DNA from: Argopecten irradians
Lineage: Eukaryota > Mollusca > Bivalvia > Pectinida > Pectinidae
Length of the DNA stretch: 64,000 nt
Direction of reading: 5' to 3'
NCBI RefSeq assembly: GCF_041381155.1
Contig: NC_091138.1
Coordinates: 33,101,604-33,165,603, forward strand
In this document: one piece after another, positions 1 through 64,000 of the stretch
How positions within the stretch are numbered: position 1 is the first letter of the stretch
Layout: each line of letters opens with the position of its first letter
The notes under the pieces: model-generated
What the model saw: only the letters and a program-made list of their open reading frames with translations
What the model was told of the DNA's origin: nothing
Databases searched by the model: none
Translations under genes and position numbers: made by a program

Positions 1-1261
1 GTCATAAAGCTCATATTCACATTTGCTGATGGATAAGCTTAAGCAATCAAAGAGATTAGTGGTTAATAATCCAAGTTTTCATCTTTACTATACATAAAAA
101 TAATATATATATATAAGTTTTGTAGCCAAACCAGACACATTTTAAATGACCTTCACTATTAGTAGGATACTAAGCATAGCCAATCAACCGATCCTGAACT
201 GATAAGATGTAAGGCTATGCCTAGTCCCTTTCAATTTGATAACTGAACTAAAATCTCATTTAAATAAGAGACAAGACAACATAAAAATAATGGTTTAACA
301 GTTCTGTTTATTGAGGATTGAATATCAAATAATGAGGATATATACAAATGTAAGTGTTAGAATATCAAACAATGTATACAACATGAGATGTCGTCTTTTG
401 CTTTATTGCATGTACATATCCCTGTATATAAAAAAACATGGAAAAAATAGGTAGTAATAATACACATGTAAATACAATACATCTGTAACTGTTTTAGTGT
501 TTACCTAAATACAAGAATGTATCAAGAATTCAATATTTCCACTTCTCCAACAAATCTACAAGCTTTTCCATAAATGTTTTAACCATGAAATGCATTTCTA
601 TATTAGAATGTTAATGTTTCTTTTACACAAGTATATGAATCACCCTGAATATAATTAAGGTTTTAGAAGGTGAGAGAAAAAACATGAAATTATAACCTAA
701 AGAAAACATTAAGAAATCTTCTACAGGCTTCGTGTATTATGGTAATGGTGATAATATGTAAGGAATGTTTAGTATGGCTGTTGAAGCCTTCACAGAAACA
801 AATATCACAGAGTTAGCACTTTTCACTTCAATTTAATTCACATACTAGGGTAAATACTACGTAAATGACCATTATAAACATCTGATGCACCTTAAAATCA
901 TTTTACCAACTTAAGTTAACTAAACGTAGAATTCTGCATTGCTAATATGGTTTCATGACCATTGCATTGTGGCCAGATATCCCTACCAATATATTTATGA
1001 AACATTACTGTTATTTAATTAGATACCGTATTTGACACAATAATTTTTCGGGCCGTAAGTACCTGAATTGAATTAAATGCGGACCTGAATCAATACCTCT
1101 TAAATATCTTTCTTTTGTAAAGTGTTATGAAGCGTAATATGTTTATCTTGTGAAATAATTTTATATCAAGTCTAAATACAGTCCAATTGATTATGTCCTA
1201 TTGGTGCCTATTGGGTTTAATGAATTTAATTTACAACAATTCACAACAATTAAGTAAATAA
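1..1261. other. AT-rich noncoding stretch, no gene seen
   Basis: No open frame with recognisable protein similarity and no clear structured RNA is seen. The stretch lies downstream of the minus-strand Ig/FN3/DB gene and could hold part of a long 3' untranslated region or plain intergenic DNA. The sequence alone does not decide this. Confidence 0.5.
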
Positions 1262-1740
1262 CAACCGTTCTGACAACCTGTAACCAGCAAGGTGGCCCAA
1301 AGTTTCTGACAACCTGTAACCAGCAAGGTGGCCCTAAGTTTCTGACAACCTGTAACCAGCAAGGTGGCCCTAAGTTTCTGACAACCTGTAACCAGCAAGG
1401 TGGCCCTAAGTTTCTGACAACCTGTAACCAGCAAGGTGGCCCTAAGTTTCTGACAACCTGTAACCAGCAAGTAGGCCCTAAGTTTCTGACAACCTGTAAC
1501 CAGCAAGGTGGCCCTAAGTTTCTGACAACCTGTAACCAGCAAGGTGGCCCTAAGTTTCTGACAACCTAACCTGTAACCAGCAAGTAGGCCCTAAGTTTCT
1601 GACAACCTGTAACCAGCAAGGTGGCCCTAAGTTTCTGACAACCTGTAACCAGCAAGTAGGCCCTAAGTTTCTGACAACCTGTAACCAGCAAGCAGTCCCT
1701 AAGTTTCTGACAACCTGTAGCCTGCAGGCAGGCCCTAAAT
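1262..1740. repeat. 36-bp minisatellite, about 13 units
   Basis: A head-to-tail array whose unit contains TTTCTGACAACCTGTAACC followed by AGCAAGGTGGCCC. Most units are 36 bp, and a shorter variant reads AGCAAGTAGGCCC. Because 36 is a multiple of three, the minus strand stays open across several units as a 12-residue repeat. That is periodicity, not a gene. On the minus strand each unit carries TTACAG followed by GT. Confidence 0.9.
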
Positions 1741-1920
1741 AATATAAATTTATAATTGTGTAACTATACCATGTACACATGTACTTAAAAAAACAACAAT
1801 TTTTTGCTTGCTGATATTTGATAAGTTGAACAACTAACATTCAGTACTGAAAACATTGCTTTTTAATATCAATTTTAGGGCAAATTGATGAATGAATGTT
1901 TGTCACATAAAACACAGTCA

Positions 1921-2013
1921 TCTGCATCTGGTTTTGGAAAAATAAAATATATCCTACACCTACTACATATAGTAGGAATAGGATAATTTATTTTTCCAAA
2001 ACCAGATGCAGAC
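1921..2013. repeat. Foldback inverted repeat, about 93 bp
   Basis: Two arms of about 25 bp, TCTGCATCTGGTTTTGG... and its reverse complement, are essentially perfect. They surround a short centre that is itself partly self-complementary (ATCCTAC/GTAGGAATAGGA). It could be a small foldback element or a transcript hairpin. No coding content. Confidence 0.8.
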
Positions 2014-5000
2014 GCCTGTGCATGAAAGTATTAATGTTTGATAAGCAACCAGACACACTAAATAATAAACTAGATATATCTATGTTGATCCACTTACCAA
2101 CAGCTAATTATATCTATGTACAATTGTATGTAGTGTATAGTGTAAGGTATGCGCTTATTATCTGGCGATATTTAATGTGTATCAAAAATAACTTTGTATA
2201 AAAATAAAGACCTAAAACATTCAAATTATACTGATATAAATCAAATATTGAAACTATTTCAAAATAAGTTCTGATCTATCGGAGTTACTTCCCTTTGTTC
2301 CACTACATCATTAACTGATTTGCTTCTCAGAGACCTCCCTTGCACAAGCTACACTTAAGCTGGCCATTTTCGTTTATTCGGAACAACCGGTTCGACCGTT
2401 GGTTCCTGGTGGACCTGCAGTCTTTGATACAGGCCTGTGAGGACTTTGTCAAGGCTCGCCTCAAAACAATATAAAATCACCAGGTCCGTCTTTAATTAAT
2501 AAACGAACAATTAAGTCCAACTAGTCAAACAGTATAATCGATAACGGCCCTGTTTTCCTTTATACGGTTTGATTGATTTGACCTAGTCGTTCATTTTTTA
2601 ATTGATGACAGACTGGTTGATTCTATATTGTTTACAGACAAGCTATGACAAAGCCATCATTACCTGCTGGTTCATCAGGATTTATATAACTTGAAATAAT
2701 TACAGTCCAACTGTATATTAGAACGAAAATAGCCCTGGTGAGTGAGGTATAGTCTAGCAGAGAGTAGGTAACTAAGGGAAAAAACCAGTCGAACAACTCT
2801 GATCAATCAGAATAAAGTTTTACCAACCAATAGTAAAACCTCCATGATGTATGGATCTTTATCTGCCCCTTTTGTTTTCCAATTACAAAATTGTGTGAGA
2901 CTTAGCTTTTTAACATAAGGAAAGCTTGAGAAATTGCAATACTTTTAGTCTTTTAAAGTACCTGATGGTTCTTGCATCGTCAGAGATCCATGGTTGATTG
3001 CACTATACTATGCTAGGTGCAGCACAGTGTGAAGTGTAATTAACTCTGGGTCCCCGACGATGTGTTGGTGATCCTCTGACAAAATGGAACACTGCATGAT
3101 GACTGACAACAGCAGTAACAGAACTTACAAAAGAAACTGAAACATAAAAAGTTAATGTGTGACATAAATTATATGTACATGACCCCCATCTCAATACATG
3201 TACATTATGTATGTACATGTATATGAAAGCATGGTGGGCCAGGATAGGACAGACTATTGTAAGTGATCGTAACCCCTGGAATATCAAGGTTGCAGTCTAC
3301 AATAATGTGGATACAAAAAGAATAAAAACATATATCAATATTAATTGAAGAAATTCCACTCCTCATGACTTGTAATACTTAATTATTATCAGAAAGATTA
3401 ATGTCCTCTACACATAGGTATAAATATTATGAAAAAAAAAACAATGTCTTTCAAGAGATTCAAATCCTCATTTTTTCACAGTACAAGAATTTACAAAACA
3501 TTCCCTTCTGTAAATCTTGTACATATGTCACATATTTATCTATTACAAGATTAATATTTCAGTGAAACCTTTTAGGTAATTCAATGTCGGCGGGACCTGA
3601 TGTTATGTTTGAACTTTGATTTTTAATTTTTTCAGAAGCAGACATTGTTAACTGTTCAATCCGAACTATATATAATGTCAGACAAAGCTAATAAACAGGT
3701 AAACAAAACAGGTGTAACAGATCACATACAGTAATCAAACAGGTAAAAATAATCTCAATTTCCGATGCAAATTGACATATAAATAACAATTAAAATTTCA
3801 TGCTCCAGATCTATGATTTACTGATATATGTCTTATTGTTTCATGAATTTTCTTGACCAGGTCGATGTCATGCGAAAATCACAAAAATATGCTTCCAAAC
3901 CCCAGATTGAGTACATGATAATATAGTAATAAGAACTCTATATCTACCCTGGAAATTACACATTGTTATGAACACTGTAGAATATATATGTATTACATAC
4001 TATTATCAATAACAAACTGTAAAATGTCATGTATAATGTACATGTAAAGTGTATAATTAATTATTAATTAAGACATTGAGGATATTTTTCAATTCACAAC
4101 TTCTTGAAATTGTCCGACTGGTTCATACATGTACAAGAAAACTTTCAAAAACCAATGGTATAAATCCGAGCTCTTTGCTTGCTTCAAAATATTTCATGTC
4201 ATATTTCCAGTCAAAGAAGTCAATTCGAACAAAGACAATTTATGTTATTAATTCATGTTATATTATATATAAATTAAGTAGAAAACCTAGCTTCACAGTT
4301 ATAGGAAATAATTTAATGTAGAGAAACAATTTCAGGTCATATGTTCAAATCATGATTAAATTTTCACTTCTTAATTCCCCGATAAAAATCATGCTTTGTA
4401 TATCAAATTCATATACAATGAATAATTGATTTAGGCATTGTGTTGTCAGAAGTCAAATGTTTTTGAAACAGAAAAGCATCATCTAAAACATAAACTTGTT
4501 TAAATTATTTCTTTTGTATCTTCAATATACTACAAAGTAACCGAAAATAAACAACAACAGAAAAAAATAAATTTGTTCATACTGTACATACAGAAACCAC
4601 TTTACAAAGGCTTGTTATTATATTTGTACATACAGAAAATATTTAAACAACTGCATTTATTTGTATATGAAAGACAAGAGCAAACAATAATTACGGTCCC
4701 AAATTAGTTATTCTGATAACAAAACTGCATGTACATTTACTACAGAAATCATGGTCCCTAACCAATAAGCTGTAGGTACGGAAATCTACTGGAACATATA
4801 CATTCACAAGATATCATGGTCCCCTAATTACAACAAATCTGCTGGAAAATCCACAAAAGTTTTACTGCATACTTGTAAAGAATACCAATAACAAAAATTC
4901 AACATAATATTTCACTGCACCACTTTATACCAGCACTTTCACAACACCCCATCTGTATGCTTCTTTAATTTTGCAGGGAGAAAATTTTGCGATTGGTTTC

Positions 5001-6445
5001 TTGCGATCAATTTCTAATGGAATTTAGCTTTACAGATATCTTATAATGACTTATCATTTTCTTCCATTTTATTCACGGATATTTAAATTCGCAAAAATTA
5101 ACTTGACCATGAACATTAATAAGTGAAAAATTAATCCCTCGTGAACACTGAACAAAAGCAATTGTTCAGTAAATAAGTCTTTTTTTTAAAAACAATTATC
5201 ACAAATACAAGCACTTAATATACATGATTAATAACAACCCATAATATCCTTCCTCATTGTTGTATAATAGTATTAAGAGCTTTGTGATTACCCAAGTCAT
5301 AAGAACTTGTTAGGTATAGATTGACACTAACCCCCATACACAACTTATTTCATGGTGGTGGCAAAGCAAATGCACTTGAATCGGTTCTTGATCTCATTTA
5401 ATATCAATGTATTGCTATTAAGCTTCAAAACAAAGTTCATGCAAGAATAAACACCAAATTCAGTTATTAATCAGACAACAGAAGTGATAATAATAAAAGT
5501 ACAAAGATACTGAATATCGGTATGTAACTACATTCATCAGTAACCAAAAAACGTCCAACGATCTCTACTTACAACATTGCATTAGAATGAGATTCCATAT
5601 AAAGTTAGTATATTTAGAGTTAGTAGTCTTTCTTGACTTAAGTTTAAAAACAATTGAAAAGTAAAACTTAAACCAAGTGAATTGAAAAAAACCCAACATA
5701 AACTAGAAAAGTATATATTACAGTAGCATCTAAATATAAATAGAATAAAACTGATAAGTATATCCCTGATTTCCCACAGAATGTATTTTAAGACTAGTGC
5801 CAGAGAACTGAAAATAAATCAAACTTCTTAATGCCCTTGTTCTGTTTGCATCTCTCCATCCCAAATCTTCTGCAAAACTGAGTTTCCTGCAACACTTTAT
5901 TTTATGTGAGTTATCATCTCTAACGTCTGTCTAAATGTAACAACTACTTCCAGTACAGAATCGGGAAAGAATACAAATTATGGAAAGAATTAAGTTATTT
6001 CCCCTGTTTCATCAGGAAATCTAAAAGTTGTCTTCCCTGTTTTAAAGGTTATGCCCTCTGAGCTGTCTTGTTACCCCTGAGATTATACTTCATACCATAT
6101 TCATGACAAGGTCGATCCTTCCCCCTAATATTGACAATTTCCTTTTTCAAGAGTTGTGCCCTAGATTACCCGGAATTTATTCTCTTTTTTTTTAATTCAA
6201 AAGTTATATCCCCTGATTCCAATACTTTTATTGCACCGACACTTGAGTTCAGAATCTGCGTCCTCATGATTTCCTGAAAAAAATTGCTCCCTTAATTTTT
6301 CCAATTAAAAAGTTGTGTCCATTGGTTCCCCTGAGATTGCGCCCTCTCCTGTGTACCCTTGTTTTAAAAGGATTGTTTCCCTTTCCAGTGTCCAGATACT
6401 TCCATAATAAAGTCCTGTTTTTTGCTCAGGGTTTGAATGGTGGTT
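2014..6445. other. Noncoding 3' flank / possible 3' UTR of the Ig-FN3-DB gene
   Basis: No protein gene is supported. The stretch lies immediately downstream of the minus-strand stop codon at 6446-6448, so its upper part is probably 3' untranslated sequence. A 45-bp piece at 3257-3300 matches one arm of the inverted-repeat element at 48185-48517. Nothing else structured was recognised. Confidence 0.5.
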
Positions 6446-7722
6446 TTAGTGGTTCATAGTTAGTCCTACTTGGTCCACATTTAGGGTGGCGGCTGTGCTG
6501 TACGGGTCTATATCCATGTCTTCTTTCAGGGGACAGTAGTCAAAGTTTGTCTGCTCTCCAGCATCCGGACTATGCTCAGGTAATCCAGATATCTATGATT
6601 AAAGAAAAAAAATTATCATTAAGTTATGCATCGACCCAAAATAATTGAGGCCAACAAATCATTTTCTTGACTATTATTTATCATAGAACATCATTAATCC
6701 CTATAATTAATTAATAATGTATGTTTATGTGGTTAAGAACTTAGCTCCATTTGTACGCTGGAATGAAGGAAGGTATTCCATCCAAAATATCCAAAATATG
6801 GTTAACATCAAGGTTTGTCAACCGTGTCAGTGCCTGGGATAGCCTATCCCTGTTTAATAAAACTCATCTCTGTTTGATAACTGATACTAGAACTGTCGTC
6901 TAGCATGTCAACTTATACTCACTCCCTCACCCCTACAAACATGCTAATGATTTCAGATTTACCTGTTTCAAATATAAATTACGCAGATATTCACTGTGTA
7001 AGGATTTCTACAACTAAGTTTCATTGAAATCTCTGCAGTAATTTGGTTTACAAAGGGGCTTTACTCTTAAAATAGTGCAGGTATTTTGTTTCCATAAGGA
7101 TTATTGCACCAAGTTTCTTTGAAATCCTTCAAGTAGTTTAGAAGGAGTAGTCCGTCAATTGTTGTTTCTACAGACAGACGGACAACCTGAATCCAATAAC
7201 CCCCTTCCCTAACTTCTTAGCAGGAGACATAATAACCCACCTTAGCCTAACATAACTAGTGTGTGATGAATTAATTAGCACTACACACCTGAACTTGTCC
7301 ATTGCTCCCTGGCACACCATATTGTGGGTTCTCAAAAGCTACGGAGTCTGGTCGAGAAAATCTTTTCAGCATTCCACGTTTCCTGCAACAATTTGTTTTG
7401 GTTAATTCATTTATTTAAGTAAACGCTAAATAAAAGCAATTAAGTAATGCATAGAATCTTATTTTTCTTAACTCTTAAAAAATAAGCAGACAACCTCTTG
7501 TTCTCACCTGTTCTCACCTGACATATTGTAACACATCAGACAACCTATTGTTCTCACCTGTTCTCACCCGACATATTGTAATACATCAGACAAACTATTG
7601 TTCTCACCTGATGAATATGAAGCCGATGACCGCTGCGGCAACCAACACTAGGATCAGTATGACCACACCAACGATTGCGCCAACATTGGCTCCTTGTGTG
7701 GCAAGACTTCTGCTCTTGACCG
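6446..7722 (-). CDS. Exons 34-36: transmembrane helix and cytoplasmic tail
   Basis: Exon 34 (7722-7608) encodes a single helix of about 25 Val/Ile/Leu/Ala residues, starting VGAIVGVVI and ending GFIFI, followed by the stop-transfer RKRGMLKR spanning into exon 35 (7382-7289). The tail is about 80 residues and contains an FENPQY (NPxY-type) motif and a Tyr/Asp-rich stretch ([15 protein letters not shown]). The stop codon is at 6448-6446. No kinase or phosphatase domain is present, so signalling would have to go through adaptors. Confidence 0.85.
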
Positions 7723-10700
7723 CTTAATATAAAAAAATCAACAAATTAAACATCACTTTTTATTCATGTAACAAATTGCCAAGTATTATGTAGACAATAG
7801 AATAGTATTTAGCAGCTAATTGCTTTAACAGAAAGACGATGTTAAATTTTAGTGGCTATAATTTTTCGCAATCTAACTTTAAATGTACCAATGATTAAAA
7901 CATTTCTCAATATCAAATTTTTGTGATTAAAGCAATGTCCTGAAAAATCAGGCAAACTGTGCTAGTTGGTTACAACTCTTACAAGTCACTTTTTACTCAG
8001 GTATTATAACCTTCAAATATGCAAATAAATCAAAATACTTAGCTCTTTAAATTATTACTGAAGTAAATATACCGTTTTGAGTTTTAAGTTGAATAGTTGT
8101 AGAGTTGCTTCCCTTTCCGTATGCACTGTTAGCAGCCACTTTGATAGTGTACAAGCTACCGTAGTTCAGATCAGTCAGTATCAGTCTGTTTTCAGTTGTT
8201 GTTTGCTGGAATTGAAAAAATAAAATGTTTGATATTTATCTCATAATGTCATTTTCAAAGTCAATATTGTTTCTGAATCCACATGACAAAGACAATAGAC
8301 ACATTTGTCCATAACCCCAAACAATATATTATCTGTAATTACATGACAATTTATTTGCACATTACAGAGTTATCTGCCCTTACACATAAGTAGCTATTAT
8401 TACATCATGATGTTGTCACATTTTTCACAGAAAACATTCTATTTTTCACTCATAAGGCCATAGTTGTTTTTTTTCTGTTTTGCGTCCATATGCTGATAGG
8501 TTTTGCATCCCATGAGAAAAACATACAAACCACTTTTTTTAGGAACTGAGGAATAAAAGATGCATGCAACAGAATAAGTATTGATTCCTACATTTCTACA
8601 TATGTAAAATCTAACAAAACTCTTCAGAAAATCAAAATGACACAAAACAAAAATTAACACAACTGTGGCCTAAATTAAAGATGTCAGAGTTGATACCTAC
8701 CTTTAGTGTCAGAGTTGATACCTCTCTTTAGATAAAGGTAATATGCAAATGAAGACATAATAGGATAGATTTAAGATAAACCCTTATCTATTAAAAAAGT
8801 TTTGATGTCACCTACCATATAAGAAGTTCCGTCACTGCTGAAGTAAACTGTATAGCCCTGTACCGAACCTTTCTGGGGAGGCATCCATGTTAACATGATA
8901 TCATTGTAGTCTTTCAAAGTTCCTTTAAGATCAAGTGGTTCTGATGGTGGAATACCTTAAATGGTCGATAAAATTGCTTGATTCACATATTTGTTTTACA
9001 TATTTGTTAAAGATTTTAAAGATAAAAGATATCATAATGAGAAAATGCTGTTAGCCAATCAAACTACCAGTCTCAAGTAACTTGTAACAAACGTTAATTG
9101 TAAGATAGTTAATTATTATGATATGTATTGCATATTTGATGTACCGTAATTTGTTGTTTTAATATCGTTTTTTGCAAAACAAGTAAATTATATATTCAAA
9201 CAAAGGATTAGCATTGCCACATGGGACAATATATTTTGATAATTTGATATTTCAAATTTGCTGAATTTGAATAAATAAAATTAATGTAACAATTCAAAGG
9301 AATGAAGACATTTGGATTTGTATTATATTTCAGTTCAAATTACACAATATTTTGAGATATCTGAGTTTAAGTTGGTCCCAAAGTACCTACCTCTGACAGT
9401 GAGATTCCTGGCATACCCAGGCAAACTCTGACCGGCCTTGTTCTTAGCAATCACCCAGAAGCTGTAGGTCGTGACCTCGGGGTAATTCAGGGTCCAAGTG
9501 TGTGTTGTGTTAGACTGCAGGGAAAGAGACAAAACATATTAATGTTAATGAAATTCATAGATAAATATAAACAAGACAATTCTGTGAATTCCCAATTAGA
9601 TGTTAAACAATAACAGATGTCACAGTGACCTTTAATTTTGTAAAATCATTCCAAATCTATTTAAGATAACTGCACTTAACAATTTCCCCAATTTTTGGAG
9701 ATTTCTCTACCACATCCTCAACAGACCCTTTGGTTAAACAACCAAGAACATTGGCCCTTTAGTCAAGTAATTTCTCTATCACACCCTTGAAACCTCAATT
9801 TTGAGATTTCACTGTTCCACTCTTGGGAGGTCTCGGAATTATCATATTGCTGATAATTTCCAAGGAGATGAAATATTCAAGATTTTGTGGGACATTGGGA
9901 TGGTGGAGAAAATTTCATCCAAGGAATAATAAGTAATGAGCATTTCCACAGCCATATCGTTAAGTTTTGATTTTGCTGAAATTTCAGTGCTTTATGTACT
10001 AGGTCTTCATCCCGAATTTGTCTCCGTTAACATAACCAGCTATACAGCGATTTAATAAGCCCTTACACATTTCATATACTTACCACGGATTCGTGTTTGA
10101 CCATATTGTTGTTGTTATTGCTGTACCAGATCTGATATACATCAATGGTGTTAACGTCAGCAGGCTGATCCCAGTTGACCTCAATAACATGGCCCTTAAG
10201 TAGTGCTATCACGTTCAATGGTTGGGACGGTATCTTTTCTGTGGACGATGAAAAAGAGAAAAAAAATAGCATAGGATCTTTATAATCTTAATGCTTTCTA
10301 TGTGCAACTTTGGTTAATTAAGAAAAAAACATTCAGTATACTGTAAACCAACCAATGTATAGTGCTTGAAATTCGCAGGGTGCATATTTTGAACCTTCAT
10401 CAACAGAACATATTCGCATGGTTTAAATTTCGCGATAATACAGTGATTCCTTTATTTGCAATATTAGCACTTAACAGTAGTTAAATTCAAAATATTTTGC
10501 TGGCGTTTTGAATTCTTAGATTTTAGGAAAATAGAGTATACATAGAATAAACCTCCCCTTGCAAAAACCCATTATACACTAATTGAAGCATAGCGTTAAG
10601 ATTAAAATTTCTTACCTAATCCTTCTTCAATACAGTTCAAGATAGGGTTGACTTGATCGACACATTCGTAGATTCTGGGATCATCTATGTCAGGAACCAC

Positions 10701-13700
10701 ATTACCACAGAAGTCCTGACAGAACGGTGACACACCGTTATCTTTACAACACTTTGTATGGTCCTTACCATCTGAAAGACAAGTTTTCCATTACCCCTTT
10801 TTTGTAATCATTCATTTTTTTTTTTTTTTCAATAACAAAATTGAAATCATCAATCAATTTTTTTTTTTGTTAACTACAGTAATCGCCATGATCACCATCA
10901 TCATCAAACTCATTATCTTCATCATCATTGTCAACGATCCCATATCCAACAAGGACATAGTCATTCAGATCCCCCGCCAATGGAGATATCAAAGCTGAAG
11001 TAAGTTTGATTGTGGAGACTTATGTGTATGAAAAAAAAAAAAACAGGAAAAAGGAAGTTGAGCTAAAGAAAGATGGAGTATAGTTCAAGTAGAGCGGGGC
11101 TGCAATTGTTGAATCAGATATACAGCCTTGACATTTATATTAGACTATATACACAAAGATGGGTGGAGTTTTGCAAAGTAACATTTACCATTTACCATGA
11201 TATTTTCAGCAATGTTTCCATGGTAACGGAAAAAGTGCAAAAAATGAAAACCTAAAAATAGCAAAAGGTACTACTAGACCATAAAAAGAATGTGTCTATG
11301 AAGTTTATTGGAAATATCTCTGCTGGTTTTAGAGTTATGCTCCGGAAATGAACCTGCTACAAAAATATGATATTTTCAGCAATGTTTCTATGGTTACTGA
11401 AAAAAGTACAAAACGTGATAACCTTAAAATAGCAAAAGGCACTACTAGACCATAAGACTAATGTACCTATGGAGTTCCGTGCATATATCTCAACCGGTTT
11501 TCCAGTTATGCTGCGGAAACGAACCTGGTACAAAAATATGATATTTTCAGCAATGTTTCCATGGTTACAGAAAAAAGTACAAAAAGTGAAAACCTTAAAA
11601 TAGCAAAAGGCACTACTAGACCATAAGACCAATGTGTCTAAGAAGTTTCGTGGAAATATCTCTTCTGGTTTTAGAGTTATGCTCCGGAAACGAACCTCGT
11701 ACAAAAATATGATATTTTCAGCAATGTTTCCATGGTTACGGAAAAAATGCTAAAAATGAAAACCTAAAAATGGCAAAAGGCACTACTAGACCATAAGACC
11801 AATGTGTGTATGAAGTTTTGTGGAAATATCTCTACTGGTTTTAGAGTTATGCTCCGGAAACCATTCGTACGGACGGAAGGACAGACGGACGGACGGACGG
11901 ACGGAACCCATTTGTATATCCCCCGCCAACTTCGTTGGGCGGGGGATAATAACAACATCACCTTTGGTAAGCGTATAGCTCAGAGTCAAACTTCAAGACC
12001 ATTTGCTACCTGGTGACCGTTCCATCACTACCACAGTATCATATTATCAGACCACTATCTAGTGTACTGTATCCTTCCTAGACACCCTAAGGTGTCACCA
12101 GCATAGTGTGTTCACCCTCACGACCTCTGTACATCCTAATGACCTTCAAGGCCAATTAGGTACTAAAAGTCACATGAGTTTACTGAAGAAGCTGGGAGCA
12201 CTTACCTGAAGCACATGTGACATAGTCCTAAAAGAGAGCCACACACAATACATACTTTACTGGGTTCTGTACGACTAGTGGGGAACACTTACCTGTGGCA
12301 CATGTGACATAGTCCTCAAAGAAATTCACACAGGATGCATACTTGACTGGGTTCTGTACGACTAGTGACAAGTCTACCCTGTAGGTACACAGATCCATAC
12401 AAACTCCTGTCACATTCCTCTGTGAACAGCAAACTGTAACAAAAACAATGTTTAAATTCCTGTCACATTCCTCTGTGTACAGCAAACTGTAAACAAAAAC
12501 AATGTTTAAACTCCTGTCACATTCCTCTGTGTACAGCAAACTGTAAACAAAAACAATGTTTAAACTCCTGTCACATTCCTCTGTGTACAGCAAACTGTAA
12601 CAAAACAATGTTTAAATTCCTGTCACATTCCTCTGTGTACAACAAACTGTAACAAAAACAATGTTTAAATTCCTGTCACATTCCTCTGTGTACAACAAAC
12701 TGTAACAAAAACAACCTGTCACATTCCTCTGTGTACAACAAACTGTAACAAAAACAATGTTTAAACTCCTGTCACATTCCTCTGTGTACAGCAAACTGTA
12801 ACAAAAACAATGTTTAAATTCCTGTCACATTCCTCTGTGTACAGCAAACTGTAACAAAAACAATGTTTAAACTCCTGTCACATTCCTCTGTGTACAGCAA
12901 ACTGTAACAAAAACAATGTTTAAATTCCTGTCACATTCCTCTGTGTACAGCAAACTGTAAAAAAAAAACAACCTGTCACATTCCTCTGTGTACAACAAAC
13001 TGTAACAAAAACAATGTTTAAACTCCTGTCACATTCCTCTGTGTACAGCAAACTGTAACAAAAACAATGTTTAAATTCCTGTCACATTCCTCTGTGTACA
13101 GCAAACTGTAAACAAAAACAATGTTTAAACTCCTGTCACATTCCTCTGTGTACAGCAAACTGTAACAAAACAATGTTTAAATTCCTGTCACATTCCTCTG
13201 TGTACAACAAACTGTAACAAAAACAATGTTTAAATTCCTGTCACATTCCTCTGTGTACAGCAAACTGTAAACAAAAACAATGTTTAAACTCCTGTCACAT
13301 TCCTCTGTGTACAGCAAACTGTAACAAAACAATGTTTAAATTCCTGTCACATTCCTCTGTGTACAGCAAACTGTAAACAAAAACAACCTGTCACATTCCT
13401 CTGTGTACAACAAACTGTAACAAAAACAATGTTTAAAACTCCTGTCACATTCCTCTGTGTACAGCAAACTGTAACAAAAACAAAAATCCTGTCACATTCC
13501 TCTGTGTACAGCAAACTGTAACAAAAACAATGTTTAAATCCTGTCACATTCCTCTGTGTACAGCAAACTGTAAACAAAAACAATGTTTAAACTCCTGTCA
13601 CATTCCTCTGTGTACAGCAAACTGTAACAAAACAATGTTTAAATTCCTGTCACATTCCTCTGTGTACAACAAACTGTAACAAAAACAATGTTTAAATTCC

Positions 13701-16700
13701 TGTCACATTCCTCTGTGTACAACAAACTGTAACAAAAACAATGTTTAAACTCCTGTCACATTCCTCTGTGTACAGCAAACTGTAACAAAAACAATGTTTA
13801 AATTCCTGTCACATTCCTCTGTGTACAGCAAACTGTAAACAAAAACAATGTTTAAACTCCTGTCACATTCCTCTGTGTACAACAAACTGTAACAAAACAA
13901 TGTTTAAATTCCTGTCACATTCCTCTGTGTACAACAAACTGTAACAAAAACAATGTTTAAACTCCTGTCACATTCCTCTGTGTACAACAAACTGTAACAA
14001 AAACAATGTTTAAACTCCTGTCATCACATTCCTCTGTGTACAGCAAACTGTAACAAAAACAATGTTTTAAACTCCTGTCACATTCCTCTGTGTACAAGCA
14101 AACTGTAACAAAAACAATGTTTTAAACTCCTGTCACATTCCTCTGTGTACAGCAAACTGTAACAAAAACAATGTTTAAACTCCTGTCACATTCCTCTGTG
14201 TACAGCAAACTGTAACAAAAACAATGTTTAAACTCCTGTCACATTCCTCTGTGTACAGCAAACTGTAACAAAAACAATGTTTAAACTCCTGTCACATTCC
14301 TCTGTGTACAGCAAACTGTAAACAAAAACAATGTTTAAACTCCTGTCACATTCCTCTGTGTACAGCAAACTGTAACAAAAACAATGTTTAAACTCCTGTC
14401 ACATTCCTCTGTGTACAGCAAACTGTAAACAAAAAACAATGTTTAAACTCCTGTCACATTCCTCTGTGTACAGCAAACTGTAACAAAAACAATGTTTAAA
14501 CTCCTGTCACATTCCTCTGTGTACAGCAAACTGTAACAAAAACAATGTTTGAACTCCTGTCACATTCCTCTGTGTACAGCAAACTGTAACAAAAACAATG
14601 TTTATACTCCTGTCACATTCCTCTGTGTACAACAAACTGTAAACAAAAACAATGTTTAAACTCCTGTCACATTCCTCTGTGTACAGCAAACTGTAACAAA
14701 AACAATGTTTAAATTCCTGTCACATTCCTCTGTGTACAACAAACTGTAACAAAAACAATGTTTAAATTCCTGTCACATTCCTCTGTGTACAGCAAACTGT
14801 AAACAAAAACAATGTTTAAACTCCTGTCACATTCCTCTGTGTACAGCAAACTGTAACAAAAACAATGTTTAAACTCCTGTCACATTCCTCTGTGTACAGC
14901 AAACTGTAAACAAAAACAATGTTTAAACTCCTGTCACATTCCTCTGTGTACAGCAAACTGTAAACAAAAACAATGTTTAAACTCCTGTCACATTCCTCTG
15001 TGTACAGCAAACTGTAAACAAAAACAATGTTTAAACTCCTGTCATATTCCTCTGTGTACAGCAAACTGTAACAAAAACAATGTTTAAACTCCTGTCACAT
15101 TCCTCTGTGTACAACAAACTGTAAACAAAAACAATGTTTAAACTCCTGTCACATTCCTCTGTGTACAGCAAACTGTAACAAAAACAATGTGTACAGCAAA
15201 CTGTAAACAAAAACAATGTTTAAACTCCTGTCACATTCCTCTGTGTACAGCAAACTGTAACAAAAACAATGTTTATACTCCTGTCACATTCCTCTGTGTA
15301 CAGCAAACTGTAAACAAAAACAATGTTTAAACTCCTGTCACATTCCTCTGTGTACAGCAAACTGTAAACAAAAACAATGTTTAAACTCCTGTCACATTCC
15401 TCTGTGTACAGCAAACTGTAACAAAAACAATGTTTAAACTCCTGTCACATTCCTCTGTGTACAGCAAACTGTAAACAAAAACAATGTTTAAACTCCTGTC
15501 ACATTCCTCTGTGTACAGCAAACTGTAAACAAAAACAATGTTTAAACTCCTGTCACATTCCTCTGTGTACAGCAAACTGTAAACAAAAACAATGTTTAAA
15601 CTCCTGTCACATTCCTCTGTGTACAGCAAACTGTAAACAAAAACAATGTTTATACTCCTGTCACATTCCTCTGTGTACAGCAAACTGTAAACAAAAACAA
15701 TGTTTAAACTCCTGTCACATTCCTCTGTGTACAGCAAACTGTAAACAAAAACAATGTTTAAACTCCTGTCACATTCCTCTGTGTACAGCAAACTGTAACA
15801 AAAACAATGTTTAAACTCCTGTCACATTCCTCTGTGTACAGCAAACTGTAAAACAAAAACAATGTTTAAACTCCTGTCACATTCCTCTGTGTACAGCAAA
15901 CTGTAAACAAAAACAATGTTTAAACTCCTGTCACATTCCTCTGTGTACAGCAAACTGTAACAAAAACAATGTTTAAACTCCTGTCACATTCCTCTGTGTA
16001 CAGCAAACTGTAAACAAAAACAATGTTTAAACTCCTGTCACATTCCTCTGTGTACAGCAAACTGTAAACAAAAACAATGTTTAAACTCCTGTCACATTCC
16101 TCTGTGTACAGCAAACTGTAACAAAAACAATGTTTAAACTCCTGTCACATTCCTCTGTGTACAGCAAACTGTAAACAAAAACAATGTTTAAACTCCTGTC
16201 ACATTCCTCTGTGTACAGCAAACTGTAAACAAAAACAATGTTTAAACTCCTGTCACATTCCTCTGTGTACAGCAAACTGTAAACAAAAACAATGTTTAAA
16301 CTCCTGTCACATTCCTCTGTGTACAGCAAACTGTAACAAAAACAATGTTTAAACTCCTGTCACATTCCTCTGTGTACAGCAAACTGTAACAAAAACAATG
16401 TTTAACCCGTCACTCTCTGGTACAGCAAACTGTAACAAACAATGTTTAACTCCTGTCACATTCCTCTGTGTACAGCAAACTGTAACAAAAACAATGTTTA
16501 AACTCCTGTCACATTCCTCTGTGTACAGCAAACTGTAAACAAAAACAATGTTTATACTCCTGTCACATTCCTCTGTGTACAGCAAACTGTAAACAAAAAC
16601 AATGTTTGAACTCCTGTCACATTCCTCTGTGTACAGCAAACTGTAAACAAAAACAATGTTTATACTCCTTACAGCAAACTGTAAACAAAAACAATGTTTG

Positions 16701-19700
16701 AACTCCTGTCACATTCCTCTGTGTACAGCAAACTGTAAACAAAAACAACTGTAAGTAGTACATGCAGTTTAAAATAGAACTGTCCATTACCAGGCGGCTA
16801 ATTTATACTTCTTACCTCTGTCATCTAACAACTTTCTCTCCCCACCCCCTTACCACTGTTTTGTACGAGGCACCGTGAAAAAGGTTGAGGTATCTGTTCT
16901 GAAACAGACTATGCATATCTACACTGTATAAGGATAAGTTACTGCCACCTAGTTTTGTAGAAATCCCTTCAGTAGTTTAAGAATAGTTGGTCGATCATAG
17001 TGTCTACAGACAGACTGACAAACAACCTGAGTGTATACTCCCACCCCCTCCACCCTTACAAACTGCGTGGGAGGGGGTATAACTATGTGCAGTCACTATT
17101 TCTGCAGGTACTACATTCAAATTCTAATACTTGGTATAAGCTTGTATGAAATAAGAAATTCCACAGGGATCTTGACACCATCCTCTGAAAAAAAATGTAT
17201 ATCTGTTGGTTTTCTGATAGGTCCCAAAATGCAGATATGCAAGGACCAAGGGGAATCTACAATTAAAATTTGACATGAATTCCTACCAAACTTTCAAACT
17301 CCAATCATCAATATCCATAAAAGAGTATTAATATATATCACCCTACCTGATACATTTTTCGCCTGAGTAGGTGTAATGGTAGGTGTAGGAGGAGTTGTGT
17401 ACTGTTCTGAAAATGAAAACAACAAAACTATTTAGAAAATAATAAGGAAATATATATCACTTTTACTGATAATTATATATAATTTAGAAAGTCTGTGAAT
17501 GTAGTATAGATCTCAAAATTGGCATAAAGATATCTGATAATAAATCAAAATCAGACGACAAGTTCCTTTGGCATTTAAACCTTAATGATTTACAGTTATC
17601 TCCCCTTTGTCAAATGCCAACCCCACATCAAATTGACACTTTATATGCCCATCATTTTTTTCCAATATAATTTTACGACCGCTTGGATAAAAAACTTACT
17701 TTTTAAGTAGACAGTTCCATTATGAGCTCCAAACTGATTCCATCCTTCACAGTTATATTTTCCTAAGTCTGACTCGCGTACCAGTAAAATGTGTAATTCA
17801 GCACGCAGCTCATGTGACTCAACATCAGGATGTTGGAAAAAGGCTCGCCGATAGCTGTAGGGAAGCAGTGTGTCATCCTGGTACCAATTAACGGTTTTGG
17901 GGAAGCCTCTAAAGGTACACTTGAGGATAGCACTAGATCCTTGGTTCACATCCGGTACGGTGGCTCCATTTATAGCGGATATTGTCGGCATGTCTGTAAC
18001 AACATCCAGGAATAATATATGTAATGATAGGTGATGAGACAAATTCACACCTGACACTAAGACAAACATACATCTGACATTAAGACAAACTTACATCTGA
18101 CATTAAGACAAACTTACATCTGACATTAAGACAAACATAAATCTGACATAAACAAACATCGACATTAAGACAAAATATCTACAGACAAACTGACATTAAG
18201 ACAAACTTCTCTGACATCTGAAATTAGAATGAACAAATACATCTGACATTAAGACAAACATAGACAATACATCTACATTAAGACAAACTAATTACATTAA
18301 GACAATTCATCGAGACAAACTTAATCTGACATTAAGACAAACATACATCTGACATTAAGACAAACTTACATCTGACATTAAGACAAACATACATTGATGA
18401 CATTAGACAAACTTACATCTGACATTAAGACAAACCTTACATCTGACATTAAGACAAACTTACATCTGACATTAAGACAAAACTTACATCTGACATTGAG
18501 ACAAACTTACTAATCTGACATAAGACCATTAAGACAAATTTACATATGACATTAAGAGACAAACTTACATCTGACATTAAGACAATTTACATCATGACAT
18601 TAAGACAAACTTACATCTGACATTTAGACAAATTTAAATTTACAAAATGACAAGACAAACTTACATCTGAAATTAATTAAACAAATTTCATATGACATTA
18701 AGACAAACTTACATCTGAAACAAACTTACATCTGACGTTAAGGTTGAGACTTTTTGTTGAAGTTGCCACATTAGGTACGGAGGCTGTACACTTGACAAAC
18801 AATCCCTCTGTGTCTGGGGCTGGCTGTGACAGTGATGGTACGAGCGTCCTGAGTTATTCAGTATCCAGTAGACAGAGGTGGGGGTTGGAGAACCAAACGC
18901 ATCACAGACCAACTGTACTGACTGGCCATTAGGGACCAAACCATCGGGAATCTGGTGGACACTGACATCCATAAAACCTGAAAACAAAGAAATAATATTG
19001 TTAATACATATTTACCTACATATATCTGGCAAATTACTTAATAACCTAATTAAGGATACAACATGTGCTGGTGTTGGAAAACTACCGACAAAATATTAGT
19101 CTTTATGACGTCAAGCTTGATTGTGATGTCACTTTCAACAGGCATGATGCCATAAAGAAATATGGCTTACAGGAGGTTTGTTTGTGAAGCAAATTTAATC
19201 AAGGTGAGAGAAAGGTCTATTCAATCATCTTTCACCTCATCTGCCTTGGGTGAAGGTCATTCTCTTATAAGCAGGCCACATATCATGTCAGATCTATTTG
19301 ACCCCTGTAACCTTGAATGACAGTCAAAGTCATTCATTTCAACAAACTTTGTAGTCTTTAATCCCAGCATGCTACAGGCCTAACATCAGGTTCTGGAGTT
19401 ACTAGTTATTGACAAGAAAATGTTTATTGCTTTTTCAATATTTAGCCATGGTAACCTTGAATGAAGGTCAAGACATTTGATCCAACAAATAAAAGAGTAA
19501 CCGGCTTTACATCAGCATTAACTTCAGGCCCAACGCTGGGGTTGTTTTTAAGGTTTTATCACATTTGGCCACTTTAACATTGAATGAAGGTCAATGTCTT
19601 TTATTTAAGCAAAAGGTTGATATCTGCATACCTTGATTTTTGAGAAGAAGTCATTTAAAGGGAAAGTTGACGGCAGACGGCCAGAGCGATGAATTGTGGA

Positions 19701-22700
19701 AAGATGATGGATGCTGCACAATGACATAAGCTCACTTGTTCTTTGGGCAGGTGATCTAAAACTTCAGTTAATTGAGCTATATTTAGTACTTACCTGTTGG
19801 GTAAGTGATGACTGTGATCTGGGGTGTGGGTAGACTGCTGCCATTGTTATTATAAGCTGTTACACTGATGGTGTACCGAGTCTCTGGAGTGAGGTTTGTG
19901 ATGTTGTAATGCGTGTCTGTCACATTCTTCTGAAATAACAACAAGACCTATTAACTCATTTACCCCTGAGGACACATTTGGGCTCTTCAAAAACAAAGAC
20001 TAGACCAGTCCATTTTGAAATTTCTGGGGTTTTTCAGAACAAGAGGCCTAAAGGGCCATCTGTGAGTCATATTTATGACCACTGGACTTCAACAAGGACC
20101 AATGAGAGCTTTAAAGTATAACAGTGTCAAACAGCTATCCAAAAGGCACTAGTTCCTGTTCTAACAGAATGAGGGTCATGCAGTCAGGGCAAAATTAACC
20201 TCATGGCAGAATTGTCCATAAAGTGTCACTTCTATCTCATACTAACAGTTTCACAAGTTTCACCCATTTCCTACAGGAATTGAACAAATACTAAACATAA
20301 ATGTGTTTTTCTATATATAAACCACGTTGTATAATAAAATTAAACCTGATCCAGACCTGAAGGGTCATGAATTTACAATTTTGGTGTTACAAAAGGATCT
20401 GAAGACTCTTCGATATCATTTACATTATGTATAAAGAAAATTTGATTCTAACATATCTGGGAGTCAAGAAGAAGATTTCTGACATTTTAAAACCTGCTAT
20501 CAGTCTTACCTTGACAGCTGTACCTTCAGGATTTATATACTGAACAACATAAAAACATTCTGCATCAGGACAGTTCTCCCTTGGTGGGCTCCAGGATAGC
20601 ATTATATATCTGGCATGCTTCTCAACGACCTTAAACTGTTCAGGAGGACTTGGTAGGCTCAACAATCCTGTACGTAGGCAACAATCTTATACTTTAGTGG
20701 CACTTAAATCCCTAATGATGTTACTAGTACCATATTCTCACTTACTGTAACTAGTACCATATTCACACTTACTGTAACTATTACCATATTCACACTTACT
20801 GTAACTAGTTACCATATTCACACTTACTGTAACTAGTACCGATATTCACACTTACTGTAACTAGTACCATATTCACACTTACTGTAACTAGTACACTTAC
20901 TGTAAACTTGTTCATTTCACTTACTGTAACTACCATAGTACCATATTCACACTTACTGTAACTGTACCTTATGCTACACTTACACATATTCACACTTACT
21001 AGTACTATAACCTTTACTGTGACTAGTACCATATATTCACACTTACTGTAACTAGTACCGATATTCCACTATATCTGTGACCAGTATTTACTGGTAGCAA
21101 CTAGTACCTTATTCCCACATTACTGTAAACTAGTTACATATTCACACTTACTGTCAACTAGTACTATATTCACATTTTACTGAAACTAGTACTATATTCA
21201 CACTTACTGTAAACTAGTACCATATTACACACTTACTGTAATCTAGTACTAATATCACACTTACTGTAACTAGTACCATATTCAACACTTACTGTAACTA
21301 GTACAATATTCACACTTACTGTAACTAGTACTTACCATATTCACACTAATTACTGTAACTTAGTACTATATTCACACTTACTGTAACTAGCACAAGATTC
21401 ACACATACTGTAACTGTTAGTACCATATTCACACTTACTGTAACAGTTGCCATTATTGTAACTACTAGTACCAGATTCACAACTCTTACTGGTAACATAG
21501 TAACCATATTCACTACTTACTGTAACTAGTATCTATATTCACACTTACTGTAGTACCATATTCACACTTACTGTAACTATTTACTGTATACACATATTCA
21601 TACTTACTGTAACTAGTACCATATACACACTTACTGTAATTAGTTCAATATGCACACTTACTGTAACTAGTACCATATTCACACTTACTGTAACTAGTAC
21701 CATATTCACACTTACTGTAACTAGTACCATATTCACACTTACTGTAACAATTTATATCACTATGTACCATATTCCCACTTACTGTAACTAGTACCATATT
21801 CACACTATACCTTACTGTAACTAGTACCATTACATATTCACACTTACTGTAACTAGTAGCACCATATACTGTACTGCAACTAGTACCATATTCACACTTA
21901 CTGTAACTAGTACCATATTCACACTTACTGTGAAACTATTACCATATTCACACTTACTGTAACTAGTACCATATTATCACACTTACTGTAACTAGTACCA
22001 TATTCACACTTACTGTAACTAGTATTCCTATATTCACTACTTACTGTAACAAGTACCATATTCACACTTACTGTAATTAGTGTCCATATTCACACTTACT
22101 GTAACAAGTACCTATACACTTACTGTATCTAGTACCATATTTACTTACTGTAATTAATAACTTAGTACCATATTCATATACTGTAAACTATACCATATAT
22201 CCACTTACTGTAACTAGTAGTCACCTGTAACTAGTACCATATTCACACTTACAGACTTACTGTAACTATACCTATTCAGTACCAGCTATATCATATGCAT
22301 TTCCACTTACTGTAACAAGTAATATATGGTACAATATTCACACTTACTGTGTACCATACTTTACACTTAGTTGTACCATATTCACATACTATTGAACCAT
22401 ATTCCCACTTACATATTCTTACTGTAAATAGTACCATATTAACTGTAAATAGTACCATAATTAACTCATCTCCACTACTAACTCAGGAACAATATTAATC
22501 AGTAAATAGTACATATATTCACAACTTACTATAACTAATTATCCACAGTCACTCTTACAATAATTAGCACCACATAGCATTAAGGGCAGGTATAGGAAGG
22601 AAGTTTCATATTCCAATACATGTATATCAATCAAAAGGGCTTTTGCAACATATCACAATCGATTGTATTTTGTGGTTTTTTTAATTATGTTCAAATAGTG

Positions 22701-25700
22701 TTGAATTACACAGTTTTAGCATATGTTTATGTTCAAATAGTGTTGAATTACACAGTTTTAGCATATGTTTATATCATACCAACCTTGGCTGAAGCATGTG
22801 ACAATATAGCCGACGTAACTAAGGCACAGAGCACCGACAGCATCCTGTGGTAGCGCCTGTCCCTTACAGTAACCCAGACAAGCATTGGGTACACCATTGG
22901 CACTACAGCACTGGGTGTGGTCACGTCCATCTACACAAACAACATTCATGTGTTAATAAAGTTCATTCAAGTACCTACCTACATTGTATATTATTACGCA
23001 GGTTAAATCACCATGTGTTCAGCAAAATTTGCGAAAATATCATCCTGGTGAAAATCACTGGCTATACGGTATCTAAGAGAAAAGACAGTGATGGGAAAAG
23101 AATTAAAATGTGTACCTGCTACACATGCCAAAACTTTATTGAAATCCAATTCACACACAAGTGGAGACATAAGGGGGACCTCCATCATACACACAGCCTG
23201 GCACTCGGCACTGATATTGGAGTCCTGACAGCAGTCTAAAACAACAAACACTCAACATCATGTATTTTTAAATTTAGTAAAGAAACAGCAACTGATTGTA
23301 AAAGGACACCATTACATTGGCCTCCAAAATACCCATGTAGTTTCATGATAATTGCTCACAACATTTTCGTTAGAATTAAACATAGTCTCACGATAATTGC
23401 TTTCAGCATTTTCTCAAGAATTAAACCATCTTTTAAAGTAAAAATTTTAAGGCTTCATTTCAATTTCCATGGCGACAGAGACTTTCAGAATAGACGTTTA
23501 GCATCACTGATATCCACTGTATGTCAACTTTGACCAGTCAGAAAAAACTACCGGTATATGTATTGTCACTTGAATTGTAGCTCTTCTGTTTCTGGAAGCT
23601 CTTCATCTCCGAAGCTGGACTTCTCTTCTTAAAAAATGTAAGTTGAGTTAGCCTAAGGAATTATCATTTCTCAATTTCTACATATACTTCCTTGTTGTCA
23701 GTCAGAACAAATTCTATTTCAATTTTCAAAAGCACTAGCAGGATATTAATTGTAGCAAAACAGTTGTTTTTTCATGCCCTTTCAGTGAACAGTTAAAAAT
23801 GTTGAAGTTCTAGACAAACTTACGTGATCTATTAGCCCAGGTAACCGTCTCATTTATGGTGGTGTTAGTGGACGGTACTGGAAAATACAAAATAATAAAT
23901 AACAAATCATACATCTACATTGTAAATTTAAACCCTATTCTTACATGTTTTCAAGAAATATTTATTAACTGAACTTTTGGCCTGGATTTATTCTATTTTG
24001 ATTTTCAAAAACAGAGAATAAAATTAAAGAAAAAAAACAATAAATAAAATAGGTAAATATGTAATATTTTTTGTAAGACCATTTGATATTTTATAAGATA
24101 AACATTTCATTTTGATATTTTGATATTTAGATAATATACCATATCTGACCAGTAAGCGCCCAGTATACCTACACAGATTTCATAGTTTCAGACTGCATAT
24201 GAATCGGGGTGAGTAAAATTCTGGTATCAAAAAGGTGGAGGGACGCTTATAGGGAAAGGGATGCTTATTGGATTAAAAACAGTATGGTATGTTAAAGATG
24301 CCTTCAGACCTACCATCTATGCTACAATCTTTTCTATACAAATCTGTGCCCACTTTCTCTACCAGTTTGGCACCGTCATTGGTCAAAAAGATCTCGCACG
24401 TCCCACTTCCGGTAGTATCATACGTATAGCCCACACAGGCAGCTCTGGTGTCTGTAAGGTTACAGGCATTCTCACACTCCGCAATGTCGTCTGTACTGCT
24501 CACCATTCTCGGGACGGCAGTGTCATACGTCATGGTCATGTTGGGGTATCGAACGTATTTACACGTCTTATTAGCATCTGCAAAACAAAAAACAATTTAC
24601 AGCTTCATCAAAAGATGGAAAGCATGTTAACATTTTTATTACATAATACAAATTTAAGCATTTAATGTCTTTCATTTGGCATTCATAGACAATATGAATG
24701 CCAACTGGACAGAGGCAAATTCTACATGAAGCACTAGCCTTTCAGTTGACATTCATAGCCGATATGAATGCCAACTGGACAGAGGCCAATTCCATGAAGA
24801 TTAATAAAGTACTGTACCTCCAGTAAGTGAGATACAGCTGGAAGCCTCATTGATCAGAGAAAATTACTTTTCAGACAAAATTGTACCATTTTGAAAAAAG
24901 GTAAACACACTACTGTATCAGCTATTTCAGTAGTTCTAGGCACAAAGTGCATTACTCCATTGGTGAGGGTTCGTCCTACTACACAGTAGTTACCACCAAT
25001 TTGTAATGGTGGGAATCAAGCTATTATTTTCATTGCATGCAATGATCAAAGTAGTCATTTACGGCCAGGTGGACAGTGATACCAACTCTTCTAAGATATA
25101 AGCATAACACGCACATTCAGACTAAACCGTCCATTTAACAGCTTCATTTATAGTGGTATTCAGACAAATCATTTCTAGTTATGTATCCAGAGAACAATGC
25201 TAGAACTGTCACTAGAGTGACGTATCTGTGTTTTATACAAAACACTTTCTTATGACCAAGACGTAAGTGTGAGGGGACTTCAAGATAAGAGAAAAACCTT
25301 TGTGTTCCAAGAAAACCCATGTGATCAGGCATGTGATCCCTGACCTTTTCATGTCTGTGTCAAGAATCAAACCACAGTCGGGTAGGTGAAAGGTGAGTGG
25401 CTTTAATAATCACTACATCAACCAAATCTACATTTTATCTTAAATTTACCGACACAAAGCAAGACACATTATCTAACACAGCTATACTTACAGTAGGGCC
25501 GAGTGGCTTGCATGACTTCATAGGAAGGCACACTTGAGCCGTTTTCATTGACGGACACAACTTTGATACTATAACGAGTTTCATCCTTCAGGCCTACCAG
25601 ATTGAATGGCATTTTTGTGGCCGTTTGCTGAAAATATATTAAATATATTTCTGTAACACCAACTTAAAATTTAGTAATGTGCATTACTAATCAATCTGTA

Positions 25701-28700
25701 CCTTGATCCTTCAAGGTGCTAATAAAGTATTACAGAGGACTAAATAATGGATTTCGCTTTTGTTAGTAGCCATGAATGTAGATCAATATTTGTACAAACT
25801 TCATATTCTGATAATGACTCTTTTATCTGTACTTATGAATAATAAGTCAACTATACTTTTTGTAATTGTGTTTTAAATTTGGCTATAATATATGCTGTTC
25901 GAATGAATTAATTATATACATATTTACAGTGGAAACTCGGTTAATACGAACTGGAAGGGACAGAGATAAAACTTCGAGTTATCCGAGCTTTCGAATTAAG
26001 CAAGTTTTCATGTCTTACTAAAACTATCTCTTCTACTTGGTTGTATATATAGACTATAGTTCCCATGTCGTAACAAATGATGTGAACAACAGAAATGTCA
26101 AAATCGCCTGATAGTTGTTGCTAAAATTTTAACAGAAAACCTAGATATTTTACATTATTGATATGCCGTTATACGGCAGATTTATGAAAAAGAAATTGGC
26201 ATATTTTCGGCAATCACATTGTCCTAAAAAATCTCATTTCAAGTTTATTGAGGAATCTTTTTATGTAGAATTTTACTTCCTTCGGTAACCAAACTTTAAT
26301 CATATTATCTCGAGTTTTTTCGAGTTTTCCGAATTAGATATATCCCAGTTGTTTAATCAATTTAAGTTAAGTAGGGAATTCGGAGCGCCGGGACCTGTCC
26401 AAATGTACTGGTATTAAGCTGGGTTGTCGAGTTATCCGGAGTTACGTATCAATCCAAAGTTTCCCGCTGTTATATGACTTCACTCGTTGGGTCATTAGAT
26501 CAAAGTCACATAAAAGATTTGATTCTGAACTGACTAGTATGTGGCACGTCTTTTGTTACTTATTATATTGATTATATTTGTTACAAACTAGATTTAGGAA
26601 AAAGATTCACATGTTGATCAATGCAACAAGTTTTTTTCAAAATGAAGATCATGTTCCTATGTTTTTACCACACGTTTTTACCCAATGGTGCAACATGATA
26701 TTTTTACCATATAACTGAAGACACTCTTTTTTACCAATAAATAAATTGTTACTAAAGGATAGTGCATAGACAAGATTTTTTTCAAAGTGGATTGCAAACA
26801 TTAGTTTCCTATATACATCTGATATAAACAGCATGGATAACAATAGGTGCAAGAACCTTAACTGTGATATGACCAGCATGAAACGAAAAACGTTATTCAT
26901 ACGAAGCATATTGTTACTCATAATTATATTGATTCCATGAAAGACTTTTGAGAAATTAACAAAAGCAATTAATCTTATTAATCAATCATGTAAAATCTGA
27001 GGTGAATCTGTAATGGTGAAACTAAAAGAGATTCTAAAACGTTTTTAAGATGCCGAATGTGGCGGCCATCTTGGATCTTCTTGGCAACCCGGGAAAGAAC
27101 AACACTTAATCTGTACCATCCAATGATCATTCTAGGCCATGTTTAGCTCAATCCCATTGGTAAACTTGAGGTTAGAAATGTAAGGTTTGAAATGGCTATA
27201 GGACATCATATCCATTCTTAAATTAAAACTCCTCTAACAACTTATAATTAAACTGTTGAATTTTGTTTTGCTATTTTTATTGATCAAACTCACCATATCC
27301 CACTTTTGTGCATTTTCTGCCTGATACAGGACAGTGTAGTTCTGTGGATGTGGGCCGCGCATTGGCGGGGTCCCAGCTGAGTTGGATTGAGTGGGCTGTT
27401 ACTAGCATTACACGGACACTCTCGGGGGCCATAGGGAGGGAAACTGTAAAAATTAATACACACTCTTTAATTACATGAAATTAGATAATGTCTGTAAATA
27501 TGGTCAAATCATAGGAAACCATAGGGACATCACAAAAATGTCCTTTATAGACAGATATCATTTACACAGAGGTCATATAATAAACTGCACCAAATGGTGT
27601 TTGATGGGTCTATCGTTTATAGTACAGGTGTCATTTATAGCTCATTTTATCCAAAACTTGCAGTAACAGAAAATCAGAATTTTGATATTGTGCCCATAAA
27701 TTTCAGAAAATAAATACTACTTACAGTGCAACTTCCTTAATCTAGACACCTTTCTTTACAATTATAACCAGAATACTCAGGGATTTGGAATATGTCACCG
27801 TGATTTTTCCGGACAATAAGTCGCACCTGTGTACAAGCCGCAGAGGCCTTTTTTAACGATTTTTTCAGGTTTTGTACACACATAAGACGCACACGTGTAC
27901 ATAAGCCGCAACCAAAAAGTTTAGGCCCATGGCACCCAACGCAAACCCTCCTGTGTAGTAACGATCGTATCTCTAATGGAAGCACGGTAATGCTTTATCG
28001 ATCGATTAGAATCACGAAAACTGTCTGTAAACTTGTTCTGTAATGTATAACAAATTAAAACTTCACAATGATGTAAAATATCTTATGCAAAATTGATTTG
28101 GTCATGTTTCTGTTTCGTTGTTTACTTATCTGCCATTACCGTAAGACTTCTTGTGCTGTAAACAAACAATGGCGCCGCTACGAATTCACGCCTTACTATC
28201 TCTCATATTTCAAACCTGCGAGTTTGTTAAAATACTTTACACTCATTTATGCATTTACGGATTTTTCTCTCTTTATATTCTATTTTGATAGACTACTCCG
28301 CGTATCTAATTATCTTGATGTCATTAGGATTTACTTTTTCTTCATCAAAGGAACTATCATTAACCTAATAATTGACTTCGTTATACGTGTGTTCTCTCTA
28401 AAAATTGCCAAACATGATTGCAAATCACCGAAAGCCTTATTTTTGTAAAACTCAGGATATGGATTTCGTGGATGTTTTGCCCAGCCTGCTGAGATCGACT
28501 CTAAATCGATGTTTTATACGGATGTTTGGTGCTTTTTAGCATCGCACTATAATGTAGTTTCATTACATGTAATTCACACTACTAAACTTGACATGCCGAT
28601 TATTTTCATTGAAGTCACTTGCGGTCAGGATTCTGGAGAAATTACACCATTTTGACCGTTGGTTGTAACAAGTTGCTGCATTGTATATTTAGCAGTCATT

Positions 28701-31700
28701 CAGAAGTTGTGTTTTTGCTCCCTGTCTGCGGAAATTTTCTTTCACTAACAATATATTTTTAAAAATAATATCATTTACACTTATTCGGTTTGATATTTGA
28801 TGGTTTTGTGACGTTCTTTGTTATCATTTTTCTTTTGGGTACGGACTTAATGACACGAAAATAGGATAGCGATAATCATGTCCGCACAATTGTGTTTAGC
28901 CTGTGAATGATAAAAACCACCGCTTCTGTCGAGCCACCCCCGTATTTTCCATGAATTTAAACAAATTTACGCTTTGAACTTGATCATGTATCATGGTTCG
29001 TTATTTTTTCTATTATTTATTATATTTTCATTCACTCTATATTATAATCGTTAAAAAAACTTTTACCAGTGATTTGGAATATACAAGGGCCAGTTTTGAC
29101 AAGTTATAAGATATAGAAAAGAGAAATCGCTAAGTGAGTGTATATATGTTACTGACCTACTCCCTCTGTGTAGCACTGTGCTATAGACTGTGTGTATCCT
29201 GCACACATGATCGGGTTGTCATGGATATCGCTGGGTAAGTCGTCGTAACTAGTCACGCTACATAGTGGTATACACTTATCAAGGACACCTCTTGTCTTAC
29301 AACAACTTTCGTGGTTACGCCCATCTTTCAAACAAAAATTACATTTATTTATCAAAATAATACATGTACATATCTTGTGTTCGGGAAAAATTTTCAATTT
29401 AATATGCTATCGTAACAGACATATTTAATTTCAGGCCAACCTAATGACAAATTTTTATGCTGTTTTATGTTTTTTTCACGCTGATGTCATTCGTGACAAA
29501 ATAAATTTTCATGATTTCTTATCATCTGTGAAATACACATAATTTAATCATTTAATCACACATGGAAATGAGTTTACAGTACAAATTGAAATCATTAAGA
29601 AAGTGGTGATATTGCCAAACAGGCAAATCAGATTGTATCAAGTACTATAAACACATCAAACTTTTATTTTTCCAAAACCACAGAATTAACTTAATAAGAT
29701 TGATTTATGATGGACAAATGACCGGGATACTGACCTGAGCCACATATGAGCAGTGTGAGTATGTGGTCACTACATTCAAGGGCGAGGCCGAAGTCAATGT
29801 TGCCTTTGTAGTGGTCATAATCACACAGGGTTAAACACTTGGCTGGCATGTTTTTGTCTTTACAGCAGGCTAAAACAGACAACAAACACAAAATTGTTTT
29901 TGGATTGAAGTTCAGAAATGCATGTACAATTATTATGTCTATGAAGTTGTTATACATTGTACATATAGCTGTCAAGTTATCATACCTGTAAAGTTATACC
30001 TGTAAAGTTATCTTACCTGTAAAGTTATACCTGTAAAGTTATACCTGTAAAGTTATATACCTGTAAAGTTATACCTGTAAAGTTATCATACCTGTAAAGT
30101 TATACCTGTAAAGTTATCTTACCTGTAAAGTTATCATACCTGTAAAGTTATACCTGTAAAGTTATACCTGTAAAGTTATCCTGTAAAGTTAGCATACCTG
30201 TAAAGTTATACCTGTAAAGTTATACCTGTAAAGTTATCCTGTAAAGTTATCATACCTGTAAAGTTATACCTGTAAAGTTATCTTACCTGTAAAGTTATCA
30301 TACCTGTAAAGTTATACCTGTAAAGTTATACCTGTAAAGTTATCCTGTAAAGTTAGCATACCTGTAAAGTTATACCTGTAAAGTTATACCTGTAAAGTTA
30401 TCCTGTAAAGTTATCATACCTGTAAAGTTGTAGAAGAGATTCGGAGCGGTAGATGGTGTGGGTACGGGTGGAGAGACTGGTTTGGCTGAAACCACAATTA
30501 TATGAGAATTAATTTCAGTTATTTTCTTAAATCTATTGATACTAAATTTGGAATGACTTTAATAACTTGTAGTTATTGTTATTGACGAGTAATTTACTGT
30601 ATACTAATTCGCTATTGTTGTTACTAATGCATATCTAACATTATACTGATGCATAATTACATTTACAAACAGACTGAAAATATGATAACCTTAAGTTTCT
30701 TTACTTGATTTCGTTTATTTGCATATTGATTTGGGGCATTACTTTGTGCAATAATCCTTGAAAAGACAAATCCAAAGTTCCTTTTCTTGTCAGTGCCAAG
30801 AGCGCTTATTGGGTCTGATTCGGTTTACCTCTGCTACGTACCATAAGTAAGAAATCCTATAGATGATGTAGGTAGACTGGTGTAGTTTTGGTTTTTAGCC
30901 ACCACGAATGCTTCATACTGTGTAAGGGCCTGTAGGCCAATGATCACAGCCTGTGTGTTACCGACTATGGTCAGCTACAACAATTCAAACATTTATATAG
31001 ATGATCTTACATGAGTGGCCATGCGTGTAAAATGAAATCAAACAAGTTCATTACCATGATATGCCACTCACCTACAGGCTTATTTAATGAGGTTTATAAA
31101 TTAATTATTATAAAGCCACAAATGTAAGATTCTATTTATTACATAACTAGTATTAATTAAAATAAATTTCAAAGACAAAACTTTCAATTTGGTTCCTATA
31201 TGTTGCTCAGATGTGGTGTTTCTATCTGCGATGATAATCATATGCTACGTCATATATTGATGGTATCCCAAAATCAACATATTGTGTACATATAAAAAGT
31301 TTAGCAAAATAATTAATTGGTAACTGTTTATGAATCAAAGATAACAGAAAAATGACAATGAATAAAATACAGACGAAGGATGAAAAATGTTTTAAATATC
31401 CCACGAAATAGTACATGAACTAGCAAAGTTTGCCACAAGAAGAATACCTTCTGATAATTTCCTCCAGGTGGAAATATTGGCCTGTAGAAGAGATCGTAGG
31501 AAGTTGTTTGCGCAGGGCCAGACTTTTCCCACGAAAATTCAGCTGAATTCCACTCCAACTTTACAAGTTTGAACTGATTCGGAGCCCCGGGGATGATATC
31601 TAAATACCACACAGACAAACGGTAAGAAACAGTCATTTTGGTATACTGTACAGCTGGTAATTTTTGTGGGGGATGGCATTTTTTTACGATTGTGCAGAAC

Positions 31701-34700
31701 ATTGTGATGATAGTAGGAAATTTGTGTAATGTGTAATAAAAGATGAGTAAATCAGATTCTTTTTATAAACAATCTCAAGATTTCAATTCACTTAATAATA
31801 TCTTAATTTCCTGTTCTAAGCCAAAATCAACAAATTAGATGCTTAAATATCATGATATAATAGATGAAAAATATACTAGACCTTACATGGGAGTTAGGTT
31901 TGATGAATTTAATTATTATTGTAGTAAGCTAATCACAGCCAGTACTCTATTTTTTAAATGATCCTCTATCTTATATCAGTATTGTCAGTATGATATTATA
32001 ATCCTTCTTATAAGACATTATAAGGAAGCACTAAGAACACCAACCTCTGCCTTCCTCTATACACCCATCTATAACAGCCATCCTCATGATACATTGGGTC
32101 AGGTTCCAGGAAAAGGTCACTCCGTCACCACCACAGAAACCAAAACAATGTTCTGGGACGTGCATTCTCGCACAGCAGGCAGACTGGTCTCTCTCACCTG
32201 AAGGATAATCCGTTTAATACTTGAAAGCCCATTTTGTAGACTTAAATGTTACCCGAGATCTAATACATGTACTAGAAATGTTAGTAAAATTTAGTGGCTC
32301 ATCAATATCTCCTCCATCGGCCACTCCAGCCAGTCTACATTTTAATGCCAAAATAAAATCTGCAGGGCTTATTTCTAGTTTAAAGAACATAGCACAGGGC
32401 GTTTTGAACTGGGAATTTTACAATGTAAGTGGTGAAATTGGGAATCGTATAAACATACTGTAAGTTCAATATTTCTAATGAAAACTGATTCATGATTTTT
32501 CTTACATGTTTTATGGTTTCATATCTACATAAACTTTTAATCTGAATTATGAATTGGGGAATTTAGCAACAAATTGGGTAAAAATATGGCAAACATCAAT
32601 TGAGATCATACATAACTATATGTGTATAGCAATAATATTAAACCAGGTGTCCTACCTGCGTAACAAGCCAGTACGTTGTTGAAATCTTCACTACAGGTAC
32701 CCAGAACTACGCTCGGATCCAACTGGCCCATCACATCTGACTTACAGAGTAGGTTCTGACAGTCAGGTTTGACAGCTCGCCGACCGCAACACTCTGTAAT
32801 ACACACAAACACATATGATTGAGTACAGCACCTACTATCAAATGTTCTAATTATAACTTCAATTAAATCAATGATGATTTTTTTTCAGCTTAATTATTTC
32901 TTTGTTCCCTTAGAACTGTGGAAAAGAACCAATTATAGAGTCTATATAATTGCCAGAAAAATCCTTTCAGTACTTCCTGTGAGATAGTAACAAACTTTCA
33001 ATCGTCAATAGCCAAAATAGCAGCTAGTAATAAATTGCCACATTGCATTCAAATCAGTTCCAAAATAGGTCATGTATCCATGCACAACATGGATCAAGTG
33101 AAGTCTAATTCTGTACAAATAATGGAAACACATGCCTTGCGACACCAGGCTAAAATTATGTCACAAGTAGAAATAATTTTGTTTTTTTGAATTTTGATTC
33201 TATTTTTTAGTTGGATTTCCTCAAAATTACACTACTTAATATCAATCAATAAAAATAGAAATATTTACCATAAATGGTTTCATTCTTTGTCAGAGCTGCG
33301 GTGGCTAAAATACAAAATAAAAAGATATACATGTCAAGACCCAAAAATCTCCAAAATAAAATATTTAAGCGGTAACCAAATATCCGGTATCACAACGTCC
33401 AAAAAAGCATATCACAACATGTCAAGGGGAACCTCCTTATGAAATTTGAGACACATCCCCTGCACTTTTTGAAAATAGCGGCTATTAAATTCATGGTCCC
33501 CAAAATAATAAATCCACATCACAAGAATCGGCCATTCATCCCAAAACTAAATATGCATAACTGAGGGAACCTGAAATATGAAATTAAGATTCACTTTTTG
33601 AGAAATCAAACAAAATAAAATGCACAACAAGGTCCTGAAAAGAATACAGGGGTCCTAGGGAACCTGTATATGAAATTTGAGAAAAGATCCCTTCTGCACT
33701 TTTGAGAAATAGCGGTAACAAACTTTAACTATCAAAATCCAAGATGGCCAACTGTCGGCCCATCTTGTCGAACGATCGGAGTCCCAAAATGCACTATGCA
33801 CAACTAGGGTCCTAGGGGAACCTGTATATGAATTTGAGAGAAAGATCCCTTCAGTACTTTCTGAGAAATAGCGGAATTGTTAACGGACGGAAGGACGGAA
33901 GGACGGACGGACAACGGACCACGGACGAAAGGCGATTTGAATAGCCCACCATCTGATGATGGTGGGCTAAAAATCCACATCAAGAATATTCATACTAATA
34001 TGAGGAAGATTAAGATTCACTCATATTTTCAAATCTGAAACAGCTGTTTGTTTGCCATGTGTTTGTCGGATTACTCCTAAAGTTGGTGTGGGCTATGTAA
34101 TAACAGAGTGGGTTATGGTGTCATGTCATATTATTACAACTAGCCCTCAACCAAAAAAAATGAGTAAGTTTGTAAATCTTTACTCTACATCATAAATTTA
34201 ACAAATGTAAGAGCTTACCATCCCTTGTGGTGGCGTAAACAAAAGCCGATGGCTGACTCGATCCATGGTCTGTGATGGCATTCACATAGATCACATATTC
34301 CGTGTTCCTTTGCAAGTTTGACACAGAAAAAAGGGTATCATGCTTGTCAATCAAAGGGGTCTGAAAAGAGAATATTATCAAATAAGTTAAGCAGGGGATA
34401 CTTTTTCTGTATATTTTACTAACTAAATTGTAGGTATTAAGTAGGTATTAAGTCATTCCCGACATTCTGTTAGGTAGATATACTAGTAGAGGATTTGGCC
34501 ACCTTGGGGTCAGCCCGTTCATTTGTATAATTTTAATTCCTCAATCCATATATTCCATATTTGCATATTACAAAGTTATCTGCCCTTAAAGATGCTCCAC
34601 CGCCGACAGAGCATAAATGGCATTCATCATTTGAATAATAATTGGCGTGTAATCTATTTGTCAGCAATGGAGCATCTTTAAGGGTAGGTATTGATTGTGT

Positions 34701-37700
34701 TTGCGAGTGCAACATCATAATTTTCATAGACAACAACGTCAATTTCGCTCACAAACAATGTCGTCACCATGGATACCTACCCATAAGGGAGGTAACTCAG
34801 TAATTTGCAAAGACGAAATAAGAATCTCCCTGATAATATTTGGTTAAATGCTTTAATATCAGGGGCTCTAAATAAGAAGTTGATTGAATATTGAAGACCC
34901 ACAGCATGGCATTATTATAAATGCTCGCCTTGGTCCTGCTGACCTAAGCTAACTATATAAGTTAGAATACAGACCATACAACACTTCAGGGTTTGAATGG
35001 TTGTGAACAATATTGATAAAAACATTGACTTTGTATGGTACTTACACTGAAGAAGGCGCTATCACTGCCACTGACTTTGTAATGGATTCTGTAGGATGTA
35101 ACAATATCACTGTTGTCCAATGGTTTCTGCCAAGTCACCAGAATGGAGTCGTATTGGGAGGTGGCCACAGCAGACACAGACACTGGAGGACTTGGCAACA
35201 AAACTAAAATAAAGAAGCTACATGTATCACTGACTCCAGACAACACAACTGAAATATCAAGCAAGTTACCAATATTTTGATTCATTTATATTTTACAATT
35301 ATAGCTGTGTGTGCACTTAGCAGTTCTGTCACCAGCCTCAAAATTGTTACCTCTTTACCGACTAAACAGCCTCCCATCCACACATAACAAAATTTAAAGG
35401 TAAATATAAATTATTAATTAATAACTGATAGGTAAAACACACAACTAAATTAAATGTCATCTTCATGACAATCTGGTTTTCTTCTTTAATATACTGAAAA
35501 TTTACCTGGTAATTGCAATGACAAACTTAAACAAGCAAAATTGCAAAATACTGAAAGAATTATCAATAACAAACCTCTTCCTTGCTCGACACATGCAAAC
35601 ATATCCATGACATGATTGAGACAGGAAAGGTATGAGTCGTCAGCGTTGGCAGGAAGTTGTCCAAGACACAGATCCAGGCACTTGTTTGGCACGAGTCTTC
35701 TCTTACAACAAGCAGCATGGTTCTTACCCTCTGGATACGGAATTTGGTATTAGTATGGCTACCAATTTACACTTTACTGGTAAAGGTCACAAGATCACAA
35801 CATATGCTTCATTACAAATATCAGGTCTCTTGGCAACCAAATTAATGGGGAAACCATAATTTCTAACATATAGCCTATATGACCCTTTGATATTGATTGA
35901 TAGTCAAGGTCATTCATTAAAACATTATCTCCAAGGTCTCTTGGCAACCAAATAATGGGGAAACTGTAAATTTATAACGTATAGCCTATTATATGACCCC
36001 TTTGACATTGAATGATAGTCAAGGTCATCCATTAGAAAAATATCTTAAGTCTTTAAGCAAGTGAGAAATAGTTTGAAGGTTTTAGCCCTGTGACCTTGAA
36101 TGAATTTTAATAACAGGCCTTAATAATTCATTGAAAAAATGTCAAAATGAATGCAACATATAGCAAAACTATTGATCACCACCAACCTGAGGCACATTTG
36201 AGGATCTTAAATAAGTCTGTACTACAGGCGGTAGCTGCGTCAAATCCCACAGCGACGGAGTAGGGATTACAGGCTGGCATACAGGCGCTGGAAACACTCT
36301 CCGATACACAACAGTCTTTAAGAAAGTACATAAAAGTATATAAATAGACAATCTTTTGTAAAAACATTCTGAATTCTTTTAGAATGTTCTCCATCCGATT
36401 GATATACAATGGGAATAATTCATGTACCACGCGATACCCAATAACGTTTTTGTGAGACTACTGTTTCTAATGATGATAGAATGACGTCAAAAGATTATAT
36501 CCTGTGCTTAAACGTCATTTCAGCAGGAAAATTACAAAAAGTTACGTTCCATCACCACTGGAGATACTAGTCCTGTACAAATGTTATCAGGTATCACGTT
36601 GTACATGAATTAGTCCTATTACTATCAACATTAATTGCATGTATTGAAGAGAATTTTTTTCTTGATGAAACAAATAACCAGGTAAGAAGAATAATTGAAA
36701 TTTATGTCAAGTACAAAATCTTCTTGATTTTTTTCCCTTTGATTTATCCCAAAATTCCTTCCTAAGACCCCATCACATGTGGTCTGTATGCTTTTGGGCA
36801 AAATTAACTTGTAATGGTCACCAGCTGAAGTGTGATCACAATTTACGATACAAGTATGTAGCTTACAAATTTACCTGTAAAGTTGAAGTTTTGGCTCACA
36901 TCCGGTGCAGTCGGAGGTGCTGATTTCTCTACAAATTCAAATATCAAAATGTTAGAACAGTAGACGACTAAAATAAAGTATTTCTTCTGTCAGTAAAATA
37001 CCTGGTTTAGATGTTTGTTGGCCATTATAGTAATTTTAAGCAGTTTTTACCAGCCTATGTGATCATCTCTGTATACAGACCATTTTAACAAGGCGACCTT
37101 TTTGGGGTTCCATAGAGGTGATTTAAACATAATACGACCTGTGGATAAGGACAACTAAATTAGCTATATAAACACAATTTTGCTCTGTGAAATTGGTGAA
37201 GATCTTTATAGACAGGTTTGAGATCTGTAATACTCTTCCATCATTGAAGAATACAAAGATTCTAATATATCTGGATCTTGAAAAGATGTTTTTGAAAAGT
37301 CTCTTATAATTTGACCATTGTTGCCACCCTCATCAGCCCTAGTTCGTTCCAAGGAATTTTGACAAGGCAGCATTATCTCTGTCAGTCACTTACTATTTGG
37401 CAAGTGGATAAAATATTGACACTTGATACACCTGTAATTTTCACCTGTGATATTAAGAACATGTACAGCAGAGATGTCCGTTCCATTTATAGAACATTTG
37501 TAGTGTCCCTGGTCCTCTTCCTGCAGACTACTTATCACAAGTGTATACCAACTGTACTGACCAGAGTCTGTAGAAAAGTCAACATATTTGTTAGAATGAC
37601 AATCTGATTAAAATACAGATCCTTATAAACACTCTGTTTAATAGAGGATCTGATAACATCCAATGAGTAATAAATAAGAAAATAAATACATTTTCTAAAT

Positions 37701-40700
37701 AGTACTACAATACTACATCAATTGAAAACGCCATTTCATTCCAGTATACATATACATTAAGCTTTGTTGTGCTCTTTGGGCGAAATGACTATATACATAA
37801 AAATAATTCTTACAGCTTTTTCAAACTATTTCGTTTCTAGCAGCAGTAGTTTGATTGGCCATTTCCAAAGGTCACCAGAATGTGACCCCTATTGGGATGT
37901 TGTCAGATCCTCTTAATAATGGATCTGTGTTTTGATCAGATTGTTAGAATAACTGCTGGATTATCTTAGGAAAAGAATACTTGAGTACACTGAATCATTT
38001 AATTTAGATAGTCAAATTAGATTTTTTTTTTTTCAAAATTTAATAAATGTCAATAATTCTTGACTGATTGTCAGAATTTTAAGTCACCTATTTATCAGTA
38101 AGAGAATTTAGAAGGAGGGGTTAGGGAAAAGGATAATTTCTTTTAAATTCAATACAACTCTAGCTTTACTGGCTGTTGGAGTTATCTGTGAACTGACCTG
38201 CTGGTTGCTGGATACTATAGCGACTCTCAACACCCTGCTCTATCAACACTTTCAGGCCAGTAGAAATCATAGCATCATGGTCCACAAACTCCCATATCAC
38301 CTTTAGAACAATAGATTCTTAATTAGAAATAAGGTAATTAATTGTATATTTTCTTATATAAAATATTCAATTCACTCAGTATACCCAGTAATTAATATGG
38401 GTATTACATTTTCATGATTATCATTGGGTGAATATATTTAACATACCTTTATAACCTGAATGAAAAATTTTAATTTGTAAAAAGTGAATTTTAATACTTG
38501 TTTTTAGTCAAGATTGTTAAAATATTTACCTGCAAAACTAACTATCTTTACAGTATGCATAGACCCAACCAAATTTTATAAAAGATTTTAACATATTTGA
38601 TATAATTGAACTATAAACACAAAGTGTGCAGTGAGTCATATTTCACTATGAAACGGTAACTATAAGGTACTGACATTTAAATGTTTTAGTATACATACAG
38701 TGTTTGATCCTAAGTTCATCACTTTGCAATCCATTCTTATCGTACTTCCAACATCAGCATTATGTTGTAGGGAACTGGATGAATCTATCACAGGCACGGC
38801 AAGTACAATAAGGCCTGCAAACAAACATTAAATATGTAATAATACTATACGCGGTGGCCAAGTGGTTAAGATGTCCCGACATATAACCACAAGCCCTCCA
38901 CCTCTGGGGTGAGAGTTCGAATCCCAAGTGGAGCAGTTGCCAGTTGCTGACTGCAGGTCAGTGGTTTTTCTCCTGGTACTCCGGCTTTCCTCCATCAACA
39001 AACCTGGCACGTCCTTAAATGACATTGGCTGTTAATAGGACATTTAACTAATAAAACCAAACTATATATGACTTCTTCAGGGATCTTCCACTCTGAACTT
39101 TCAAAGAACTTTCCTACTCAAATACCACAACCAATACTTTTTCAGACTTAGCCCTTAAGCTGGCTCAGATAGCCCTATATATAAGATACTCATACAGCTT
39201 AATACATTTACTATATAAAATTTATGAACTATACATATTTAATTTATTTCTACTCATATATCCTCATCAAACTAAGTAATTATTTCTATTGTAACATTCA
39301 TGTTTCAATGGTAACAGAAAAAATGCAAAAAATGAAAACCTAAAAATAGCAAAAGGCACTACTAGACCATAAGACCAATGTGTGTATGAAGTTTCGTGGA
39401 AATATCTCTACTGGTTTTAGAGTTATGCTCCGGAAACCATTCGTACGGACGGACGGACGGGCGGACGGAACCCATTTGTATACCCCCCGCCAACTTCGTT
39501 GGGCGAGGGATAATTAATTTATCGCATGGAATCAGAGAGATTATCTGTATTGACAATTTTAAAGTCCCGTAACTCTCGCAAATATTGACGGATTTTGTCC
39601 AATATCGAACTCATCTGAGCTCTCAATGATCTATAGCAATATACCAATTTCGGATAAAATCGGACAATAAATACTAAAGTTATTGCTTGGAAACCTTTTT
39701 CCCGACACTCACACCGACATATATATACCTGGTAGTGATACAGTCGAAACTCGTTATCTGGAAATTCAATTGACTTACGAAAAAAATTCGACTCATCCGG
39801 ATTTCGACTCAAACATAATGTCATTCGGTTCGGTCAGAATGTGGTTTTCAACATTCTTACCTTATGACTATTACAGCCAGGTACATGCCTATTACCGTGA
39901 TTAGCATATTATCGTGATTTTCCAACTGATAAGGTTTGTATTAAATCTTTTTAGTTGAACTGGTTGTTCAAAATAAACAAAAACAGCCCAGGAATTGACT
40001 TTGACTCAACCGGAGTTTTGAGTCATCGAAATTCGAGTCATCTGATCTTAAAATACATACACAAAGAAGGACAAAAAAAGGGACTTAAAAATTAATTCGA
40101 CTCAACCGGAATTTCGACTCAAGCGATTTTGAGATAACGAGTTTCGACTGTACCTTTGTAACGCCCTTACGTTGCAGGTGACACAAACCATACCAGTATG
40201 TGTGGCTCTTGTGTTGCAGACGACACATTAATGTATAACCTTAAGTTCGAAATCCTCTGACAAAATCAAACATCACATTATATCTACATGTAATCTAATA
40301 CGAATTGTATATAAGGAAATAAGTTAGAAAGGAAAAGTCATGATAATATGGCACACAAATATTACCTAGAATGTATGACAGGCATACATACCTAAAAACT
40401 TATCATTTAAATAAGGATAAAGCTAAAATAAAAACAAAAGTTGTAAATGGAAAATGTAGTCTGACAATTAATATGACAAATCACCTTGTCAGGTAAATAC
40501 ATGTTTTCATGTACCTATATTAATGCATAAATATGATTATATTATATTAATAACCAGATAACATGTAATTTAATAACCTCAATGTCTAGAAAAAAAATAA
40601 TCTGATATTTTTTTTGCAACTAGATTTTGAGTGCTGTTTATGTTGACTATGTACACATTTATTATAACTTACCAAAATGAAATAATATGGCCAACAATAG

Positions 40701-40718
40701 AAGGCCCTGATACCCCAT
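6446..40718 (-). CDS. Ig/FN3/DB-module/PAN type I transmembrane protein (IGDB-like), 36 coding exons
   Basis: Predicted cell-surface adhesion or receptor protein of about 1647 residues; ligand unknown. Exons, 5' to 3' (high to low): 40718-40673, 38814-38699, 38300-38198, 37567-37445, 36928-36875, 36315-36187, 35730-35575, 35203-35046, 34360-34219, 32793-32656, 32197-32045, 31599-31448, 30974-30842, 30485-30420, 29869-29735, 29324-29157, 27443-27294, 25627-25492, 24577-24314, 23877-23824, 23235-23116, 22930-22784, 20667-20510, 19929-19794, 18977-18730, 17993-17700, 17406-17347, 12433-12293, 10771-10616, 10238-10084, 9514-9391, 8955-8816, 8205-8073, 7722-7608, 7382-7289, 6592-6446. All introns are GT-AG and codon phases agree at each junction except for one-base slips in exons 17 and 25. 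Order: signal, Ig, linker, DB-DB-FN3, DB-DB-FN3, linker, DB-DB-FN3, PAN, linker, DB-DB-FN3, Ig-Ig, linker, DB-DB-FN3-FN3, membrane helix, tail. Known relatives: nematode Ig-like and FN3 domain proteins with DB modules. Confidence 0.88.
6885..7260. repeat. Degenerate hairpin-tail repeat copy (family with CTCCCACCCCCTCC)
   Basis: The stretch resembles the copy at 16865-17090: both contain a 'GTGTAAGGATTTCTACAACTA'-like segment, a 'TTTAGAAGGAGTAGTCCG'-like segment, and 'CAGACAGACGGACAACCTGA' before a CCCCC-rich end. Here two internal copies are visible and the terminal hairpin is decayed. Confidence 0.5.
7487..7610. repeat. 50-bp repeat (2.5 units) carrying copies of the exon 34 donor
   Basis: Units start at 7487, 7537 and 7587 with CAGACAACCT. 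On the minus strand each contains CAG|GTGAGAACAATAG, the same as the true donor of the membrane exon at 7608. The first two units also carry a second GTGAGAACAG copy. Only about six exon bases are included. Confidence 0.75.
8073..10238 (-). CDS. Exons 30-33: FN3-5 and FN3-6
   Basis: Exon 30 (10238-10084) has [11 protein letters not shown] and VNWDQPAD. Exon 31 (9514-9391) has [17 protein letters not shown]. Exon 32 (8955-8816) has [11 protein letters not shown] and LTWMPPQKG. Exon 33 (8205-8073) has [20 protein letters not shown]. These are two complete membrane-proximal FN3 domains, each split at a phase 0 intron. Confidence 0.85.
10616..12433 (-). CDS. Exons 28-29: fifth DB pair
   Basis: Exon 28 (12433-12293) encodes [16 protein letters not shown] and ends EDYVTCAT. 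Exon 29 (10771-10616) encodes [18 protein letters not shown] and later [10 protein letters not shown]. The first 33 bases of exon 28 together with 20 bases of the preceding intron form the unit of the large array at 12434-16745. Its last 75 bases with the donor are duplicated at 12194-12280. Confidence 0.85.
10966..11950. repeat. Hairpin-tailed repeat element with 171-bp tandem core
   Basis: Four core units begin near ATGATATTTTCAGCAATGTT at 11197, 11367, 11538 and 11709. The core is followed by a (ACGG)n run at 11868-11905 and a terminal palindrome CCCCGCCAACTTCGTTGG-GCGGGG at 11921-11947. The start shows CCCCCGCCAATGG. No transposase frame is present. A single-unit copy is at 39303-39513. 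It is probably non-autonomous; the class is uncertain. Confidence 0.8.
12194..12367. repeat. 87-bp tandem duplication of exon 28 3' end and donor
   Basis: Copy 12281-12367 holds the last 75 coding bases of exon 28 plus 12 intron bases. Copy 12194-12280 repeats it with substitutions and keeps an intact GTAAGTG donor, but has an in-frame stop if read through. Within it a good acceptor (CTCTCTTTTAG) precedes 22 bases and the duplicated donor, so a cryptic micro-exon is possible. Confidence 0.85.
12434..16745. repeat. 53-54-bp tandem array, about 80 units, copies of exon 28 acceptor
   Basis: The unit on the minus strand is about 20 bases of the intron end (AAACATTGTTTTTGTTACAG) followed by 33 bases matching the start of exon 28 (TTTGCTGTACACAGAGGAAT...). 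One-base variation (GTAACA/GTAAACA) and a few shortened units occur. Array copies read TACACAG where the real exon reads TTCACAG. The open frames across the array are periodic artefacts. It fills most of the intron between exons 27 and 28. Confidence 0.95.
16865..17090. repeat. Repeat element with terminal CTCCCACCCCCTCC hairpin
   Basis: It ends in TATACTCCCACCCCCTCC, an 18-base loop and GGGAGGGGGTATA, giving a stable hairpin. This is preceded by ACAGACAGACTGACAAACAA. A related, more decayed copy lies at 6885-7260. No coding content. Confidence 0.65.
17347..17406 (-). CDS. Exon 27: Pro/Thr linker
   Basis: A 20-codon phase 1-1 exon encoding [15 protein letters not shown] followed by AKNVS. 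It is probably an O-glycosylated spacer like exons 5, 14 and 20. It is separated from the next exon (12433) by an intron of about 4.9 kb, nearly all of it a 53-bp tandem array. Confidence 0.75.
17700..18977 (-). CDS. Exons 25-26: tandem Ig domains, exon 25 with a one-base frame slip
   Basis: Exon 25 (18977-18730) starts with [20 protein letters not shown] and the tryptophan in VYWILNN. The second half ([20 protein letters not shown]) lies in another frame, and the exon is 248 bp where phase 1-1 requires a multiple of three, so one base appears missing near 18850. Exon 26 (17993-17700) is a complete Ig domain with [17 protein letters not shown] and [13 protein letters not shown]. The last bases of exon 25 with its donor are the unit of the 23-bp array in the following intron. 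Confidence 0.8.
18050..18730. repeat. 23-bp tandem array, about 29 units, copies of exon 25 donor
   Basis: The minus-strand unit CTTAATGTCAGATGTAAGTTTGT matches the last 13 bases of exon 25 (CTTAACGTCAGAT) plus the first ten intron bases (GTAAGTTTGT). Many units are degenerate by small indels. The array begins at the exon border and runs through most of the intron towards exon 26. Confidence 0.88.
19140..19765. repeat. Decayed copy of the 145-bp 'GACCTTGAATGAAGGTCA' family
   Basis: Repeated motifs TGACCCCTGTAACCTTGAATG, CAAAGTCATTCATTT and ATCCCAGCATGCTACAGGCC match the array at 40.8-43.6 kb. The segment ends with a GACGGCAGACGG stretch and an imperfect AAGCTCACTTG...CAGGTGATCT hairpin. About four diverged units. 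Confidence 0.7.
19794..20667 (-). CDS. Exons 23-24: FN3-4
   Basis: Exon 23 (20667-20510) encodes [16 protein letters not shown] and the core MLSWSPPR, then [12 protein letters not shown]. Exon 24 (19929-19794) encodes [18 protein letters not shown], a canonical FN3 F-strand. The intron upstream of exon 23 is almost filled by a 27-bp tandem array (20700-22560). Confidence 0.85.
20700..22560. repeat. 27-bp tandem array, about 65 units, degenerate
   Basis: The plus-strand unit is CACACTTACTGTAACTAGTA plus CCATATT. Many units have indels. On the minus strand each reads ACTAGTTACAGTAAGTGTG and so carries a donor-like GTAAGTG. Unlike the arrays by exons 14, 25 and 28, no adjacent exon border matches the unit. 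It occupies most of the intron between exons 22 and 23. Confidence 0.88.
22686..22771. repeat. 42-bp tandem duplication
   Basis: TATGTTCAAATAGTGTTGAA and the following 22 bases occur twice in a row with period 42, just inside the donor of exon 22. Copies are nearly identical, so the event is recent. Confidence 0.85.
22784..23877 (-). CDS. Exons 20-22: third linker and fourth DB pair
   Basis: Exon 20 (23877-23824) encodes [18 protein letters not shown], a Thr/Asn-rich spacer with N-glycosylation sequons. Exon 21 (23235-23116) encodes [16 protein letters not shown]. Exon 22 (22930-22784) encodes [18 protein letters not shown] and ends with YIVTCFSQ. All three are phase 1-1 exons. Confidence 0.82.
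24314..24577 (-). CDS. Exon 19: PAN/apple-like cysteine domain
   Basis: An 88-codon phase 1-1 exon with six cysteines: KTCKYV near the start, [11 protein letters not shown] and AACVGYTYD in the middle, GTCEIF, and RKDCSID at the end. The C-x3-C helix followed by C-x-G-[YF] is typical of PAN/apple folds, which bind proteins or carbohydrates. It occurs once, between FN3-3 and the third linker. A PAN domain has not been checked in nematode relatives here. Confidence 0.72.
24668..24795. repeat. Two tandem small palindromes
   Basis: TTTGGCATTCATAGACAATATGAATGCCAA and, about 75 bases on, TTGACATTCATAGCC/GATATGAATGCCAA. Each forms an 11-12-bp stem, and both are followed by CTGGACAGAGGC. They lie within the intron between exons 18 and 19. 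Confidence 0.6.
25492..27443 (-). CDS. Exons 17-18: FN3-3, with a one-base frame slip
   Basis: Exon 17 (27443-27294) starts [15 protein letters not shown] and reaches the core LSWDP. The second half of the domain ([20 protein letters not shown]) is in another frame of the same exon. The exon is 150 bp where flanking phases predict 149 or 152, so one base near 27368 appears extra. Exon 18 (25627-25492) completes the fold with [19 protein letters not shown] sequencing or assembly error is the simplest reading because the protein continues well on both sides. Confidence 0.75.
25926..26470. mobile_element. MITE-like element with CAGTGGAAACTCGG termini
   Basis: The left end CAGTGGAAACTCGGTTAATACG pairs with the right end ...ATCAATCCAAAGTTTCCCGCTG; internal AGTTATCCGAG/GAGTTATCCGG motifs are subterminal. 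Length is about 545 bp with no transposase frame. CAGT-type ends and TA-rich flanks fit non-autonomous pogo/Tc1-mariner relatives. Family assignment is by termini only. Confidence 0.65.
27798..27930. mobile_element. Fragment of a CGCACCTGTGTACAAGCCGC repeat
   Basis: Contains ACAATAAGTCGCACCTGTG and ACATAAGACGCACACGTG, each followed by TACA and AAGCCGCA. This resembles a common animal DNA-transposon-derived repeat with 'ataagtcgcac' motifs. Only one end is recognisable. Confidence 0.35.
27931..29156. other. Intron sequence without recognised element
   Basis: Part of the intron between exons 16 and 17 of the Ig/FN3/DB gene. A 116-codon plus-strand frame at 28098-28448 has no recognisable domain and AT-driven Phe/Leu/Ile content, and is not called as a gene. 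Confidence 0.4.
29157..29869 (-). CDS. Exons 15-16: third DB pair
   Basis: Exon 15 (29869-29735) encodes [16 protein letters not shown] and later [13 protein letters not shown]. Exon 16 (29324-29157) encodes [18 protein letters not shown] and later [12 protein letters not shown]. Cysteine spacing matches the other DB modules. The second member of each pair begins with an acidic/basic DGR-H-type lead, a recurring difference between first and second DB modules. Confidence 0.85.
29983..30432. repeat. 14-17-bp tandem array, about 28 units, copies of exon 14 donor
   Basis: The minus-strand unit is AACTTTACAGGTAT, with ATGAT and AAG spacer variants. The exon 14 end AACTTTACAG and its donor GTATGAT form the first unit. 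There is a higher-order order of spacers (ATACC, ATCATACC, ATCTTACC, ATCC) repeated in blocks of about 120 bp. Confidence 0.9.
30420..30485 (-). CDS. Exon 14: Pro/Thr linker
   Basis: A 22-codon phase 1-1 exon encoding [16 protein letters not shown] followed by LFYNFT. It is a likely flexible spacer. Its final ten bases plus the start of the intron (AACTTTACAG|GTAT) are the unit of the tandem array that follows immediately in the intron (29983-30419). Confidence 0.8.
30842..31599 (-). CDS. Exons 12-13: FN3-2
   Basis: Exon 12 (31599-31448) encodes [14 protein letters not shown] and the core tryptophans in [12 protein letters not shown]. Exon 13 (30974-30842) encodes the second half with [15 protein letters not shown]. 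The split between the two halves is at phase 0, as in all six FN3 domains of this gene, and the outer boundaries are phase 1. Confidence 0.82.
32045..34360 (-). CDS. Exons 9-11: second half of FN3-1 and second DB pair
   Basis: Exon 9 (34360-34219) completes FN3-1 with [18 protein letters not shown], the usual conserved leucine-tyrosine region. Exon 10 (32793-32656) starts [12 protein letters not shown] and exon 11 (32197-32045) starts [18 protein letters not shown]; both are DB modules. The intron at 32794-34218 holds a hairpin-tailed repeat element in its middle. Confidence 0.85.
32940..33972. repeat. Hairpin-tailed repeat element, forward copy
   Basis: Ends at 33939-33970 with AGCCCACCATCTGATGATGG-TGGGCT, preceded by AAGGCGATTTGAATAGCCC and a run of GGACGGAAGGACGGACGG. 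Upstream are several diverged core units with AGCGGTAACAAAC, 'GGGGAACCTGTATATGAAAT' and AAGATCCCTTC. The same family is at 54424-55890 in the opposite orientation. Confidence 0.75.
34586..34685. mobile_element. Internally deleted MITE (TTAAAGATGCTCC family), 100 bp
   Basis: Ends are TTAAAGATGCTCCACCGCCG and the reverse-complementary GCAATGGAGCATCTTTAA. The middle of the roughly 350-bp full element is missing. Full-length relatives are at 43688-44040, 44950-45315 and 62323-62668. Confidence 0.8.
35046..36315 (-). CDS. Exons 6-8: DB pair and first half of FN3-1
   Basis: Exon 6 (36315-36187) begins [16 protein letters not shown] and exon 7 (35730-35575) begins [18 protein letters not shown]. 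Both show the DB-module pattern CC-x(6-9)-C-x3-C with a later C...C pair. Exon 8 (35203-35046) is the first half of an FN3 domain, with [11 protein letters not shown] and the core tryptophan in [10 protein letters not shown] exons are phase 1-1; the FN3 half-exon is phase 1-0. Confidence 0.85.
36875..36928 (-). CDS. Exon 5: Pro/Thr linker ending in NFT
   Basis: An 18-codon symmetrical phase 1-1 exon encoding [18 protein letters not shown], a flexible and probably glycosylated spacer. It is followed by the DB pair. Its 3' end, AACTTTACAG|GTAA, is nearly identical to that of linker exon 14 (30420-30485), which supports duplication of linker exons within the gene. Confidence 0.75.
37445..38814 (-). 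CDS. Exons 2-4: N-terminal Ig domain
   Basis: Three exons encode one Ig fold at residues about 16-129. The B-strand cysteine lies in [10 protein letters not shown], the C-strand tryptophan in VIWEF, and the F-strand signature in DQGHYKCSI, so the disulphide pair and tryptophan core are all present. The G strand ends in VHVLNIT. Phases run 1-0-1-1. The intervening introns contain no recognised element. Confidence 0.85.
38846..39066 (+). mobile_element. tRNA-derived SINE
   Basis: The head GCGGTGGCCAAGTGGTTAAG resembles a tRNA A box, and GAGAGTTCGAATCCC is a good B box. A body follows with GTGGTTTTTCTCCTGGTACTC, CCTGGCACGTCCTTAAATGA and a short A-rich tail (CTAATAAAACCAAA). Possible target duplications (ACTATA) flank it. 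It lies in intron 1, opposite in strand to the gene. A decayed reverse copy is near 45340-45480. Confidence 0.8.
39303..39513 (+). repeat. Single-unit copy of the CCCCGCCAACTTCG hairpin-tailed element
   Basis: Matches the last core unit and tail of the element at 10966-11950: AAAAATGCAAAAAATGAAAA, ATGCTCCGGAAACCATTCG, a GGACGG run and the hairpin CCCCGCCAACTTCGTTGGGC. This copy is truncated at its left side. Confidence 0.8.
39741..40150. mobile_element. MITE-like element with CAGTCGAAACTCGTTATC termini
   Basis: The left end CAGTCGAAACTCGTTATCT and the right end AGATAACGAGTTTCGACTG are near-perfect inverted repeats flanked by TA. Internal TTCGACTCAACCGGA-type motifs repeat. Length is 410 bp with no transposase frame. 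It probably belongs to a non-autonomous pogo/Tc1-mariner group, like 25926-26470. Confidence 0.75.
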
Positions 40719-40779
40719 CTTCTGGCTTCGAAACTTGAACTGTGAGATTAAAACACCTTCACCAAGTTATTTTCATTTT
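40673..40779 (-). CDS. First coding exon: 5' UTR end, start codon and signal peptide
   Basis: The ATG is at 40718-40716 and is followed by [15 protein letters not shown], a short hydrophobic signal sequence completed by the next exon (GLIVLAVP). The exon ends at the donor G|GTAAGT. A good acceptor (TTTCTTTTGCAG) ends at 40780, so 40779-40719 is 5' untranslated and at least one more noncoding exon lies upstream. The UTR contains a five-codon upstream frame (MKITW, stop) that could dampen translation; this is inferred from sequence only. Confidence 0.75.
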
Positions 40780-40805
40780 CTGCAAAAGAAACAAAAACCA
40801 ACACA

Positions 40806-43570
40806 ATTTATGGGCCTTAACGGTCATTTGACCCCTGTGACCTTGAATGAAGATCAAGGTCATTCATTTGAACAAACTTGGTAGCCCTTTATCCCAGCAT
40901 GCCACAGGCCTAATATCAGGTCTCTAGGCCTCTTCGTTATTCACAAGAATTTGATTAAATGATTTTAGCCTATTTGACCCCTGTGACCTTGAATGAAGGT
41001 CAAGGTCATTTATTTGAACAAACTTGGTAGCCCTTCATCCCAGCATCCTACAGGCCAAATATCAGTACCCTGGGCCTTCTGGTTCTTGAGAAAAAGTCAT
41101 TTAAATATTTTAGCCTTTTTGACCCCCGTGACCTTGAATGAAGGTTAAGGTCATTCATTTGAACAAACTTGGTAGCCCTTCATCCAAGCATGTCACAGGC
41201 CCAATATCAGTACCCTGGGCCTTCTGGTTCTTGAGAAGAAGTCGTTTAAAGATTTTAGCCTATTTGACCCTCGTGACCTTGAATGAAGGTCAAGGTCATT
41301 TATTTGAACAAACTTGGTAGCCCTTCATCCCAGCATGCCACAGGCCTAATATCAGGTCTCTAGGCCTCTTAGTTATTCACAAGAAGTTGTTTAAAGGATT
41401 TTAGCCTATTTGACCCCTGTGACCTTGAATGAAGGTCAAGATCATTTATTTGAACAAACCTTCATCCCAGCATCCTACAGGCCAAATATCAGTACCCTGG
41501 GCCTTCTGGTTCTTGAGAAGAAGTTGTTTAAAAATTTTAGCCTTTTTGACCCTCGTGACCTTGAATGAAGGTCAAGGTCATTTATTTGAACAAACTTGGT
41601 AGCCCTTCATCCCAGCATGCCACAGGCCTAATATCAGGTCTCTAGGCCTCTTAGTTATTCACAAGAAGTTGTTTAAAGGATTTTAGCCTTTTGACCCCTG
41701 TGACCTTGAATGAAGGTCAAGGTCATTTATTTGAACAAACTTGGTAGCCCTTCATCCCAGCATCCTACAGGCCAAATATCAGTACCCTGGGCCTTCTGGT
41801 TCTTGAGAAGAAGTTGTTTAAAGATTTTAGCCTTTTTGACCCTCGTGACCTTGAATGAAGGTCAAGGTCATTTATTTGAACAAACTTGGTAGCCCTTCAT
41901 CCCAGCATGCCACAGGCCTAATATCAGGTCTCTAGGCCTCTTAGTTATTCACAAGAAGTTGTTTAAAGGATTTTAGCCTATTTGACCCCGGTGACCTTGA
42001 ATGAAGGTCAAGGTCATTTATTTGAACAAACTTGGTAGCCCTTCATCCCAGCATCCTACAGGCCAAATATCAGTACCCTGGGCCTTCTGGTTCTTGAGAA
42101 GAAGTTGTTTAAAGATTTTAGCCTATTTGACCCCTGTGACCTTGAATGAAGATCAAGGTCATTCATTTGAACAAACTTGGTAGCCCTTTATCCCAGCATG
42201 CCACAGGCCTAATATCAGGTCTCTAGGCCTCTTAGTTATTCACAAGAAGTTGTTTAAAGGATTTTAGCCTATTTGACCCCTGTGACCTTGAATGAAGGTC
42301 AAGGTCATTTATTTGAACAAACTTGGTAGCCCTTCATCCCAGCATCCTACAGGCCAAATATCAGTACCCTGGGCCTTCTGGTTCTTGAGAAGAAGTTGTT
42401 TAAAGATTTTAGCCTTTTTGACCCTCGTGACCTTGAATGAAGGTCAAGGTCATTTATTTGAACAAACTTGGTAGCCCTTCATCCCAGCTTGCCACAGGCC
42501 TAATATCAGGTCTCTAGGCCTCTTAGTTATTCACAAGAAGTTGTTTAAAGGATTTTAGCCTATTTGACCCCGGTGACCTTGAATGAAGGTCAAGGTCATT
42601 TATTTGAACAAACTTGGTAGCCCTTCATCCCAGCATCCTACAGGCCAAATATCAGTACCCTGGGCCTTCTGGTTCTTGAGAAGAAGTTGTTTAAAGATTT
42701 TAGCCTTTTTGACCCCTGTGACCTTGAATGAAGGTCAAGGTCATTTATTTGAACAAACTTGGTAGCCCTTCATCCCAGCATCCTACAGGCCAAATATCAG
42801 TACCCTGGGCCTTCTGGTTCTTGAGAAGAAGTTGTTTAAAGATTTTAGCCTTTTTGACCCTCGTGACCTTGAATGAAGGTCAAGGTCATTTATTTGAACA
42901 AACTTGGTAGCCCTTCATCCCAGCATGCCACAGGCCTAATATCAGGTCTCTAGGCCTCTTAGTTATTCACAAGAAGTTGTTTAAAGGATTTTAGCCTATT
43001 TGACCCCTGTGACCTTGAATGAAGGTCAAGGTCATTTATTTGAACAAACTTGGTAGCCCTTCATCCCAGCATCCTACAGGCGAAATATCAGTACCCTGGG
43101 CCTTCTGGTTCTTGAGAAGAAGTTGTTTAAAGATTTTAGCCTTTTTGACCCCTGTGACCTTGAATGAAGGTCAAGGTCATTTCATTTGAACAAACTTGGT
43201 AGCCCTCCATCCCAGCAACCTACAGGCCAAATATGAGTACCCTGGGCCTTCTGGTTCTTGAGAAGAAGTTGTTTAAAGATTTTTAGCCTTTTTGACGCCC
43301 TGTGACCTTGAATTGAAGGTCAAGGTCATTCATTTGAACAAACTTGGTAGCCCTCCATCCCAGCAACCTACAGGCCAAATATGAGTACCCTGGGCCTTCC
43401 GGGTTATTGAGAAGAAGTCGTCGTTTGAATAAAAAGTTTAACGCACGGCGCACGGGCGCACGGCGACGGCGGACGGCGGACGGCGGACGGCGGACGGCGC
43501 ACGGCGCACGACGACGGACGGTTGCAATGATGACAATAGGTCATCCTGACCCTTCGGGTCAGATGACCTA
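40806..43570 (+). repeat. 145-bp tandem array element with hairpin tail, about 18 units
   Basis: Each unit contains TGACCTTGAATGAAGGTCA, AACAAACTTGGTAGCCC and AGAAGTTGTTTAAAG. Two unit types (AATATCAGGTCTCTAGGCC and AATATCAGTACCCTGGGCC) mostly alternate, giving a 291-bp higher-order unit. The array ends in (CGGCGGA)n at 43445-43520 and a palindrome GGTCATCCTGACCC-TTC-GGGTCAGATGACC. The recurring 60-codon plus-strand frames are periodic artefacts. It lies upstream of the Ig/FN3/DB start codon, in its 5' untranslated intron. Confidence 0.92.
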
Positions 43571-43687
43571 AAAAAACCATAACACAATTTATTTGTTAAA
43601 TTGCTTTTTGCTTATTTTTTTTTTTTATAGAATACAGTACTAGTGTACATGATTTTGTAATAACTATGGTCCTGACAGTGTGCAAGC

Positions 43688-44040
43688 TTAAAGATGCTGA
43701 CAAATGGTATTTTTTCACTATCAAACACAGGATCAGACGATTTAATATTTAATTTCTTCAGTTACAAAAGTTACTTACTTTACACCATTACCACCACTGG
43801 AAAGTTTGAGCTTCTAATTTTACTTCAATATAAAAATATTAGAAACAATTAATTGCATCCCTAAAAAATTCCGTGGCACTATGTTCCATACAGAATGAAG
43901 TTCTGACTGCGCTTGCACCAAAAGTAAAATGAGTTATTTTATTTTTTTTGTGTTAATTAGACATGTATATACAGGATTAAACACGAATTCTTGTTCAAAT
44001 GATTATCATTTATGGTCCGTCGGCAGTGGAGCATCTTTAA
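43688..44040. mobile_element. MITE, TTAAAGATGCT family
   Basis: Terminal TTAAAGATGCTGACAAATGG and CGTCGGCAGTGGAGCATCTTTAA. The body has TTACAAAAGTTACTTACTTT and AATTAATTGCATCC, shared with the copies at 44950-45315 and 62323-62668. No coding content; length 353 bp. Confidence 0.85.
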
Positions 44041-44949
44041 GGTTCAAGTTCATTGCAAAATATATAACATACAACTTAATTTGAACTTCAAGATTTTGTC
44101 TTTACATTGTGTAACAATAGAACTAAGAAGTCCAGTATCCTCTAACTATAGATGCACCCACTTTGTATATATATCTGGCAATATGAACATTATGGACAGG
44201 AAGGTTGCCTTTTCTGTACCAATATGTTAGGTATTTATTTGGTTTTATATTGCTGATTTTTTCCCTTTCTATTCATTCCCACCATAATCAATCTTTCTTT
44301 TTTTTAGCAATGGACATTGATGGTGTATTTTACTCATTACGTGTGAAAACGCTATATCGAACCTTAAAATTTGGTTCAGATGCAATGTACGTTACACAAT
44401 GTGGGCCTATCTAAAATTACCTTGCATAACTTTACTCTTAGACAGTTGTATATGTGATACTATAGATATGTGTATATAGATACACTTCAGCGACCTTTAG
44501 CTGTACCCCAGGTATGTGTAATATACCTATACTGCCATCATGTGACATGTGTATGTAATGGCCTGGAACTCTTTTATGCTTAAGTTGAGACCGAAGAGAC
44601 ACAAGGTTGTGAAAAGTAGGTCATCGACCCTGAATATACGATCATTATACACATGGATAAATAAACAGACTGGTGATGTCAGGTCAACTATTATGACAAG
44701 GCTTATAAAATACTTAAATCTACTAAAATACAATGTGATGGCATTTTAACTGATATCCCCTTGAACTTAAGTATTTTTTTGTTCTGTGATAGCACATCAG
44801 CTTTATGTCTATACATCTCAACAGGATAACTGTGCACATGTATTATTACTCGTTGAAATTATATCTAAGTGATTACCAAGATAAATGTTTATAATTATAC
44901 TTTTGATTTGACTATTTTAGAGTCATATTGACAGCCAGGGTCATTTACT
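44041..44949. other. Noncoding spacer, no feature recognised
   Basis: Short frames here (44012-44414, 44527-44749) show no domain and AT-biased composition. This is spacer between two copies of the same MITE family. Confidence 0.4.
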
Positions 44950-45315
44950 GTAAAGATGCTCCATCGCTGACAAATGGCATTTTTTCGCTATAAAAAAAAC
45001 AGAAGCAGACGAATAAGGTTTTTTTTTCAGTTACAAAAGTTACTTTTTTACACTATTTCAACTATTGAAAAGTTTGAGCTTCTAATTTTACTTCAAGAAA
45101 AAAATATTGAAAATAATTAATTGCATCCTGAAAAAATTTGTTGGTACTATATGTTCTATATGGAATTAAGTATTGATTGTGCATGCACCAAAAGCATAAT
45201 AAATTATTTCATATCATTTTTTGTGTTAATTAGACATATATACAGTATTAAACACCAATTATTGTTCAATTAATGAGTATTATTTATGCTTTGTCAGCGG
45301 TGGAGCATCTTTAAA
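44950..45315. mobile_element. MITE, TTAAAGATGCT family
   Basis: Terminal TAAAGATGCTCCATCGCTGA and TTGTCAGCGGTGGAGCATC, with the same internal blocks as 43688-44040 and in the same orientation. Length is 366 bp. Two copies within 1.3 kb share roughly three quarters of their bases by eye. Confidence 0.85.
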
Positions 45316-47784
45316 GACATGACAGGTTGTGAATTAATTGATGCGTAGAGGATTAAAGAGTGAGGGAAAAGTGAGTACCTGGAGAAAAACCTTTGACTAT
45401 AGTCATCAGTGCTTGGCAACTATCCCATATGGAATATGAACTTGTAACCATTCAGCTACCACAAGTACTAATTGGGTATCCAAATAATGACATAATTATT
45501 GAATTGCATGGGTAACAATATATAAGCAATTTGAATTATTTGAAACATAAAATGTTATATCCTGTTAAAGAGTTTACATTACAGAGCTCTAGAAGCCCAG
45601 TTTATCTAAGAATAGATGCAATTTACACTATATGACTACTGCCTTAATATATAGGTGATAATAACATTAATAGACAATTTTTTAAGATGCCATATTTATA
45701 TTCAAAATTCTGAGAAGACAATTTATGTATGGTATTTCTTTTTAGACACTGCAAGTAGATTAATATAAAACGGCTATGAATAAGGCTTTTAAAGATTTGA
45801 GTCAATTTAAAAATTTATCCAATTATGTTACAGGTGGATATCAGGTTTTTATATATGTCCCAATAAGTTATTGACAAGGATGTTATTTGAGCCTACCTCA
45901 CAGGGATCAAGGTTAACTGGAAGCCAAAACTGAGGTGGTATCATTAGAGATGTTAGGAAGAAGGCAGTTAGTTTGGAAGAAGAGGAAAGATAAGACCCTA
46001 AATAATAAATTTAGTCAACTTTTATGATCATGCAATAGGGGCAGCAGGTACAATTCTATCGCTCTACCTGCAGGGCAGAGTGAAGGTCATTGATTTCAAC
46101 TAACTTGCATTAATTGGTAGACCAGTATCCTTGTCTCAGAATTCCTAATAAAGGTCTCTTGAGCCATTACTTGTAATTATCAACAATTAAGAAGTTGTTC
46201 AAATATTATACTAACATTACTTGACCTCAGTAACTGAATAAAAGTTTGTTGTTTTATACATCCCAGTATACCACAGGTTCAACATCGGGTCTCTTGGCTT
46301 TTTAAATTATTAGAAGTTGTTTAAAAGGAAAAGTTATGAGAGTTTAGGAAGAAGACTTTATATATACATGTACAGGTAATGCCTACTGTCTAATCCTTTG
46401 ATATTTGCCAATAAAATTGTTTGAAGTTGAAAACTGAATAATGTTGATGATGGATTGTCCAGATTAAATGACAGCACATGGTAAGAAACCGATTGCCGTT
46501 TGGGCATATACAATGTAACTAATATATAATAAATAATCTTGAAACATTTCTTCTAAGAAACAATACTGGTGGCAAATAATATGACATTTTCTGGGTGTAC
46601 AGCAATATCTTACAGAGTTAACCAAATATTCAAATAAACATTTAATTTTAAACTATATATCTATCTCAACCAATATTTGGCTAAATTATTTCCATAAATT
46701 GCACTTTTTAATATTACATAATGAATGGTTACTGAAACATCTGGCTGCGCCTTTTTCTAAGAAATATCTTTACTAATCTAGACTGTATTATTCCGATTTC
46801 ATTTTTTAATATAAACATAACCTGAAAATTACAAATATGACAAAATCATAGTGAGACTTCATGCCTCCTTTAGTCACAATTAACATAAATAAATAACAAA
46901 TTACATCTTTCAACCATTTTTAAAGAAAATCGGAAAATTTGTCAGGTGTGCGAAATTATGTACCCTTATTCTACATTATTTGAGATATAATGTATACTTG
47001 TACATACCTTTACAATTTTACATCATTTTTTGTCTAAAATGAGGCAGACACCAATGTTGCAATAAACAAACTCTTTCGAAAAATAGTGTTGCAACACATG
47101 AAAAAGAAATAATTGACAAACAAGTACTTTAAAAATAGTATTGTAACACATTTAAACTGTCAAAAATGAAAAAAATTGATATACAGTTTGTGCAACACTC
47201 TGACTCTGTCAAAAATCATATTGCAAGCTTACATCAAGTCACTTAATGTTATATGATAGAGCTAATTATACAGTCTCTGACTGAAAAGAGATAGTATTCC
47301 GGATCTATCACTATGACGTTACGCAATTAATCTGCGCGCGCCAAATAATTGAACAGGTGCGTGTGGATTACTGTTATAGTTCAGTTAATGCTACAGGTGG
47401 GTCAACACGGGAAATTAAGAACTAAATCAATAGGAAATAAAATATGCCTTACCTGGATAACCTGTTTACATCTCAATAACCGAGCAATCACCTGAAAATA
47501 ACCTAACTAATTCTTACGTTGTCGTTTTAACGTTAAAATAACGCGAGAGTTTCACCAGAATTTGATTCAAACGCCGTGCACCGTTCACGTTTCAACAGAC
47601 AGACAATCGACAGGATCTGGGCAAAACTCGACAGGACATGGCAACATGAATCTATCAGATTTACTTCCCTTTTGTTTGACTGCATTGGAAAAAGATACTA
47701 TATGTGGTTTTATATTACGTATGTAACAGAGAGATGTGAAACTCTATATCATATGTTTATTCCTCAGCTTTTATGTGAAAATTA
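45316..47784. other. Spacer with probable 5' end of the Ig/FN3/DB gene
   Basis: 45340-45480 holds a decayed reverse SINE (GTACCTGGAGAAAAACC is the complement of the SINE core). 45890-46330 has weak matches to the GACCTTGAATG repeat family. 47300-47480 has the only locally GC-richer patch (CTATGACGTTACGCAAT, CTGCGCGCGCC), a plausible promoter for the minus-strand gene, but there is no direct evidence of a start site. Confidence 0.35.
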
Positions 47785-48184
47785 AAGGCAGCTCCATTTC
47801 CGAAACGGATTTTGATTTTTAAAATGGGAATGTGAAACGAGATCAAAATTTTGTAGAGTCGCAAAAGTTATTAGCTTACATTAATACTACACTTATCATC
47901 ACATTCTGAACAATTCAACTAAAACAAATTAAATGTTAATTTTCATAATGTGGGTCGTATTATGTGTCCCGCTGTTGTCCTAATTACTGCGCGTTAATTG
48001 ACTATTCTCTCTGCTGCGCCAGACGAATATTCACTGTTATCATAGATTATTCAGGAAGCATGCACTTCTTTAGGCCAGTGCTATCAGAAACATATATACA
48101 TATGTATATATGTTTCTGGTGCTACACATTTTCTATGTTTTTATTATATTTAAGAAACCTCTTTTTTGTTTCGGAAAGGTAATG

Positions 48185-48517
48185 GGCCTACCATCCTTGA
48201 TACTCCAGGGCTTCCGATCACTTACGATCTCTACACCCCTGGACTATCTCACAGTGAAATTGAAGGCAGCTCAGCGGAAAACATTTGACCAATCACGGGC
48301 TAGCAAATATTTCATTTGAAGACTACAGAGAGAGCGACGCCTAACATCAAAGCCACAGAGTCAACCACAGTACCGTTAAATACGGCTCTTTTGATGTACA
48401 TCAAATGTCTAAGTTACCTGTTCTATTCTGTTGCCTCCAGTTTTACTATGAGATAGTCCAGGGGTGTAGAGATCGTAAGTGATCGGAAGCCCTGGAGTAT
48501 CGAGGATGTGGGCCTAC
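48185..48517. mobile_element. Inverted-repeat element with about 65-bp arms
   Basis: The left arm TTGATACTCCAGGGCTTCCG... with CACTTACGATCTCTACACCC reappears inverted at 48449-48517 with few mismatches. The central 190 bp is unrelated to any gene. One arm alone is found at 3257-3300 (GTAAGTGATCGTAACCCCTG). It is nested inside the long inverted-repeat interval. Confidence 0.75.
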
Positions 48518-48952
48518 ATGTATATCATATTCACAGATAAAGAAGTCTTTAATCATTATAACTACATACACAACAATATATCCAATATATAACAATCAGA
48601 TACATGCATACACAAAAAATATATCTGAACACTGTTACATTTACGAGGATTTTTTCACTGTCTTTTTCTATGTAATCCTGTCAAAATGCATGTCAAATGA
48701 AATTTATCTTTACGATCCAAATAAACAATCGGCAGTTGAAAAAAAAAGTTTCAATTGCTTTCCTAAAAACATTTGATAATCGATTGGTATTAATTATTTA
48801 AAAATATTACAACGTGCAGCCCAGCGTCTATCAGATGTCTCCTACGGAAAATGTTTGCATGAATCTGTACAAGTAGAATATTATAGTTTTCGTATAGATC
48901 TATTAACGAAAGCCGATTGGGCTCATTTTAGAAACTTACGTGTTATTACGTG

Positions 48953-49078
48953 AAACATTGGCGCAGTATTACGCGAAACTTTGGTGCGGTATTACACGAA
49001 ACGTTGGTGCGGTATTACACGAAACTTTGGTGCGGTATTACACGAAACTTTGGTGCGGTATTACACGAAACTTTGGCG
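48953..49078. repeat. 24-26-bp minisatellite, about five units
   Basis: Units contain GCGGTATTACACGAAACTTT plus GGT. The first copies read GCAGTATTACGCGAAACTTT. It is noncoding. Confidence 0.8.
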
Positions 49079-50726
49079 TTATTATTAATATGGATGAAAC
49101 TGATGGATAGATTGCCATTTTTTACTTGAAACTTACGTGTTGTATTTAATTGTATTGATGAATACATTTACGTCTAAATCAGTTAACTGCTATCTGATTT
49201 CCTTCCCAATCATAACATGAAAATTGATGGAGGTGCAGTTATGTTTAAATAGGATTGGACATTTGTAAGTTGGTTTGATGTTAACAACTATTTAATGTTA
49301 TATCATAAAAATTCCCAAGATAAGACAGACACAAACAACAAAGAAATCGATATATGTAAATTACGTAATAGTGGCTTCAATAAATGGTTGAAAACAGTTT
49401 TAATTTATCAATGTTTTAAGTTGATAACTTAAGTTTTAACATGAAAATGAAGGAAGCGATTAAAGGTAGTTTTGAATGGTAGGTAAAGGGCAGTTGTGCC
49501 ATCATCCTTTTTATACTATGGGTGGTTTACAATGATTTGGAAAATATTTTTTGTACAAACAGGTTTGTTGTGACTGGTTAATTAGATATTATTAGGTTGA
49601 AAATCATTGGACATAATATATTTGACAGAACGCCTAAAATTCTGTAAAATTATTAAAATTACTGGTATACAAGCGCGGCACTAGGTTTGATCTACATAAA
49701 TGACCTCCACAACCCCCTTCGTCCAGCTCAACCAGACGCTTCCGAAGGATGCGTTTTATTATTAAGAGTCTGGTTGACCAAGATCAAGTTAACGTAGCTA
49801 AAGCGTGCTGTTTGTTGTTAGTTTTCAAAGGAAATAATATACTTAAACGTGCTGTATTGCCGCCATACGTTAGCTCTACTCCAAATGTAAGTGGATACTT
49901 AACTTAAAGCAATGTTGACGCTACCACGAGAACAAAAGTTGTATTAGTTAAACTGAACTCGAACCATTGCTATCAGCTGACACTGATCACAGTGCTCAAC
50001 TTTCGATTCCCATATCATGAATGATAAAACGAATCATATATCGGATAAACATATTCTTCTGTCTCAATTCAATCTGAATGTAGAGTTGACGTTCCTTAAA
50101 GGCTTACTACTTTTCAGACACAATTGAAATTAAAAGTTTCTCTAAAACAATAACAACATCAGAAAAAATTGTATCTGTGGTCTAAAATGAGGTTACAACA
50201 CCAAACATTAAACAAGTGCAATATTCCCTGGGCAATCTATGTTAACAGTGAAGATTAATTTCGCTGTTTTGCCGTCGGATGCAGTGATACTCAACTAACG
50301 CACTGTGATTAAGAATGAAGGGAAACATAAGACGACCTGCATGCATTATGAAAATTAACATTTGATTTACTTTAATTTAATTATTTAGAAACGATTATAA
50401 GTGTAATGTCAACGGGGAGATAAACACTTTTGTGACTTTGTAAAATTATCAATCTCGTTTTACATTCCAATTTTAAAAATTTAAAGCTGTTTCGGAAAGG
50501 TAGTAGCTAATAATCACATGTGCATCTCTGTCAATGGCTTTAAATCTGTATTTACTATATTTTAAGCCCTATACCCTAGTACCAGCAAAGAAATTGTCAG
50601 TTAAGAAAGGCACAATACCACTTGAATATTATGAATAAATTTGGATATTCCTGAAGAATATCCCTCAGCTACATTATAATAAGTATTGAATTGTAAATAG
50701 AAATTTGTTGTATTTACTAATTTCAG

Positions 50727-53700
50727 TTGCAAGTTACTTGAAGACTAAACGGATTTGAGAAATTGATCAAAAATGTCTCTGGCTGATGAGTTAATTGCTG
50801 ATTATGAAGATGCTGACGATGATTTGGGGGAACCTGAAGCAGAGGTGGATTCTATGGACATAACAGAAGTGGATGAAAAGGCTGAAGTTGACTACAGAGA
50901 TAAAGAAACTGTGAAGAGTGTTGCAAAGTTACGGGATAGTGAACAAGTATGAATAGTTTTATGGCAATACATGTTCATAAATTGCTAAGGTCAAGAATAT
51001 ATAGCAACTGTATCAACAACAATTAATTCAGAAGAAAGTTTGCATTATATATAAACAGTTCATCGTACATTTCATATTTACATTTTCATACCTATGATAA
51101 TTCAATTTATTTGTTATCTAAACATCATTCCATTTTAAGCATGTCTTTCTGATTATAATATACTATATTTACAGTTGTTTCTTAATTTTTCAGCTCTCTA
51201 ATATTTTAACGAACATCGAAAAATATGCATCACAACCAAGAAGACAGAAAGGTGAATTTTTAAAGTTTTTACAGTTATTTTTCAGCTGTTAGGAATTGAA
51301 CAGAAATGTTGATGGTTGCAATTTGTTATTTGCCCATTTATAGTGCTATCTCACTGAAGCATACTGCTAAAGAAACCAAATACCACATTCCACCCATTCA
51401 CAATATACTGACAGAAATATATGATATCGCGAAAAAGTTTTAAAACTGCAGATATATGTACAGTTAAAGGCAGATGGGATCTTTATCATTTTATGTTATA
51501 TATTCTTTTGATGATACTTTTTGATTGACTAAATGTTGTCGGCTTATTACAGTTGCTGGACCCGTTGAGGCTGATCCAGAGTACAGACTTATTGTGGAGG
51601 CTAATAATATTACTGTAGAAATTGACAATGAAATCAGTAAGTGTATATCTATATATATTGGATTCAACTTTTAGTCTTCTAAATGGAATTCAATTGGAGG
51701 CTAATAATATTACTGTAGAAATTGACAATGAAATCAGTAAGTAAATATCTATATATATTGGATTCAACTTTTAGTCTTCTAAATGGAATGCAATTGATGT
51801 ACTTTCTATATAACATACTGGTTATGGTAGATGGATCTTTCTGTTTGTCATACTGTGCTTTGCATAGAATTTAAACAAACAACCCAAGTATATGTGGTAA
51901 ATTTAATTCTTCCTGTGTCTATAGTTGATAGTTTAAAGATCTTGTAAAGACATGTACTATAATATCAAAGTATTCTGTCAAAATCAGTTATGCTTGATTG
52001 ATGAACTGTTTGATTTATGATTTTACATTTACAGATGTAATTCACAAGTTTACAAGGGATCACTACTCCAAAAGGTTTCCTGAGTTGGAGTCGTTAATCC
52101 AGACTCCAATGGAATATATCAAAACAGTTAAGGTAAAAGAGTTGTGATCACTGTAAACAAAACTAAACATTATGTCCAAAATATTTGTGGTAACAGAATT
52201 TAGGTTACTTTAAAAAAATGCCCATTACAGTTCTGGTAATGATATTTAGTTACTGTAAAAGATATGTCCAACTTCCATAACTACTGTAAAGCTTATTTAT
52301 TAGTTATTTGCTAATTGTTGGTCTGTTGAAAGCAACACATTGTTTAAAATAATTAATTGTAAATGACGAATATTGTCACAGAATTTTTATCTTATTGCTC
52401 TTATAGAAAGAGGTGTCTAATACAATCAAACCTGTCAGTTATTATCTTTATCTAAATGATTGACCTGTTTTAGTCATATGTTTTTTCTTAATCATTTACA
52501 CAAGTTTTTCTATTGCTAGGAACTTGGAAATAATATAATGGAAAACTCCAAAAAGAATGAAGTCCTCCAAGAAATTCTCGTGCCAGCTACAATAATGGTT
52601 GTAAGCGTGACAGCATCTACAACACCAGGGTAAGTGGTGAAATACAAGGGATATATTTTTATTACTATTTTTTCTGAAAGTATTGACAGTCTCTATGAAA
52701 TTTCATGTAAGCCCTCTTGGGCCTTAGTTAACCAAATTGCATTATGGGAAAGATATGAATACAACCCACTTGATTGGTGGCCATCTTGCATTGGTCATCG
52801 ATCATTGCAGTTTGTTATTGCTTTTTCTTTGAAAATACTTATTGGAAATTTTAAGGTTTGAAAGATGGTTTTAGAATGCTCGAGACTTAGACACTGTATT
52901 AAATGATTATATTTACAGAACAAGTCTGAGTACAGAAGAGATGGCTACAGTGATGGAAGCCTGTGATATGGTCAGTACAAAATTGGTCAATATGTAGTAC
53001 TACATGTAAACACTGAACATGTTTGAATTGGTAATTCAAAAATTAAAACCTACAGTCAAACCTACATGTAGATAACTCAAATTGATATGCCAGGTAACTC
53101 AATTACCCTGATTAATTCAGTGAGTTTTTTGGCCAGACTTAGTCTAACATTATATTCAAGTAAACTTACCTAAAATATACTCATGTAACTCAAAATGTAA
53201 TCATGACCCCTCTGACTGGGAAATAACGAGGTGTGAATGTAGAATGAAATAATTGTGTTATGTACTGGTTATAAAGATATGTTATTGTGACATTACTAGT
53301 ACTGAACAAATTCATGGTTATTATGTAGTCATTTTCATTCCCTGTCAATGTTCCTACATTGTATAATATATCAATAACATGTGTATAACAAACTATGCTA
53401 CTAGCAAATTAATTCTATTGGTCTCCAGAGGTTCCTTATAACCATATTTTACTGTACTTTTAGCCAAAATTTCAGCATCAGTCCTCTCTAAAAGTACAGT
53501 GTGTAGTTTTAATTGAATCATGTTTTTAATAACAGGCAGTAGATCTGACTGAGTACAAGGCAAAGATATTCTCCTATGTGGAATCGAGGATGACCTTCAT
53601 CGCTCCTAACGTCACTATCATTGTGGGAGCGTCCATTGCTGCTAAACTTATGGGTAAGGCTATGTCAGTGTTTGGTTTGTCTCCGTTAGGTTGGGTTTGT

Positions 53701-56700
53701 CTCATTGTTTGTTTATGTCTTCACTGTGGGTCGCCTCAAGTAGAATTGACCACAATGTGCAAAAGTATCTTTATTTTCAAGTATACACTCATGCTGACAG
53801 ATGATATCTGTTATGCTGTATTATTTACTTTGGTTCTCTGTTTTTACCTTTATCAGCTACATGTAGTAATATTTATTCCTTGTCTAAAATCTTCAACAGG
53901 GATGTGATTTCCTCTGATTGAACAATGATTATCAGGAACTAATCATGTCAGATGTGATATAAAACATCATAAAATGACATTTTTTTAATACTTGAAGTTG
54001 GATGTCGTCTTACTCCCTTTGCTAATAGGATCAATCACATCCCTGATTAAACACATGTTCAATAATTTCCACAGCCCCGTTTACTAAGTGAAAGCTTCAA
54101 TACCTTTCCAGGTACAGCCGGAGGCCTGACAAACCTGTCTAAGATGCCTGCCTGTAACGTACAGTCCCTAGGAGCCCAGCGCAAAACTCTGTCAGGATTC
54201 TCCATGGCATCTATCCAACCCCATATGGGATACATTTATAACTGTGACATTGTACAAAAAACACCTCCGGTAAGACTTGTCTCCCCTTCATTTAAGTACT
54301 GGAGCACTGTAGTTTATCATTTTATACTATATAATGGAGCCATGAGGAAATGTCATTTCCAATTTTGTTAACTGTAAATCAACTTTCTTTCATGGCTACT
54401 AAATTTCATGATTTCTATTTTTGACCCACCATCATCAGATGGTGGGCTATTCAAATCGCCCTGCGTCCGTGGTCCGTCGTCCGTCGTCCATCCGTAAACA
54501 ATGCTTGTTATCACTATTTCTTAAAAACTGTTGCAGGGATTTTGTTCAAACTTCACATGGAGGGTCCCCTTGGTCCATATTTGTGCCATACAGATTTTGA
54601 GGCTGATGGGAAAAACAAGATGGCCGCCAGGCAGCCATCTTTGATTTTGGCAGTTGAAGTTTGTTATCGATATTTCTTGAGAAATTTTGAAGGGATTTTG
54701 TTCAAACTTCACATGGAGGTTACCCTTGGTCCCTAGTTGTGCCATACAGATTTTGAGGCTGATCGGAAAAACAAGATGGCTGCCAGGCAGCCATCTTTGA
54801 TTTTGGCAGTTGAAGTTTGTTATCAATATTTCTTGAGAACTACTGAAGGGATTTTGTTCAAACTTCACATGGAGGTTACCCTTGGTCCCTAGTTGTGCCA
54901 TACAGATTTTGAGGCTGATCGGAAAAACAAGATGGCCGCCAGGCAGCCATCTTTGATTTTGGCAGTTGAAGTTTGTTATCGATATTTCTTGAGAACTACT
55001 GAAGGAATTTTGTTCAAACTTCACATGGAGGTTACCCTTGGTCCCTATTTGTGCCATACAGATTTTGAGTCTGATAAGAAAAACAAGATGGCCGCTAGGC
55101 GGCCATCTTGGATTTTGATAGTTAAGGTTTGATATCCCCATTTCTCTATAGGAAGAGTATATGTAGGTTCCCCTAGGGCCCTTGTTGTGCATATTGCATT
55201 TTTGGACCAATCGGTGAACAAGATGGCTGCCAGGCCGCCATCTTGGATTTCGATAGTTAAAGTTTGTTATGGCTATTTCTCAGATAGTGCTGAAGGGATA
55301 TGTCTCAAATTTCATATGTAGGTTCCCCTAGGGACCTTGTTGTGCATATTGCATTTTGGGACCGATCAGTGAACAAGATGGCTGCCAGGCCGCCATCTTG
55401 GATTTCGATAGTTAAAGTTTGTTATGGCTATTTCTCAGATAGTACTGAAGGGATCTGTCTCAAATTTCATATGTAGGTTCCCCTAGGGACCTAGTTGTAC
55501 ATATTGCATTTTGGGACCGATCGGTTAACAAGATGGCCGCCAGGCAGCCATCTTAGATTTTGTTATTCAAAGTTTGTTATCGCTATTTCTCAGAAAGTAC
55601 TGAAGGGATCTGTCTCAAAATTCATATGTAGGTTCCCCTAGGGCCCTAGTTGTGCATATTGTGATTTGGGACCGATTGATCAACAAGATGGCCGCTAAGG
55701 AGTCATCTTGGATTTTGATAGTTGAAGTTTGTTACCGCTATTTCTCAAAAGGTACTGAAGCGATCTGTCCCAAATTTTATATGTAGTATGTTTGAAAAAG
55801 TTTAAAAAGTAGAGAAAAGATCCATCTTTCCTTTGTCAGATATAGATCATTCTTTGGTGGGCCCCAAGATCCCTCTGGGATCTCTTGTAATTTAAGTTCG
55901 CGGAGTTAACATTTGCAGATTTAAAATTGAATTGAATTTCTTTCATGGCTACTAAATTTCATGATTTCTGTTTTAATACAAGTTCGCGAAGTTAACATTT
56001 GCAGATTTAAAATTGAATTGAAATTTCTATCAATATCTATAGGTGATGCAGATATTGATTACCGGAGATAAAATTTCGTGGTTTTTCTTAGATTGCGAAA
56101 ATTGTGAAAGTAAATCTCACGATAAACACAGTTAGTTTATAATCATATTAATTCATTTTATGCCTTTATAAAAGCTAAGGTCATTTAAAGCATGTGCCAG
56201 GTGTTTAAGAAAAGCTATACAGTAAAATATGTTTATAACGGACACGCTTACAACAAATTCATGGTTATAACGTAGTAATTTTCATTTCCTGTCAAGGTTC
56301 CTATACAATGTTAACTACATGTATAACGTAGTGGTTTTGATGGTCCCAAGAGGTTCGTTATAACCGTGTTTTAATGTAGTACCCATGTTAAAACCAATAG
56401 ACTTAGTCTGATGCTGTTAACTATCCATGTAGGTTTCAAACTTTTGTTTTGCTTTGAAGGAGTTACGGAAAAAAGCTGCCCGATTGGTGTCAGCCAAGTG
56501 TACATTGGCAGCTCGAGTAGACAGTTTCCATGAGAGTGTCGACGGAAACGTGGGCGACAATCTGAGGGCTGAGATTGACGGCAAACTAGACAAGCTCTTA
56601 GAACCACCACCGGTGAAGACAGTGAAGGCTTTACCCACACCTATAGATGCTGCGCGAAAAAAGAGAGGAGGACGCAGGTGTGTAAATCATCTATGCTTTG

Positions 56701-58520
56701 AAAAATATATCAGAAATTGGGTGTTGAACACATATTTGAATCAACCAAGATTACCACTTTAGATCAACAACTAAATTTATGGCCTATTCCACTGATTAAA
56801 AACCCTGTTGAGAGTTTGACTCAATAAATACTTCTCTGGAATGAACTCGTTATTGATTTAAATTTGATAGCGACTGTAAATGAATATTACAGTCTGTTTT
56901 ACAGTTTGTTCAATCATGTTTGAATTACATCTTATTAATGTATACTTGTGTTGTATATAGGGCAAGGAAAATGAAAGAGAGACTTGGTTTGACAGAGGTC
57001 AGGAAAGCAGCAAACAGAATGAACTTTGGAGAAGTAAGTACTTAATACAGAGGTGAAATTGTTTTCATACAGTATTTGAGAGGTGATATGCTATAGTGGA
57101 AAGGAGATTACCAGTCTGTCATAAATCTCAGGGGTCAAATAACTTGAAATAATTCATTGAATTCTCAATAACAAGGTGGCTGTTGAAGCTGTTATGCTGC
57201 CTATAGCTCATAGATGACATTTAAGGTAATAATACCCAAAAGATAATGATGTATCCTGACACAAAGAGGATACATTGAATCCCACATGACTCCATGTTAA
57301 AGGGCTGCTCAGTTTCTTCTCATTAGTAATTTTGATCTCTTACTTATTTTCAGATAGAAGAAGATGCTTATCAGGATGACCTTGGCTTCTCCTTGGGAAC
57401 GCTGGGTAAATCTTCCTCTGGACGTATCCGAGGACCTGTTGTGGACTCAAAAACAAAGGCCAAGATCTCCAAAACGTTACAAGTAAGTTCAAAATAATTA
57501 CCTTAACTATAAGCTGATTAATTATGTTTGTCTAATCAATTGAGACATACATGTAGTCTTCTTCTTCTGTGAAATTTTGCAGAAAGCATGCATGGTCAAA
57601 GGTCAATAAAAATTGTGAATTATATGGCCGCCACTCTCAGGAGTCAATAAGAGTGCAGACTGAGAGCCAGGGGTTGATGGAGACCTTAGTATCAATATAC
57701 TGTACAAGAACTGTATTGTTCAATGTTCCTTGCCGTTTTATTTAATAGAGTTGGATGACTATTAGCTATTCTGTTGCAGTTAAAGGTACAGAAACAGAAC
57801 CAGACATGGGGAGGAAGTACTACAGTCAAACGACAGGTGTCGGGTACAGCCTCCAGTGTAGCATTCACACCCCTACAGGTAAGTGAAACAACATTTTATA
57901 TTAAAACTTATGTCAGGAAATTAAATCAAAATTACTTGAAAAAAAACCCCATTTATTTAAACCACTTTCATTGATAAACATTATTTTTATGGCGCTTTCA
58001 ACAGAGTTACAAAGATGATATATAGATAGCTTTTCTTTCACTCTCTGTCAGCTTTGATGTTTTACATGCAGCTCTGTAAATAACATTATATAGTAATACA
58101 AGAGATAGACCAGCCAAACTTGGAATACAACAATGTAAAAAAGGTTTTGTGGAGTAACTTGGAATACAACAATGTAAAAAAGGTTTTGTGGAGTAAAAAT
58201 TTCACATTTAAAATATGTTTATGTTTTTGTGACATCAGGGTAACATCTGCTTTAATATGCAATTGTCTTTGTGCTTACATCTGTAACAAATTCTTATCTG
58301 TCCTTGAATTATTTTACGGCCTAGACAGAATAGTGTAGATGGAATTGAGGAGTTTCAGTCATGAATTAGTAAATAAGAAACTGTTTTATTGATCCCTAAT
58401 TATTTTGTGCAGGGATTGGAGATTGTAAATCCACAAGCAGCAGAAAAGAAGGTCTCTGGAGGAAGCTCAACTTACTTCTCCAGTACGGGTAGTTTTGTGA
58501 ATGTCAAACAGAACAGGTGA
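50727..58520 (+). CDS. PRPF31: PRPF31, U4/U6 small nuclear ribonucleoprotein Prp31, 13 coding exons
   Basis: Core spliceosome protein that bridges the U4 snRNA-15.5K complex to U5 in the tri-snRNP, in the nucleus. Coding exons: 50773-50946, 51194-51251, 51553-51636, 52035-52132, 52520-52629, 52919-52970, 53536-53653, 54112-54269, 56460-56677, 56961-57033, 57354-57482, 57780-57878, 58413-58520. The total is 1479 bp, 492 residues, against about 499 in vertebrates; all phases agree. It starts MSLADELIADYEDADDD. The NOSIC region has HKFTRDHYSKRFPELESL; the Nop domain has TFIAPNVTIIVGASIAAKLMG and LSKMPACNVQSLGAQRKT; the C-terminal part has RKMKERLGLTEVRKAANRM and GTASSVAFTPLQGLEIVNPQ. An untranslated leader segment begins after the acceptor at 50726. 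Exon 3 is followed by a 100-bp duplication of its end. Confidence 0.96.
51597..51796. repeat. 100-bp tandem duplication of PRPF31 exon 3 end, donor and intron
   Basis: The first copy holds the last 40 coding bases of exon 3 and 60 intron bases; the second (51697-51796) is almost identical and keeps the donor as ATCA|GTAAGTAAAT. Using the second donor would add 100 bp and shift the frame. There is no obvious acceptor directly before the second exon fragment, though CTTTTAG lies 23 bases upstream. Confidence 0.92.
53053..53240. mobile_element. Small decayed MITE, CAGTCAAACCTACATG ends
   Basis: CAGTCAAACCTACATGTAGA and the inverse AAATAACGAGGTGTGAATGTA are weak inverted termini, with repeated GTAACTCAA motifs inside. 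It resembles the CAGT-ended families at 25.9 and 39.7 kb. It lies in the PRPF31 intron between exons 6 and 7. Confidence 0.45.
53258..53461. mobile_element. MITE copy, family of 56220-56379
   Basis: Shares ACAAATTCATGGTTAT, GTAGTCATTTTCATTCCCTGTCAA and GGTCTCCAGAGGTTCCTTATAAC with the copy at 56220-56379. Ends are TACTGGTTATAA and TTATAACCATATTTTACTGTA. It lies in the same intron as the preceding element. Confidence 0.6.
54424..55892. repeat. Hairpin-tailed repeat element, reverse copy, about 9 core units
   Basis: Starts with the palindrome CCCACCATCATCAGATGG-TGGG and CAAATCGCCCTGCGTCCGTGG, then GTCCGTCGTCC runs. Core units of about 155-157 bp follow, with TTCAAACTTCACATGGAGG, AACAAGATGGCCGCCAGGC and GCCATCTTGGATTTT. 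A 229-codon minus-strand frame here is a repeat artefact. It lies in the PRPF31 intron between exons 8 and 9; the opposite-orientation relative is at 32940-33972. Confidence 0.88.
55900..56019. repeat. Short direct repeat, period about 79 bp
   Basis: AGTTCGCGGAGTTAACATTTG at 55895 and AGTTCGCGAAGTTAACATTT at 55980, each followed by GCAGATTTAAAATTGAATTG. These are two copies in the intron and of unknown origin. Confidence 0.6.
56220..56379. mobile_element. MITE with CAGTAAAATATGTTTATAACGG end
   Basis: Left CAGTAAAATATGTTTATAACG and right CGTTATAACCGTGTTTTAATG are imperfect inverted repeats. Internal GGTTATAACGTAGTAATTTTC matches the copy at 53258-53461. About 160 bp, no coding content. Confidence 0.65.
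58119..58196. repeat. 39-bp tandem duplication in PRPF31 intron 12
   Basis: CTTGGAATACAACAATGTAA and the next 19 bases occur twice with no visible differences, so the duplication is recent. Confidence 0.88.
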
Positions 58521-60434
58521 AGATGACATGTAACACTACAATATACTCCATCACAACGGCAAAACGTGACGGCTTTGTTGGGACATGCTCCAGAGAGAGA
58601 GAGAGGCTGGTGGTCAAGGAGATATTTATTACTGACTCTTGCACCAAACACGATTCATTTAAAGCCGCAAGACTGGCATAGACTTTTAAAGTCTTGGTGA
58701 GGAAATTTTCCTGGAGGCAGTATTGGTCTGCGATGAATTCTGTTTCATATTGAAAGATTCTCAAAAGTTGCTGTGTACTCATAATCCTCTGAAGTTTTTA
58801 TGTTTTCCCCAATATGAGGTAAATTATGTCCAAACAATGTGAAACAACCATGTATATTTATCATGCTACTGTCATATCCACATACAATTTGCCAAGTTCA
58901 GTGGAATTTTCATGACATAGTGAAAGTTTATCTATGTAAGAGCTATCATTGTAAATGGTAGTGGAAAAGGTATAATAAATCTAGGAAATCTTGTTATTTT
59001 TAAGAATTTTTGTTAAATAAAATGTCTACGTAGGAATCATGATTTGGTGTTGTGGTTTGTTTTTAGTTCAGACGACCTAACACTACCGACACGTGAAATT
59101 AAACCATTATGTTTCCCTTAGTCCCTAGCTGTGATTTACTGCATTTTCAGTCCAACCAAACAGCATCTATTTAATACTATCACTACATATATTTCACAGT
59201 AGTAATTATTGTAGGGCATAATCCATAATTTCCTGCATATTACCTGCACCGGATTATAAACCGCTTGAAACAAAAGTAGGCATTTGCTTTGATTTTGTAA
59301 AATAAATGCCAGATTGCCCACATGTATCAGTTGTAAACTTTGGAAAAAAAGAGTAATGTTTATTAATAATGGTATGAGTCTAATTATGGTATAATTATGA
59401 TATCATTACAAGTATTTCAAAGATGTAAAGTTTAAAATGTGTTGCTTTAAATAAGATTTCAAATACAAAAAAAAAAATCAAAAAAAATCGGCTCATTTAA
59501 AAAACTTTTCATTGGAAAGGGGTAACTCAGATATTCACGTGTTTATTTTCTGTAGAAATAACTTACAAAGTATTGCCAGCAAATTTTTCTGAAATTTGTA
59601 TACCTAGTACCAGAGAATACGCAGGAAATTATGGTACATTTACATTGTTATTTGAACTGCCATCATAAATAGGTACCAAACGTGCATCCATTCAACAATA
59701 AAACTAGTAGTAACATGTACAATAATCATAATTATAAAGCAAACATCAATTACAATTGGAATCAAGCCATTTATTATACAATATTGTTGGATCTTAAACA
59801 CAAATGGTTACATAAAAATAAATTCTATCAGTGATGAAAATTATTAGCAAAAAAAATTAAAAGGCCTGTGTTTTAGTGAGTGATGTAATTTGGACCGAAT
59901 TACTAGCACAAAAATTGGTTTGTTGTCATTATTCTAATAGGATATATATTGGATCTATATACATAAATAATCTATTTTTTTCTGTATCCTAGTACAAATT
60001 TTTGCCATGGTTCTACTAGAGTAAATGCAATTTGACTATGCTATGATACAATTTTATAATGTTTACACAATCCATACTGAAGCATTACATTTATAGAGTC
60101 TTACTCATAATAGAATATTATTTTTATATATAATTCATGATAATTGAATTAAAGATCAATATAATAAATTAAACATTCTGGTTTGTTACTTAAAGCTAGA
60201 TAAAAAAAAATTTGCATAATTATAAAATCACTATTTAGAGAGAACAGACAAAAAAGTTTTGTAGCATTTTTCAGATCATCCCTGTAACTATTATAGTTTC
60301 AATTTTATATATGATAAGTTATACGTAGTGCAAAGTAGTCTTCACAGAATTTAAGAAAAGAAATCATCCATTAAGTTCGCTAGACAAGCTCTTCTTTTGT
60401 TGTTACTTTCAAGGAACTTCACCATTAAGACATC
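58521..60434. other. Tail-to-tail spacer: PRPF31 3' UTR and 3' UTR of the HSP20-domain gene
   Basis: After the PRPF31 stop, an AATAAA signal at 59016-59021 is a good poly(A) candidate, giving a 3' UTR of about 500 bases. On the minus strand an AATAAA at 59775-59770 could end the HSP20-domain gene about 660 bases after its stop. The rest is AT-rich without recognised elements. Confidence 0.5.
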
Positions 60435-63400
60435 TTATTCCACTTTTGTATCAGCAGTCTTTTCATCTTTAGCCGGGACCATAATTCTAAGAACACCGTG
60501 AGGTGACCTCGAAACATGTACTTTGCTGATGTCGCTATCTCCGGTAATTTTAAATTTTCGAAGTATTTCCCCTCCATCATTCACAGCCTTGACCTTCACT
60601 GTGTCACCAGACACTGTGACCTTGACCTCCTCTGGTTTGAAGTCGTTGACATTAACACGTTTGCGAACAACATTGGATCCATCTTCACCAGAACAGCTCC
60701 CTGAGCGGCGATATCCGTGTCCACGCCCATCCCGCTTGGATCTGCGCCCATTTCTACGATGCCCATGTCTTTCGCTACGGCCATGACCTTCTGAACCATG
60801 ATGCTGACCTCTAGTACCACGGCGATGACCTTTGGCCCGACCTTCTTGGTTTTCAGTAGACTGTTCTTCCTCTCCATCTGATTGTTTAGGACCATCTCGT
60901 CTGCCATGTCTTTTGCCATGACGTTTGTGATGGGTTCCGTCGTCATCTCTATGTCTCCTGTGGCCATGACCTTTCTTGCTGGTGCGGACATATTGATAAT
61001 AAGGATATGATACTGGCGCTGGGACGGGCGGTGGGTATGGTATGCAGACAATATCGTCTCCTTCACTGTCAGATGAGGAGGATTCGTCCTCTGTTTCTTC
61101 CTGAAAAACACAAATTTACTTCTTAAAATCTTGAAATAACAATAACAAAATTTTGTAATAACGAAAAAAATATTGTAGTAAAGGGTAAAGATCGTGTAAT
61201 AATGAGAAAAAATCTTGTGATAAGGAAATTAAAATCTTAATTTAACGAGAAAAGATCTTAAAATAACAAGAATGAAAAGTAACTTTTTTCATTTACAAAC
61301 ATTTTATTTTGATCTGTTTGCGCAAACTCCACTAGATTTAATAGAGACACATATTTTCACGATAGGAAATAGAAACATTTTGGAAGCGAAAGAAACATTA
61401 CGAAAACAGCAACAGTCTTTTCAAGATTGCTGGAAATTCCTTAAAAAACGGAGTAAAAACAATATACTTTCACCATTGGTAAACAGACCACATGAGATGT
61501 AATGTTGGGGTTAAACAAGGCGAAAATCTCTCACCGTTTTTATTTTCTATTTTTCTTAATATTTTTCTTAATGATCTTGAAGAATATCTTCACAAAAAAT
61601 AATCTTGGTATGTTTGTCAAATTATTTGTCATTTTATATGCAGATGATACTGTGCTGATGTCAGAATCACCTGAAGGTGTACAATGTGCACTTGATTGCT
61701 TTCAAAGTTACTATGACGAGTGGAAACTAACTGTTAATACACAAAAGACAAAAATAGTAATTTTTGAAAAACGCAAAAGTAGACAGCAATATAATTTCAA
61801 ATTATTTAATGATCAGATAACTCGTGAAGATTCTTATCCTTATCTTGGTATATTGTTCAATTACAACGGCTTACTACTACAATCCCCAACTTTTCAAGAG
61901 CAGTAGGTAGCTGACCATAAACAGGCGATCAGTCAGAATTAGCGGACTATACTCTCCAATGTACGTAAAATATTTCATACACGGATATGTACGCTTGAGT
62001 GTATTATGTTCACACTGTATGAATTGACCTCTTGTGGCACACAGAGGTGTGCCCAGAGTGTAATAATAAAATCTGAAATCTGAGTTGGATAACAAAAACG
62101 ACACTAAGTAAAATATACAGACTATTTATTGATGGTAAGCTCTAACAAAAACAAAACAAAATGGATGTTTCAACATATTTGGAAAGCCCGTATTAGAAAC
62201 TTAACATTTGGTGAAAGCCATGATAAAACATTGCAAAAAATGTCATTTAGACAGTTTTACTATTTGTGGGAGGCACTTTCTGGAAATATCGTAAAACAAT
62301 AGATTTTTCCTTTTCCACATAGTTTAAAGATGCTCCACCACAGTCAGAGCATAAACAATATTTGTAATTAGCACAAAAATCCACATAAAACAATTTGGTT
62401 TGCTTTTGTTGTTTGTGCAATCAGTACCTCTCTCCATATTGGGCATAATGTCAAAATGTTTTTTTCAAGATGCAATTAATTAGTTTAAATAGTAAGTAGA
62501 GTCTACTTTTATTCTACAGTAAAATAAGTAGCTCAAACTTTTTAATATGGCGATAATAGTGTTGAAAAGTAAGTAACTTTTGTTAATGCAGAAAAAATAC
62601 TAATTCGTCTGTCACTTTTTTTCATGTATAAAAAATTACAATTCGTCGACGGTGTAGCACCTTTAAAGCTCACATAGAAAGAATAACAACACAAAACCAA
62701 TGTACATGTATTCCAACAATAATGAAAATACCTATGCTGTCTTTGTTTCGTCTCTTACTTCTACCAATGGTGAAAAGATCCATTATTTTCTTCTAGTTTT
62801 TCACATGTTATCTATCAATAAGGACTTAGAATGCGCTACCGTCATACGAACGAAACAAAAAAAAAACAGTAGGTCTTTTCACAACTGCTGAAAAGCCCTA
62901 GCAAGAAACGAAGCAAAGCAATAGGCCTTTCGTAATTGGTAAACAAAACATATAAGTTGAATAATTAAACAATAAACATGTATATTACTTTATTGATAGT
63001 ATAAATGAAGGTACAATAAAGTAATATACATGTATATTGTTTAATTATTCATCTTATATCGGGTTTTTTTACCTATTACGAAAGGCCTGTTGCTTTGCTT
63101 CGTTTCTTGCTATGGCTTTCCAGCAAATGGTCGTTTAACTATTTGGTGAAAGCCCAAATCAGGTGAAAGCCCAAATCATTGTGAAACAATTTTTTTTCTA
63201 CAATTAGTTAAAACCCCGTAAAAGAAGATAAATGTATATAAAACAATGGGTCTTCTCATTTTTATGGGAAAGATCCTTGTCTTTTCACCATGTGTTGGGT
63301 CGAAACCACTTAAAAGAAAACATAGGAAACCAAGAAAAATCTATAGTTTTTTCCCCGTTGGTAGAACTTTATAACTACATAATTACATAAATAAACATTA

Positions 63401-63542
63401 CAAGACAATGAGTCTTTACACCAATGATAGAAAGACCTTTATCAGAAACGAAACAAAAATAGCCATAATCAAAATATAAAAAACAATTTCCTACCGATGA
63501 AGACCCCTCCTCCACGACAATCGTCTGCTCCTCAGTCGCCAT
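60435..63542 (-). CDS. Alpha-crystallin (HSP20)-domain protein with His/Arg-rich linker, two exons
   Basis: Exon 1 63542-63495 (MATEEQTIVVEEGSSS) joins exon 2 61100-60435 in phase 0 through a GT-AG intron; total 237 residues. Residues 1-36 are acidic (EETEDESSSSDSEGDD), 37-56 are Pro/Tyr-rich, about 58-164 are a low-complexity HG/HR/RR-rich linker, and about 165-226 match the alpha-crystallin fold: VNVNDFKPEEVKVTVSGD, ILRKFKIT and the GVLRIMVPA end strand (G-x-L-x-I/V-type). The usual C-terminal I-x-I/V anchor is absent. The family consists of ATP-independent holdase chaperones; a nuclear or nucleic-acid-linked role from the basic linker is inference. A 171-codon frame at 60596-61111 is a shadow of the linker. 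Confidence 0.85.
61480..61900 (+). mobile_element. LINE remnant: reverse transcriptase fragment
   Basis: The sequence encodes GVKQGENLSPFLFSIFLN, then, after a frame change, the polymerase motif LYADDTVLMSES, followed by LTVNTQKTKIVIFEKRK and SYPYLGILFNYNG. This order is typical of the palm and thumb of Jockey/CR1/RTE-type non-LTR reverse transcriptases. Only about 140 residues survive; there is no endonuclease, and no 3' end was identified. It is inserted in the intron of the HSP20-domain gene, on the opposite strand. Confidence 0.85.
62323..62668. mobile_element. MITE, TTAAAGATGCTCC family
   Basis: Left end TTTAAAGATGCTCCACCACAG, right end GACGGTGTAGCACCTTTAAA, with TTAGCACAAAAATCCACA and GTAAGTAACTTTTGTTAATG inside in the inverse orientation to the copies at 43.7 and 44.9 kb. 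About 346 bp, in the intron of the HSP20-domain gene. Confidence 0.8.
62886..63130. mobile_element. Foldback element, about 115-bp arms
   Basis: The left arm contains AGCAAGAAACGAAGCAAAGC and GGCCTTTCGTAAT, then ATAATTAAACAAT and CATGTATATTACTTTATTG. The right arm repeats all of these inverted (AATAAAGTAATATACATG ... ATTACGAAAGGCC ... GCTTTGCTTCGTTTCTTGCT). The spacer is about 15 bp, so the whole forms a long hairpin. It lies in the intron of the HSP20-domain gene; decayed related pieces appear at 63240-63430. Confidence 0.85.
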
Positions 63543-63664
63543 TCAAAATCTATCGTTATCAGACGTAAAACAAAATAAAACACTACTGGAGACAACTTTT
63601 CCGCAATAAAGATAATGTTCTAGATTTTCTTTACTTTTGTTCATCACATTTTGTATGACGCATC

Positions 63665-63695
<31 letters not shown>

Positions 63696-64000
63696 TAAAT
63701 TAAAGGTAAGTTGCCTTTTCCTTTATTCAGATACAGCACGTGATGCATCATAAGATTCGCAGACGATACAAATAAACAACCATATGATTCTGGTCACGTG
63801 TCTTAACCACGAGTGTTTGACAGGTTTTAGTCCTATTCATACATTTCGTTAATTTAAATTTATTTTAATTTATGTATATCTTATTTCTTATTCATTGAAT
63901 CATATACATATACTCAGATTGCTTGGCATCAAGCAATAACTTAGAATAACAATGAAATACATCTCTACTGCAAATATTATGCAAAGTTTTCTTTCATTTT
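63543..64000. promoter_or_regulatory. Upstream region of the HSP20-domain gene
   Basis: About 130 bases upstream of the ATG is an AT-repeat (TATATATATATATTTATATA, 63667-63691). Two CACGTG E-boxes occur (near 63738 and 63795, the latter GTCACGTG). One weak heat-shock-like half-site cluster (GTTCTAGATTTTC, 63617-63629) is present, but no clean triple nGAAn array. No start site can be fixed. Confidence 0.35.

Follow-up and report, generated by a model that had tools for sequence, protein, structure and literature searches.

Tandem repeats that span exon–intron boundaries are known from amphioxus as mirages, a term introduced for the Adh3 gene (Canestro et al., 2002; PMC3087553). According to the globin paper, mirages occur at both 5' and 3' borders of amphioxus genes, including the globins BflGb6 and BflGb9, have haplotypes of 3 and 6 units, and leave regular splicing undisturbed (PMC3087553). 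PGBD5 and troponin C provide further amphioxus examples (PMC3902484). Arrays of the same kind lie at exon borders of two genes in a 64,000-nucleotide stretch of the Argopecten irradians genome (hereafter, the window). The original prediction knew of no named phenomenon that matched them; the amphioxus work had already supplied the name.

As in the mirages described in the accessible amphioxus text, the arrays of A. irradians are built on a minisatellite-type unit laid across an exon–intron boundary (here, a gene-model junction), affect donor and acceptor borders, and keep the AG or GT in many copies, though not in all (210 of 238). By these three features, which we judged from genomic sequence alone, the arrays count as mirages. 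Unit lengths are 14–100 bp in the window, as compared with 10–72 bp in Adh3 and 150–160 bp in the amphioxus globins (PMC3087553). Mirages were described in cephalochordates, gene by gene, whereas in this bivalve they occupy 6 of 96 window junctions and 12 of the 275 junctions in a sample of other genes. Furthermore, unlike the mirages described in the accessible amphioxus text, the arrays reach up to ~82 copies and are in measured excess over random placement. A literature search that covered largely non-subscription papers found no report of mirages in molluscs. The arrays are a new occurrence of mirages, apparently a more frequent one than the few lancelet cases described would suggest, with a measured enrichment of high-copy arrays, and take a phenomenon known from a handful of lancelet genes into unrelated mollusc genes where it can be tested statistically.

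Repeats detected with Tandem Repeats Finder (TRF), as ours were, also lie at exon–intron borders in human segmental duplications, where 162 alignments had internal tandem repeats at the boundaries and 27 intron modifications were left after inspection (PMC2812944). The human case differs in concerning recent paralogues with altered intron structure, and the accessible part of that report makes no mention of border enrichment (PMC2812944). Tandem duplication is also a route to intron gain (cited to Rogers, 1989; Hellsten, 2011), as in Drosophila (PMC2891723) and in the potato RdRp gene, where a tandem duplicate crossing an intron–exon boundary created a new intron (PMC4974935). The partial accounts available of intron gain share with our arrays a local tandem duplication bearing splice sites, but they involve the making of a new intron, whereas the copies in A. 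irradians sit in an existing one. We rejected intron gain as a description of the window arrays: the exon-proximal copy is where each exon ends, and each junction has one intron, in an exon chain whose exons 18 and 26 have apparent frameshifts.

Border arrays in two genes of the window

Two genes host the window arrays (Table 1). The larger one encodes a receptor-like protein with what we take to be Ig, FN3 and PAN-like domains, assigned by eye rather than by family search. Its DB modules come from a Pfam search, and a genome-wide search for a paralogue of the gene with this module found none, all of the genome's matches (4/4) falling at 6444..40718. The second gene is presumably PRPF31, a name given by protein similarity. 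A self-trained gene finder overran into the repeats, and both models were therefore built by hand from reading frame, phase and splice consensus; the 96 curated junctions (48 donors and 48 acceptors) are thus gene-model junctions. Once merged, the arrays with a period of at least 7 (TRF) form 24 blocks, which together occupy 21% of the window. Six of the 96 junctions lie inside such arrays and none of the remaining 90 does, in agreement with the original prediction of six arrays that each include a splice junction. All six predicted loci stood, whereas four exon numbers proved to be one higher (15, 26, 29 and 35) and the array limits needed slight correction.

Table 1. Host genes, border arrays and a contrast array in the window (positions are those of the window).
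Feature	Position	Strand	Structure or border	Junction	Exonic part of unit
Receptor-like gene	6444..40718	-	37 exons; curated chain with AG/GT borders		
PRPF31 (presumed)	50774..~58519	+	13 exons; exon chain		
50-bp unit, 2.5 copies	7487..7610	-	Donor, exon 35	7608	3 bp (TRF)
87-bp unit, 2 copies	12194..12367	-	Donor, exon 29	12293	75 bp (TRF)
53/54-bp unit, ~82 copies	12401..16748	-	Acceptor, exon 29	12433	33 bp
23-bp unit, ~30 noisy copies	18037..18735	-	Donor, exon 26	18730	
14-bp unit, 30–33 copies	29964..30429	-	Donor, exon 15	30420	
100-bp unit, 2 copies	51595..51796	+	Donor, PRPF31 exon 3	51636	
Contrast array: 27-bp high-copy unit and two shorter stretches	20719..22466	-	Intron between exons 23 and 24		

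The six arrays share one anatomy. The junction lies in the end copy nearest the exon, the exon is whole, and the other copies are on the intron side. The part of the unit that is exonic ranges from 3 to 75 bp; for example, the acceptor array begins at 12401 because its unit includes exon bases. Two of the arrays (12194 and 12401) flank the two edges of a single exon (29). The presence of ~82 near-identical acceptors beside one exon raises the question of how the correct site is chosen, and border arrays also bear on the movement of intron borders. Copies of the noisy array at 18037 were aligned one by one with a 17-bp period.

Four stretches representing five of the six arrays were searched against the 845-Mb genome at the DNA level, with simple repeats and very common words skipped and the 29964 array not among the queries. 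Each matched its own locus only, so the repeats look local. The result agrees with the earlier claim that the units are unrelated and do not form one repeat family. A transposon or introner family was rejected for these four stretches (five of the six arrays), which had no related copies at many loci, and the same search with the four stretches found no second haplotype.

The contrast array of Table 1 reaches no junction. A gap of 52 bp separates it from the acceptor of exon 24, and its unit has a donor-like site in the sense orientation as well as an acceptor-like site; it is possibly a relic border array. Separately, the FN3 or Ig domain of the receptor-like gene apparently stays in frame only with a frameshift in each of exons 18 (27294–27443) and 26 (18730–18977), and the arrays at 18037 and 20719 have many indels; residual assembly error is one explanation for both.

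Excess of high-copy arrays at exon borders

The sample outside the window was drawn from profile matches listed genome-wide for the myosin head (82), fn3 (150), kinase (142) and kinesin (130) families. DNA was fetched around 167 of the listed matches (40 myosin, 44 fn3, 63 kinesin and 20 kinase), giving 79 blocks and 223,386 bases. For myosin and fn3, we took the best-scoring loci and additional matches within them; many of the fn3 matches derive from a single region of C16. Kinesin and kinase stretches were hand-picked, ahead of any inspection for repeats, on the density of matches and on short open frames. A script used splice scores together with HMM matches to call junctions, which repeats can attract, and 277 of 334 possible ends were accepted. 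Arrays contained 14 of these 277 junctions before curation and 12 of 275 after it. We removed C13:20961174 and C3:47909088, where there are stop codons in the HMM match and we did not find the called border credible, and shifted C1:2220637 by 34 bp to a presumed conserved border, omitting it from copy-by-copy counts. The pattern recurs in unrelated genes, which supports part of the original interpretation.

Errors of assembly or of junction calling could in principle create such a pattern. The apparent frameshifts of exons 18 and 26 and the noisy arrays suggest residual sequence errors, and the scripted calls required two removals and one shift. However, the window junctions were curated by hand, and five sample border arrays fall at protein positions that we recognise as strongly conserved. 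These presumably conserved borders belong to kinesin exons starting YNCSLFAYGQTGSGKS and DSLGGNAQTLM and one ending LEESHSTLR, and to kinase exons ending LDYLQTYNIIH and starting ICDFGLAR. An artefact is for these reasons very improbable. Lancelet PGBD5 repeats of a like kind were, in the accessible text of their report, backed by re-sequencing (PMC3902484), which also argues against an artefact.

Plain coverage did not reveal an association with borders. In the window and sample combined, arrays contained 20 of 373 junctions (5.4%), as compared with 207 of 2162 intron points located 80–180 bp away (9.6%) and 1095 of 7175 deep points (800–1480 bp). Junctions were thus less often covered than intron points, and coverage alone yields no enrichment. 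We also counted straddlers, arrays with one end within the final 60 exonic bp and the rest extending into the intron, against an expectation from intronic density. Arrays of all copy numbers gave 17 straddlers versus 9.6 expected in the window and sample (ratio ~1.77, p = 0.03) and 12 versus 7.7 in the sample only (ratio ~1.56, p ~ 0.11). The pooled ratio was 2.34 at donors (p = 0.015) and 1.20 at acceptors (p = 0.41).

Arrays of at least five copies carried the excess, with 14 straddlers versus 3.0 expected in the window and sample (ratio 4.7, p = 2.9e-5), 11 versus 2.1 in the sample only (p = 1.4e-4) and 3 versus 0.8 in the window only (p = 0.07). Those 14 straddlers were distributed between donors (8) and acceptors (6). 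Arrays with fewer than five copies, which are few, had no border excess in the window and sample (3 versus 6.7 expected). The excess was similar for a threshold of at least six copies (13 versus 2.3 expected, p = 1.5e-5) and when all arrays cut by a block edge were counted as high-copy (ratio 4.6, p = 3.4e-5). One of the 14, C2:23209014, has 5.5 copies by length over period only and 2.0–2.6 by TRF. Shuffling the same arrays within their own blocks, a comparison close to the one proposed in the original prediction, gave a mean of 3.74 straddlers of at least five copies for the sampled genes and window, and the observed 14 appeared in 0 of 4000 trials; arrays below five copies gave 3 versus 5.03. 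The window arrays alone gave 5 straddlers versus 1.97 expected (p = 0.03), a count of 5 and not 6 because the 12194 array is above the 60-bp exonic limit.

High-copy ends formed a sharp peak at the exon edge, with 12 of them (1.12 per kb) within the final 30 exonic bp versus 23 in 173.3 kb of intron. Deeper in the exon (-200 to -60), there were 0 high-copy ends and 1 low-copy end. The median copy number was 7.8 in the 18 border arrays versus 2.6 in 96 others (p = 8e-4); the copy-number split is post hoc, having been set after these medians were seen, and calls for an independent test. Two of the 28 high-copy arrays classed as intronic, C13:20957524 (acceptor) and C16:29383665 (donor), straddle by eye junctions that have no HMM match and were left out of the straddler count. 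Three other high-copy arrays (C10:3912289-3912546, C15:10725561-10725817 and C16:29394749-29395034) begin or end within ~5 bp of a likely junction. They have no clear exon bases and were left uncounted, which may make the border association look weaker than it is.

These counts bear on whether tolerance alone could account for the arrays, with duplications landing anywhere and border straddlers being as harmless as intronic ones, in the absence of any border bias. Such a process is consistent with the low-copy counts, with raw coverage that is not raised at junctions, with the near absence of array ends deeper in the exon and with an exonic share that has no register (see below). It is unlikely nonetheless, as the 4.7-fold enrichment of high-copy arrays, an excess also found outside the window, goes beyond it, and so do high-copy straddlers in numbers above those of shuffled placement. 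Duplications seem to start randomly at borders, but high-copy arrays accumulate or persist there. With low-copy arrays unbiased and high-copy ones enriched at borders, what needs explaining appears to be expansion or persistence and not initiation.

Register, splice signals and proposed growth of the arrays

Across 17 arrays, the exonic share of the unit varied between 0.06 and 0.86 and had no fixed register (KS p = 0.28). With low-copy duplications not enriched and no register, initiation looks random relative to the border. Slippage or breakage right at the splice site, which the original prediction had offered as a way of starting duplications at junctions, would explain why array ends cluster at borders. 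Against it stand the lack of an excess of low-copy duplications, the lack of a fixed register and the fact that donors and acceptors are both affected. We consider targeted initiation decidedly unlikely.

The original prediction had also suggested that repeats are retained for the splice signals that they carry. Repeated signals could aid exon recognition or yield alternative splice forms, and most intronic copies do keep the GT or AG: 210 of 238 across 17 arrays, or 129 of 157 when the 12401 array is set aside. Donor-like sites in arrays off the called borders are also consistent with retention. Sites of at least 7 bits were present in 15 of 96 such arrays in the sense orientation versus 6 of 96 in antisense (Wilcoxon p = 0.003), with a background in intron segments of 5.6% sense versus 4.4% antisense. 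Some of the sense-biased arrays may, however, be unrecognised border arrays, as were 2 of the 28 high-copy ones on inspection.

Several results count against functional retention. Mismatches affected 167 of 2616 signal bases versus 515 of 7401 bases elsewhere in the unit (17 arrays), a weak test because copies within one array are non-independent. Mismatches are thus about equally common in signal bases and in other bases of the unit, and we see nothing to suggest that working copies are selected for. In the acceptor array C9:39328067, the 6 intronic copies have 12 AG bases, of which 6 are changed, with copies reading AA. Of 18 unit lengths, 8 are multiples of three (6 expected), without a clear bias in frame. 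Furthermore, all 68 upstream acceptor copies that fit a strict pattern in the 12401 array lead to an in-frame stop (0/68 open), which 56 of the 68 reach after 10 codons, and reading through to the second donor of the PRPF31 array also meets an in-frame stop. Retention for working signals is, in our view, quite unlikely.

The arrays are probably mirage-type minisatellites in which a duplication with random breakpoints includes an exon edge, is tolerated, and then grows or persists with a bias towards the border. The proposal builds on direct observations, namely how the arrays are built, that they recur in different genes, that the searched units are of local origin, that register is lacking and that the excess is confined to high copy numbers. 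In the first step, a duplication, local and in tandem, would by chance take in the exon edge, its breakpoints bearing no relation to the splice site. The duplication would be tolerated since the exon-proximal copy still gives an intact exon and splice site while added copies go into the intron; a border duplication would thus survive because this copy is intact. The array would then add copies via ordinary slippage or unequal exchange, with splicing presumably using the exon-proximal copy. The high-copy excess would reflect favoured expansion or persistence and not targeted initiation. As its cause, we favour an expansion bias tied to transcribed exon borders, because donors and acceptors are both hit and the copies appear free of selection on the signal.

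A stronger version of this idea, which we advance tentatively and think somewhat doubtful, is that transcribed exon borders are expansion hot spots in this lineage, where tandem duplications would arise at any position but junction-bearing ones would grow to high copy number via a transcription- or splicing-coupled process. If so, thousands of junctions (by extrapolation) would bear arrays of intact decoy splice sites. The genome would then offer, on a large scale, a natural test of how one site is chosen by the spliceosome among many identical ones, and the decoy arrays would form a reservoir for moving intron borders.

Other repeats in the window

Several other repeats were noted in the window. 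A long tandem array just upstream of exon 1 of the receptor-like gene (40826–43418) has nested periods of higher order (145/291/436 bp). An intron of PRPF31 contains a 155-bp repeat with the AAGATGGCC motif (54505–55786), and similar-looking sequence is found at ~33600–33940 in an intron of the receptor-like gene; this looks like a dispersed repeat. A 171-bp repeat followed by an ACGG run (11197–11905) also has the look of a dispersed element; a related copy lies ~28 kb from it (~39300–39515). An open frame at 61496–61903 has a YADD stretch that resembles a fragment of a non-LTR reverse transcriptase. Finally, there is an inverted repeat at 48190–48510 (arms at ~48190–48260 and 48440–48510), with a related-looking piece near 3240–3290.
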